Source of the DNA: a virus
Virus record (IMG/VR): IMGVR_UViG_3300025684_000025
Location: 1 to 41,563 of that record
Strand: one strand, 5' to 3'
DNA length: 41,563 nt
The notes beneath the pieces are model-generated. The model ran no database searches. It worked only from the letters and a program-made list of their open reading frames with translations, and was not told where the DNA came from. Position numbers and translations under genes: made by a program. This document shows positions 1-41,563 of this stretch, piece after piece (position 1 is the first letter of the stretch; each line of letters begins with the position of its first letter).

Positions 1-273
1 ACATTAGCAGGTAGATACCAAGTGTATAGAGACCCTTACTTCCCAGCAGGAAAAATCTTAATGGGACATAAAGGTACATCTTTATTAGACACAGGTTATG
101 TATACGCACCATACGTGCCATTACAGTTAACACCTACAATGTATAACCCATTCAACTTCACACCAATCAAAGGTATCATGACTAGATACGCTAAGAAAAT
201 GGTTAACAACAGATTCTACGGTGTGATTTCTGTAAAAGGTTTACAATCTTTTGATATCTCAGAATTAAAATAA
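1..273 (+). CDS. 23: Major capsid protein gp23, C-terminal fragment
   Basis: The frame is open from the first base, so this is the last 90 codons of a gene that begins outside the window; the GTG at 22 is not a real start. The translation carries the C-terminal signature of T4 gp23: a DPYFPAGKILMGHKG segment (T4 has a similar 'YFTVGYKG' stretch), then YVYAPYVPLQL (T4 'YYAPYVALTPL'), then FTPIKGIMTRY (T4 'FQPVMGFKTRYG'), and it ends near a VKGL motif. gp23 forms the hexamers of the prohead shell and in T4 is matured by the gp21 protease. It is followed at once by a strong terminator, as expected for a very highly expressed late gene. Family assignment is by motif recognition; I am confident of it. 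Confidence 0.93.
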   Translation, partial: TLAGRYQVYRDPYFPAGKILMGHKGTSLLDTGYVYAPYVPLQLTPTMYNPFNFTPIKGIMTRYAKKMVNNRFYGVISVKGLQSFDISELK

Positions 274-300
274 TATTTTAATATACTGAAATATAATATT

Positions 301-328
301 AAAGGGTTCCTTCGGGAACCCTTTTTTT
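301..328 (+). terminator. Intrinsic terminator of gene 23
   Basis: A 10-bp stem (301-310 with 315-324) is closed by a C(TTCG)G tetraloop, one of the most stable RNA loops, and followed by a T run to 328. It lies 27 bases after the gene 23 stop codon. Confidence 0.93.
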
Positions 329-346
329 ATGTCCATAAGTGAGCAC

Positions 347-373
347 AAAAAAAAACGAGAATTAACTCGTTTT
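347..373 (-). terminator. Intrinsic terminator of the minus-strand operon
   Basis: Read on the minus strand, an 8-bp stem AAAACGAG / CTCGTTTT (373-366 with 359-352) with a six-base loop runs directly into nine Ts (A347-A355 on the plus strand). It lies 21 bases beyond the stop codon of the last minus-strand gene and faces the gene 23 terminator, so the two converging transcription units are separated by back-to-back terminators. Confidence 0.85.
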
Positions 374-393
374 ATAATTTTAGTATGTTTTAA

Positions 394-663
394 TTAAGAT
401 TGTTTTTCTAAGATAGTGATTTTAAGGTCACCAGTCCCTTTAAATATTCTATGGTATACCATCTTAGGGATTGTATATGTTTGTCCCTCTTGTAAGACCT
501 GAGGTAGTTCTTCATCCATTTGTAACATCCATCCGTTACTCTGTTCTATAAAAACCTCACGAGTATTTAAATCTCTGTGCCATACTAATTCGTTAGAATC
601 CACATCTTCAGTGAATATTCTTTTGAATTCGTACTTACTGATATTTTCCTGTTCGTATACCAT
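394..663 (-). CDS. Small cupin-like protein
   Basis: 89 residues. The middle has a cupin-like pattern: VWHRD near residues 28-32, a GWMLQMDEELP strand, then LQEGQTYTIPKMVYHRI and GDLKITI at the C-terminus, the usual 'G...IP...H/YHR' layout of a small beta-barrel. Similar short proteins are common in marine T4-like phages, from memory, with no established role. It is the last gene of a long minus-strand run; its ATG overlaps the upstream stop codon as TAATG, which suggests coupled translation. No catalytic function can be assigned: the cupin metal ligands are only partly suggested by the two His-Arg pairs. It could be an enzyme fragment or a structural accessory. Confidence 0.7.
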   Translation of the reverse strand: MVYEQENISKYEFKRIFTEDVDSNELVWHRDLNTREVFIEQSNGWMLQMDEELPQVLQEGQTYTIPKMVYHRIFKGTGDLKITILEKQS

Positions 664-1565
664 TACCAGAACCTACCTGAAACGTTTGTACCGAAGTCTT
701 TGTGTGCTCTACAAGCCCAATACCCAGCCTTAGTCTTATCTTTCTTCTCAGCACATCTATGTCTTGCAGCAAATGATTTACGAGCCCCTGGGTCATTCCA
801 TTTGGCTGACATATCAGGAGAACCGTAACTTATCTTTTTAACCTTACCTGTTTTAGGGTCTTTAACATAGACATACCATTTTTTAGAACCACCAGATTTA
901 GGTTTATTTAAATCGATGTCCTTACCTTGATATTCTGATTCAGTAATCATAGGGAAGTCGAATGGTAATCTCTCACCTTCATAGATAAAAAACTTACCAC
1001 GGTCAGATTCAAGGATTTCAATTTCCTCATCAGACCATTCACCAAATCCTTCAGTGTATAACTCACGAGCTTCATTGATAACATCAAAGTATTTAGGACT
1101 TCCGTATCTAAATATTGTTTCAGTTAATGATATTTCTTTATTAAAGTGATATTGTAACTCCTCAGAAATTAATGGTTTTGAATTATTATTCTCCAATATA
1201 GTATATTGTAACTCACCTTCTTTCTTTAGGTTTTTATTCGATACCATTGTTGGTTTATTACCTTTACCTGTTTTTTTATCTTTCTTCTCTGCTCTACGTT
1301 TCTGACTACACGCCTTCTTTTTATCTTTTGCAGACATCTTAGCAGCAACACCAGCGGCACGACATTTAGGATAAGCCCCGTCTTTTTCACCATCACCATC
1401 TTCGTCTTTACGACCACATGGAGGGTGACCACCACCTTTTTTGTTTTTACATATATTAACCCACGGACCTTTTGGTTGTTTACTACCCTTAGGTTTCTTT
1501 TTCTTACCAAACCAAACGGCTAAATCTTCACTAAGTAAACTTTCGATGTTTAGATTCTTATCCAT
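663..1565 (-). CDS. Lysine-rich protein with two phage domains (DUF5872-like and a C-terminal basic domain)
   Basis: 300 residues in three parts. Residues 1-13 form a short leader ending LLSE, which resembles a capsid-targeting peptide. Residues 18-100 are extremely lysine-rich with the pattern WVNICKNKKGGGHPPCGR and CRAAGVAAKMSAKDKKKACSQKRR, which I associate with DUF5872; its spaced cysteines may bind metal. Residues 225-300 form a second basic domain with WYVYVKD, a GSPDM...DPGARKSFAARHRC stretch and KAGYWACRAH, a module seen alone or fused in many phages. Both domains are of unknown function. The very high charge would suit a DNA-condensing internal head protein, which is inference. Its stop overlaps the next start (TAATG). 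Confidence 0.75.
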   Translation of the reverse strand: MDKNLNIESLLSEDLAVWFGKKKKPKGSKQPKGPWVNICKNKKGGGHPPCGRKDEDGDGEKDGAYPKCRAAGVAAKMSAKDKKKACSQKRRAEKKDKKTGKGNKPTMVSNKNLKKEGELQYTILENNNSKPLISEELQYHFNKEISLTETIFRYGSPKYFDVINEARELYTEGFGEWSDEEIEILESDRGKFFIYEGERLPFDFPMITESEYQGKDIDLNKPKSGGSKKWYVYVKDPKTGKVKKISYGSPDMSAKWNDPGARKSFAARHRCAEKKDKTKAGYWACRAHKDFGTNVSGRFW

Positions 1566-1571
1566 AGTACG

Positions 1572-2945
1572 TTATTTTTCGTTAATTACATAAAAACTAA
1601 TACTTTTCTTAGTGGTATTAATCTCTCTATTTGTCTTTAATTGTAAATCTAAGTGATATTCTTTGTTTGGAATTAACATTGAAGTATCTAATAAAAAGAA
1701 GTTATTATTAAACGTACGACTAATGTCAGTAAATGGGATTACATCGATAGATGTTTTACCCTCTTTAACATATAATCTATATTTTAAGTTATCTATTTGA
1801 ACCGTCGATTCAAACATAAAAGGAACTTTAACTTCCACATAAACTTTTCTAATATCCCCTCTAACGATTTTTTCTTCTTTTTCTAAACCATAGAATGAAA
1901 AACTATAATCTTTAGGTGATAATTCATCGGTACCGATTTTAAAGTATTCCGAAGAAGGTCTTAATGTAAATTCCTGTTCAACAGTAGAAATTGAATAACC
2001 ATCAATAAATAATCCTTTCCAATGGTCAGATAATAGTTGAGGTGCTTTACAATCCTGTTGACCAATCGTTAAACTTACCTGATAAACGCCTTTAGTAATA
2101 TGTTCAGATTCTAAATCTGAGAATAAAAGTTCATCACCATTATAGATGTCCACTTTTGGTAGGTCATCTAAATTTGCAGGTTCATGTCCTTGGTTAACAT
2201 AAAGTATTAAATTTCTTGTAACCCCTTCATAGAAATCATTACGATTATCTATAAAATGGTCATTAAATGTTGTTTCTAAATAAGGCTCAAAGAATGTCTG
2301 AGTATACTTAGTGAAAAAAGCAACACTTCTATATAATTCTAAGGTATTTGTTAATTCGTATGGTAAGTCAAAAGAGACACCTAAACCATAGTTTGTTTTA
2401 TCTCCGTCTAATATACTATTAACGTATTCTGTTATGTCTATTTCTAAATTTTCATCACCGTTATCAAAGTGTTGTAAACCAATCACTTTAGATTCGTCTT
2501 TACCACCAACAATACTCCACGGAGTATTTGTATTTACGTTAAACCAATTAGAACCAATATCTGAATAAGTTTTTTGTAATGGATAGATTTTTGAAGTATC
2601 AAAATAATCATATCCCGTTCCCTCATCCCATTCTTCGGTTAATTCAAAAACTTCAATATCAAATGATGAAGTTCGTTTAGTACCGATTCCTGTTAATTCA
2701 TTAAAATATGTTGATTCTGTAGGGTTAACAGTATTAGTTAACTTTAGTGTGTGTTTTTCTATTCTTTCTCTATTGATGTAACCACTTTCAATTCTTTCAA
2801 TTAAATCGGTTAGGTCAATCTGTAATAAGAATCTACTGAAGTTACCACCATAAAAGATTTCAGTTACGGGGTTCTTACCTGTATTAGCAAACGAATCACT
2901 AATGATTGTATTGTTCTTACTAAAATATGATTTAAATATAGACAT
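1572..2945 (-). CDS. Putative virion structural protein, DNRLRE-like fold
   Basis: 457 residues, rich in beta-strand-forming segments, with no catalytic motif seen. The pattern in the first 200 residues (an N-terminal 'SDSFANTGKNP..EIFYGG', hydrophobic FLLQIDL, paired TFNEL/EEWDEG segments, and an IDITEYVNSILDG..NYGLGVSF strand pair) resembles the DNRLRE-type beta domain of secreted and surface proteins. The second half is probably another set of beta domains. It lies between the gp5-like gene and a predicted internal protein and has its own late-promoter motif 16 bases before the ATG, so a virion role (baseplate, neck or fibre) is likely. The exact part is unknown. Confidence 0.6.
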   Translation of the reverse strand: MSIFKSYFSKNNTIISDSFANTGKNPVTEIFYGGNFSRFLLQIDLTDLIERIESGYINRERIEKHTLKLTNTVNPTESTYFNELTGIGTKRTSSFDIEVFELTEEWDEGTGYDYFDTSKIYPLQKTYSDIGSNWFNVNTNTPWSIVGGKDESKVIGLQHFDNGDENLEIDITEYVNSILDGDKTNYGLGVSFDLPYELTNTLELYRSVAFFTKYTQTFFEPYLETTFNDHFIDNRNDFYEGVTRNLILYVNQGHEPANLDDLPKVDIYNGDELLFSDLESEHITKGVYQVSLTIGQQDCKAPQLLSDHWKGLFIDGYSISTVEQEFTLRPSSEYFKIGTDELSPKDYSFSFYGLEKEEKIVRGDIRKVYVEVKVPFMFESTVQIDNLKYRLYVKEGKTSIDVIPFTDISRTFNNNFFLLDTSMLIPNKEYHLDLQLKTNREINTTKKSISFYVINEK

Positions 2946-2961
2946 TTATTTTCTTTTTATA

Positions 2962-2970
2962 ATAAATATC
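2962..2970 (-). promoter_or_regulatory. Late-promoter motif GATATTTAT
   Basis: Exact GATATTTAT on the minus strand, 16 bases before the ATG of the 457-residue structural gene. One of thirteen sites of the same motif in this window. Confidence 0.6.
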
Positions 2971-2976
2971 CAGTAA

Positions 2977-4497
2977 TTAGTTAATTCTATTTTTCTGTGA
3001 AAGGATATTCTGTTTAAAGTTTTGGAACTTATCTTCTAACTTCGCTTTGATGGCTGGTTGTACCACACCAGACTCAGCAGGATTGTGAACGTGACTAACC
3101 ATAAAAAGATACATCACATCTAAAAGTTCCTGAAGTTCTTCACCTCTAACTAATGAATAGGTATTTGGATAAATACTCGTTAGTAGTTCGTCCTGAGTAA
3201 TCTTATAATTCGATACCTTCGAGAAATCAATCCCCTCAGAATTTTCAGGTACATTATTACCGTAAGCAATTAGAAAGTTATTGTCAGAGACTGAGATGAT
3301 ATTTTTAGATGGTTTATCATCTTTTATAATATTTGTTGGTCTAATATATGTTACTTTCTTAGGAGTTTCGTCTTCATCTAAAGAATATACTAACCCATAA
3401 GATTTTCTACTTTTAATTCTAATCTTATCTATAAATCCTGAATAATCAGTATTGGTGATTAAATCATTATATTGTTGTCTAACAGGTCTAAGATATAATG
3501 GATATATTGAGGTCATTTTTGCCGGGTCTTGATTTGAAGGGTGTTTAATAAACCCATCTAATGCGTCAACACCTGACTTACCAGTATTTATAATTCCTTT
3601 AATTGCGTGTCTTATGGACATCCCTAAATCATCTAAAGATGGTTCAAATATTTGTTTGGTATATAATAACTCTTTTTCGTCCAAAACGGTTAAGTTATTA
3701 AAGTATATTGTTTCTGTTTGTCCGTCTTTTTTCAATGGACGATAAACATATATAGTTCCCGTATAATTACCATTTACTGGCGTTAGACTTTCAATGTAGT
3801 ATTCAATTAAAACTTCTAAGTGAGTAAATCTAGTAGTTTCTACAGGTTGTTCGTCACCCTCTTTATATGTGAATGTTTTATCAAACTTAGAAACTTGTAA
3901 AATTGCTGGATTATCATCTCTAATGGGTTCATTTAATTTGGTTGATATTTCATCATCAACTTTACCAGCACGAATAACCACGGCATTATCAGACCATATA
4001 ACATCAGAATTAACTCTACTTGAAATTGCAAAGTCATCAACTTTAGGAATTGCTCCGTTATATTTTTCTTTTACGTACTTACCATTTTCTTTTACTAAGT
4101 CCTTACCTTTTTTGTATTGTAATCCTTCTCTAGATTGTGATAACTTATGTTCGGCACTCGTACTATCATTGAAACCTCTATCTATAACCGATGAAGGAAT
4201 ATAAAACCCATCTACGAAATCTCGGTCAGGGTTAGAAAATATAATATTCACCATGTCTCCCACTTTTGGAATCATAGTAAATAGGTTAGGAATTAACGGT
4301 CTAAATAAGAAAGGATTGACAGAAATATCCCATTTGTCTTTACCTTCTAAATCTACATTACCGTCATATTCTGTTGAGAATTTTTTTGTGGATATAGCAA
4401 AACTTTGTGGGTCAACAATAATACGACCCAGTCTTAATGGGTCTAAATTATCGGTAACAACACCTGTGTAGATTATTCTTTTATCTTCACTATTCAT
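2977..4497 (-). CDS. Baseplate hub/spike protein, gp5-like OB-fold
   Basis: 506 residues (T4 gp5 has 575). The N-terminus reads IIYTGVVTDNLDPLRLGRIIV, the classic opening of the gp5/VgrG OB-fold (GxV.dN.DP...GR), followed by a PKVGDMVNIIF strand typical of the same barrel. Near the C-terminus is the segment VSHVHNPAESGVV, like the SH-H/P motif of phage baseplate OB-fold proteins. I see no lysozyme domain and no obvious long beta-helix repeat, unlike T4 gp5. The protein would sit at the centre of the baseplate under the tail tube. The gene overlaps the next upstream small gene by 8 bases, and a large probable baseplate gene follows it upstream, consistent with one assembly module. Confidence 0.72.
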   Translation of the reverse strand: MNSEDKRIIYTGVVTDNLDPLRLGRIIVDPQSFAISTKKFSTEYDGNVDLEGKDKWDISVNPFLFRPLIPNLFTMIPKVGDMVNIIFSNPDRDFVDGFYIPSSVIDRGFNDSTSAEHKLSQSREGLQYKKGKDLVKENGKYVKEKYNGAIPKVDDFAISSRVNSDVIWSDNAVVIRAGKVDDEISTKLNEPIRDDNPAILQVSKFDKTFTYKEGDEQPVETTRFTHLEVLIEYYIESLTPVNGNYTGTIYVYRPLKKDGQTETIYFNNLTVLDEKELLYTKQIFEPSLDDLGMSIRHAIKGIINTGKSGVDALDGFIKHPSNQDPAKMTSIYPLYLRPVRQQYNDLITNTDYSGFIDKIRIKSRKSYGLVYSLDEDETPKKVTYIRPTNIIKDDKPSKNIISVSDNNFLIAYGNNVPENSEGIDFSKVSNYKITQDELLTSIYPNTYSLVRGEELQELLDVMYLFMVSHVHNPAESGVVQPAIKAKLEDKFQNFKQNILSQKNRIN

Positions 4498-4699
4498 TTA
4501 CTCCGTTTTGTCTCTCTTTTATTTCTTCAGATATCAGATAGTAATATTTTTCAACATTATCTAAGTGATGAGACAATTGGAGTATTAGCGTTTTAGTATC
4601 TTCAAACTCTTTCGTAAGTAAAGTCGCACCTTCCATAAGGTCTTTATTACTTTTTTTGTTCGCTGATTCCGCTAATTCAATTAAATCTGTGATATCCAT
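4490..4699 (-). CDS. Small coiled-coil protein, unknown
   Basis: 69 residues, nearly all predicted helix with heptad-like spacing (LILQLSHHLDNVEKYYYLISEEI). It overlaps the gp5-like gene by 8 bases and shares a TAATG stop/start with the 611-residue gene upstream, so all three are probably translated as a unit. I do not recognise it. The tight link to the gp5-like gene suggests an assembly factor or small baseplate component. Confidence 0.65.
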   Translation of the reverse strand: MDITDLIELAESANKKSNKDLMEGATLLTKEFEDTKTLILQLSHHLDNVEKYYYLISEEIKERQNGVNE

Positions 4700-6534
4700 T
4701 AGTCGAATGTGGTTAAAATAACTCCTTTACCCGTTACAAAAGGTGTGACTACGGGACCTAATGGGTGAACTCCTGTTGCTGGTTGCGATACAAATTGTAC
4801 CGCCCCATTCTCAGTCATTTCTTTCATTAAACCGTCAACCATCGCCTTATGTTGTAATACATGTTTATTTGGTGAACCGTCAGGTAAATCACCTACATTA
4901 TACCCTATCTTTTGTAGGTTTTCGATACCATTAGTGAATGAACGAGTTGAACTCGCACCTTCTCTAATATATGCACCATACAGTAGTGGAAAGGGTACAC
5001 CTAAAGGTATACCTGTTCTTAGGTTAAGTAAAGACATTAATGCTCGTATGATACCCGCACAAGAACTTAAGTCATTTTTCATAAATTTATTTAAGGCAGT
5101 TATTAATGCCAATATTAATGCATATCGGGACTTAAATTGTTGTGTTGCGATTTTCTTTATAATTTGAGTAATTAATTGAGTTAAAACCTTTTTAATTTCT
5201 TTAAATAATTCTTCCTTATACATATCGAAAACTCTCTTTGATATTCTCGTCATAAAGGTCTTATTATTATTTACAAAATCAGTTACGTTTTTTGCCTCAT
5301 CGGTTACTGAATCGATACCACTCTTTAATGCAATGAACGGTAATATCGTTTTTGGTCCCATAACCTTAGATATGATTGTCTTAGGTATTTGTTTAAAGAT
5401 ATCCGTATTAAAGTTTAAATTGACGGTAGGAATATCAAATCCACTATCGTCAACGTGAGAACCTAAATTATTTAAAAAGTTATCCACCACTTCATTATCA
5501 GATATACTATCAGAGTCTAAATCTAACAACATATCTATAATTAAGTCAGGATTCATTTCCGCTTCGTAATTACCACAATCAGCTAAACGATATAGTTTTT
5601 TAACTTTAAGATTAAAGTTTTCTTCTATATATCTCGTATCACTATCGTCAAAATCGAAACTTAATTCTTCGTCTTTACTAGAGACTGTATCAATCAAACC
5701 TTCCTTTATCAAAGAATCTGATTCGTAGAAATCACTACATAACGCAGCAATCGCTTCAGTAAACTTATTTAATTCTGCAAATGAATTAACCCTTTTTGTT
5801 GAAATATCGACAGAAATCATACCGAATAACATATCCATTAAATCGGTCATTAACTCCTTAGTATTGAATAATTCAAAAGAAGAGTAATAGTTAGAAACAA
5901 AGTCACTAACCGTTATATCTTTAAATTTCAACGTATATTCTTCATCAAACTGGTCATACCCTAAGTCAAATAGAGGTAATCCATTATGTGATACATAGGT
6001 CTCTTCCGCTCCGTTAATCCTTTCAAAAATAAACTTATTTGTTGAAATTGGGTAAGAATTGTCTGATGTAGATTTTTTCTCATACATAAGTCTACCCTCA
6101 GTAGAAGATGGAGATACCTTTAAGATATCGAACATATCGATTCCTTCGGCAGAGAATTTCGCTTCAATACCGTTTAAACTAAGGTCGGTTTCACAATTTA
6201 AAGACCTGATTAACTCCTCGATAACTATTTTAGTAATTCTCGGAGCATCGTTCGATATCTTTTTTATGATTTTTTTAATTAGGGATTTAGTTGCATCGGG
6301 ACCACCACCTGTAGATTGTATTAAAGTGTCAAGTAATTTACTAATAAAATCTAAATTCGCACTTTTACCTGGTCCATCACCTAATAATTGTTTAGTTAAT
6401 TCATTACTGTTTAAATATGGTGATGAATTAATATTAAGTGATAGGTCAGCGTTATCTGATAGTGATTTAAGAGCAGTCTGTAATGTGTCAATCTTACTAC
6501 TTAAATTTTTAGTTTTACTATTTATATCTGACAT
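4699..6534 (-). CDS. Putative baseplate-associated structural protein
   Basis: 611 residues, family not recognised. The N-terminal third is helical (heptads near residues 1-50 and 80-115), followed by an acidic middle and a hydrophobic stretch near residues 480-520 (SRYALILALITALNKF and ALMSLLNL) that could be a buried helix hairpin rather than a true membrane anchor. The C-terminus (PLGPVVTPFVTGKG) looks like a beta tail. It is coupled by TAATG to genes on both sides and lies next to the gp5-like gene. A baseplate or tail role is inferred only from that position. Confidence 0.55.
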   Translation of the reverse strand: MSDINSKTKNLSSKIDTLQTALKSLSDNADLSLNINSSPYLNSNELTKQLLGDGPGKSANLDFISKLLDTLIQSTGGGPDATKSLIKKIIKKISNDAPRITKIVIEELIRSLNCETDLSLNGIEAKFSAEGIDMFDILKVSPSSTEGRLMYEKKSTSDNSYPISTNKFIFERINGAEETYVSHNGLPLFDLGYDQFDEEYTLKFKDITVSDFVSNYYSSFELFNTKELMTDLMDMLFGMISVDISTKRVNSFAELNKFTEAIAALCSDFYESDSLIKEGLIDTVSSKDEELSFDFDDSDTRYIEENFNLKVKKLYRLADCGNYEAEMNPDLIIDMLLDLDSDSISDNEVVDNFLNNLGSHVDDSGFDIPTVNLNFNTDIFKQIPKTIISKVMGPKTILPFIALKSGIDSVTDEAKNVTDFVNNNKTFMTRISKRVFDMYKEELFKEIKKVLTQLITQIIKKIATQQFKSRYALILALITALNKFMKNDLSSCAGIIRALMSLLNLRTGIPLGVPFPLLYGAYIREGASSTRSFTNGIENLQKIGYNVGDLPDGSPNKHVLQHKAMVDGLMKEMTENGAVQFVSQPATGVHPLGPVVTPFVTGKGVILTTFD

Positions 6535-6911
6535 TACATTTCATAATTGGTAGAATCAGAATCGTCAGAATTGACATCATTCATCATCTCCTTAAGCATT
6601 TCTTTATCCTCATCAGTTAAAACACCTGAAACATCACCACCTGATGCGTCACTTGCTTTTTGAATGACTGTTTGTTGTAACTTAGCTAATGATAGTTTCT
6701 TTTCTAAAACACTATCGATTATCTTTTGTTGTTCTTTAATTATAGGACCTAATAGAGTTAAATCTTCAGGTGCTTTCATGAACGATAACATCTTGTTTTG
6801 AATTCTAATCGCAGTATTTCTTTGTTCTACAGATTCATTGTAAATTTCCTGTAGTAACGCCATTAAACTTTTTTGATTAAAAGTTATCTCTTTTTTTGTT
6901 GTTCTTCCCAT
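6534..6911 (-). CDS. Small helical protein next to gp55; small terminase is a possibility
   Basis: 125 residues. Residues 14-90 form a long helical hairpin (LMALLQEIYNESVEQRN.. and IIKEQQKIIDSVLEKKLSLAKL), and the tail is acidic (DEDKEMLKEMMNDVNSDDSD). Length, central hairpin and flexible acidic end recall T4 small terminase gp16, but no diagnostic residue is visible. The neighbour gp55 raises the other option of a late co-activator such as gp33. Both are guesses. The gene has a late-type motif 6 bases before its ATG and is coupled (TAATG) to the 611-residue gene after it. Confidence 0.6.
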   Translation of the reverse strand: MGRTTKKEITFNQKSLMALLQEIYNESVEQRNTAIRIQNKMLSFMKAPEDLTLLGPIIKEQQKIIDSVLEKKLSLAKLQQTVIQKASDASGGDVSGVLTDEDKEMLKEMMNDVNSDDSDSTNYEM

Positions 6912-6917
6912 AATTAA

Positions 6918-6926
6918 ATAAATAGA
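6918..6926 (-). promoter_or_regulatory. Late-promoter motif variant TCTATTTAT
   Basis: TCTATTTAT on the minus strand ends 6 bases before the ATG of the 125-residue gene and abuts the stop codon of gene 55. A transcript started from it would have almost no leader. Confidence 0.45.
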
Positions 6927-7628
6927 TTAAACTTTAATTACTTTTAACATCATCTCTTCATATATCTTACGATACTTCTTCATTGATGTTCTAATTTCTT
7001 TAGTCGTCATCGATGTCATATCACGTAATGAAAGTAGTATTAAGTTCTTATTGAACTTCTTTCCGTCACCACCTTGGAATATATGTTCGTAGTTAGTAAA
7101 CACTTCTATTAAAGCATACCCTAACTTTTCTTCATTCTTATTTAAGTTAGTTACCTCAATAAAGTCTTCTAACTCCCTTACTAAACGAGTGACTACATCT
7201 TCGTAGTCCAATGAGTCATTATGTAAGTGATAGGTCATATCCTCTCTATTCTCTACTGACGTAGAAATGTCTTCATATGAAATCTTACGATTCTTTTCTT
7301 TATTATCTTTCTGTATTGACCCCATAAGATAATTCTTACATATAGTACCGAAGTAAGAGTATGCCTTAGTTCCTTTAGCTGGGTCAAATTTGTCGACTTT
7401 AGTAATCAAAAAAGATGTCACATCACTGTGTAGACCATCAAAGTGATAGTCTGCACGGTAAAGTTTGTATCTTCTGATAATACTATCGACCATTTTACTT
7501 AACGGTTCCCTCAGTTGTTCTCTGAAAATCACATTTCTTTCTTCAGGGTCGTCAGTTGCTAAGTAGTCTACTACCGCTTGTTCTTGCTCTGGTCCAAAGT
7601 AATTTTTATTCTTTCTAGGTCTTGGCAT
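6927..7628 (-). CDS. 55: Late sigma factor, T4 gp55-like
   Basis: 233 residues. Residues 63-108 carry the region-2 pattern of sigma-70-type factors as kept in T4 gp55: FDGLHSDVTSFLITKVDKF, then DPAKGTKAYSYFGTICKNYLMGSIQ (the 'F...G..F..Y....ark.ii..ir' core-binding and -10-reading helix). In T4, gp55 replaces sigma-70 on host RNA polymerase and directs late transcription from a -10-only promoter with the sliding clamp. The C-terminal part (residues 160-233) is helical and may hold the polymerase flap or clamp contacts. It sits between a virion-type gene and the glycosyltransferase operon. Its presence makes the GATATTTAT motif found before structural genes a natural target. Confidence 0.88.
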   Translation of the reverse strand: MPRPRKNKNYFGPEQEQAVVDYLATDDPEERNVIFREQLREPLSKMVDSIIRRYKLYRADYHFDGLHSDVTSFLITKVDKFDPAKGTKAYSYFGTICKNYLMGSIQKDNKEKNRKISYEDISTSVENREDMTYHLHNDSLDYEDVVTRLVRELEDFIEVTNLNKNEEKLGYALIEVFTNYEHIFQGGDGKKFNKNLILLSLRDMTSMTTKEIRTSMKKYRKIYEEMMLKVIKV

Positions 7629-7637
7629 ATTATAAAG

Positions 7638-8414
7638 TTATACTTCGTAGTTTATTTCTCTGTTATCAGAGAAGAAGTATTCCTTCTTTGCCGTTTCTAA
7701 CCAAAACGCCGCCTCTTGAGGTGACAGTTTTGAATTTCCGTTTTTATATAACCAAAACAATGAGCCTTTTCTAAAGTTAGTATGTCTATATGTTAATTTT
7801 GGTATTACATATACCGTTTTAGATTGGTGTGTTAGTCTTAGTAAAAATTCATATCCGAATGATAACTTAATGTTTGACTTTAAACCTCCGATTTCATTGA
7901 ACACCTCTGTTTTGATAACTAACCCACTAGTTTGGTAGTTCTCATAAGCCTTTAATGATTCATTATCTAAATAACCGATATCTTCAGTTAGGTTCATTGC
8001 CCATACTGATTCATTCGTAAAAGAAATGAACTCTCCTTTATTATCTGTGTCCACAACTATCGGTAAGAACGTATCGATTTCAGGATACGCATTAATATGT
8101 TCGATAGTATTACTTACATATGTGGGTGTTAGTTCATCATCCACCTCTAAAATAGAAATGTATTTAGATTCAGATACTGACGCACCTAAATTAATTTGTG
8201 AACAGAAATCGCTTTGACCCTCATTCAATAAAAGGTTTGTCGGTACACCAAAGTCGTAGTTAGTTAAATACTCGACTAAGTCTTTATTAGGTGTATGAAT
8301 AACTGTAAGAGTAAACTCAGTTACTGTTTGTTTTTTTAGTGATTCAACTGCAGTATCAAGATTATCCTTAATGTCGTTAGTTAATTCGTGTATTGGTAAT
8401 AATATATTAATCAT
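7638..8414 (-). CDS. Glycosyltransferase, family 2-like (GT-A)
   Basis: 258 residues. The opening INILLPIHELTNDIKDNLDTAVESLKKQT is the GT2 start (hhhP.hN...l..aieSl..Qt). ISILEVDDELTP at residues 86-96 supplies the DxD-like acidic pair (D92, D93) that binds the nucleotide sugar and metal, and the 'GGLKSNIKLSFGYEFLLRL' stretch matches the acceptor-side motif with a G(Y)E..L acidic residue. It is the first of a GT pair (8-base overlap with the GT-B gene). The product would transfer a sugar to phage DNA, virion proteins or host surface glycans; the threonine-rich virion protein in this window is one possible substrate (inference). Confidence 0.82.
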   Translation of the reverse strand: MINILLPIHELTNDIKDNLDTAVESLKKQTVTEFTLTVIHTPNKDLVEYLTNYDFGVPTNLLLNEGQSDFCSQINLGASVSESKYISILEVDDELTPTYVSNTIEHINAYPEIDTFLPIVVDTDNKGEFISFTNESVWAMNLTEDIGYLDNESLKAYENYQTSGLVIKTEVFNEIGGLKSNIKLSFGYEFLLRLTHQSKTVYVIPKLTYRHTNFRKGSLFWLYKNGNSKLSPQEAAFWLETAKKEYFFSDNREINYEV

Positions 8415-9471
8415 TTTGTTCAGTTTCTAGTTCGTTAAATTTATCGACTGTAAACTCTAATTGAGTTTTTCTTTCTTCTCTAATAGTGTTAAACACACTT
8501 AACACGTCATTTGTAAATGTATCTAAAGTAAATTTCGATACCGTTTCTTCCATTTCAGTATAAACTTCATTAGGGATTCTATCTTCTAACCACCCTCTGA
8601 ATACTGCAGCTACTAAATCTAAGATTTGGTTTGAATCTGTAGTCCAAATACCATTATCTTCAGTTAACCATTCAGGTTTAACATTTGGTACTTTACCAAT
8701 TACTGGTACTCCTGATTTCATAGACTCTAATGGGAATGTACCGAAACCTGAGATATCATCAACCCATACAGATAAACACGATTCTCTTAGTGACATTGCA
8801 AATTCTTCCTGTGTTAGATTTCTCATATCTCTAAACGTAACCCACTTATATTGTGGATACTTCACATAGAAAGACTTAATTAGTTTCATTGTGTCTCTTT
8901 GGTCTCTAGTGTGAATTGCAATGATTGGTTTTTGTGGTTTATCACTTTTAGTGAATACCTCAGAGATTGATGGAGTAATCACATTAACATCTGTTTTTTT
9001 GAACAAATCATTAATGAATTGTTTCTGTTCAAACGTTGTTGTAATCGCTCTATTAAAACCAAATGAACTCCACGTCGCACCAGGTTTTAAAGTCTCAAAG
9101 ATGTAGTCGTATGATTGACATAAAACCACTTTGTTACACGGCATATCCGCAATTTGTTCCATTACGTGAGCAAATAACTCAGGAATTACAATTAAGTCAT
9201 CAGGTCTAACCTCTAAGTTACCTTCTTCGATAGAAACAACAGGGGTATCCTCATAAGAAAGTGGTAACCACGAAGAAACTCCTCCGTACGCCTTCTCTTC
9301 AACGATAATACTTGCGTTGTATTCATTTTCGTTTAACACCCTTACGATATCATAAGCGTATTTTATGGATGCCTTTGCATTCCCTTTTGTGTCTTGAACG
9401 AATACGTAAATATTAGATTGTAACTTATCTAATCTTTCGATTGATTCTTGTAAAATTTTAATTTTATCCAT
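8407..9471 (-). CDS. Glycosyltransferase, GT-B fold
   Basis: 354 residues. The C-terminal half has the GT4/GT-B donor site pattern: IIAIHTRDQRDTMKLIKSF, WVTFRDMRNLTQEEFAMSLRES, then DDISGFGTFPLESMKSGVPVIGKVP (the 'GFG...lEaMa.G.PVig' motif with the donor-binding glutamate), ending 'NGIWTTDSNQILDLV'. The N-terminal half should be the acceptor domain. The start overlaps the small upstream gene by 8 bases and its end overlaps the GT2 gene by 8 bases, so the two glycosyltransferases are co-translated and probably act on the same glycan. Confidence 0.82.
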   Translation of the reverse strand: MDKIKILQESIERLDKLQSNIYVFVQDTKGNAKASIKYAYDIVRVLNENEYNASIIVEEKAYGGVSSWLPLSYEDTPVVSIEEGNLEVRPDDLIVIPELFAHVMEQIADMPCNKVVLCQSYDYIFETLKPGATWSSFGFNRAITTTFEQKQFINDLFKKTDVNVITPSISEVFTKSDKPQKPIIAIHTRDQRDTMKLIKSFYVKYPQYKWVTFRDMRNLTQEEFAMSLRESCLSVWVDDISGFGTFPLESMKSGVPVIGKVPNVKPEWLTEDNGIWTTDSNQILDLVAAVFRGWLEDRIPNEVYTEMEETVSKFTLDTFTNDVLSVFNTIREERKTQLEFTVDKFNELETEQND

Positions 9472-9817
9472 TTCCTATTGGTTTAATTATGTTATAGTGT
9501 AATAATGTGTTAAATGATAATTTAAATGAAAACGGCATTTTCTTAAAACCATACGAAAGTCCCATAGCACTATCGATATCTTCACTACCCTTTTCTTCCA
9601 TAACGATTTCTAAAACGTACTTAAGTAGTTCATACTTAGAAACATTTAGACCTCCGTCTTCAGTCTCTTCAATTTCTTCTACTGTTCCGTCATCGTTCGT
9701 AACCTGAACTTTAACTTTTCTTGGTGGCATTTTCACTGATTCATGATATTCATCTAAATCTAAGTAATACGATATACCGTCCACATCTAAAGTGAAATTT
9801 GTCATATAAGAACTCAT
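9464..9817 (-). CDS. Conserved hypothetical protein
   Basis: 117 residues, not recognised. N-terminal strands (NFTLDVDGISYYLDLDEY), then an acidic linker rich in Thr/Glu (TNDDGTVEEIEETEDGG), then helices (SKYELLKYVLEIVMEE) and a hydrophobic tail. It overlaps the GT-B gene by 8 bases and the HAD-like gene by 4, so it belongs to that operon. No function inferred. Confidence 0.6.
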   Translation of the reverse strand: MSSYMTNFTLDVDGISYYLDLDEYHESVKMPPRKVKVQVTNDDGTVEEIEETEDGGLNVSKYELLKYVLEIVMEEKGSEDIDSAMGLSYGFKKMPFSFKLSFNTLLHYNIIKPIGNG

Positions 9818-10398
9818 ATTTCTAAATCTTTTAACTCAATTAATTTTTCGACTTCAAAATCAGAAGTCACTTCCTTATTATATTCTGTGATTACTTTAAC
9901 CACTTTTTTGTTTTCAGGTTTTGATTCCATAATAGTAGGATTACTCGTTATCCATACATCACAGTTATCCCACATTTCTTCAATCTCACCTTCCTTATAA
10001 AAACGGTAGTTATCTACATAACAACTATTTTTAGATAAGAAGAATAAAGATGCTGGTTTACCCTTACCTTTTTCATCCGAAACTATAGTAAACTTATAAT
10101 CACCATCCCTCATTAGTTCGGCAAGGTCATTAAATACACCACTATAAACAGGTGCCGAATGTCCAAATATTTCCATTGCAAATTCAACGAAAAGAAAGTA
10201 TTTCATTTCATCCTCACTTTGAAACTTAAAATGGTCCATAAGAACATTAGTCGTTACAGGTAATACCATATCATATTCAAAGTTCTCATCTTCACCATCT
10301 TCTAATTCTGATTCGATATAGTACTTTCTATATTCAGACGCAATCTTAGCGTTTGTGTCTCTTAATACTCCCGTTATGTCTATAAAAATAGTTTTCAT
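9814..10398 (-). CDS. HAD-superfamily protein, 5'(3')-nucleotidase-like, altered motif I
   Basis: 194 residues. HAD layout: motif I at the N-terminus (TIFIDITGVLRD, nucleophile D7), a helical cap, motif II with S107 (FTIVSDEK), K123 (SK) and an acidic motif IV region (DNCDVWITSNP, D147). The second motif-I aspartate, which acts as the general acid in most HAD phosphatases, is T9 here (DIT rather than DxD), a pattern seen in phosphonatase- and P-ATPase-type members, so phosphatase activity may be weak or different. Deoxynucleotidases of this shape are common near phage nucleotide genes, and PhoH and dUTPase follow upstream. Start ATG at 10398, directly after an A/T-rich gap. Confidence 0.72.
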   Translation of the reverse strand: MKTIFIDITGVLRDTNAKIASEYRKYYIESELEDGEDENFEYDMVLPVTTNVLMDHFKFQSEDEMKYFLFVEFAMEIFGHSAPVYSGVFNDLAELMRDGDYKFTIVSDEKGKGKPASLFFLSKNSCYVDNYRFYKEGEIEEMWDNCDVWITSNPTIMESKPENKKVVKVITEYNKEVTSDFEVEKLIELKDLEI

Positions 10399-10443
10399 TA
10401 AATAAATTTAAAGTTTTTTTTCAAAAAGTAAATATGGTTATAT

Positions 10444-11157
10444 TTACTCGTATCTTTTTAGGATTTTTGAAATCAATGGGTTTCTAACGATATCATCATT
10501 CTCAAATTCAAACACACCAATATCAGGTAAGTCTTTTAATTTCTCAAAAGCATCGTATAATCCTGTCTTAGTTTTATCCCTATATCTATCGGTTTGTTCT
10601 AAATCTCCTGAAATAAAGAATTTAGATTTAAACCCGATACGAGTTAATAATGTTTTCATTTGGTTTGGGGTTGCGTTTTGTGCTTCCTCAAAAACTAAAA
10701 TCGCATTATCAATGTTCATACCTCTCATATATGCCAAAGCAAATACTTCGATGAAATTAAGTTCCTTTAATTTTTCTCTTTGTTCCTTACCGATTATTTT
10801 ATTTAAAAGGTAATATGTGGGAAAAATATAAGGGTCTAACTTATCTTCAACACCTCCTGGTAATGAACCTAACTTTTCTTCAGCTTCGACCGCTGGTCTC
10901 ACAATTATAATTTTTTCATATCCATTATCTTCACTTGCCAGTAACTCAACCGCTTTCATCATCGCGATATATGATTTACCAACACCTGCAGGTCCTGAAC
11001 AAATTGTGATTTGATTTTCTCCTAACGTTTCCCAATATCTCTTCTGAGCTTCTGTTAAGAATTTTCTCTTTGGTGATTTAATTATTGACTTAATTAGTTC
11101 TTTTTTAGTCATTCTATGAACAGGTAACTGTTCTCCTACTCTTTTTTTTCTAGCCAT
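10444..11157 (-). CDS. phoH: PhoH-like ATPase
   Basis: 237 residues, the length of the stand-alone PhoH ATPase domain. Walker A GPAGVGKS at residues 55-62; IIIVRPAVEAEEKLGSLPG (residues 83-101) is the signature PhoH segment; Walker B ILVFEEAQNA at 153-162; and SKFFISGDLEQTDR contains the sensor-type motif. PhoH is a very common auxiliary gene in phages infecting aquatic bacteria; its job is unsettled (RNA helicase or phosphate-stress-linked ATPase). It sits between the HAD-like gene and dUTPase and does not carry the late motif, in keeping with an early or middle role. Confidence 0.93.
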   Translation of the reverse strand: MARKKRVGEQLPVHRMTKKELIKSIIKSPKRKFLTEAQKRYWETLGENQITICSGPAGVGKSYIAMMKAVELLASEDNGYEKIIIVRPAVEAEEKLGSLPGGVEDKLDPYIFPTYYLLNKIIGKEQREKLKELNFIEVFALAYMRGMNIDNAILVFEEAQNATPNQMKTLLTRIGFKSKFFISGDLEQTDRYRDKTKTGLYDAFEKLKDLPDIGVFEFENDDIVRNPLISKILKRYE

Positions 11158-11235
11158 TCTAAATCTATATGTTGTTTATTCTTAGTATTAATATCGGTCA
11201 AATTCGACCATAATCAATACTTCGTAATATCTGTT

Positions 11236-11850
11236 TTATTTCCCTGTAGAACCAAACCCACCATCGCCTCTATCAGTATTAGATACTGACTTAACTTCGG
11301 TTAGGTTGATAGTCTTCTTTGTTAATACAGGACATACTACTGCTTGTGCAATTCTATCCCCGTGATTAACACTAACAGTGTCATTTGACAGATTTACTAA
11401 GATTACTTTTACCTCACCAGTATATCCTTGGTCTACAGTGCCAGGTGTGTTCAATACACTTAGTCCCTGTTTTGCTGCCAATCCACTACGAGGTCTTACC
11501 TGTACTTCAAAACCTTCAGGTATTTGAAACTTAAGACCTGTCGGTACTAAGAATCTCTCTAAGGGTTTTAATGTTATTGTTTGGTTTAGGTTAGCTCTTA
11601 AGTCAAATCCACTATCCCCTTCATAAATGTATTCAGGATTTTTATTATTTGACTCGTTAATAAATCCAATGGTAGGTTTAACAGATACTTCCTCATTAAG
11701 AAGGTTCTCTAATTCTTCAGACATCTGAGATAAAGAATTTACCATATCCTCATCATCTCCACTATCTAAATCTATACCACTAAGTGACTGACTGTATTTC
11801 TTAGTTACAATTTCAGTCAATCTATCTAAGTTGAATGTGTTATTACCCAT
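11236..11850 (-). CDS. dut: dUTPase with N-terminal extension
   Basis: 204 residues. All five trimeric dUTPase motifs are present: SGFDLRA (residues 80-86), RPRSGLAAK (119-127), LNTPGTVDQGYTGEVKV (133-149, with the catalytic D), GDRIAQAVV (164-172), and the C-terminal RGDGGFGSTG (194-203) that closes over the active site. It hydrolyses dUTP to dUMP and pyrophosphate, keeping uracil out of phage DNA and feeding thymidylate synthesis. The first 60 residues are an acidic, helical extension absent from typical 145-residue dUTPases; its role is unknown. The start overlaps the upstream HD-like gene by 8 bases. Confidence 0.95.
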   Translation of the reverse strand: MGNNTFNLDRLTEIVTKKYSQSLSGIDLDSGDDEDMVNSLSQMSEELENLLNEEVSVKPTIGFINESNNKNPEYIYEGDSGFDLRANLNQTITLKPLERFLVPTGLKFQIPEGFEVQVRPRSGLAAKQGLSVLNTPGTVDQGYTGEVKVILVNLSNDTVSVNHGDRIAQAVVCPVLTKKTINLTEVKSVSNTDRGDGGFGSTGK

Positions 11851-12418
11851 TATTTGTTTCTTTTTCTTCTAAAATTGCTAAGTCAGTTGCTTGTTTAAGT
11901 ATCTGACCTAACTTGTTGGTGTACCAACGATTTTGTTTATCGTCATCGGGTTTATCGTGATTTAAAATCGCTTGTGACTCTTCTTCTGTAAGTTTCACTC
12001 CGTTTTGTAGTGCGTATAATAAACTTCTTTCACCCACTTTAAGTGAGATAATATCTTCATTATATTCGTAGTACTTACCTAAGTTGTTAACGTGCCACTC
12101 ACTTTTACACGGTTTAAACAAAAAGGACTTCCCTATCTCAGATAGGAAAGACACTTTAAGTACCGATGATACGTCCATCTGCATTTCTTTTGGTATTACC
12201 TTATTCAGGTATACCGCGTATTTTGCAACCTTAATACTATGGTCTAATAATCCACCAGGAAAGGCATTATTCATATCTTTCATTGGAGATGCTGGTGATA
12301 AAAAGTAATCCTGACCCAAAAAATCTAACAACTCCTTAGTAAAAAGATTGTATTTTTCGTTAGACTCTTCAAAGGTCTTAACGTTTTTAGCCAATTTATT
12401 TTTATCGAGTTGCACCAT
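11843..12418 (-). CDS. HD-domain-like protein with degenerate metal site
   Basis: 191 residues. The fold pattern of an HD phosphohydrolase is visible: GGLLDHSIKVAKYAVYL (first His, H60), then VLKVSFLSEIGKSF where the diagnostic 'LLHDIGK' should be, then a helix with 'AILNHDK', and ATDLAI near the C-terminus where the last Asp of the family lies. The His-Asp pair itself is replaced by S93-E94, so the protein probably does not bind the usual metals and may act as a binding protein or regulator. It is coupled to dUTPase (8-base overlap) and to the DUF4494-like gene (TAATG), so a nucleotide-related role is the natural guess. Confidence 0.68.
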   Translation of the reverse strand: MVQLDKNKLAKNVKTFEESNEKYNLFTKELLDFLGQDYFLSPASPMKDMNNAFPGGLLDHSIKVAKYAVYLNKVIPKEMQMDVSSVLKVSFLSEIGKSFLFKPCKSEWHVNNLGKYYEYNEDIISLKVGERSLLYALQNGVKLTEEESQAILNHDKPDDDKQNRWYTNKLGQILKQATDLAILEEKETNNG

Positions 12419-12654
12419 TATTGTCCGTAATATTTAGGTGTTAGTGTACTACTAATAACATCTTCATAAGTTGCTTTAGTAATTGTTAGTACTTCAGACC
12501 CTCTACTGTCTTCACTACGGTATTTAGCAATGACTAACATCGCTTCTTCTACGGAACTAGCCTCAACTAAGTAACGTGATTTTTTCATTTTAGGATTCCC
12601 ATCAGAATCTAAGTTTTCAGTTTCGTACCCTACGGTAATTGTGTAATTTATCAT
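12418..12654 (-). CDS. DUF4494-like small protein
   Basis: 78 residues. The pattern ITVGYE...DGNPKMKKSRYLVEASSVEEAMLVIAK and ITKATYEDVI matches what I remember of DUF4494, a short alpha/beta protein of Bacteroidota and their phages ('YLVDAlsFtEAE'). No known function. Its stop/start is TAATG with the HD-like gene, and it is 3 bases from the glycosyltransferase gene upstream. If the family call holds, it supports a Bacteroidota host. Confidence 0.65.
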   Translation of the reverse strand: MINYTITVGYETENLDSDGNPKMKKSRYLVEASSVEEAMLVIAKYRSEDSRGSEVLTITKATYEDVISSTLTPKYYGQ

Positions 12655-12657
12655 CTT

Positions 12658-13881
12658 TTATTTATTAATTAATTGTTTATAAAATTTACTTCTTTTCTTA
12701 GTCGTTGTTTTTAAGTGGTACTTCTCTTTAACTGTTTCGTAAAGATTCTCTCCCATCTTTTTAATCCAATCAGGATTCTGTATTAACCTATTAAGGTGAG
12801 TGAACCATTGTTTATGGTTTTTTGATGGAGACACTAATAATCCATCACCACCTTCAACAAACTCACCGTTCTTAATTGCGTTAGTAAGAATGGACGAATA
12901 TACGCCAATATCTTGAGCAATTATAGCTTTTTTGTAAAAACCTGCCTCAATAATTTTAAGTTCTGATTTTGTTAGGTTAAAGTCGTTCTTTTCTAAAGGT
13001 GCTAACGCGATATCAAATTTTGTGTAACCTAATGCGTATTTGTTAACAGGTTCCGTCCATACTCTTCTATATGGTTGATGTCTATCATCGAACGGAATGT
13101 CTCTATTGAACTTAAGTAAATGTTCTTTGTAATCACCACTAACCGTATTTAAGTTATTGGTTAATACGTTCTCATAGAAGAACCAAGCAGTTTCCCACGG
13201 TCTAATAGGTCTTTTAATTGCCTTACCTTGCTTTATCTCAGTAATCGTTCCTCGGGTATCATAACCACATAAAACAGTCTGATACTTACCCTTATGTTTT
13301 GATTCTAATCGGTTAACTGTTCCCTCTAATAATTTAACGTCAATAGCGTGTGATGAACCACCTAACCATCCAATACGTACTTTATCAGATTCTTCAGTTT
13401 CTCCTTTAAATTGAGACTCTTCAGGGTCAATAGAGTTCTCGATTACGATAACATTCTTAATCCCTTTTTCTTTAATCTTATCCGCTAAAAGTTCTGTAGT
13501 TGTTGTGATATAGTCACAAGCTCTTGCGATTGATAGGTTATGTTTTGCATAACCACTTTCTTTAAATTGTTTTTGAAGAGGATGTCCTACGGGTAGAATC
13601 CAATAGTCATCGATATCCATAACGACTTTAGTTCCCCCATCTTGAATTTCCTTAATCTTATCTAAGGTCCAACTCAAAGGTCTTCCGTTAATAATTTCTT
13701 TGTGAAAGTGAACGATATGGTAATCACTAAAGTTTACTCCGTCAATATTATCAAAGAGAATATCAACAAAGAACTCATCCTTATAATGATTATTTAAGTA
13801 AACGTGAGGGTCAACAGACCTGTACTTTCCTACACCACTCGTATCCGATGGTAGTACTAATACCTTAATTTTATCTGACAT
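12658..13881 (-). CDS. Glycosyltransferase, GT-B fold (third in window)
   Basis: 407 residues. N-terminal Rossmann part with VLVLPSDTSGVGKYRSVDPHVYL and VVMDIDDYWILP, a central TTTELLADKIKEKGIKNVIVIENSIDP (the linker 'l...n.v..ipNgid' of GT4 enzymes), then VRIGWLGGSSHAIDVKLLEG starting the donor domain and FDIALAPLEKNDFNLTKSELKIIEAGFYKKAIIAQDIG, where the E..K/E pair contacts the sugar nucleotide. It could modify virion proteins or host glycans. It begins a minus-strand transcription segment; the 54-base gap to the next upstream gene holds no clear promoter that I can see. Confidence 0.83.
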   Translation of the reverse strand: MSDKIKVLVLPSDTSGVGKYRSVDPHVYLNNHYKDEFFVDILFDNIDGVNFSDYHIVHFHKEIINGRPLSWTLDKIKEIQDGGTKVVMDIDDYWILPVGHPLQKQFKESGYAKHNLSIARACDYITTTTELLADKIKEKGIKNVIVIENSIDPEESQFKGETEESDKVRIGWLGGSSHAIDVKLLEGTVNRLESKHKGKYQTVLCGYDTRGTITEIKQGKAIKRPIRPWETAWFFYENVLTNNLNTVSGDYKEHLLKFNRDIPFDDRHQPYRRVWTEPVNKYALGYTKFDIALAPLEKNDFNLTKSELKIIEAGFYKKAIIAQDIGVYSSILTNAIKNGEFVEGGDGLLVSPSKNHKQWFTHLNRLIQNPDWIKKMGENLYETVKEKYHLKTTTKKRSKFYKQLINK

Positions 13882-13935
13882 ATATTGATAGTTATTTACC
13901 TTAAAAGTAAATTAACACATTCAATAAGTCAAAAA

Positions 13936-14538
13936 TTATTTCATTTTTCTAACGTCGGTAAGTTTTCCGATAAACATAGAGTCACCAACTCTGATTTGAA
14001 GATTCTCATCGATTTGTTTGTTACCATCCATAAGTTTAGCAACTTTACTCTCAATAATTTCATCTAAGGTTTCCGTAATAGTTTCTCTTATTAATGTTTT
14101 TAAATCGTCATTATTAATAGAGTTATTAGTGACCTGTGGTGTGTTTACCGTTTCTTTGATATTTGTTCTTTGTCCTCCTGATGTGAATTCTGATTGTTGT
14201 TCCATTTTCTTAGCAACCTCATCAATAAACCCCGAAGGTAATTCATTGGTATAGTCGACAGTAGGAATTGGATTTTCCATCATTAATTTTTTTATACTAT
14301 CAGGTAGTTTCGACCCTTTTATCTTATCTTCTGTGATATTAGCAGATACCGGTCTTTGATTTGTGTTTGGTGAGGTCATTTGACCTGTTTGTGATGGAGG
14401 TGTTTGAGTAGCGTTATCCACTTGCTCACTTAGTTTTGTCGTGTCAATGTTACCTTTACTGTAACTACCGTTATCGACTTTGTTCATTACTTGTCTTGCC
14501 GCTATAAGTGAGTTTGTTAATTTGTCAAATCCTTCCAT
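13936..14538 (-). CDS. Hypothetical protein, probably structural
   Basis: 200 residues, not recognised. A low-complexity middle rich in Thr, Asn, Gln and Pro (residues 40-70) and a helical segment TLIRETITETLDEIIESKVAKL (residues 145-170) precede a compact C-terminal strand unit, LQIRVGDSMFIGKLTDVRKM. The disordered middle with folded ends looks like an adaptor or scaffold-type protein. It heads the group of small proteins that runs to the WYL gene. Confidence 0.55.
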   Translation of the reverse strand: MEGFDKLTNSLIAARQVMNKVDNGSYSKGNIDTTKLSEQVDNATQTPPSQTGQMTSPNTNQRPVSANITEDKIKGSKLPDSIKKLMMENPIPTVDYTNELPSGFIDEVAKKMEQQSEFTSGGQRTNIKETVNTPQVTNNSINNDDLKTLIRETITETLDEIIESKVAKLMDGNKQIDENLQIRVGDSMFIGKLTDVRKMK

Positions 14539-14575
14539 AATACTTGTTTTAAGAAAAAATAGTTAAAATTTCTAA

Positions 14576-14953
14576 TTAGTCAAACTTTGCAAGCTCAAAT
14601 ATTTGAGACATATGTTTATCTCCATTAGGATTAAAGTATGGACGAGCAGTTTCGAAGGTTTCCGTTGTCGGAGAAAGACTATTAATTTTATCTAATCTAA
14701 ATAATCTCCATCCTGGTCTGTTTTCAGGAGTATCCGAAGAACCCCTTACTTGCCATGCTCTAACAACAACATTACCTGACTTATTGTGTGGTCCGATTGC
14801 TACTGCTTCGATTTCTCTATATCCTTTATTAATTGTTTGGTCACCAGCATAGTATATGGTAACGACTTTTCTATTACGAATTGCGTCAATTACCGCATCA
14901 CGACTGATAGCTTCTTTAAGTAATACTCTTTTAAGTGACTCTATTAAATTCAT
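14576..14953 (-). CDS. Stand-alone WYL-domain protein with leader
   Basis: 125 residues. After a 14-residue leader (MNLIESLKRVLLKE) comes a WYL-type Sm-like domain: AVIDAIRNRKVVTIYYAG, GYREIEAVAIGPHNKSGN, VVVRAWQVRG and RLFRLDKINSLSPTTETF match the strand order and the closing 'R.Frl.rI......' of the family. WYL domains bind nucleic acids or nucleotides and usually sit behind a helix-turn-helix in regulators of bacterial defence systems; here there is no DNA-binding domain. The leader ends in L-K-E, the T4 prohead-protease type of site, so the domain may be packaged into the capsid (inference). Its ATG is 1 base into the stop of the upstream gene (TAATG). Confidence 0.72.
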   Translation of the reverse strand: MNLIESLKRVLLKEAISRDAVIDAIRNRKVVTIYYAGDQTINKGYREIEAVAIGPHNKSGNVVVRAWQVRGSSDTPENRPGWRLFRLDKINSLSPTTETFETARPYFNPNGDKHMSQIFELAKFD

Positions 14954-15339
14954 TAGAAGTTTGGATATTGGTTTGAAGGTCCGAATTCGTTAGTACTTGT
15001 ATTTTGACCTCTAGTTAAAATGTCGGTCGTACCACCAATAGTACCAGTGTCTCCCTTACCTTTATCATCACCATCAGATAATGCGTTAGGGTGTGAAGAA
15101 CCATATGCGTTAGATGGGTTGTAAGTATTCGCAGACGTTAAATTTTGTCTCGATAAGATGTCAGTTTGTGAACCTACTGTTCCCGTATCCCCTTTACCTT
15201 TATCATCTCCGTCCGACATTGCGTTAGGGTGATTTGTACCGTATTCATCAGACAATGTACCATCGTACTCATTAGACGACATAAGTGCCGCTCTTTGTGC
15301 GTCTGCTATTTGTGTTAATATTTGGTTTGTTGTTGGCAT
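14953..15339 (-). CDS. Protein with duplicated Asp/Gly-rich motif
   Basis: 128 residues, unrecognised. Two copies of one unit, 46 residues apart, each reading HPNA(M/L)SDGDDKGKGDTGT followed by TDIL(S/T)R. The core SDGDDKGKGD is like calcium-binding loops of secreted proteins, but no EF-hand or RTX register is clear. The N-terminus (QILTQIADAQRAALM) is helical. The exact GATATTTAT motif lies 15 bases before the ATG, so it is a likely late, virion-associated gene. The two copies also stand out at the DNA level. Confidence 0.6.
   Translation of the reverse strand: MPTTNQILTQIADAQRAALMSSNEYDGTLSDEYGTNHPNAMSDGDDKGKGDTGTVGSQTDILSRQNLTSANTYNPSNAYGSSHPNALSDGDDKGKGDTGTIGGTTDILTRGQNTSTNEFGPSNQYPNF
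15010..15246 (-). repeat. Internal duplication in the Asp/Gly-rich gene
   Basis: Two copies of about 100 bases with a 138-base (46-codon) period encode the HPNAxSDGDDKGKGDTGT unit. Synonymous differences between the copies show it is not a very recent duplication. Confidence 0.75.
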
Positions 15340-15352
15340 AATAATCTTTTTT

Positions 15353-15799
15353 TTATAAATATCTGTTCATCATTTTTAACGACCTTTTTATTTCTTCCGA
15401 TAGTCTACTCATATCTACTGACCCCGCCTCACCATTTTTTTCGTGTGACTTTCTATATGGGTTTTTCTTACCTGGTGTTAGTTCAGTCGCTCTTTGTGCT
15501 GACTTCTTTTGTTGTTCGATTTCCTTTCTTGCCTGTGTAAGGGTTTCTTGTACCCACTTAAACATAACATCACCACCATTTAGTTTGTAAGAATCTGAAT
15601 CTGTTTCACTATTAATAGTTTTAAAGTCGTATAATAATCTTTTCAGTTGTTGATAAGTCATTACTTTTTCATCAACTAATCTACGGAGCCTTTTCATACC
15701 AACCCCACTAACGTGACTCATCGCCTTTAGTGTTTGGTTTAGGTGGTCTAAAATCTTAGTTGGTATATTAAACTTCTTATCTTTTAACTGACTATTCAT
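15353..15799 (-). CDS. Conserved hypothetical phage protein
   Basis: 148 residues. The layout 'FNIPTKILDHLNQTLKAM..VSGVGMKRLRRLVDEKVMTYQQLKRLLYDF' then 'YKLNGGDVMFKWVQETLTQAR' recalls a family I have seen in phages of Bacteroidota (an N-terminal 'i....l.hL....' , a 'G.kR...l...g..tY.qlKR' hinge and 'YkLNGGd.m..Wv...L'); its function is unknown to me. The C-terminus is basic and probably disordered. It is coupled by TAATG to the 242-residue gene upstream. Confidence 0.68.
   Translation of the reverse strand: MNSQLKDKKFNIPTKILDHLNQTLKAMSHVSGVGMKRLRRLVDEKVMTYQQLKRLLYDFKTINSETDSDSYKLNGGDVMFKWVQETLTQARKEIEQQKKSAQRATELTPGKKNPYRKSHEKNGEAGSVDMSRLSEEIKRSLKMMNRYL
15355..15363 (-). promoter_or_regulatory. 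Late-promoter motif GATATTTAT
   Basis: Exact GATATTTAT on the minus strand, 15 bases before the ATG of the Asp/Gly-rich gene; it overlaps the stop codon of the upstream gene. Confidence 0.6.
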
Positions 15800-16524
15800 T
15801 ATTTGGTTAACTTTGAAATAATATATTTTTTATCACTATCCGATAAATCCATTAAGTGTTTTAATTTTCTATCTAAAATTGGATTTGAGGTGGTTTCACC
15901 CTCTTCTTCATCTACAGGTGAGATAATATCACTCGATTGTGATTTAATTTTTAAAAGTTTGTCAACATATTCGTCAATCTGTTTCTTTGAGATACTTTCA
16001 ATAATTCTAACTTTATCATCACTATTTGGAATATAACCCATTTTCTCTAATCTTTCTTTTGCTGAGAATTCATCAAAACCTAATTCGTCCATAAAGTATT
16101 CTAATGCCTCATCGTATGTTTTGTTTGAATCCATAGTGTCTTCAAACCCTAAAGCATCGTCCATTTCAGCTTCACCCCAATATCTTCTCATATAATCACC
16201 TTTTTGGAATGGAGGTTGTGTTGCAGATTTAACTGTCATATCAGAAGTTTTTCTTGCAGTCACACTTTTAGTTCTAACGTCTTTAGGTACTTTTGAAGTT
16301 GGTATTGACCCGTCAAAGTCTACTAATTCTTCTATATTCTGTTCTTCTGCCTTTACAGGTAGAGACTCAAAATCAGTTTCTTTAGCGAATTCGTCCGCCA
16401 TTTTACACCATTTTTTCTTTTCTTTTTTACTTAGTGAATCGTCATTACACTGTGCGTAAAAGTATTTCTGTTGTTTTTTTGACTCAAATTTTTCAGTAAT
16501 TAAGTCGATTAATCTTTGGTCCAT
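15799..16524 (-). CDS. Hypothetical acidic protein with LITE leader
   Basis: 242 residues when started at the ATG at 16524. A longer frame begins at 16554, but that would put the late-promoter motif (16544-16552) inside the gene, so the inner start is preferred. It opens MDQRLIDLITE, a leader ending in I-T-E, followed by KFESKKQQKYFYAQCNDDSLSKKEKKKWCKMADEF, a lysine-rich 'SK.QQ.fF' segment of the kind found in head-associated phage proteins. The rest is acidic with two helix pairs (residues 125-160 and 180-240). Function unknown; packaging in the head is a hypothesis from the leader. Confidence 0.6.
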   Translation of the reverse strand: MDQRLIDLITEKFESKKQQKYFYAQCNDDSLSKKEKKKWCKMADEFAKETDFESLPVKAEEQNIEELVDFDGSIPTSKVPKDVRTKSVTARKTSDMTVKSATQPPFQKGDYMRRYWGEAEMDDALGFEDTMDSNKTYDEALEYFMDELGFDEFSAKERLEKMGYIPNSDDKVRIIESISKKQIDEYVDKLLKIKSQSSDIISPVDEEEGETTSNPILDRKLKHLMDLSDSDKKYIISKLTK

Positions 16525-16543
16525 AGATAAAAATTCTTTAATT

Positions 16544-16552
16544 ATAAATATC
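16544..16552 (-). promoter_or_regulatory. Late-promoter motif GATATTTAT (minus half of a divergent pair)
   Basis: Exact match on the minus strand, 19 bases before the preferred start at 16524. Together with the plus-strand copy 13 bases away it forms a divergent late promoter in a 57-base gap. Confidence 0.62.
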
Positions 16553-16565
16553 AAACAAATTTAAA

Positions 16566-16574
16566 GATATTTAT
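16566..16574 (+). promoter_or_regulatory. Late-promoter motif GATATTTAT (plus half of a divergent pair)
   Basis: Exact match, ending 7 bases before the ATG at 16582. If it acts as a -10 element the transcript would begin at or next to the start codon. Confidence 0.62.
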
Positions 16575-16581
16575 TAATACC

Positions 16582-17622
16582 ATGAGTATAACAAATAAAT
16601 ATCAAAATTCTGATTCTCAGTTAGGGATAAACCTTAATAGGGGATACTTTTATGATGTCACCCCACAAGTTAAAAATATAAAAAATATGGATTTATTGTA
16701 TAGTACAACACTATTTGATACTAATCTATCGATAGATGTTAATCCTAATGATAGAGAAATTAACTACATATCTGACCCATCATTAATGGATTTAACCACA
16801 AACATAGTTGGAAAATTCGGTTTTGATAACGGTAAGTTTTTCAGATATAAGTTCAGAAGACCAGGTAGAAGTATCTTTGATAATATTTTAAATGAGGGTT
16901 GGACGGCAGAAACGGCACTTAATTTTGACTCAGAAACCAGTAGTGGTTTTGATGTTTTTTATTATTTAGGTGTTGCACATGCAGGCTTAGATGACGTTTA
17001 TGAGGACGGAGTATTAGTTGAGGACAATAGTGAGAAACATAAAGAAGATTACCTACATAACAATTTAGCATTCGCATTTGACGAAAACAGAAGTATTGTT
17101 GTTCGTTCCGTAAGATATATGGAGGAGTGTTATGATTGTGGTGAAAACCCAACGAAAGGGGAATATGTTTTTGAACACAAATTTAATAAACCAATTTGTA
17201 CTGATGACATTTCTAATTTTGCAGTAACGATTGTTTTCGAAAGAGATGGAAATATCGTTCAAGGAATGTGTAAAGAATTAAATACCAAATTCATTGAGAG
17301 TGTTTCTGAAAGAATGGGGACATTAAAAATATACGTTAATGGATTACTATATGGGTCTATTAAAGATTTCGAAGACATCATAACAAGAAAGACAATTAAC
17401 ACCCCACCAGTAATTGATTTTGTTCAGGGTTGGGGATTTTCAGACGACTATAGATTGTCTGACGATTATAATATGACAGGAACGTTTGAGGGACATCAAC
17501 TAAGAGGAAGATTCCATACCAAACCATTAGAAATACACGAATTAAGACATAACTATAAATTATTAAGAGACCAATATAATATTACTGATTGTTTCAGTAT
17601 CGGATGTGGTCCAAACTTCTAA
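16582..17622 (+). CDS. Putative virion structural protein
   Basis: 346 residues, unrecognised. Predicted mostly beta (alternating patterns such as YVFEHKFNKPICTDDISNFAVTIVFERDG and MGTLKIYVNGLLYGSIKDF, which look like the strands of a concanavalin/LamG-type sandwich). Cysteines include a CYDCG pair near residue 183-186 and a C-terminal CFSIGCGPNF. It starts the plus-strand unit from a late-type motif and is followed 4 bases later by the Thr-rich appendage gene, so it is probably part of the same surface structure. Role not established. Confidence 0.62.
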   Translation: MSITNKYQNSDSQLGINLNRGYFYDVTPQVKNIKNMDLLYSTTLFDTNLSIDVNPNDREINYISDPSLMDLTTNIVGKFGFDNGKFFRYKFRRPGRSIFDNILNEGWTAETALNFDSETSSGFDVFYYLGVAHAGLDDVYEDGVLVEDNSEKHKEDYLHNNLAFAFDENRSIVVRSVRYMEECYDCGENPTKGEYVFEHKFNKPICTDDISNFAVTIVFERDGNIVQGMCKELNTKFIESVSERMGTLKIYVNGLLYGSIKDFEDIITRKTINTPPVIDFVQGWGFSDDYRLSDDYNMTGTFEGHQLRGRFHTKPLEIHELRHNYKLLRDQYNITDCFSIGCGPNF

Positions 17623-17626
17623 AATT

Positions 17627-19603
17627 ATGAAAAAACCAAATAAATCACCTAAAGTACAAACTAAAGAAACCGACTTAACATTATCAGGTCGTTCAACTCC
17701 AAAGGGTAAATCCAGCGGAAATACTAAACCAACAACTGAGTTTTTGAGTGACGATGTTTCAGGAACAAACTATAACTTAACCACAACAACGACTGTAGCT
17801 CCGACAACGACTACAACTACTGAGGTTCCAACAACGACGACTACAACTACTGAGGTTCCAACAACGACGACTACAACTATCGACTATACGATATTACCGT
17901 ATCTACTCATAACAACAAAAAATGTTCAATCGTTCCCTGGTAGTGGGTTACCTGATAATTATATTTTTGGGTTAAAGGATAGTAATGGAGATTTTGTGTA
18001 TAGTGACTACGATATTAAATGTATTGTAGAAAATATCCCTACAGGGGGGTATGGTGCATGGACCATTGGTGTTGAAAACAATTCTGACGAGTTTTTATCT
18101 GTTGGGGATAGTGAATTAGTTAGGTTTTCCGCTAATACTACTGAAATACTTGAAGAATTTAACCATTCAGCTAGAGGTTATTACATTGATACCGAAACAA
18201 GATTTAATAATATTATTGATAAATATATCATTAATATTGTTGATGGTGAAGTTGTCTCTATAGTGTCATTTGAAAGTATCGGTGACGTATCAGGGTGTAA
18301 TTTACCAACCACTACAACGACTACGACAACTGCGGCTCCGACAACGACAACTACGACAACCATAGATTCGAGCAGTATTGTATATCAATTATATAATAGT
18401 GTTACCCCTGCAAATAGCAATACCACATATAACTTTTCAACTATGACGACACCTTTAGAGGTTAAATGTGCTTGGGACCACTTTCAGAATAATCCAAATG
18501 GTGTAGGTGGTAGTGTTTCGTCTAATACCACACAAGAATCTATGAATGATGGTGATTATATCAGTATTGGAGATACTATGAACTATGCCAGTACTAGTAA
18601 CCCCACTGGTGATGGTTATTACTCATATTGGGATGCGAATGGTTATTTGGGGAATCCTGATGTATGGGCGATAAAGATTGAAAATGGGGTGATAGTCTCT
18701 ATGGATAGTTTTTCATCATTACCTTCATGTGATACTACGACAACTACAACAACTGCGGCTCCGACAACTACAACTACGACAACCATAAATTCGAGTAGTA
18801 TTGTATATCAAGTATATAATAGTATTAATACGGGAAATATGACTTATGGTTATACCAATTATGACTTTTCAATTATGACGGCACCTTTAGAAGTTAAATG
18901 TGCTTGGGACCATTTCAACAGTTTAGGTACTGGTGGTTATACGTCTGAATATATGGTAGAGACTATGAATGATGGTGATTATATCAGTATTGGAGATACT
19001 ATGAACTATGTCGGTACTATTAACCCTGTCGATGATGGTTATTACTCATATTGGGATGCGAATGGTTATTTGGGAAATTCCGATAATTGGGCAATAAAGA
19101 TTGAAAATGGGACGATAGTTTCTATGGATAGTTTTTCATCATTACCTTCATGTGATACTACGACAACTACAACAACTGCAGCTCCGACAACGACAACTAC
19201 GACAACTGACGATGGTTTATATGAATTCTTTATGTCCGAGCCGGTATTGACTGAATCGGAACTTTGTGATAAATCTTTTAACTTAGAGGTTAAACATATG
19301 TCTGCCGATGGTAACAACTGGAATACGGGTAGTATAAAAAATATGGATGGTAGTAATTATTACTTACCAACTGACAATGTTAATTATTGGGTGGTAATCG
19401 CTAGAGTTGATTTATCACCACAATTACATAACGAACCAGTTAGTTCTGTGGATACCACATCGGTTTCTCCAGGGGTTTACATAAAGAAAATAAGAATTCA
19501 AAATTACTCAACAACCGGAGCTAAAGGTTATGGGGCATACGGATGGATAGGTAGTGACTGTCCTGTACCAACAACGACAACCACAACAACTAATCCGGGA
19601 TAA
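17627..19603 (+). CDS. Thr-rich multidomain virion appendage protein
   Basis: 658 residues from the ATG at 17627; the frame is open to a GTG at 17606, but that lies in the previous gene. Layout: a basic N-terminal tail (MKKPNKSPKVQTKETD), then four globular domains (about residues 85-225, 246-370, 387-510, 528-646) joined by mucin-like linkers of 12-34 residues made of Thr with an occasional Ala-Ala-Pro or Glu-Val-Pro. Domains 2 and 3 are near copies (YSYWDANGYLGN, ENG.IVSMDSFSSLPSC), domain 1 is a distant relative, and domain 4 is different. Each domain ends in a Cys or Cys-Pro just before the linker and has another Cys further in, so one disulfide per domain is possible. Such linkers are typical of exposed fibres or capsid decorations and are good O-glycan sites. 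Exact virion location unknown. Confidence 0.75.
   Translation: MKKPNKSPKVQTKETDLTLSGRSTPKGKSSGNTKPTTEFLSDDVSGTNYNLTTTTTVAPTTTTTTEVPTTTTTTTEVPTTTTTTIDYTILPYLLITTKNVQSFPGSGLPDNYIFGLKDSNGDFVYSDYDIKCIVENIPTGGYGAWTIGVENNSDEFLSVGDSELVRFSANTTEILEEFNHSARGYYIDTETRFNNIIDKYIINIVDGEVVSIVSFESIGDVSGCNLPTTTTTTTTAAPTTTTTTTIDSSSIVYQLYNSVTPANSNTTYNFSTMTTPLEVKCAWDHFQNNPNGVGGSVSSNTTQESMNDGDYISIGDTMNYASTSNPTGDGYYSYWDANGYLGNPDVWAIKIENGVIVSMDSFSSLPSCDTTTTTTTAAPTTTTTTTINSSSIVYQVYNSINTGNMTYGYTNYDFSIMTAPLEVKCAWDHFNSLGTGGYTSEYMVETMNDGDYISIGDTMNYVGTINPVDDGYYSYWDANGYLGNSDNWAIKIENGTIVSMDSFSSLPSCDTTTTTTTAAPTTTTTTTDDGLYEFFMSEPVLTESELCDKSFNLEVKHMSADGNNWNTGSIKNMDGSNYYLPTDNVNYWVVIARVDLSPQLHNEPVSSVDTTSVSPGVYIKKIRIQNYSTTGAKGYGAYGWIGSDCPVPTTTTTTTNPG
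17780..17880 (+). repeat. Tandem 30-bp repeat encoding Thr linker
   Basis: The unit TGAGGTTCCAACAACGACGA plus CTACAACTAC occurs at 17821-17850 and again at 17851-17880 (last codon changed), preceded by a partial copy from 17801. Related ACN-rich linkers recur at about 18306-18361, 18733-18784, 19157-19207 and 19567-19590. Such slippage-prone arrays can change copy number. Confidence 0.9.
18363..19207 (+). repeat. Duplicated domain plus linker, period about 424 bp
   Basis: Bases 18363-18785 and 18786-19207 are two copies of one domain and its Thr linker. Long stretches are nearly identical (for example ATGAATGATGGTGATTATAT at 18541 and again near 18965), with divergence concentrated in the first third. 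This is a recent tandem duplication, probably by recombination between the ACN-rich linkers. Confidence 0.88.
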
Positions 19604-19627
19604 CCAATATATAAACTAAAAATAGTT

Positions 19628-19972
19628 ATGGAACATTATATTAAACAGAATTCGACAGAACCATTACTGGTTGTTACAATATATAACGATGAAAAATACT
19701 TTAAGGAGCCCTTTCAAGATAGAATTGAAAACTCCGTAATATCTTTCACAATGCAAGACGATAAGGGTGCGTTTAAAATATTAAACGCCCCTTGTTATTT
19801 AATTAAAAATGGGGAAGATTACGACATCGTATATAAGTGGACTATGAAGGATACTAAGACTAAAGGGGTATTCAATGGTAACTTCACAATACAGTTCTTA
19901 GGAGACGATTACGATGTGATGTCTCAAACTATTTTACCAATCAAGGAAGATTTATTAATTAATATTATTTGA
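19628..19972 (+). CDS. BppU N-terminal-like (Ig-like) tail protein
   Basis: 114 residues. The pattern IKQNSTEPLLVVTIYNDEKYFKEPFQDRIENSVISFTMQDDKG, then YDIVYKWTMKDTKTKGVFNGNFTIQF follows the BppU N-terminal/DUF2479 domain ('i..gdt.p.l.v.l.......p.dltg..v.f.m.d..g', 'v.Y.wt..DT...G.y.geF.v.f'), which anchors receptor-binding proteins to the baseplate of other phages. Here it is a stand-alone domain immediately downstream of the Thr-rich protein, so it may connect that appendage to the virion. The polymerase promoter starts inside its last codons. Confidence 0.65.
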   Translation: MEHYIKQNSTEPLLVVTIYNDEKYFKEPFQDRIENSVISFTMQDDKGAFKILNAPCYLIKNGEDYDIVYKWTMKDTKTKGVFNGNFTIQFLGDDYDVMSQTILPIKEDLLINII

Positions 19973-19998
19973 TTTTAATCTAAATTTTATTATTTTTG
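19968..19998 (+). promoter_or_regulatory. Host-type (Bacteroidota) promoter for DNA polymerase
   Basis: TTTG (19968-19971), a 19-base spacer, then TATTTTTG (19991-19998) matches the Bacteroidota housekeeping consensus TTTG-N19-TANNTTTG at every fixed base. Transcription should start near 20005, leaving a leader of about 65 bases before the polymerase ATG. Confidence 0.82.
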
Positions 19999-20019
19999 TA
20001 TTTGAATGTTAAGGGTAAC

Positions 20020-20037
20020 CTACACAACTAAGTGTAG
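20020..20037 (+). promoter_or_regulatory. Leader hairpin of DNA polymerase mRNA
   Basis: CTACAC (20020-20025), loop AACTAA, GTGTAG (20032-20037): a perfect 6-bp stem with a 6-base loop in the predicted leader, 33 bases before the ATG. T4 and RB69 gp43 repress their own translation by binding a hairpin in the same leader, so this is a candidate operator. It lacks a T tract and is not a terminator. Confidence 0.45.
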
Positions 20038-20070
20038 TGAAAATGTCCCAAACGGAAAAAAATACAAAAT

Positions 20071-22932
20071 ATGGTAACTACAGAACAAATCGAAGAGTTC
20101 TTACTAGGTGAGGACCCTGAAAAGTACATTGTAGCGTTAGAGTACGACTACAGAACAAATAAAATCTACAAAATCATCCAAGACCCTGTTGAGGGTAAAG
20201 TCATTAAAGTTGACAGTTTCATCCCATTTGCTTGGGTTGGAGATTTACGAGCAAAGAAATTTTACGGAGGGTCAAAAGCACGTCAGAAAGAGGCAATGAC
20301 AAAGAATGGTATCACCATTGAAGTGTTGGATACGAAAGGTGATGTCAGAATGGAACAAGGACTTAGGTATATGGTTAAATCCACAAAGACCTATTCTAAT
20401 TTAGTAAACTTTTTCAAGCAGGGAGGTTTAGACCCGTGGTCTCGAGATAACTCAGACTCAATTTCTATTCTACCACCTGTGGAGATGTACTTAGTACAAA
20501 AACAAAAACGACTATTTAAAGGATTTGAAGAATATGACGAACTACATCGTTTCGTATTCGATATTGAGACCACAGGACTTTCACCTGAGGATAGTAAGAT
20601 TTTCCTTATCGGAATGAAAGATAACAAAGGGTTTCAGGAATCATTGGCCGCTGAGAATGAGGACGAAGAAAGAAAGATGATTATAGACTTCTTTGATACA
20701 ATCGATAAAATTAAACCAACACTTATTGGTGGATACAACTCAGCATTTTTCGATTTTCCATTCATATTACGTAGAGCGGAGATATTAGGATTAGATATTA
20801 AGGAGATTAGTAAAACCTTAAACCCTCAGAAACCATTACGTCAGAAAGATGGTATGCTTAAGTTGGCAAATGAAATGGAGGACTATACTCAAACTATGAT
20901 GTGGGGGTATAATATCATTGATATTGCACACGCGGTACGAAGAACTCAAGCAATTAACTCAGACATTAAGAGTTGGTCACTGAAATACATCACTCAGTTT
21001 ATTAAGGCTGAAAAACCAAACCGTGTATATGTACCCGGTGATAAGATTGGTAAAATATACTTTGATAACGAACAATATTACTATAACCCTACTAGTGGTG
21101 GTTATAAATTAATTGGTGACCCAGGAACTGAAAATCTATTACAGAGATTCCCTGGTAAGTTTGAAATAAAAACAGGTAAGAACATTATTGAAATGTACTT
21201 AGATGACGATTTATATGAAACTATGGTTGTCGATGAAGAGTTTAACCAAGCAAACTTCCTTCTTTCTAAGCTGGTACCAACTACATATGAAAGACTATCG
21301 ACTATGGGAACTGCAACATTATGGAAGATGATTATGCAGTCGTGGTCATACAAACACGGTTTGGCGATTCCATCTAAAGGGGAGAAGAGACCGTTTACTG
21401 GTGGGTTGTCTCGACTATTACAGGTTGGGTATTCTACCGATGTACTTAAATTGGATTACTCGTCACTATACCCTTCTATTCAGTTGGTTCACGATGTATT
21501 CCCTAAATGTGATGTTACGGGGGTAATGAAAGTAATGTTAAAGTATTTCCGTGATACTCGTATTATGTATAAACATTTGGCGGCAGAACACTATAAGACG
21601 GACCCAAAACTATCGTCTCAGTATAACCGTAAACAATTACCGATTAAGATTTTCATTAATGCATTCTTCGGTTCATTATCAGCACCTCACGTATTTCCGT
21701 GGGGAGATATGGATATGGGAGAACAAATCACCTGTACGGGTCGACAATACCTAAGACAAATGATTATGTGGTTTATGGATAGAGGTTATGAGCCATTAGT
21801 AATGGATACGGATGGGGTTAACTTCGCAGTACCTGAAGGTCGTGACGAACACAAATATGTGGGTAAGGGATTAAATGGTTTGGTTAAAGAGGGTAACGAA
21901 TATTCAGGGTCAGAAGCTGATGTTGCTGAGTATAACGATATCTTTATGAGAGATGAGATGGGGTTAGATACTGATGGCCAATGGCCAGCAACTATCAATT
22001 TGGCTCGTAAGAACTACGCACTACTAACGGACACAGGTAAGGTTAAACTAACAGGTAATTCTATTAAATCTAAAAAATTACCGACATACATTGCAGAGTT
22101 CTTAGATAAAGGACTTAGAATGTTATTAGATGGTGACGGACATGGTTTCTTAGAGTATTACTATGAGTATTTGGACATCATATACAAAAGACAAATACCG
22201 TTGTCTAAGATATCAAATAAGGCGCGTGTTAAGCAATCGGTCGATGATTATAAGAAACACATCTTAAAAAGAACAAAATCAGGTTCCTTAATGTCCCGAC
22301 AAGCACATATGGAATTAATACTACAACACGATATTAACGCGGGATTAGGTGATACCATTTACTACGTTAATAACGGACAAAGAAAGTCTCACGGAGATGT
22401 TCAGAAAAAGGGTGATGTGGTTAAACTTAACTGTTACTTTATTCCTGAAGCGGATATCCTTAAGACCCCAGACAAATTAGGTGAGTACAACGTACCGAGA
22501 TATATTGCCGCGTTTAATAAACGTATTGAACCGTTATTAGTTGTCTTCCCTGAAGATATCAGACCTGAAGTGTTAGTTGAGAACCCAAGTGATAGACCAT
22601 ACTTTACACGAACACAAACCGAACTCGTTAGAGGGTTCCCTAGAAAAGAAGGTGACCAAGATACGTTAGAGGAGGTATTAACATTATCTGACACAGAACT
22701 AAAGTTTTGGAATAGTGTGGGTATCGACCCTTACTATATGTATGTTGACGGTACTTTAGATATGGTGGATAATAAAGTGGTTAGTGATAATAAGAAACTA
22801 CTCACAGACTATGTGTTACCAAAACCTAAGGAATACAATAGTGGTCAAGAATTTATTAAACAACGAATGATTCAGGAACGTATTAAGAAACAGGAAAAAC
22901 CTACACCACAACAATCACTTAAGTTTAATTAG
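20071..22932 (+). CDS. 43: DNA polymerase, family B (T4 gp43-like)
   Basis: 953 residues (T4 gp43 has 898). Proofreading exonuclease: Exo I FDIETTG with D164 and E166; Exo II GYNSAFFDFPF with N223 and D228. Polymerase: motif A LDYSSLYPS at 461-469 (catalytic D462), motif B with K526 and N530-FFGS, motif C DTDG at 579-582 (catalytic D579 and D581), followed by the ARKNYALL 'KKRY'-type segment. All catalytic residues are intact. It replicates the phage genome with clamp and primase-helicase encoded elsewhere. Unlike the structural genes around it, it is driven by a host-type promoter and followed by a strong terminator, so it forms its own early/middle unit. The far C-terminus (KKQEKPTPQQSLKFN) looks like a PIP-type clamp-binding tail (QQSLKF). 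Confidence 0.97.
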   Translation: MVTTEQIEEFLLGEDPEKYIVALEYDYRTNKIYKIIQDPVEGKVIKVDSFIPFAWVGDLRAKKFYGGSKARQKEAMTKNGITIEVLDTKGDVRMEQGLRYMVKSTKTYSNLVNFFKQGGLDPWSRDNSDSISILPPVEMYLVQKQKRLFKGFEEYDELHRFVFDIETTGLSPEDSKIFLIGMKDNKGFQESLAAENEDEERKMIIDFFDTIDKIKPTLIGGYNSAFFDFPFILRRAEILGLDIKEISKTLNPQKPLRQKDGMLKLANEMEDYTQTMMWGYNIIDIAHAVRRTQAINSDIKSWSLKYITQFIKAEKPNRVYVPGDKIGKIYFDNEQYYYNPTSGGYKLIGDPGTENLLQRFPGKFEIKTGKNIIEMYLDDDLYETMVVDEEFNQANFLLSKLVPTTYERLSTMGTATLWKMIMQSWSYKHGLAIPSKGEKRPFTGGLSRLLQVGYSTDVLKLDYSSLYPSIQLVHDVFPKCDVTGVMKVMLKYFRDTRIMYKHLAAEHYKTDPKLSSQYNRKQLPIKIFINAFFGSLSAPHVFPWGDMDMGEQITCTGRQYLRQMIMWFMDRGYEPLVMDTDGVNFAVPEGRDEHKYVGKGLNGLVKEGNEYSGSEADVAEYNDIFMRDEMGLDTDGQWPATINLARKNYALLTDTGKVKLTGNSIKSKKLPTYIAEFLDKGLRMLLDGDGHGFLEYYYEYLDIIYKRQIPLSKISNKARVKQSVDDYKKHILKRTKSGSLMSRQAHMELILQHDINAGLGDTIYYVNNGQRKSHGDVQKKGDVVKLNCYFIPEADILKTPDKLGEYNVPRYIAAFNKRIEPLLVVFPEDIRPEVLVENPSDRPYFTRTQTELVRGFPRKEGDQDTLEEVLTLSDTELKFWNSVGIDPYYMYVDGTLDMVDNKVVSDNKKLLTDYVLPKPKEYNSGQEFIKQRMIQERIKKQEKPTPQQSLKFN

Positions 22933-22940
22933 TAAACACA

Positions 22941-22969
22941 AAAAAAGGGGTCATTAAGACCCCTTTTTT
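22941..22969. terminator. Bidirectional terminator between DNA polymerase and gp13-like gene
   Basis: GGGGTC (22947-22952), loop ATTAA, GACCCC (22958-22963), flanked by six As on the left and seven Ts on the right, so the hairpin works on either strand. It sits between two converging genes whose stops are 54 bases apart. Confidence 0.93.
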
Positions 22970-22986
22970 TATTATATATGTGGTTA

Positions 22987-24096
22987 TTAAATCGCAGTAA
23001 ACGGACCTTGGAATGGTCTGTACTGTAATGTCTTATTTAAGTTTTCTGCTTCAGAAGCTCTTCTTTCTAACATTTTGTCAGGTCTCAGTCTTTCTAAACG
23101 AGTTTGTAGTTCTTCGACTAGTTTCATTTTTTCATCTTTACCTTCAGTTAATAAAGAATCATATTCTAATGAAAGTTCAGAGTCAGGGGTTTTTAAGTTT
23201 CCACCAAACTTACCTCTAACACGTCCTAAAGATTCTTTACATATTGCGATGAAGTATTTTCTAACCCAGTTTTGTGCTGGTTTATTAATCTCTTCCCACG
23301 ATAAATCTTGAGTCTCCACATCTGAAGGTAATTTGATAACGTCAGGATTTTCTTCCATACATTTCTCTCTATCTTCTGTGTTATAGTACCAATACCAAAC
23401 TTTAGATTGGTTGATTGATTTAGAACCAAAATCGAACCTACCACCAGGTACGTTCATAAGGTGGATGTATTTACCACCACTCGGAGCGGCAGTTACACGA
23501 TATGTTAAATCTCCACCGATAATTCTATTCTTAAGGTTTCTGTCTTGCATTCTTAAAAGAATGTCAAACGCTGGCATCATATGGTAACTTCCTTGGATAC
23601 CCATTTGGGCGAATCCACCACCACCACCGATACCTGCACCACCTAAACCACCGAATCCACCCATAAATGGGTCAACTAATGATTCATTAAGTTCTGCACG
23701 GGTAAACCATAAAAGTTCGTTTAACTCGCGACCTTTAGGTATTTCGTATATCTGTTGATTTGTTTTTAATTCGATAAAGGCTTTCTCTAATACCCAATCA
23801 CCACCAGTCTGTAAACCAACGATTTTAGAGTATGCGTATGTGAATTGTGTTTCATAATCCATACTTCTCGTAGTGAACGCTCTCGTTAATGATTGCTCAT
23901 CAACATTAAGACCGTTTAATGAAGTCCATTGAGACTCTATTAACCAATCCTGTATGTATTGTTCGTATTCTGATAGTGAAAGTTCTAGTAAAGAATCCAT
24001 TTGGTCGTCATCCAATTCAATTTGTCTGATTGGTGCACCTAATAAGTGTAGGACCTGTTTGTATAATTTACTTTTGTTTTTGGAATTTATAACCAT
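22987..24096 (-). CDS. Neck protein, probably gp13-like
   Basis: 369 residues. The N-terminal segment (VLHLLGAPIRQIELDDDQMDSLLELSLSEYEQYIQDWLIES) and the C-terminal one (YFIAICKESLGRVRGKFGG..., then LTEGKDEKMKLVEELQTRLERLRP) follow the pattern I know from neck/connector gp13 proteins of marine T4-like phages. In between is a run of glycines, GGFGGLGGAGIGGGGGF (near residues 145-161), likely an exposed flexible loop. gp13 caps the filled head and joins it to the tail with gp14. Here it is on the minus strand about 4 kb from the gp14/gp15-like pair. The exact GATATTTAT motif lies 14 bases before the ATG. Confidence 0.62.
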   Translation of the reverse strand: MVINSKNKSKLYKQVLHLLGAPIRQIELDDDQMDSLLELSLSEYEQYIQDWLIESQWTSLNGLNVDEQSLTRAFTTRSMDYETQFTYAYSKIVGLQTGGDWVLEKAFIELKTNQQIYEIPKGRELNELLWFTRAELNESLVDPFMGGFGGLGGAGIGGGGGFAQMGIQGSYHMMPAFDILLRMQDRNLKNRIIGGDLTYRVTAAPSGGKYIHLMNVPGGRFDFGSKSINQSKVWYWYYNTEDREKCMEENPDVIKLPSDVETQDLSWEEINKPAQNWVRKYFIAICKESLGRVRGKFGGNLKTPDSELSLEYDSLLTEGKDEKMKLVEELQTRLERLRPDKMLERRASEAENLNKTLQYRPFQGPFTAI

Positions 24097-24110
24097 GGTA
24101 TCTTTTTAAT

Positions 24111-24119
24111 ATAAATATC
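24111..24119 (-). promoter_or_regulatory. Late-promoter motif GATATTTAT
   Basis: Exact match on the minus strand, 14 bases before the ATG of the gp13-like gene. Confidence 0.62.
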
Positions 24120-24125
24120 TTTGTT

Positions 24126-24977
24126 TTAAATAAACTTTAGAATGTTCTTAATAATGTCAAAGTTTTCATTTAATGAATCTACCCCTTTTTGATATTTGAT
24201 TCCTAATTTAGAAATAAAGTAAGACCCTTTAAGTGGTTTAGCCGATTTAGAATCTACTAAGATTAATGAGTTTTGTTTTACAAAGGCGATGAAATCTGTT
24301 TTATATTGTTTTGCTGCACCGACACCGTTAATGAAGTGACCATAGTCAGATTCTTTGATATCCGTAAATGGTTTAATTTGAATTGTATACGTTGGTATTG
24401 TAACAACATCTTTGTAGACTACTGCGTCAACACCATTAATCATATCATCGACAACACCTGAACCCCCTACTTTAACAACATTTAAACCATTAAATAGGGG
24501 ACAATCTTTTAGTAGGTTAATACTCTCCTCTTCGGTTTTTTCACCTTTAACTGATGTCCTGTCTATTGTTGGTAATACGATTGACATATAAATTTCACCA
24601 TCCTCAGAAACGATTGAACGGTAATTTTGTCTAAAAAACTGAATGAATGTTGAATATATTAAAGGTAACGGTTGGTTAACGTTAATTCCTGAATATTTTA
24701 ATAATTTAGACATCAAAACAAAGTTTGTATTAATCCTATTAAGTACAGGGTGCCAAACTCCGTCAGTTGTCCACACCCCCGTTTTTACTTTACCCTCAGA
24801 GTCTTTGTCTGTTTTCCATTGGTTTGTTGGTGTATATACGTGTTCTAACACTTTGTTAATAAACACTCTCCAATCACTATTATAACCACTTCCGTAGGTT
24901 TTCATAATAGACTGAGCAGTATCACGATAACTGTCTTTGTAACTACTTTCCGTCAATAACATACTTAATTTTTTCAT
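24126..24977 (-). CDS. Putative PD-(D/E)XK-type nuclease with capsid-targeting-like leader
   Basis: 283 residues. The opening MKKLSMLLTE has the length (10) and the last-three pattern (L-T-E) of the T4 capsid-targeting peptide. The C-terminal half has a restriction-endonuclease-like core: GVDAVVYKD with D184 on one strand, then 15 residues later YTIQIKPF with Q200-I-K202, the D-X(n)-(E/Q)xK active-site pattern in its Q form, followed by a helix GHFINGVGAAKQYK and strands DFIAFVKQNSLILVDS. An upstream acidic residue (E151) could complete the site. The N-terminal half is helical and unrecognised. If packaged, the protein would enter the host with the DNA. The active-site call is from pattern only. 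Confidence 0.58.
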   Translation of the reverse strand: MKKLSMLLTESSYKDSYRDTAQSIMKTYGSGYNSDWRVFINKVLEHVYTPTNQWKTDKDSEGKVKTGVWTTDGVWHPVLNRINTNFVLMSKLLKYSGINVNQPLPLIYSTFIQFFRQNYRSIVSEDGEIYMSIVLPTIDRTSVKGEKTEEESINLLKDCPLFNGLNVVKVGGSGVVDDMINGVDAVVYKDVVTIPTYTIQIKPFTDIKESDYGHFINGVGAAKQYKTDFIAFVKQNSLILVDSKSAKPLKGSYFISKLGIKYQKGVDSLNENFDIIKNILKFI

Positions 24978-24991
24978 TCCGTCTCTTTATA

Positions 24992-25000
24992 ATAAATACT
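24992..25000 (-). promoter_or_regulatory. Late-promoter motif variant AGTATTTAT
   Basis: AGTATTTAT on the minus strand, 14 bases before the ATG of the putative nuclease: the same gap as for the gp13-like gene. Confidence 0.5.
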
Positions 25001-25042
25001 TTGTAAATGATAAACGATTTTTAGAAAAAATACAGGTTTAAG

Positions 25043-25073
25043 TTTGTAGTAATGAAGATTTATTGTATATTTG
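25043..25073 (+). promoter_or_regulatory. Host-type (Bacteroidota) promoter for zinc-finger protein
   Basis: TTTG (25043-25046), 19 bases, TATATTTG (25066-25073): a second exact TTTG-N19-TANNTTTG. The predicted start near 25080 leaves a leader of only about 20 bases and rules out the apparent upstream start at 25063, which lies inside the promoter. Confidence 0.82.
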
Positions 25074-25098
25074 TAGTGAACAAAAAAAGACAACTATT

Positions 25099-25860
25099 AT
25101 GACATCAGCAACAGAATTTATATCGGAATACAACGGAAGCAACTCATTTCTTAACTCAGTTAAAAGTGGTTACAGTAAGTATGGTCGTCTTACACCAGCT
25201 CAATCTGCGGCGGTTATCAAAATAGTTAAGTCAATGAAAGAAAAAGTTAAGTCTATGGCTCCGATTGAAGTTCGTAAGAATATCGAACAGATTATGGAGT
25301 ACAAAGGAAATAATAAGTTCATCAAAGACTTACAGGAAAAATACGAAAAGTATGGTAAGTTAACTGAGAAGCAAATCGATGCAGGTCTTAAGTCTATTAA
25401 TCGTAAACCACAGAACACGGTTAAAGAACCGATGAAGCTACCTAAAAACCAAACAATCAGAATCCGTCAGTACATTGCAAAACAAATTAAAGAGGATAAG
25501 GATTTAAACTTCTTACCAATTCAGATTGAGGTTTCTCACCTAATTGGAGCGTCTAGAAAGGCACTACACCTAAGAGGTAAAATGTCTACTGAAGTAACTA
25601 CTGAGTGTCGTTGTTGTGGTAGAGGATTGAAAGACGAGATGTCAATCGCAACGGGAATGGGTAAAACGTGTTCTAAAAATATGGGTGTTGAATACGCAAA
25701 GAATCAATCTGATGTTGATAGATTTAAAGAAGACCTACAGAAAAAAGTTGATGAGGTTGGTGTATTTGACTTTTGGGTTCCTAAGTCTCAGGTTTCAGAA
25801 TGGGATGGGGTGTATAAGTTAGCAGTTAACAGTCAGTTTCAAACTTACGTTAACTCTTAA
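25099..25860 (+). CDS. Zinc-finger protein with two YGxLTxxQ modules
   Basis: 253 residues from the ATG at 25099, chosen because the promoter covers the earlier start. Residues 7-43 and 65-101 are two copies of one small helical module (Y.G.N.F....K..Y.KYG.LT..Q). Residues 138-240 form a second unit, LPIQIEVSHLIGASRKALHLRG ... DFWVPKSQVSEW, with a treble-clef-like insertion carrying Cys170, Cys172, Cys173 and Cys191 (CRCCGRGL, then MGKTC), close to the 'C..CgR.L....S...G.G..C' pattern of DUF6011-type proteins. The SNF2 helicase nearby has the same two N-terminal units without the zinc finger. It has its own host-type promoter inside a block of minus-strand late genes. A nucleic-acid-binding role is inferred. 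Its end overlaps the converging gene by 11 bases. Confidence 0.7.
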   Translation: MTSATEFISEYNGSNSFLNSVKSGYSKYGRLTPAQSAAVIKIVKSMKEKVKSMAPIEVRKNIEQIMEYKGNNKFIKDLQEKYEKYGKLTEKQIDAGLKSINRKPQNTVKEPMKLPKNQTIRIRQYIAKQIKEDKDLNFLPIQIEVSHLIGASRKALHLRGKMSTEVTTECRCCGRGLKDEMSIATGMGKTCSKNMGVEYAKNQSDVDRFKEDLQKKVDEVGVFDFWVPKSQVSEWDGVYKLAVNSQFQTYVNS

Positions 25861-26491
25861 TAGTGATGATTATTTGGTCACCTTCTTTTTTCACTTTGAA
25901 ATTAGGGGGTGATAAATTTTCATAGTACTCTTTATAATAGTCGACTTTTTCATCTTCGTCCATTGTCGTATCTTCCTCTTCCGATTCGTTAAGTGATGAT
26001 TCTATTTTTTTGATGGTAATGTCAGTATCCACAATTTCACTATCCCAAACCTTTTCTTTGACTAGTTCTAACTCATCGTGGTATGTGCCCTCACCCAATA
26101 ATCTATCTTCAACGGAATTACTACTATATCCTTCAACTTCACCACGATATAGGTATGTTCCCGATTCATTGTAACCCGCATTTAACTCTACCTCAAATGT
26201 AAAAAGTTTAGGGTCCTTAATAAAAGTACTATCGGTATGGTTTACTGTTGGTGACTGTAGGAAAGACGCTTCAATCTTATCTCTAATTTCGTGGTACCTG
26301 TCAAATCCAACACTATTGGTGTTAATCCCAAACATCTTTAACGTTTTAGTGATTACCTCAAAATGTTTAGAGTTGTCACCATCATATTTAGAAATCCCCA
26401 TACTACTAAAAACTTTAGATAGGTAAGGAATGACTTTGTCGTATTGAAGGTCATTGATTTCAGATAATATTTTACGTCTAAGACTATTCAT
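25850..26491 (-). CDS. Hypothetical protein with KILSE leader
   Basis: 213 residues, unrecognised. It opens MNSLRRKILSE, an 11-residue basic leader ending in L-S-E, then a helical segment, a beta-rich middle (LFTFEVELNAGYNESGTYLYRGEVEGYSS), an acidic low-complexity stretch (SEEEDTTMDEDEKVD, near residues 168-182) and a final strand unit FKVKKEGDQIIITIKS. A late-type motif ends 5 bases before the ATG. Its stop codon lies inside the converging zinc-finger gene. Possible internal head protein, by the leader only. Confidence 0.57.
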   Translation of the reverse strand: MNSLRRKILSEINDLQYDKVIPYLSKVFSSMGISKYDGDNSKHFEVITKTLKMFGINTNSVGFDRYHEIRDKIEASFLQSPTVNHTDSTFIKDPKLFTFEVELNAGYNESGTYLYRGEVEGYSSNSVEDRLLGEGTYHDELELVKEKVWDSEIVDTDITIKKIESSLNESEEEDTTMDEDEKVDYYKEYYENLSPPNFKVKKEGDQIIITIKS

Positions 26492-26496
26492 AGTTT

Positions 26497-26505
26497 ATAA
26501 ATAGT
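26497..26505 (-). promoter_or_regulatory. Late-promoter motif variant ACTATTTAT
   Basis: ACTATTTAT on the minus strand, 5 bases before the ATG at 26491, abutting the stop codon of the SNF2 helicase gene. Confidence 0.48.
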
Positions 26506-28250
26506 TATTTTTTAAGAATAGATAGTAAATCTTCCATAACTGAAGTTCCCATTTCGTTTTCATTATCCCCCATAACGGTATCGATAACGTTTTTCTTTCT
26601 TTGTAGTATGTCGTAGATTATCATTTCGATAGTGTTTTCAAAAATAGGGTAAAATACCGAAACATTAGATTTTTGTCCGTATCTATAGGCTCTATCTTCG
26701 GCTTGTGAATGGTCAGAAGGTACAAATGATAGGTCATTAAAGATTACAACCTCAGCGGATGTTAAGGTGATACCTACCCCCGCAGCTTTGATATTCCCGA
26801 CAAAGACATCTATTTTATCATCATTTTGAAATTTATCGACAGACTCCTGTCGACTTTGTTTTGTCATTCTTCCGTTTAACATAACAGACCTCTTATTGTA
26901 TTTCCACGCAATTTCTTCTAACGTTGCCGTAAAGTTTGTAAAAACAATTACCTTTTTTCCTTGCTCCAACGCATTGTCTATTAATTCGTAAGTTGAAGGT
27001 AATTTTGATTCTGCAATAATTTGTCGAGCCATCATTAACTTTGAAAGTTTCACAGATAGTGATTTTTTCTCATTTGAATCCTGTTCCCACTCTAAGTAAT
27101 CACCAATTTCTTTTTCATACTCTTTAGATTTTAAATTCAGATATACGGGACTTATAATTTTATCGGGTAAATCTAATATATCTTCTTTCATCCTTCTAAG
27201 TACGTGAGGTTTAACTCTATCTCTAAGTTCTTCTAAATTTGATGCTCCGTTTACGTTCCATACCTTACGTCTACCCGCCATAAATTGATATGCGTCACAA
27301 TATCTTTTAACAAATCCTGCCCAATTAATGGTTAATGGAGAACCTACTAAATGTAGTAAGTTAAAATAGTTAATCGGTCTTGAGGTCATTGGGGTTCCTG
27401 TTAATAACCAAACCTTTCCAACCTGAGAAACTAAGTGGTTAACTAATTGCGTTCTCTTTGCTTGTTTGTTTGAGATATAGTGTGCCTCATCTATTAGAAC
27501 TAAATCAAATCCTTCATCTAAAAATTTAGATTTAAAATCGTCATCACCTCTTTTTGGTATCTCGTGAAAATTCTTAATAATGTCGTAGTTGATGATTACA
27601 AACTTACCATCATCCCATTTTTTACCCTCGACAATACCAACAGATTCGTCAGTGTAGTTTTCAATTTCTCTTTTCCAATTCAGTTTTAAAGATGCTGGAC
27701 ATATGACCAATACTTTTTGTGCTCCACTTTCGATTGATGCGATTACCGCCGATGTGGTTTTACCTAACCCCATATCATCCGCAAGTATGTATTTATCGTT
27801 TGCCAATAATTTTACAATAGCCTCTTTTTGATGTTCCATTGGTGGTCTATGAGAATATGGTTCCCAATCAACCTCAACTTTTCTTTCATTACTCGATAGT
27901 ATGTGAGACTTTGGAACCCATATAAACTCTAAAGGACTTTTATCGATAATTTTACCATATATGTGGTAAGCCTTATCAGTCTGAGTCAATAGTTTCTCAA
28001 TATAGATTGATTTTGGTGATGTTGGTAGTAGCCTCTCTTCTCTTAATTTCTCACCGAAGTAAGGGTCAATATCTACCCACTTACGGGCCACCTTAGGTGT
28101 TTCACCATTGTTCTTTATGATATATTCTGCTTGTGAGCGTGAAGGTTTGTATCCTTTAGTAAAAAAAAGTTTTTCTTTACAGGATAAAATGTAGTTGTTA
28201 CCACCTTCATAAGTTTTTAATATTTCTATAGCCTTTTGCTCAGGAATCAT
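26505..28250 (-). CDS. SNF2-family DNA helicase/translocase
   Basis: 581 residues. ATPase core: MEHQKEAIVKLL (Q-like motif), Walker A DDMGLGKT (158-165), motif Ia VLVICPASLKLNWKREIE, DEAH box at 254-257, LLTGTP at 282-287, and in lobe 2 VGNIKAAGVGITLT and HSQAEDRAYRYGQK (motifs V and VI), the SNF2 hallmark. It is closer to SMARCAL1/HepA-type annealing helicases than to T4 UvsW. The first 120 residues carry one copy of the YxGxN...Y.pS.sQ module (7-46) and the 'KAYHIYGK...FIWVPKSHI' unit (93-117), both shared with the zinc-finger protein next door. Likely job: fork remodelling or recombination in phage replication. No late motif is seen upstream, as expected for a replication gene. Confidence 0.88.
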   Translation of the reverse strand: MIPEQKAIEILKTYEGGNNYILSCKEKLFFTKGYKPSRSQAEYIIKNNGETPKVARKWVDIDPYFGEKLREERLLPTSPKSIYIEKLLTQTDKAYHIYGKIIDKSPLEFIWVPKSHILSSNERKVEVDWEPYSHRPPMEHQKEAIVKLLANDKYILADDMGLGKTTSAVIASIESGAQKVLVICPASLKLNWKREIENYTDESVGIVEGKKWDDGKFVIINYDIIKNFHEIPKRGDDDFKSKFLDEGFDLVLIDEAHYISNKQAKRTQLVNHLVSQVGKVWLLTGTPMTSRPINYFNLLHLVGSPLTINWAGFVKRYCDAYQFMAGRRKVWNVNGASNLEELRDRVKPHVLRRMKEDILDLPDKIISPVYLNLKSKEYEKEIGDYLEWEQDSNEKKSLSVKLSKLMMARQIIAESKLPSTYELIDNALEQGKKVIVFTNFTATLEEIAWKYNKRSVMLNGRMTKQSRQESVDKFQNDDKIDVFVGNIKAAGVGITLTSAEVVIFNDLSFVPSDHSQAEDRAYRYGQKSNVSVFYPIFENTIEMIIYDILQRKKNVIDTVMGDNENEMGTSVMEDLLSILKK

Positions 28251-28301
28251 AAACGCATATTGTATTATATAAGATAAACATATAATTAAAAAGAATCAAT
28301 A

Positions 28302-28310
28302 GATATTTAT
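28302..28310 (+). promoter_or_regulatory. Late-promoter motif GATATTTAT
   Basis: Exact match ending only 4 bases before the ATG at 28315. As a -10 element it would put the first transcribed base at the start codon. Confidence 0.62.
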
Positions 28311-28314
28311 TAGT

Positions 28315-28827
28315 ATGAGTAAAAAGAAACAACCAATAAATAGAATGGGTAAGTTCTTTGGTTACGATGATTTTAATTTAGAATTATCGATGGGCGAAGA
28401 GTGGTTACACGGAGATATGAATTTCACTTTAGTTTTATTTAGAGTGGACAGAAGTAAGAGTGTTGATGACGTATATGGTGAATCGGGTAAGGGTGAGATT
28501 AAATTCTTTTCCCCTGTTGAGTTCAAAGGGTATGTTCAGATTGCAGGACCTGATAACAAAACCTATTCTAATGGTTTAGGTCGTTATTTGGAGCCAGGTA
28601 ATATGACCGTTTCTTTATATAAACATCATATGGAAGAGAAAGACATTGAAATTTCCTATGGTGATTATATTGGTTACTATGAAACTGAAGATAGAGTAAG
28701 ATATTATGAGGTCGCAAATGATGGTAAAGTAACATCAGATAATAAACACACATACGGAGGATTTAAGGCGTTCTATAGAACAATACTTTGTACACCTGTT
28801 AGTGAAGACCAATTTAAAGGAATGTAA
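28315..28827 (+). CDS. Neck protein, gp14-like
   Basis: 170 residues. The order of features follows T4 gp14: FTLVLFRVDRSKSVDDVYGES (T4 'ECYYVPREYVSPDLIFGED'), FFSPVEFKGYVQI, a short GLGRYL loop, MTVSLYKHHMEEKDIEISYGDYIGYYETEDRVRYYEV (T4 'VTLSINPGLFKHQ...PKEGDLIYFPMDNSLFEI'). It is shorter than T4 gp14 (256). gp14 binds gp13 to form the neck ring that receives the tail. It is followed 2 bases later by the gp15-like gene, and then by the sheath gene, the T4 order. Confidence 0.62.
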   Translation: MSKKKQPINRMGKFFGYDDFNLELSMGEEWLHGDMNFTLVLFRVDRSKSVDDVYGESGKGEIKFFSPVEFKGYVQIAGPDNKTYSNGLGRYLEPGNMTVSLYKHHMEEKDIEISYGDYIGYYETEDRVRYYEVANDGKVTSDNKHTYGGFKAFYRTILCTPVSEDQFKGM

Positions 28828-28829
28828 TT

Positions 28830-30095
28830 ATGCCATTACCAAAGAAAGTAAAAAAGGATATTAACGTTTATCCGTCGAAAACATTATTAGAAAGGAGAGA
28901 GCAGATGTTGGAAGAAATTACCAACCAAGACACTAATCTACCTGAATCTGTAATGCACGAAGACTTAGATTTAGGAATGTTGGAGTTTGTAAAAGAACAC
29001 CTACGTTTCAAAAGTGACGGTAAGTACGTTAATTTTATTGAAAAGATACTTTCTTTACAAAGATGGGCTGAGTTATCAAATACCTTTGACTTCATCAATA
29101 AAGATGAAAAAATGCAACTACCTTTTATTACTGTAGTTCGTAAACCTGAGGTCCCTTATGGTTCTAATCCGGCACTACAATATACAATTCCCGATAGACA
29201 AAGTTTCTTTTATAGAAGGATATCTACATGGGATGGTAATAGATTAGGTGCTGATGTATATAAAATACCTCAACCAATACCTGTCGACATTTCTTTTGAT
29301 GTTGTTGTGGTTTGTAATCGTATGAGAGAACTAAATGGTTTTAATACAAAAGTGATGCAGAAATTCTCATCTAGACAATCATACACAGTCGTTAAAGGTC
29401 ACTATATCCCTTTGGTTTTAGAATCGATATCTGACCAATCACAAATAGACTCAATCGAGGGTAGAAGGTTCTATCAACAGGTTTACTCTTTTCAAATGCA
29501 AGGATTCTTAATTGACGATGAAGAATTTGAAATAGTACCAGCGATTAATCGAGAGTTAATTATGATGGAATTAGGTGCTGACGTTAAGGGTAATTCATCG
29601 GTAAACACATTTAAAACTATTAAACATAATGTGGAGATAAATGCTGAGGTATTTACGGGTGATTCAGTAACCACCACATTTAAGGTTCAGAGAAAAGTCA
29701 ATAACTTATTCTTTGTCGAGTTAAACGGAATTATTTTGGTTCAGGGAGAGGACTACTTCCACAATGGGAATAGTTCTAATATTATATTCTCAACCCCACC
29801 ACCATTAGATAGTAAAATACGTATTTCATATTCTTTTGATAATAATTTTGTTGATATTGATGGGTCACGTCTATCTTTAAGTAAGGATATTATAGAATTT
29901 GAAGATGGTGTTTATGAGTATGATTTATCTAAGCCTATCCACGACATTATATTAGTTGATGTTGGAGGTATGATACAATTAGAGAATGATTATTATACTT
30001 TTAATATTGATAATAAAAAATTGACGGTTAATGAAATACCACCATTAAGTACCCCACCAGTTAAGATGAGTGTGGTATATCTAACAAAATCTTAA
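28830..30095 (+). CDS. 15: Tail completion protein, gp15-like, with extra C-terminal domains
   Basis: 421 residues against 272 in T4. Residues 90-235 follow T4 gp15: QLPFITVVRKPEVPYG, then PIPVDISFDVVVVCNRMRELNGFNTKVMQKFSSRQSY.., then RRFYQQVYSFQMQGFLIDDEE (T4 'SPIKMIYELSIFTRYEDDMFQIVEQILPYFQPHF' and 'RRRIEWSLTFEVNGWMYPP'). gp15 caps the tail tube and sheath and docks to the neck. The added C-terminus (residues 270-421) contains two similar beta units, each with FFVELNGIILVQGEDYF / IILVDVGGMIQLENDYYTF, the repeat seen in many phage structural proteins. Directly upstream of gene 18, with the late promoter of that gene after it. Confidence 0.68.
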   Translation: MPLPKKVKKDINVYPSKTLLERREQMLEEITNQDTNLPESVMHEDLDLGMLEFVKEHLRFKSDGKYVNFIEKILSLQRWAELSNTFDFINKDEKMQLPFITVVRKPEVPYGSNPALQYTIPDRQSFFYRRISTWDGNRLGADVYKIPQPIPVDISFDVVVVCNRMRELNGFNTKVMQKFSSRQSYTVVKGHYIPLVLESISDQSQIDSIEGRRFYQQVYSFQMQGFLIDDEEFEIVPAINRELIMMELGADVKGNSSVNTFKTIKHNVEINAEVFTGDSVTTTFKVQRKVNNLFFVELNGIILVQGEDYFHNGNSSNIIFSTPPPLDSKIRISYSFDNNFVDIDGSRLSLSKDIIEFEDGVYEYDLSKPIHDIILVDVGGMIQLENDYYTFNIDNKKLTVNEIPPLSTPPVKMSVVYLTKS

Positions 30096-30250
30096 AGTTC
30101 CCCGTAGATATCTGTCTTAGGTTTACAGTTTTCTTCTATTAGTTTTTCTATGTATTTAAACATTTTTAGACCTTCACTTTTGCAATGGTTTTTTAGCATT
30201 GAATGGTGATGTTCACTAATCTTTAAGTTTTTGACTATTTCCTTGTCCAT
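30092..30250 (-). CDS. Small ribbon-helix-helix-like protein
   Basis: 52 residues, minus strand, ATG at 30250, stop at 30092-30094, overlapping the converging gp15-like stop by 4 bases. Sequence pattern: a strand-like VKNLKISEHHH, then helix MLKNHCKSEGLKMFKYIEKLIEENC. This matches the short Arc/ribbon-helix-helix-like proteins of Bacteroidota phages ('v.i....h..LK.yCk..G.kM.kfiE.LI'), which usually bind DNA as dimers. A TATATTTAT motif lies 42 bases before the start. It fills what would otherwise be a 290-base gap before gene 18. Confidence 0.72.
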   Translation of the reverse strand: MDKEIVKNLKISEHHHSMLKNHCKSEGLKMFKYIEKLIEENCKPKTDIYGEL

Positions 30251-30292
30251 TTGTCGTTGTATGAAAAAAGTATGAAAAAAAACATACTACCA

Positions 30293-30301
30293 ATAAATAT
30301 A
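30293..30301 (-). promoter_or_regulatory. Late-promoter motif variant TATATTTAT
   Basis: On the minus strand, 42 bases before the small 52-residue gene; paired divergently with the gene 18 motif 33 bases away. Confidence 0.45.
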
Positions 30302-30334
30302 ATGGATTTATAAAAGTCTTTTACTAAAAAAATA

Positions 30335-30343
30335 AATATTTAT
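30335..30343 (+). promoter_or_regulatory. Late-promoter motif AATATTTAT of gene 18
   Basis: AATATTTAT, 42 bases before the sheath start codon. The leader between is almost pure A and T. Confidence 0.58.
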
Positions 30344-30385
30344 AGTAGTAAAGAAATAAATTACATAATATAAAATTAAACAATA

Positions 30386-33184
30386 ATGGCAAATTCTAAC
30401 AGAGTTTTCGTCTCACCAGGGGTTTATACATCAGAAAAAGATTTGAGTTTTGTATCTCAAAGCGTAGGTGTATCTACTTTAGGGTTAGTAGGTGAAACAA
30501 AAAAAGGTCCAGCATTCGAACCTGTATTAGTATCAGGTTATAATGAATTTAAAACATTATTTGGAGGACAATCACCTGAAAAATTAGGTGAAACTTTAAA
30601 ATACCAATTACCGTATTACGCTAAATCATTCTTAAACCAATCATCTCAGTTATTCGTAACTAGAGTGTTAGGATATTCAGGATATAACGCAGGTGATGCA
30701 CATGCAATCAAAACTATCGGTTCAGTTGATAAATTCAAAACGTCTAGCACTCAAGAAGATATCTTTGATGTTGAGTTAGCTGGTGGGTTGTTAGACTTAT
30801 CGTCTGTAACATCAGCACAACAAGCATTTTTATCAACAGTACTTGAAGCTAATGACGGTTCAATGTCTTCAGTTGAAGACTTCTTCAATGGAGCTATCAA
30901 TACTACAGAACCTATAGTTGTAGGTCCTTATGATACTACGTTCGATTGGACAACATTAGGAGTAACAACTGTTGGTCTTACAATGTATAATATGAGTGAT
31001 TCATTATGGGCTTTACAATCTTGTGGTGATTCATTAAATGACTCAGGATTGTCTTTCTATGGTATTAAGTGGGATGACGCAGGTACTGACAAATTTAAAG
31101 TGATAGTACAAAGAATTGGTGTTCAAAGACACGAGGAGTCTCACGGTAAGACTATCGCAATTTTACGTTCAAGAGCTGAATATACAGGTGATACATTAAA
31201 TCATAAATTAACATCACCAATCACAATGACTAGCTCAACTGTTGAGACTAACAGTATGGGTGATTTCAAATTATCTATGAGTTCAGGTACTCAATCTTTC
31301 TCATATACGTGTAACTTAAGTTCATCGTCTAAAAAGTTTATCACTAAGGTAATTGGTGAGTCTGCTTTTGATAAGAACGCTGACTTATACCCAATATACG
31401 TTGATAAAGTATTTGATAGTTATTTAACTTGGTTATCATTAACAGGTAAAGTTCAAGGTCTTTCATTAGATATTGAGTCAGTACAAGACGGTGACGACTT
31501 CCAAGAATCATATACTTCATCTGTTACACCATATGTGGTATCAGAAGTAAGAGGTGGATTTGTTTCGGACTTATTTAGATTCATCACAATTTCTGATGGT
31601 GATTCATCGGCGAAAGAAGTAAAAATATCGATTGTTAATATTAACATCGAAAAACAAGAATTCGATATCATCGTAAGAGACTTCTTCGATACGGATGCAA
31701 ATCCTATCGTATTAGAGAAATTCTCAAGATGTTCAATGAACCCTGAAGTACCAGGATACGTAGCACGTAAAGTAGGTACATCAGATGGTGAGTACGAATT
31801 AAAATCAAGATACGTTATATTAGAATTAGGTTTAGAAGCACCTTCAGATTCTGTACCAGCAGGTTTCAGAGGTTATGAAGTTAAAGACTACGGTTTTGCT
31901 ACCTCATCTAATCACGATATTAATTATAAAACAGAATATTATAAGGCAGGTGACCAAATTGGTGTTGATGTTAACGGTAACCCAATTCAGGTTAATGCTG
32001 ATAAAATAAGAAAAGTATTTATGGGTGTTTCTGACACAGTTGGATTTGACCCATCATTCTTTGAATTCTCAGGAAAATCAATCTCAGGTGAAACAACTAA
32101 AGGTTTCCACTTATCGTCACAAGCTGACTCTACTGAGTTTGATACTACACCTGAAAATTTCGAAATTAGTGAAGGTAACTTTGAAAAGGCATCGGCATGT
32201 AAATTTACATTAGCACCTGTAGGTGGATTTGATGGTTTTGATATCTTCAGAAAAGAAAGAACAAATACTGACCAATATATGATTGGTAAAAATTCATACA
32301 TTAACTCAGGATTTGATAGTAATATCGGTGAGTCAGATTACTACGCTTTCTTAGATGGTATTATGACATTCAGAAATCCTGAAGCGATTGACATTAACTT
32401 ATTCTCAACACCTGGTATCAACTTCTTCGACCACTCATCGTTAGTAGGTGAAGCTATTGATATGGTAGAGACAGAAAGAGCGGATTCATTATACATTATT
32501 GATTCACCAAACAGAGATAGTGTTGACGAGATAGTAGGAGACTTAGAAGATATAGGTTTTGATTCAAACTACTCAGCAACTTACTGGCCGTGGATTCAAG
32601 TTAGAGATACTGAAAATTCAGTACAGGTATATGTATCACCAACAGGTGAAGTTTTAAGAAACATCGCATTAACTGATAACATTGCTTTCCCATGGTTCGC
32701 GTCAGCGGGTTACCAAAGAGGTTTAGTAAATTCAATCAAAGCTAAAAAGAAATTAACTTTAGATGAGAGAGATGCGTTATACGTGAATAGAATTAACCCA
32801 ATCGCAACATTTGCGGATGTAGGTACAATCATTTTCGGTAACAAAACACTACAGGTTAGAGAGTCAGCGTTAGATAGAATTAACGTAAGAAGATTATTAC
32901 TACAAGCGAGAAAATTAATTTCAAACGTAGCGGTAAGATTGTTATTCGAACAAAACGATGATGTTGTAAGAAATGAATTCTTAAGTTTAGTAAACCCAAT
33001 TTTAGAGAATATCAAAAAAGAAAGAGGTTTAACAGAATTTAAAGTTGAGGTTTCTTCATCACCTGAAGATATGGACAGAAATCAATTGTCAGGTAAGATT
33101 TATATCAAACCAACAAGAGCACTTGAATTTATCGATATTGAGTTCTTAGTTACACCAACAGGAGCATCTTTCGAGAACATTTAA
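30386..33184 (+). CDS. 18: Tail sheath protein gp18
   Basis: 932 residues, much longer than T4 gp18 (659). N-terminus: VFVSPGVYTSEKDLSFVSQSVGVSTLGLVGETKKGPAFEPVLV, the standard sheath opening, followed by a 'FKTLFGG' motif. The C-terminal third carries the conserved polymerisation domain: YWPWIQVRDTENSVQVYVSPTGEV, PWFASAGYQRGLVNSI, DERDALYVNRINPIATFADVGTIIFGNKTLQ, and ends LEFIDIEFLVTPTGASFENI, the tail that links to the next subunit. The extra length lies in the middle (about residues 130-560), which points outward in known sheaths and here probably forms added surface domains. It contracts around the tube to drive it through the host envelope. Own late motif and own terminator. Confidence 0.95.
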   Translation: MANSNRVFVSPGVYTSEKDLSFVSQSVGVSTLGLVGETKKGPAFEPVLVSGYNEFKTLFGGQSPEKLGETLKYQLPYYAKSFLNQSSQLFVTRVLGYSGYNAGDAHAIKTIGSVDKFKTSSTQEDIFDVELAGGLLDLSSVTSAQQAFLSTVLEANDGSMSSVEDFFNGAINTTEPIVVGPYDTTFDWTTLGVTTVGLTMYNMSDSLWALQSCGDSLNDSGLSFYGIKWDDAGTDKFKVIVQRIGVQRHEESHGKTIAILRSRAEYTGDTLNHKLTSPITMTSSTVETNSMGDFKLSMSSGTQSFSYTCNLSSSSKKFITKVIGESAFDKNADLYPIYVDKVFDSYLTWLSLTGKVQGLSLDIESVQDGDDFQESYTSSVTPYVVSEVRGGFVSDLFRFITISDGDSSAKEVKISIVNINIEKQEFDIIVRDFFDTDANPIVLEKFSRCSMNPEVPGYVARKVGTSDGEYELKSRYVILELGLEAPSDSVPAGFRGYEVKDYGFATSSNHDINYKTEYYKAGDQIGVDVNGNPIQVNADKIRKVFMGVSDTVGFDPSFFEFSGKSISGETTKGFHLSSQADSTEFDTTPENFEISEGNFEKASACKFTLAPVGGFDGFDIFRKERTNTDQYMIGKNSYINSGFDSNIGESDYYAFLDGIMTFRNPEAIDINLFSTPGINFFDHSSLVGEAIDMVETERADSLYIIDSPNRDSVDEIVGDLEDIGFDSNYSATYWPWIQVRDTENSVQVYVSPTGEVLRNIALTDNIAFPWFASAGYQRGLVNSIKAKKKLTLDERDALYVNRINPIATFADVGTIIFGNKTLQVRESALDRINVRRLLLQARKLISNVAVRLLFEQNDDVVRNEFLSLVNPILENIKKERGLTEFKVEVSSSPEDMDRNQLSGKIYIKPTRALEFIDIEFLVTPTGASFENI

Positions 33185-33198
33185 TAAAAAAATATAAG

Positions 33199-33225
33199 AG
33201 GGGAAGTTAGTTCTTCCCCTTTTTT
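33199..33225 (+). terminator. Intrinsic terminator of gene 18
   Basis: AGGGGAAG (33199-33206), loop TTAGTT, CTTCCCCT (33213-33220), then a T run to 33225. It lies 15 bases after the sheath stop codon and 13 bases before the next gene, so that gene depends on read-through or on an unseen promoter. Confidence 0.92.
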
Positions 33226-33237
33226 AAAAAAATAGAA

Positions 33238-34092
33238 ATGGAAAAAATTTTATTAGAAGAAAATATTAAAAGACTAATGGAGATTATGGACATCGAAGTA
33301 ACCGAAGGGTTTGACGATGAAGGTAATCCTGATTTTAAATATTATGCTTTTGATTGGGACGATAACATAATGTTTATGCCAACAGAGATTATGGTTAAAA
33401 CATTCGGAGACCAAGAAATAGGAATGGGTACTGCTGATTTTGCAGAATACAGAAGTCAAATCGGTAAGAATGATTTTGATTACAAAGGACATACAGTAAC
33501 AGGATTTGCTGATGAACCATTTATTAACTTTGGACCTGCGGGTAACGAACAGTTTGTAAAAGATTCATTAGTTGCATCAACAGGACCATCGTGGGATGAT
33601 TTTGTAGAGTGTATTAATGGTGGTTCTATATTTGCTATTATAACGGCAAGAGGACACAACCCTGAAGCTTTAAGACAAGGTGTAGAGGAGATAGTTAGAG
33701 CTGGTAAGGCAGGATTATCTATAGAGTCTTGTGTTGAGTCACTAAAAAGATATAAGGGAGTTATTGAAGGTAACCCTGATGAGATGTTTAGCGAGTATTT
33801 AGATATGTGTAAATTCCATCCTGTATCATTCGGAAAAGGTAGTGCAGCTAATCCTGAAAAGGATAAGATTATCGCATTAGAAGGATTCATAGAACACGTC
33901 AATAGATTATCTGAAGAATTAAAGGTAACTATGGAGTTAGAAAATGACATCCAAAATAACTTCGTACCAAAGATAGGGTTCTCAGATGATGACAAATCAA
34001 ATGTGGACAATGTAATGAAGTACTTAGATGATAAAGACGGTGAGAGTAACGTAAATGTATACTACACCAAAGATGATAAGGTAAAGATGTAA
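33238..34092 (+). CDS. HAD-superfamily phosphatase inserted between sheath and tube genes
   Basis: 284 residues. Complete HAD site: motif I YAFDWDDN with nucleophile D39 and acid D41; motif II IFAIITARGH with T136; motif III lysine in NPEKDK (K208 or K210); motif IV IGFSDDDKSN with D260-D262. All catalytic residues are kept, unlike the HAD-like gene at 9814-10398. The first 20 residues, MEKILLEENIKRLMEIMDIE, are an amphipathic leader with several (L/I)xE triplets, as in other proteins of this window. Substrate unknown; the 'FDWDDNIMFMPT' group is widespread in phages of aquatic bacteria. In T4 the genes on either side (18 and 19) are neighbours, so this gene is an insertion. Confidence 0.82.
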   Translation: MEKILLEENIKRLMEIMDIEVTEGFDDEGNPDFKYYAFDWDDNIMFMPTEIMVKTFGDQEIGMGTADFAEYRSQIGKNDFDYKGHTVTGFADEPFINFGPAGNEQFVKDSLVASTGPSWDDFVECINGGSIFAIITARGHNPEALRQGVEEIVRAGKAGLSIESCVESLKRYKGVIEGNPDEMFSEYLDMCKFHPVSFGKGSAANPEKDKIIALEGFIEHVNRLSEELKVTMELENDIQNNFVPKIGFSDDDKSNVDNVMKYLDDKDGESNVNVYYTKDDKVKM

Positions 34093-34100
34093 TTTACCTT

Positions 34101-34188
34101 ACTAGTATTATACTAGTATTATATATAAACTAGTTATACTAGTTATTATTTATACTGGTTATATTTATATTATATACTGGTTACTAGT
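34101..34188 (+). repeat. ACTAGT/ACTGGT hexamer array
   Basis: Five ACTAGT palindromes (starts 34101, 34112, 34129, 34138, 34183) and two ACTGGT variants (34154, 34176) lie in 88 bases, and all spacers are pure A/T. Tandem sub-units are visible: 11-bp ACTAGTATTAT twice (34101-34122) and 9-bp ACTAGTTAT twice (34129-34146). The array fills the gap between the HAD gene and gene 19. Function unknown; possibilities are an operator array, a replication origin or a structural mRNA leader. Confidence 0.9.
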
Positions 34189-34246
34189 AATATGTAGATA
34201 AAAAATGACAATGTCAAACAACTTAGAGAATATTTTTAAGAAACTT

Positions 34247-34255
34247 GATATTTAT
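34247..34255 (+). promoter_or_regulatory. Late-promoter motif GATATTTAT of gene 19
   Basis: Exact match, 34 bases before the tube-protein start codon, downstream of the hexamer array. Confidence 0.62.
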
Positions 34256-34289
34256 AAGTAAATAAAAAAATTAATTAAAAGAAATACAA

Positions 34290-34778
34290 ATGGCTGATTT
34301 ATTAATGAAAATGCCCGTTCCTTACGAACCAAAGAAAAAGAACAGGTTTATTTTGAGATTTCCATCTTCGTTAGGAATTAACGAGTGGTATGTAAGTACA
34401 ACATCTAGACCCTCAGCTAATATAGGGTCAGTAGAGATTCCCTTTTTAAATACTTCTACATTCGTAGCGGGTAGATTCAACTGGAATACCTTAAACGTGA
34501 CGTTCAAAGACCCAATCGGTCCATCAGCGGCACAAGCACTTATGGAGTGGTTTAGACTACACGCAGAGTCTGTTACAGGTAGAATGGGTTACGCTGCAGG
34601 GTATAAGAAAGACATTGAGTTAGATATGTTAGACCCAACAGGTGTTGTGGTAGAAAAATGGATTATCCAAGGAACGTTCATTACAGATTTAAACTTTAAT
34701 GACTTATCATACTCTGATGAAGGTTTAGCTGATATCTCAGTTACACTAAGACCTGACAGATGTATTTTAGTATACTAA
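34290..34778 (+). CDS. 19: Tail tube protein gp19
   Basis: 162 residues (T4 gp19 has 163). Typical tube pattern: MPVPYEPKKKNRFILRFPSSLGINEWYVSTTSRPS, VEIPFLNTSTFVAGRFNWNTLNVTFKDPIGPSAAQALMEWFRLHAESVTGRMGYAAGYKKDIELDMLDPTG, and a C-terminal LNFNDLSYSDEGLADISVTLRPDRC. Hexameric rings of this protein stack to make the rigid tube inside the sheath through which DNA passes. It has its own late motif and terminator, matching the need for high, independent expression. Confidence 0.95.
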   Translation: MADLLMKMPVPYEPKKKNRFILRFPSSLGINEWYVSTTSRPSANIGSVEIPFLNTSTFVAGRFNWNTLNVTFKDPIGPSAAQALMEWFRLHAESVTGRMGYAAGYKKDIELDMLDPTGVVVEKWIIQGTFITDLNFNDLSYSDEGLADISVTLRPDRCILVY

Positions 34779-34817
34779 ATAAATAGCCAAATAGATTTAC
34801 CCAAATATGGGATAAAG

Positions 34818-34846
34818 ACCCGAATTATAATTAGTTCGGGTTTTTT
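34818..34846 (+). terminator. Intrinsic terminator of gene 19
   Basis: ACCCGAA (34818-34824), A/T loop of ten bases, TTCGGGT (34835-34841), followed by a T run (34841-34846). It is 40 bases after the tube stop codon. Confidence 0.9.
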
Positions 34847-34896
34847 ATGCTTTACATTTAGGTTATGGGATTTATATTTAAAACAAAAGAATTAGT

Positions 34897-35643
34897 ATGA
34901 ATGACGATAACTATAGATTAAACACCGCATTTGATGTAATACCATTACCATCTAAAGGGGTATTTTATAATGATGGGAGAGACTCACTTAAAGTTTCTTA
35001 CCTAACTGCGTCTGATGAAAACATACTAACATCTCAAAACTTAATACAAAAAGGTACTGTAATTGATGAATTATTAAAGGCGAAAATCTTAGATAAAGAC
35101 ATTAGTGTTGATGACCTACACGACTCTGATAAAGAGGCGGTATTATTATTCTTAAGAAACACTGCGTATGGTTCAATGATTAATTTGGTGGTTACTGACC
35201 CTGATACTAATCAGAAGGTTGAAATTGAATATGACTTACAGAACGTGAAGTTTAAAGAATTCAATTTAGAGTCTGATAGTGAGGGATTATTTTCATATAC
35301 TACTGAGACTAATCAAGTTATTAAGTTTAGATTCCTTACACCTAAGGATGAGGAAGAATTAGCAAAAATTGATGAGGTCTATAAAGATATGGTGGTTAAA
35401 CCGACTGTAACTAAAAGATTAGAGAAAATGATTGTTGAGGTTGACGGAGAGAGAGACCCAATGAAGTTATCGCACTTTATTCAATTTTTACCTATCAAGG
35501 AATCACAACGGTTCAGGAAGTTTGTTTCTGAAAATACGCCGGGTCTTGATAAGGAGGTAGAGTTAATTCTACCTTCAGGGAAAAAAATACAGACGTTTTT
35601 TGGACTTGACACAGAGTTTTTTCGTCCTTTCTACGGACTATAA
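34897..35643 (+). CDS. 26: Baseplate hub subunit, gp26-like
   Basis: 248 residues (T4 gp26 has 208). The first half follows the gp26/tail-chaperone pattern: VIPLPSKGVFYNDGRDSLKVSYLTASDENILTSQNLIQKGTVIDELL, then DKDISVDDLHDSDKEAVLLFLRNTAYGSMINLVVT (phages of this group read 'LPSkG..Y....i.i.pmta.eE.iLt...li..g.vid.l' and 'D...ll.yLR...YG'). The zinc-binding 'CPxC' of some relatives is replaced by TDPDTN. It needs the following frame for the gp51-like part, which overlaps its last 43 bases. No late motif of the strict form is seen; GATTTATATTTA 23 bases before the ATG is the closest thing. Confidence 0.68.
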   Translation: MNDDNYRLNTAFDVIPLPSKGVFYNDGRDSLKVSYLTASDENILTSQNLIQKGTVIDELLKAKILDKDISVDDLHDSDKEAVLLFLRNTAYGSMINLVVTDPDTNQKVEIEYDLQNVKFKEFNLESDSEGLFSYTTETNQVIKFRFLTPKDEEELAKIDEVYKDMVVKPTVTKRLEKMIVEVDGERDPMKLSHFIQFLPIKESQRFRKFVSENTPGLDKEVELILPSGKKIQTFFGLDTEFFRPFYGL

Positions 35644-35812
35644 GTCCACACTACTTCAAGAAATTTATTATTTATCTAAGTTCCTACACTTTACGTATAT
35701 GGACTATATGAGTATGCCTGTGTTTGAACGTAAGTTTTTACTGAATATGTTGGTTGAAGAAAAAGAAAAGGAAAACAACGAATGGGAAAAGAGTAAAAAC
35801 AAAAACGACTAA
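35600..35812 (+). CDS. gp51-like baseplate hub assembly protein, overlapping frame
   Basis: Up to 70 codons in the +1 frame relative to the gp26-like gene. The conserved-looking part is LLQEIYYLSKFLHFTYMDYMSMPVFERKFLLNMLVEEKEK, which recalls the short protein encoded just after gp26 in T4-like phages ('eIyyL.y...f...dv..MPv..R.fyl..L'), the gp51 position. Start is uncertain: only TTG at 35600 or 35606 could include the conserved region, while the first in-frame ATG (35699) would cut it in half. A +1 shift at the gp26-like stop (CTA TAA G, 35638-35644) would give a fusion that continues KSTLLQEIYYL. Both options are open. Confidence 0.65.
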   Translation: MDLTQSFFVLSTDYKSTLLQEIYYLSKFLHFTYMDYMSMPVFERKFLLNMLVEEKEKENNEWEKSKNKND

Positions 35813-35835
35813 TACCATTTAAAAATCCAACTTAA

Positions 35836-35844
35836 GATATTTAT
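35836..35844 (+). promoter_or_regulatory. Late-promoter motif GATATTTAT of the tape measure gene
   Basis: Exact match, 44 bases before the ATG of the 629-residue gene. Confidence 0.6.
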
Positions 35845-35888
35845 GTAATGTAGAGTTTAAAAAGGTATAATACTCAACGCACTAATAT

Positions 35889-37778
35889 ATGAAAGAAAAA
35901 GATTTAAATTTTTTTAAGAAACTATGGGCTGAGAAGATTGGTAATGATAATAAATTTGATAACAAGTCTTTACAAGATACGCTCGAATTACTTAACAACC
36001 AATCAAAAAGCACTTCTACAACATCGAATACTGGGTCTAATAGTACCGGGGGCTTTATAAGTGCGACTAATAGTATTGTTAAAAGTTTAGATAATGGTTC
36101 AAGTGCTACGGCTAGATGGAGTGAGAATATCCTTGACTTAGGGGATAAATTTGGTACCGCATTTTTGGCAATAGGTGATAGTACTAAGAAATTTAAAGAT
36201 ATGTTTGCGGCGATTAGTAATTTAGTCAAGCCATTTATGGACTTAGACCAAGCACTACGTGATGACATAAACAAAGAGATGGGTATAACAGGTCAGTTAT
36301 CCCGAAATATTCGAAACGAAGTACTTAATACTGCCAAACAAACAAAAATGTATGGTATTGATGTTAGGGATGTTTTGGAGGGGTATACCGGCATACTTAA
36401 TACTTTAGGAAGGTCAGTACCATTAAGTAATGAATTTACTGCTAACTTATTAAAACAAGCTAAAGCATCAGGGGTATCATCAAGAAACGCGGGTCAGTTT
36501 GCGGGTCAACTAGAACGAATGGGTGTTAGTATTATTAGGGCACCTAAGATACTTGAAAGTATGAGTGATACCGCTAGAAGTATGGGATTAAATACTTCTC
36601 AGTTTATTGAGACTGCTACGAGTAACTTAAAACTAATTAATACGTTAGGGTTCAAAGAAGGAGTTGATGGTTTCACTAAAATAGCGGCTAAAGCATCATT
36701 AATTAAATTTGACTTGACCTCAGCAGCAACTAAAGCTTCTGAGTTGTTTGAAGCGGATAATGCGATTGAAATGGCGGCACAATTAAATGTGTTGGGTGGT
36801 GAATATGGCAGATTAGGAAATGCGATTGACCTTATGTTTATGCCGACAAATGATATGGAAGGGTTTACCGACTCAATAATGGAAGCTCAAAAACAGTTCG
36901 TTTCCTTTAACTCTGCAACACAAGAATTCCAATCATCTCCTTTAGACCTAAGAAGGGCAAAAGAATTTGCCAAAATTATGGGTAAAGACGTTAATACCGT
37001 TATGGAGGAAGCTAAATCAGCGGCTCGTAGGGATATGATTAAGAACAAAATATCTTTTATGCCAGGAATGGACGAAAATGATAGAGAACTAATCGCATCA
37101 TTAGGTCAGTTAAATAAAGAGGGTAATGTTACTGTTCAAGGTAAGTTACTTTCTGATATGAGTGAGAAAGAAAGGGACGGTGCTTTAAATGCTCTAAGAC
37201 AGGAAAATAAGAAAGGGAAGATGAGTACCGATGATATTCTTAGGGAACAAATGACCATTGGTACTGCGGCGAATAGATACTTAGAACAAATAGCCTTACA
37301 GGTTGGTGCTTTTGGTAATTCGGGAGGTTTAATTTCCACATTAGGTGATGACCTTAACGATATGGTTTACGGAGCACTAGATGAGGCACAAAGAGGTAAA
37401 CTGTTTAGTACTATAAAAAATGAGGGAACTGTTGCGGCACTGAACGGTGTTGATAGTGGTAAATTCGGTGAGTTAAGTGAAGAATTTGCTACTGAGTTGA
37501 AAACGACATTAAGTAAGGCGTCTGCAGAGTATGGAACATTCGTTAAAACAGGAGCAACAAATTTTGGTCTTAATAAAGGTGCTCAAGCGATGTCAAAACA
37601 ACAAACCACTAAAATTATTAAAGATAATTCTACACATACAGAAATCTTTAAAGATATTTATATCACCGTTGACGGTGTTACACAAAAGTTAACAAGAGAT
37701 ATGTATAAGACATTAGAGAAATTAACAAAAGAGTCTACAACACCAAATAATAAAGAAACCGAAACTGGTGGTGTATAA
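35889..37778 (+). CDS. Tape measure protein, gp29-like
   Basis: 629 residues (T4 gp29 has 590). Almost wholly helical and repetitive, with long stretches such as FGTAFLAIGDSTKKFKDMFAAISNLVKPFMDL (residues 95-125), DVRDVLEGYTGILNTLGRSVPLSNEFTANLLKQAKASGVS, and repeated small-residue helices, the usual look of a tape measure. It follows the gp26/gp51-like pair and precedes a giant baseplate protein, matching the T4 order 26-51-27-28-29. It would set tail length and be ejected ahead of the DNA. The low sequence signal makes the exact T4 counterpart an inference from position and size. Confidence 0.65.
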   Translation: MKEKDLNFFKKLWAEKIGNDNKFDNKSLQDTLELLNNQSKSTSTTSNTGSNSTGGFISATNSIVKSLDNGSSATARWSENILDLGDKFGTAFLAIGDSTKKFKDMFAAISNLVKPFMDLDQALRDDINKEMGITGQLSRNIRNEVLNTAKQTKMYGIDVRDVLEGYTGILNTLGRSVPLSNEFTANLLKQAKASGVSSRNAGQFAGQLERMGVSIIRAPKILESMSDTARSMGLNTSQFIETATSNLKLINTLGFKEGVDGFTKIAAKASLIKFDLTSAATKASELFEADNAIEMAAQLNVLGGEYGRLGNAIDLMFMPTNDMEGFTDSIMEAQKQFVSFNSATQEFQSSPLDLRRAKEFAKIMGKDVNTVMEEAKSAARRDMIKNKISFMPGMDENDRELIASLGQLNKEGNVTVQGKLLSDMSEKERDGALNALRQENKKGKMSTDDILREQMTIGTAANRYLEQIALQVGAFGNSGGLISTLGDDLNDMVYGALDEAQRGKLFSTIKNEGTVAALNGVDSGKFGELSEEFATELKTTLSKASAEYGTFVKTGATNFGLNKGAQAMSKQQTTKIIKDNSTHTEIFKDIYITVDGVTQKLTRDMYKTLEKLTKESTTPNNKETETGGV

Positions 37779-37792
37779 TAATATAATAAAAT

Positions 37793-40700
37793 ATGTCAAA
37801 CTTAAATTTTACAAATACAGAAATACTTAGACAACAATTGTTGTTGAGGAATTTAGGTAGTCCATATGGGTCACAGGCAACACTGCCTAAAGACTTTACT
37901 AGTTCGTCATTTGCGCAACAAAACACAAGTGATTATAGTGTTAGTGACTTACAGGATGTTTTAGAAGTTGGACAAAATGTACAGTCGACAATATCGAATT
38001 TAAACGAATATGGTCCTGACGAGTATTATTTACATAGTGTTAGTTCGGTACTTAATGGATTAGGAACAACATTAAATTATTTAGAGAGTTTTACACCAAC
38101 AAACGGTGGGGGACTTATTTCAATTATAAACAACGGAGCTTCAGAATCTAGTGATGATAGTGAAATGGTAAGAATTGCCAGAACACAACTACAAGGGTTA
38201 TCATTAGAAACCATGGGGGTTAAGTTAAAAAATTCTACATTAGGTAGGATTAATATATTAGATGCATTTACAAATTCAGATACCGCTACAGGGTTATTAA
38301 CGGGTAGAGAACCTCTAATTGAAAGAGACTACCAAATTACAGTACCAGGCAATCCAATTACGAGAGCAGCAGAATATTTAGGTAGAGTATCGGGAGGTGA
38401 ACTTCCGGTATCTTACATACCTGGTGAGTTCTTTGAGGGTAATGTGGATAAGGGTAATACTGAGAGATTCATTGACAAAGCAAAAGAGTTAACGGGTAAA
38501 ATACTAAACTTAGATTTTAGTAGTGGTAAAAAAAGTTATAGTCAGAAGTTATTACAATATACTTCAGGGGGACAAAAGTCTCGATTATTTAAGAGTGTAA
38601 ACTATAACAAATACCAACCAAATTTTGATTACACACCTAAAGAGGGTGGTGGTTTTATTAATAATGCTATTGATGCGGTGCAAGGATTAATTGGACTTAA
38701 TCCACAGGACGGAGCGTTCTACTTAGGGAGTGGTACGAACGACCCAGCAACCTTATTTAGTTTTGATGGTAGTACGACAACAGAAAAAGGATATATGGTC
38801 TCAGGACCCTCTACTATGGTTAAATTATTTGAGGGAGTAACTCCTTTAAATACATATCCAGAGAACGATAGAAATTACTTAGTTGGTACAAGTTCTAAAA
38901 ATGTTGAAACACAGTTCATATGGTTAGGTGATGACGATGTGGTTAGAGGAACTATTGATGGGGTGTCTGTACAATCAAACGAAAAAACATTACCTGAAAA
39001 TGGATTATTAGGTAAGACACAACAAATAGTACAAGAGGCGGGTGAGTTAAAAGGTGAAGATAGATTAAAACATCCTGGTCATATCATCAGTAATGTGGCG
39101 TATAAATACCACGATGGTTATAAGGTTATTTCTAAGGGTAATGCCGTTAGAGGTGAGGATGATGATTTTTGTCGTGTATGGACAAAAGACTATGGTTATG
39201 ATAGATACGGTAGGTTAGTTAGATATAAGGGGATACAAGACACTCAAAGACGTATAACAGGTTCTGTTATCAAGTCACAGATGATGCTGAATATAGGTCC
39301 AACAAGAGACGATGATGGTAATCCAATTAACTTTTTAAATGATGATGGTCAGAACTTATCCAAGTATATGTTCTCTATTGAGAACTTAGCATGGTCAGGT
39401 TCAGAAAAATTAAAGCAAAGACCAATTTGCGAACAAGGACCAAATGATGGTAGAATTATGTGGTTTCCTCCGTACGATATGAAGTATACGGATGATAATA
39501 GTGCAAATTGGACAACACATACATTCTTAGGAAGACCTGAGCCGATATATACGTATAATAATACTGAAAGGACAGGTACGTTAAGTTTTAAAGTGGTTGT
39601 TGACCACCCGACGATTTTTAATCTTTTGAGAAAAAAAGGTTTGGAAGACTTTGGAAAGGACGGTACCGGTGTGAAGAAGCAAGAACTATTGGATTCTTTT
39701 ATTGCCGGATGTAGTCATTTTGACATCTATGAATTAGCAACAAGATTCGCAACATTAGATTACAAAGATTTAAGAACGTTAACTGATTTTATAGGTGAAA
39801 ACCAAGACGGTAAGTTAAAAAGTGATAAGTTAGTAACAACTACAAATATAGAGGATGACACTGTTAATAAAATAGAAATCGAACCTGTATTTGGAAGAGA
39901 ACCTAAAGAAATACAGTTATATTGGTTTAATGATATTCCTGGACCTGGAAATTCTACTTCGACAGAGCCAGATAGTGAATTCAATGATGACTATACGACA
40001 TATAAGAATATGTTTAACGGCGAATACCAAGATAATGCGAATAAAATCACTAATGATATAATACCGAATACAACCGACTCACAACCTAACCTTAAATGGG
40101 AGAATAATGAGTTAGATGAGTTTAAGGGTATTTTAGAATCAATCGAAAAGGAAATAAAGAAAATTAAGGATGACGTTACAAAGACATTAAAACAAAGTGA
40201 CGAATTTGTATTCCAAATTAATATTACATCGACAACCTCAGCAGTTGCTAGTCAGTCGTATAACGATGCGTTAGCGAAAAGAAGGGCGGAGTCACTTAAA
40301 AAGTATTTGTTAGACGGCAAATATGATGAAAAAAGAATTAAGGTTACGGTTACAACAACAGGTGAGAATCCTGATTTTTCAGGTATTAATTGTCAGGAAG
40401 ACCAAATAAGAGTTAATTCTGATGTTGATGAGAGAATATACTCTAGGTCTGCAACTTATTGTAGAACCGCAAGGGCATCTATAACGGTTACGGGTAATCC
40501 AATAGAAGAAGAGATTATTAGAGGAAACACAACCATTGACCAAAAATACCCTATAGATAGGGACACAGTAAAGACACAAAGAGACAATACAGATGAATTA
40601 GTTGGTATTCTATTAAAAACAATGCATAGTGAGTGTGATTACTTCAAAGAGTTAAAAGAAACCGACCCTGTTGTGTTTGATAACTTAGTGGATAAGTTAC

Positions 40701-41563
40701 AATATTTTCACCCATCATTCCACTCAACAACACCTGAGGGATTAAATAAAAGATTAACCTTCTTACAACAGTGTTTAAGACCTGGTGAGACAATTAAGGT
40801 TTATGATGATGATAAAAACGAGATTACTGATATTTCATCAAACACTTCATTTGGTAGACCACCGGTATGTGTTTTAAGGATTGGTGACTTTTACCATAGT
40901 AAGATTATAGTAAACAATGTTAACATATCTTACGATGAGAATTTATGGGATATGAACCCTGAAGGTATTGGAATGCAACCTATGATTGCTTCGGTTAATA
41001 TGGGGGTTAAGTTTATTGGTGGACAGGGAATTTCTAACGTAATAAATGAACTACAAAACGCACTGTCATTTAACTACTATGCAAATACAGAGGTTTATGA
41101 TGGGATGGCAACAAAAACAGAAGGTGGTAGGAATACAGAAAAGTTAAAAGAAGAGGCGGGAAAAATGTCAGATGGGATTGATGATAGAGCTTTAGAGAAG
41201 TATGTGAACCAATTAAATAATCCTGAAATTTCTGAAGACAATGACCAATACTGGGGTAACTTAATTGATAGTCCCGAAGAGACGGATTATATACAATACA
41301 ACCAACTTTATAATGAGTTGATAAGTGATATTAACGAATATGTGAACACATTAACTAGTGAAGTTAAAACATTAACCGATAAACACGGCACTGTTGCTTT
41401 AATCACATTGTTTGATTTGGATGATAAGTCTTGGTTTAAAACTAACGTTAGAGTTGGGACCACCGATAGTGTTGACCTTAAGTTTATTGGTATAACTACT
41501 GAAGATTATAATGAGTATTTTACTAAGATTATTAGTAACGTTAGAGAACTTAATGAATCTGAT
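37793..41563 (+). CDS. Very large baseplate protein with OmpA-like domain (partial)
   Basis: Open from the ATG at 37793 to the window end without a stop: at least 1257 residues. Fourteen bases after the tape measure stop. The N-terminus (SNLNFTNTEILRQQLLLRNLGSPYG) is a possible docking segment. Residues 800-900 contain an OmpA/MotB-like unit, FVFQINITSTTSAV..SYNDALAKRRAESLKKYLLDG..DEKRIKV, with the N..L..RRA..v..yL pattern but without the usual aspartate after the first strand, and with a Cys-bearing insertion before the last strand (RTARASITVTG). Residues about 1020-1085 (RPPVCVLRIGDFYHSKIIVNNVNISYD, then GMQPMIASVNMGVKFIGG) match a tail-hub or tube-initiator segment common in phages of Bacteroidota. 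It probably forms the hub or cap where the tube starts. Confidence 0.7.
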   Translation, partial: MSNLNFTNTEILRQQLLLRNLGSPYGSQATLPKDFTSSSFAQQNTSDYSVSDLQDVLEVGQNVQSTISNLNEYGPDEYYLHSVSSVLNGLGTTLNYLESFTPTNGGGLISIINNGASESSDDSEMVRIARTQLQGLSLETMGVKLKNSTLGRINILDAFTNSDTATGLLTGREPLIERDYQITVPGNPITRAAEYLGRVSGGELPVSYIPGEFFEGNVDKGNTERFIDKAKELTGKILNLDFSSGKKSYSQKLLQYTSGGQKSRLFKSVNYNKYQPNFDYTPKEGGGFINNAIDAVQGLIGLNPQDGAFYLGSGTNDPATLFSFDGSTTTEKGYMVSGPSTMVKLFEGVTPLNTYPENDRNYLVGTSSKNVETQFIWLGDDDVVRGTIDGVSVQSNEKTLPENGLLGKTQQIVQEAGELKGEDRLKHPGHIISNVAYKYHDGYKVISKGNAVRGEDDDFCRVWTKDYGYDRYGRLVRYKGIQDTQRRITGSVIKSQMMLNIGPTRDDDGNPINFLNDDGQNLSKYMFSIENLAWSGSEKLKQRPICEQGPNDGRIMWFPPYDMKYTDDNSANWTTHTFLGRPEPIYTYNNTERTGTLSFKVVVDHPTIFNLLRKKGLEDFGKDGTGVKKQELLDSFIAGCSHFDIYELATRFATLDYKDLRTLTDFIGENQDGKLKSDKLVTTTNIEDDTVNKIEIEPVFGREPKEIQLYWFNDIPGPGNSTSTEPDSEFNDDYTTYKNMFNGEYQDNANKITNDIIPNTTDSQPNLKWENNELDEFKGILESIEKEIKKIKDDVTKTLKQSDEFVFQINITSTTSAVASQSYNDALAKRRAESLKKYLLDGKYDEKRIKVTVTTTGENPDFSGINCQEDQIRVNSDVDERIYSRSATYCRTARASITVTGNPIEEEIIRGNTTIDQKYPIDRDTVKTQRDNTDELVGILLKTMHSECDYFKELKETDPVVFDNLVDKLQYFHPSFHSTTPEGLNKRLTFLQQCLRPGETIKVYDDDKNEITDISSNTSFGRPPVCVLRIGDFYHSKIIVNNVNISYDENLWDMNPEGIGMQPMIASVNMGVKFIGGQGISNVINELQNALSFNYYANTEVYDGMATKTEGGRNTEKLKEEAGKMSDGIDDRALEKYVNQLNNPEISEDNDQYWGNLIDSPEETDYIQYNQLYNELISDINEYVNTLTSEVKTLTDKHGTVALITLFDLDDKSWFKTNVRVGTTDSVDLKFIGITTEDYNEYFTKIISNVRELNESD

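Follow-up and report, generated by a model that had tools for sequence, protein, structure and literature searches.

What reads the short A/T-rich element that stands ahead of many gene starts in this viral DNA? The window analysed here is a whole virus record of 41,563 bases, probably a partial genome, and encodes a T4-like myovirus, as judged from PHROG profile matches to its tail and neck genes. The heptamer TATTTAT lies in sense orientation 4-44 nt ahead of 13 of its gene starts. A first-pass annotation had listed these thirteen sites, and each was found at its given position, orientation and distance. The sheath, tube and neck genes that it named among those served have PHROG matches, while the tape measure gene is assigned by position, and its gp55-like sigma factor is indeed encoded. 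A baseplate hub gene is also present (PHROG_150, E 3.5e-9), and the structural half of the window had no close DNA-level relative among 50,697 phage records. The genes most relevant to the question are the following:

30386-33184, plus strand: tail sheath (PHROG_23, E 1.5e-59)
34290-34778, plus strand: tail tube (PHROG_4542, E 2.6e-26)
22987-24096, minus strand: head-tail adaptor (PHROG_211, E 2e-10)
35889-37778, plus strand: tape measure, by position
6927..7628, minus strand: gp55-like late sigma homologue of 233 aa (PHROG_234, E 9.6e-6), the presumed reader of the motif

Related contigs were retrieved with the window sigma and sheath proteins, and G004, G001-G003 and immuto were read nearly whole. 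Over the part that aligns, G004 (66 kb) is 76% identical to the window in nucleotide sequence, G001-G003 are one species at about 73% nucleotide identity, and immuto is the isolated Flavobacterium phage vB_FspM_immuto (Immutovirus; NC_055915.1, 160 kb). The thirteen sites, with the relatives in which they are kept, are predicted late promoters:

2962..2970, minus strand: predicted late promoter GATATTTAT, 16 nt before gene 1572-2945; kept in G001/G003
6918..6926, minus strand: predicted late promoter TCTATTTAT, 6 nt before gene 6534-6911; kept in G004, G001
15355..15363, minus strand: predicted late promoter GATATTTAT, 15 nt before gene 14953-15339; kept in G004, G001
16544..16552, minus strand: predicted late promoter GATATTTAT, 19 nt before gene 15799-16524; kept in G004, G001
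16566..16574, plus strand: predicted late promoter GATATTTAT, 7 nt before gene 16582-17622; kept in G004, G001
24111..24119, minus strand: predicted late promoter GATATTTAT, 14 nt before the head-tail adaptor gene 22987-24096; kept in G004, G001
24992..25000, minus strand: predicted late promoter AGTATTTAT, 14 nt before gene 24126-24977; kept in G004, G001
26497..26505, minus strand: predicted late promoter ACTATTTAT, 5 nt before gene 25850-26491; kept in G001
28302..28310, plus strand: predicted late promoter GATATTTAT, 4 nt before gene 28315-28827
30293..30301, minus strand: predicted late promoter TATATTTAT, 42 nt before gene 30092-30250; heptamer kept in G004, G001
30335..30343, plus strand: predicted late promoter AATATTTAT, 42 nt before the sheath gene 30386-33184; kept in G004, G001, L022, immuto
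34247..34255, plus strand: predicted late promoter GATATTTAT, 34 nt before the tube gene 34290-34778; kept in G004, G001, L022, immuto, Mel-JY01
35836..35844, plus strand: predicted late promoter GATATTTAT, 44 nt before gene 35889-37778; kept in G004, G001

The site at 26497..26505 is degenerate in G004 (GTATTTACT). Gene 6534-6911, served by the minus-strand site 6918..6926, comes directly after the sigma gene, and gene 15799-16524 is to be read from ATG 16524, not from the mechanical TTG start of its open reading frame at 16554. The two divergent pairs (16544/16566 and 30293/30335) are real, and both are conserved in two related lineages. Eight exact copies of GATATTTAT had been counted; eight is the start-proximal number and ten the total. 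We do not claim the other two as promoters: 16595-16603 (minus strand) lies within codons of CDS 16582, 70 nt upstream of the 16524 start, and 37653-37661 (plus strand) lies inside CDS 35889 and is unconserved in two relatives. The heptamer itself occurs 30 times on both strands of the window, 17 of them outside the thirteen sites.

Intergenic DNA is A/T-rich in this virus and some other A/T k-mers are also elevated near starts, so that an artefact of composition has to be considered. Sequences of up to 50 nt upstream of a curated list of 41 window genes were therefore compared with their own dinucleotide shuffles in 1000 rounds. Sense TATTTAT preceded 12 of the 41 genes against a shuffle mean of 1.63 and a maximum of 6, no round reaching 12 (the thirteenth site falls just beyond the 50-nt limit of this count), and GATATTTAT was counted 7 times upstream in the window against 0.07 in shuffles. 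Orientation matters, because the reverse complement ATAAATA stood at chance in the same upstream shuffles (3 vs 2.83). The T4 late consensus TATAAATA in sense orientation was likewise at chance in the window (1 vs 0.93), and the shuffles rule out antisense TATAAATA as the signal. TATTTAT ranks first of all start-proximal heptamers in the window, against coding sequence and against shuffles alike; equal density near starts and within genes, which would have spoken against a promoter, was not what these counts gave. Motif expectation-maximisation on the window alone degenerated into a weak A/T pattern assigned to every gene, which is why the counts use exact k-mers; applied to the T4 genome as a control, the same k-mer scan recovers TATAAATA.

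The relatives tell the same story. At orthologous starts, TATTTAT is retained in 9/10 cases in G004 against 101/294 (34%) for other A/T-only heptamers (p 6e-4), and in 12/12 against 85/305 (28%) in G001 (p 4e-7). The site before gene 24126 is kept in both, despite a protein identity of just 46-52%. Together with the shuffles, this retention refutes the compositional explanation, to which we attach a practically negligible probability. TATTTAT is the top start-proximal heptamer in G001, G002, G003, G004 and G009. TATTTATA is the top octamer of immuto (24 upstream vs 3 in coding sequence), where TATTTAT stands before the genes for terminase, portal, sheath, tube, hub and tape measure; L022, immuto or Mel-JY01 likewise have it ahead of their sheath, tube or hub genes. 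In Mel-JY01 the heptamer ranks first in the structural 50 kb and is outranked by other k-mers genome-wide. The immuto sigma as query gave at least 600 matching stretches, from which 80 loci were kept, 67 of them non-redundant. These 67 sigma-bearing loci have TATTTAT at 163 genes against 8.6 expected, with at least one per locus, a pooled comparison whose p-value overstates independence because these are related loci around one common set of genes. No TATTTAT enrichment was seen in LR756508, a huge phage whose sigma is more distant, which marks a boundary of the motif's range. The element is thus real, conserved and linked to gene starts. No earlier description of a TATTTAT motif was found in the open literature (subscription papers and preprints being outside the scope).

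The flanks of the heptamer differ between clades. Among 49 sites of the window clade the base before it is A in 73%, with G one base further out in 51%, while among 157 sites of immuto-like loci it is C in 62% and A in 31%; the base after the heptamer is A or T. The conserved core is thus [A/C]TATTTAT[A/T], and GATATTTAT is the window clade's local form of it, the leading 'GA' being clade-specific. Upstream of the heptamer no information was found in the sites of the window, G001, G004, immuto or Mel-JY01, that is, no conserved -35/-33 element. It had been noted that the motif is not TATAAATA, which is correct, and that some sites contain its complement. That likeness is incidental; aligned in the same direction, TATTTATA and TATAAATA differ solely at positions 4 and 5.

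Which genes carry the element bears on its timing. Within the window, no sense TATTTAT precedes PolB, PhoH, dUTPase, the glycosyltransferases, the helicase or the sigma gene itself. The first-pass annotation had reported the same for all of these except the sigma gene, a pattern that holds for the window but not beyond it, as PhoH of immuto has a site. Of the immuto genes for virion, packaging or lysis functions, 9/24 have TATTTAT in front, against 2/46 of those for replication or metabolism (p 7e-4), the two being GroES and PhoH; when the comparison is limited to genes that have 25 nt or more of upstream space, the late/early contrast becomes modest (9/13 vs 2/9, p 0.04). Assignment of the TATTTAT genes to the late class is supported on the basis of gene function. 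Early genes have promoters of another kind, and three were predicted in the window:

25044..25073, plus strand: predicted early promoter of host sigma-A type, TTG-n19-TATATTTG, before gene 25099; conserved in G004, G001
19969..19998, plus strand: predicted early promoter of host sigma-A type, TTG-n19-TATTTTTG, before DNA polymerase 20071; equivalents in G004, G001
13902..13932, minus strand: predicted early promoter of host sigma-A type, TTG-n20-TACTTTTA, before glycosyltransferase gene 12658-13881; conserved in G004, G001

Promoters of this type thus precede the DNA polymerase gene, the DUF6011 gene and glycosyltransferase gene 12658 in the window and both related lineages, and the early phage promoters match the TAnnTTTG box mapped in F. 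psychrophilum (PMC9723704). One could then suppose that a host sigma also reads the late sites, either as a -33-less variant of the sigma-A -7 box or through an alternative sigma, with a phage activator setting the late timing. GATATTTAT can in fact be laid on TAnnTTTG as xA-TA-TTT-A-T, TATATTTA is common to the immuto early promoters and the late element, and a 4-nt gap to ATG suits the sigma-A register better than the T4 register. Against this, the last box position is A and not G at late sites, and TTG occurs in the -33 zone of 0/12 late sites of the window, whereas 20/20 sites of the immuto early class have GTTG/CTTG at -33 ahead of TATATTTAGGTAT. The alternative-sigma motifs of F. psychrophilum are of sigma-54 type, TAnnTTGY and CGT, none of them TATTTAT (PMC9723704), and the phages encode a sigma of their own. 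We therefore regard reading by a host sigma as unlikely.

The distance between heptamer and start is informative in its own right. Over 94 gene families it is bimodal: 16 families form a sharp peak at 4-5 nt, and a second, broad mode spans 11-20 nt; one family has exactly 4 nt in 55/59 members, and the plus-strand gap-4 sites, mostly of this family, have an ATG with T immediately before it in 56/56 cases. For gene 28315 the 4-nt gap is kept in three lineages and the N-terminus is conserved. Its first ATG is the likelier start because the second methionine of the window protein is leucine in G001, and from the sequence the start of gene 28315-28827 is probably leaderless. An mRNA starting at a gap-4 ATG would put the heptamer at about -11 to -5; under the exact T4 register (-13 to -6), gap-4 genes would lose part of their start codon. 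What is new here is a class of late genes that start exactly 4-5 nt after the motif, a spacing that suggests leaderless mRNAs.

Since the motif precedes start codons, and no Shine-Dalgarno enrichment was found in the window or in immuto, it might be taken for a translation-initiation element, acting on the ribosome or mRNA of a host without Shine-Dalgarno sequences. Yet the distance to the start is bimodal and ranges from 4 to more than 40 nt, most genes are without the motif, and each divergent gene has its own copy. Shine-Dalgarno enrichment is present in Mel-JY01, and there most TATTTAT sites lie farther off, at 28-44 nt; leader length tracks the mode of translation, and therefore fits a promoter rather than a ribosome site. 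We consider a role in translation very improbable. A motif near starts need not be a -10 element either, and could be an operator or another DNA-binding site of a phage regulator. The 4-5 nt peak, with one family at 4 nt in nearly all members, argues against such a site and fits a -10 element, as do the resemblance to the T4 sequence and the absence of further conserved elements upstream; we give an operator equally little credence.

There remains the phage sigma as the reader. The PHROG_234 match is shared by the sigmas of G001, G003 and G004, is weak in immuto (E 0.008) and was not obtained with this model in Mel-JY01; by tblastn the immuto and Mel-JY01 sigmas are homologous to that of the window. 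The immuto protein is gp118, annotated just as a hypothetical protein, with 36% identity to the window sigma over the aligned part. Pfam Sigma70_r2 matches the window sigma at E 5e-4, below the Pfam cut-off, and Pfam found no region 4 in 42 sigma members. An AlphaFold model (mean pLDDT 70, pTM 0.44) has helices at 142-232, which may represent a region 4 or take the place of gp33, and a Foldseek search with this mediocre model listed mainly sigma factors (best E 0.046). Sequence kinship with T4 gp55 itself is weak (PDB gp55 E 0.23; hhalign E 0.02). In T4, the bases A-12, A-9 and A-8 are flipped by gp55 into pockets whose lining is formed by Y97, N13/H95 and T99 (PMC7892883). Within an ungapped stretch of the weak profile alignment (E 0.02), gp55 Y97 corresponds to Y92, invariant in 42 relatives, while H95 corresponds to Y90 and T99 to G94. 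We hypothesise that this pattern of residues would fit a retained A of the first TA together with changed central bases.

We consider it probable, with good confidence, that the motif is a -10-only late promoter used by the phage gp55-like sigma with host RNA polymerase. The first-pass reading, in which a T4-like phage of Bacteroidota uses a divergent late promoter, is the best supported. The same signal is present in immuto, two metagenomic lineages and 67 further loci. The sigma is linked to the motif by association, and what we infer is that it reads the motif, where transcription starts, and that the genes are expressed late. The host core enzyme with the phage sigma would read [A/C]TATTTAT[A/T] with no -33/-35 element involved, and transcription would begin a few bases further on. 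This would turn on the late genes, structural ones and others, with the two divergent pairs among them, and early genes would use host-type TTG-n18-20-TAnnTTTG promoters. The -10-reading surface of the sigma would have diverged along with the element, T4 TATAAATA corresponding to TATTTATA. Leaders would be short on many late mRNAs; in the subset whose gap is fixed at 4-5 nt, the mRNA probably begins at the ATG or beside it. A broader reading, which we hold tentatively and judge slightly short of evenly balanced, is that co-divergence of sigma pocket and promoter moved the whole late regulon of a widespread, mostly uncultured Bacteroidota T4-like lineage to TATTTAT, and that part of its late genes are leaderless, fitting hosts that do not use Shine-Dalgarno sequences.

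Late transcription in T4 is a textbook case. The T4 late promoter was reported to be highly similar across the hosts examined (PMC2988020), and a consistent two-base change departs from that. Common to immuto and hundreds of metagenomic relatives, this change offers a natural test of DNA reading by a sigma that has region 2 only. With TATTTAT as a marker, late genes can also be recognised from the sequence of a large group of uncultured phages, and since the 4-nt gap is fixed, leaderless translation of late genes can be tested directly.

Compared with known systems, the element most likely works like the T4 late promoter, which has the consensus TATAAATA as a lone -10-like element without -35 and serves virion genes on either strand (PMC2988020, PMC7892883). 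Shared with T4 are the single element without -35 before virion genes on both strands, the small region-2 sigma homologue encoded by the phage, and, in direct alignment, the first T-A-T and last A-T-A bases. The two central A's of T4 are T's in TATTTATA, and the start point is probably closer to the element here. Because TATTTAT stands in place of the T4 consensus in the window, the element is set apart from plain T4 late promoters as a variant. The sigmas also differ from T4 gp55 (185 aa), being about 50 aa longer with extra C-terminal helices, and they have Tyr and Gly/Gln at the positions aligned with the gp55 pocket residues H95 and T99. Late activation in T4 involves the sliding clamp gp45 with the coactivator gp33; the T4-type clamp profile PF02916 was over its cut-off in T4 alone and was not recognised in immuto or Mel-JY01. 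The Bacteroidota sigma-A promoter (TAnnTTTG at -12 to -5, TTG at -33) has an A/T-rich -10-region box in common with the late sites and is present before early genes of these same phages, but the late sites are without the -33 element and the final G. Immuto shares the homologous sigma and the same motif before virion genes; it differs in that the heptamer is mostly preceded by A or C without the leading G, and in its early promoter array GTTG-n19-TATATTTAGGTAT. Aeromonas phage Aeh1 is likewise a T4-family phage with a late consensus departing from TATAAATA (PMC2988020), with the difference that -13/-12 is altered in Aeh1 and the centre in the TATTTAT phages.

Conserved promoters of the sigma-A type, in which a TAnnTTTG box is preceded by an upstream TTG, are present at three sites in the window:

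25044-25073, plus strand, upstream of the DUF6011 gene
19969-19998, plus strand, upstream of the DNA polymerase gene
13902-13932, minus strand, upstream of a glycosyltransferase gene

These conserved host-type sequences are evidence that this phage infects a Bacteroidota bacterium. In the isolated Flavobacterium phage vB_FspM_immuto (NC_055915.1), near-identical early promoters (GTTG-n19-TATATTTAGGTATCAATAATTAAAAC) form an array, mostly within 60-76 kb, upstream of some 25-30 genes, which are mostly small and of unknown function. The phage relative Mel-JY01 (PP395634.1), whose host on file is Microcystis elabens, has ~20 intergenic TTG-n-TAnnTTTG promoters of the Bacteroidota type. Shine-Dalgarno enrichment is also present alongside these promoters. 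The host entry of Mel-JY01 may be wrong, or else Mel-JY01 may infect a Bacteroidota-related group using Shine-Dalgarno sequences.

A direct and inverted repeat, GTATGAAAAAAGTATGAAAAAAAACATAC, lies at 30259-30287, upstream of the gene at 30092-30250, whose 52-aa product weakly matches a RepB regulator. This repeat, which is mostly kept in the related metagenomic lineages G004 and G001, may serve as an autoregulatory operator. Separately, the protein encoded at 17606-19603 carries several long threonine runs (PTTTTTTT) placed between repeated domains, and is probably a fibre or surface protein.

The exact TATTTAT heptamer is absent upstream of the baseplate hub gene of the window (34897-35643), where GGATTTATATTTA stands instead, whereas it is present at the hub orthologues of immuto and Mel-JY01. 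The gene at 6534-6911 (minus strand), immediately after the sigma gene and encoding a small conserved protein of unknown function, has a late site of its own, and the gene after sigma in immuto (78906-79256) likewise has GATATTTAT upstream.

Follow-up and report, generated by a model that had tools for sequence, protein, structure and literature searches.

In a virus record of 41,563 bases, hereafter the window (the whole stretch of DNA that was analysed), a SNF2-family ATPase/translocase and a zinc-finger (ZF) protein encoded on opposite strands appeared to begin with the same sequence modules. This raises the question of whether the likeness is real and, if so, what it says about the work of the two proteins. 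The window encodes a tail sheath, a tail tube, a baseplate hub and a head-tail adaptor, that is, T4-like virion genes, and also a B-family DNA polymerase (PolB). By the SNF2 gene, its closest isolate is the cultured Far-T4 reference, Rhodothermus phage RM378 (PMC4360716); by PolB, its closest isolates are Salinibacter phages. Judging from the virion genes and these nearest isolates, the phage, one of a family of uncultured, T4-like phages from water, is probably of the Far-T4 type. The features that concern us are listed in Table 1. Positions 24126-24977 encode a protein of a family that matched neither Pfam nor PHROG, which has a conserved QxKPF-like stretch and is perhaps nuclease-like; in a relative (L237, from about position 3947) this family is apparently fused, as judged by eye, to an Fe/Mn superoxide-dismutase-like domain.

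Table 1. Genes and protein segments of the SNF2/ZF locus, in window coordinates (H, helix; E, strand; numbers after these letters are residues).
Feature	Coordinates	Strand	Basis and details
Zinc-finger (ZF) protein, 253 aa	25099-25860	+	Translation; DUF6011 E 2.6e-9; AlphaFold pLDDT 82.5
ZF helical repeat 1, residues 4-53	25108-25257	+	SNF2 N-terminal profile match 3-45; hhalign P 8e-5; H4-10, H16-28, H33-53
ZF helical repeat 2, residues 56-104	25264-25410	+	BLASTP E 4e-5; hhalign P 3.5e-6; H56-66, H73-85, H90-100
ZF module 2, first part, residues 112-162, ending in KA.H..GK	25432-25584	+	SNF2 N-terminal profile match 59-165; E112-122, H124-134, E142-151, E155-162
Insertion within ZF module 2, residues 163-220: DUF6011 treble clef and helix H203-220	25585-25758	+	Pfam match; ligand columns; model
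ZF module 2, last part, residues 221-240: FWVPKS strand and next strand	25759-25818	+	SNF2 N-terminal profile match 221-244; hhalign P 1e-4; E223-228, E232-235
213-aa protein, no assigned function	25850-26491	-	One of two inserted genes (the other is ZF) that separate SNF2 from the next gene
SNF2-family ATPase/translocase (P0002), 581 aa	26505-28250	-	SNF2-rel_dom E 3.9e-27; Helicase_C E 1.8e-18
SNF2 motor, residues 137-575	26526-27842	-	Intact Walker A/B, motif III and motif VI
SNF2 platform module 2, residues 51-120, without zinc finger	27891-28100	-	E53-61, H63-73, E81-90, E94-100, E108-113
SNF2 platform helical unit, residues 3-50	28101-28244	-	H3-13, H19-30, H38-47; kept in all orthologues examined

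P0002 belongs to the SNF2 family (SF2), as its SNF2-rel_dom and Helicase_C matches scored 95.5 and 67.2 bits (cut-offs 24.9 and 23.5, respectively). Its motor motifs are invariant in 19 orthologues and its closest solved relative is 1z63. The N-terminal region keeps six residues of module 2 invariant (K93, H96, G99, W111, P113 and K114), and AlphaFold modelled the block of residues 1-110 with a pLDDT of 78-91, against only 73 for the whole model. Two relatives (L225 and L226, G068/G067) hold an intein-like insertion of ~370 aa in the SNF2 Walker A motif (DDMGLGK/AEFVE ... VTHN/TTST), and in the jumbo relative L237 a small protein that looks SET-domain-like by eye is encoded directly before the SNF2 gene, from about position 1496.

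The ZF protein consists of two helical repeats and a module 2 that bears an inserted DUF6011 treble clef. The match to DUF6011 (PF19474) reached 36.9 bits (family cut-off 26.6) and includes the C-x2-C...G-x-G-x2-C signature by which membership is judged, the cysteines being C170, C173 and C191. The candidate fourth zinc ligand lies at position 194, where 34 of 44 relatives have H; the window protein has N there, and its C172 could substitute. Within module 2, K154, K161, W226 and K229 are invariant. The AlphaFold model (mean pLDDT 82.5) comprises two three-helix repeats, then strand-helix-strand-strand, the finger with its helix, and two further strands.

Compared alone by BLASTP, the two proteins matched at E 4e-5 (ZF residues 56-162 against SNF2 residues 2-101). 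A profile made from 26 diverse SNF2 N-termini, with zero ZF sequences included, gave three colinear matches in the ZF protein (residues 3-45, 59-165 and 221-244) with a total of 39.8 bits, whereas the best of 2,000 shuffled ZF proteins scored 9.5 bits. Conversely, a ZF-only profile gave the SNF2 N-terminus 19.8 bits, compared to 14.9 for the best of 2,000 shuffles. Alignment of the two families by hhalign again returned three colinear blocks (P 3.5e-6, 8e-5 and 1e-4). AlphaFold models generated independently from separate alignments presented an identical order of elements in both proteins, a three-helix unit followed by β-α-β-β-β. When the ZF model was searched against BFVD with Foldseek, the matches were gp639 of phage G (E 9e-7) and one SNF2 protein, A0A6J5L5H1 (E 2.2e-5), which is the top BFVD match of the window SNF2 model and is 56% identical to P0002. 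Pairwise identity is only ~26% and both N-termini are lysine-rich, as would be expected if the likeness were a matter of chance or composition between lysine-rich helices. The shuffle controls, in which 0 of 2,000 sequences reached the real score in either direction, together with the colinear profile and fold matches, rule out such an origin, to which we attach a vanishingly small probability.

Taken together, the profile comparisons and the predicted models show that the SNF2 ATPase and the ZF protein carry a homologous N-terminal platform, made of a basic three-helix unit followed by a small β-α-β-β-β unit, and that in the ZF variant the helical unit is doubled and the DUF6011 treble clef is set in a loop of the β unit. 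The shared modules that an earlier note had described from the letters alone are thus real, and their similarity is significant. Its placement of the zinc finger inside module 2 is likewise borne out, both by the models and by the profile blocks, the finger filling precisely the interval that separates the second block from the third. The residue patterns by which the modules had been recognised needed some correction. The helical pattern does describe a shared unit, but ZF repeat 2 has Q at the K position and the pattern is not gap-free, since ~3 additional residues separate helices 2 and 3 of the SNF2 unit; similarly, KA.H..GK...FWVPKS marks a shared module, but the SNF2 version reads FIWVPKS. 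The platform is basic in both families (mean charge +11.3 for the whole ZF protein and +4.8 for the SNF2 N-terminus, compared to +0.5 for the SNF2 motor), with ZF repeat 2 near neutral. It corresponds to no known domain in Pfam, NCBIfam or PDB, its sequence had no match in PDB, and by fold the ZF model had no usable PDB match either (best E 1.1). What is new is an undescribed shared domain, which links a motor of known class to a zinc finger of known family.

The platform was present in all 80 closest viral orthologues of the SNF2 protein and in at least 587 IMG/VR stretches; it was found neither in the bacterial and archaeal genomes of GTDB nor in 50,697 phage records. The ZF family had at least 154 IMG/VR matches, in records of up to 322 kb. 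Both are large, virus-only families. The platform SNF2 was encoded in all 14 ZF-bearing records of at least 200 kb, some of which are near-duplicates, and in 3 of the 13 between 100 and 200 kb, which is what fragments would be expected to give because in large relatives the two genes usually lie about 90-130 kb apart. Seeding with SNF2 instead, ZF was found in 2 of 5 records of at least 140 kb (G015 and G089) and was not found in G019 (143 kb), G090 (184 kb) and G022 (229 kb), which are linear and possibly incomplete. Hence the co-occurrence anticipated for the two genes holds in one direction: within one viral lineage ZF implies SNF2, but not the converse. Neither of the two outcomes that the earlier note had named as refuting it, an insignificant profile comparison and a lack of co-occurrence in related phages, was seen. 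Given these three records, either the ZF protein is dispensable or replaceable or the records are incomplete, and since all cases fall within one lineage, shared ancestry alone could produce the co-occurrence.

The closeness of the two genes turned out to be a local event and not a conserved arrangement, because it results from the insertion of two genes in a single clade. At 7 loci, those of the window and of six close relatives, a gap of ~1.5 kb separates SNF2 from the next gene, and the ZF gene and the 213-aa gene occupy it, always together. Among five relatives without ZF in which the next gene is recognisable, this gap is 37-47 bp in four and ~1 kb in the fifth. The 213-aa gene, whose product has a weak RNA_pol_L match below the cut-off (E 0.003), is confined, next to SNF2, to the 7 loci where ZF is present as well. 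Thus, the statement that the genes lie less than 1 kb apart on opposite strands is accurate for the window and its six close relatives (645 bp), but it does not apply to the large relatives, where they are unlinked, and linkage as a general rule is ruled out.

Nor is the platform private to this pair. A helical-unit profile run over 18 records detected the unit in only three protein types, namely ZF, which has it twice, SNF2, which has it once, and, in 3 records, a DHH-phosphoesterase-like protein; a fourth such case, in record G092, brings the latter to 4 records. These proteins (L234, that is G015:85000-89500; L108:1950-4196; L235; and L322) have a single helical unit at the C-terminus and no module 2. 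They carry HxDLDG (HQDLDG) and TDHHD (HTDHHD) motifs, and their Pfam DHH matches are sub-threshold (E 3e-4 and 6e-3). In the L108 protein a SET domain is present in addition (Pfam E 8e-9). The undescribed two-component replication or recombination system proposed in the earlier note is thus supported only in part: the shared, undescribed platform speaks for it, set against a third carrier, a one-sided co-occurrence and genes that are mostly distant. That the platform would target one and the same DNA structure or partner, as the note suggested, is plausible.

Several known systems resemble the pair in part. The proposed likeness to T4 UvsW, a SF2 helicase of the A18/UvsW family, is that of a single-polypeptide SF2 translocase in a T4-like phage with gp32 and a UvsX-like gene. 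However, the window motor is of the SNF2 class and matched phrog_62 (E 1.1e-110) far better than phrog_16 (E 1.1e-20), which argues against direct membership of the UvsW family, and for its N-terminal domain a sequence relation to any solved structure was not found. A small trihelical protein, UvsW.1, is a potential partner of UvsW (PMC7824862); the window ZF protein differs from it in its larger size, its treble clef and the platform that it has in common with the motor. The HARP/SMARCAL1-type SNF2 annealing helicases also present a small accessory domain directly before the SNF2 motor, and an N-terminal motif of HARP binds the eukaryotic single-strand-binding protein RPA (PMC3409536). P0002 had no HARP match in Pfam at E≤1, which argues against direct membership of this type. 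Other phage SNF2 helicases (PHROG 62, for example that of RM378) have the same motor, with ~33% identity, but their N-terminus differs from the window platform in all isolates read, RM378 included.

As for the zinc finger, the same treble clef is found in DUF6011 phage proteins such as PHROG 4046, phage G gp639 and WAB25161.1 of Lysinibacillus phage LysYB1. In gp639 and WAB25161.1, as in the ZF protein, a W(I/L)P(K/R) module harbours it, and PHROG 4046 matches the ZF helical repeats and the DUF6011 part; nevertheless, none of the DUF6011 proteins read combines two helical units with module 2, and none was seen to share a domain with a SNF2 enzyme. In LysYB1, an unrelated cultured phage, the DUF6011-in-module-2 protein is encoded directly upstream of a SNF2 gene (L096:2938-6292), the product of which lacks this platform. 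We counted this independent linkage in favour of a joint role. Synechococcus phage Ssp-JY38 (L114:1324-4294) encodes a DUF6011 protein near a SF2-helicase-like gene, all of them annotated as hypothetical.

Nine large relatives provided the replication context. When searched with the UvsW-type profile phrog_16, each gave only a single long SF2-motor match, and this is the platform SNF2. All nine encode gp32, which in the records read is adjoined by a RecA/UvsX-like gene, and no UvsY match above the cut-off was found in them. In 8 of the 9, gp32 has an acidic C-terminal tail that ends in (E/D)(E/D)(L/M)PF; the gp32-like proteins L324-L331 show an acidic tail with a final LPF/MPF. Bacterial SSB has a docking tail that resembles this ...LPF/MPF end, and the bacterial proteins RecG and RecJ dock on SSB. 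T4 UvsW binds the acidic C-terminal tail of gp32 (Perumal et al. 2013, ref. b46 in PMC3778716), and a comparative study proposed that SNF2 enzymes of jumbo phages replace UvsW (PMC7824862).

We consider it fairly probable that in recombination-dependent replication the SNF2 protein would act in place of T4 UvsW, as a fork/branch-remodelling translocase, and that the ZF protein would be an accessory acting on the same substrates. The platform may be a recruitment domain that would bring the SNF2 motor, the ZF accessory and, in some phages, a DHH-type enzyme with the helical unit alone to single-strand-coated DNA. As its ligand we tentatively suggest the acidic '...EELPF' tail of the gp32-like single-strand-binding protein, a proposal somewhat less probable than its opposite. 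Recruitment to gp32-coated DNA is favoured because of the tail itself, the docking of UvsW on gp32 and of RecG and RecJ on SSB, and the presence of a basic module on both the SNF2 and the DHH enzyme. For the explanation as a whole, from the shared platform to the SNF2 remodeller, the ZF accessory and recruitment by the gp32 tail, we judge the chances to be even. Weighing against it are the confinement of the co-occurrence to one lineage, the three records with SNF2 but no ZF, the usual distance between the two genes, a basic charge that would suit plain binding of DNA just as well, and the lack of this platform in the LysYB1 SNF2.

Direct binding of DNA by the platform is about equally likely as recruitment by gp32. 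According to this alternative, the platform would contact single strands, forks or junctions itself, like HARP in the SMARCAL1-type enzymes, and ZF would bind the same structures more strongly and mark or load them. The net positive charge in both families, the invariant lysines and tryptophan of module 2 (K154, K161, W226 and K229 in ZF; K93, W111 and K114 in SNF2), the location directly before the SNF2 motor and the frequent binding of nucleic acid by treble clefs are all consistent with it. However, ZF repeat 2 is close to neutral and no DNA-binding fold was recognised, with PDB giving no match by fold or by sequence. Taking all this into account, we regard direct binding as possible rather than probable.

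It seems quite unlikely, in turn, that the platforms of ZF and SNF2 bind each other or pair homotypically, ZF being a regulatory subunit or competitor of SNF2. One module does occur in both proteins and is duplicated in the ZF family, and a ZF that implies SNF2 would suit a dedicated accessory, but SNF2 is also found without ZF and the DHH protein carries the helical unit too. A little less improbable, though still unlikely, is that domain shuffling alone spread a generic phage module and that the role of ZF is unrelated (host takeover, transcription or RNA). Away from SNF2, isolated phages have related pieces that agree with shuffling: gp639 of Bacillus phage G has module 2 together with DUF6011, and a helical-unit-like stretch is joined to DUF6011 in Pseudomonas phage DRL-P1 (23.4 bits) and, weakly, in Synechococcus phage Ssp-JY38 (7.7 bits). 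The small number of carriers, three types in 18 records, and the constancy of the ZF-SNF2 pair except in the records lacking ZF point away from it.

The recruitment reading, if correct, would show which proteins cooperate in the replication of a common group of uncultured phages, would give a function to a large ZF family that is so far functionless in annotation, and would add a new kind of accessory domain to the SNF2 motors, whose accessory domains decide their site of action. It could also be extended, although we think it rather improbable, to a private docking code in which a phage-only module on SNF2, ZF and the DHH-type enzyme reads the SSB-like tail of gp32; in that case, one gp32 tail would organise a multi-protein recombination/replication machine. 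Two unannotated domains, present in hundreds of uncultured virus sequences, acquire a joint meaning that can be tested.
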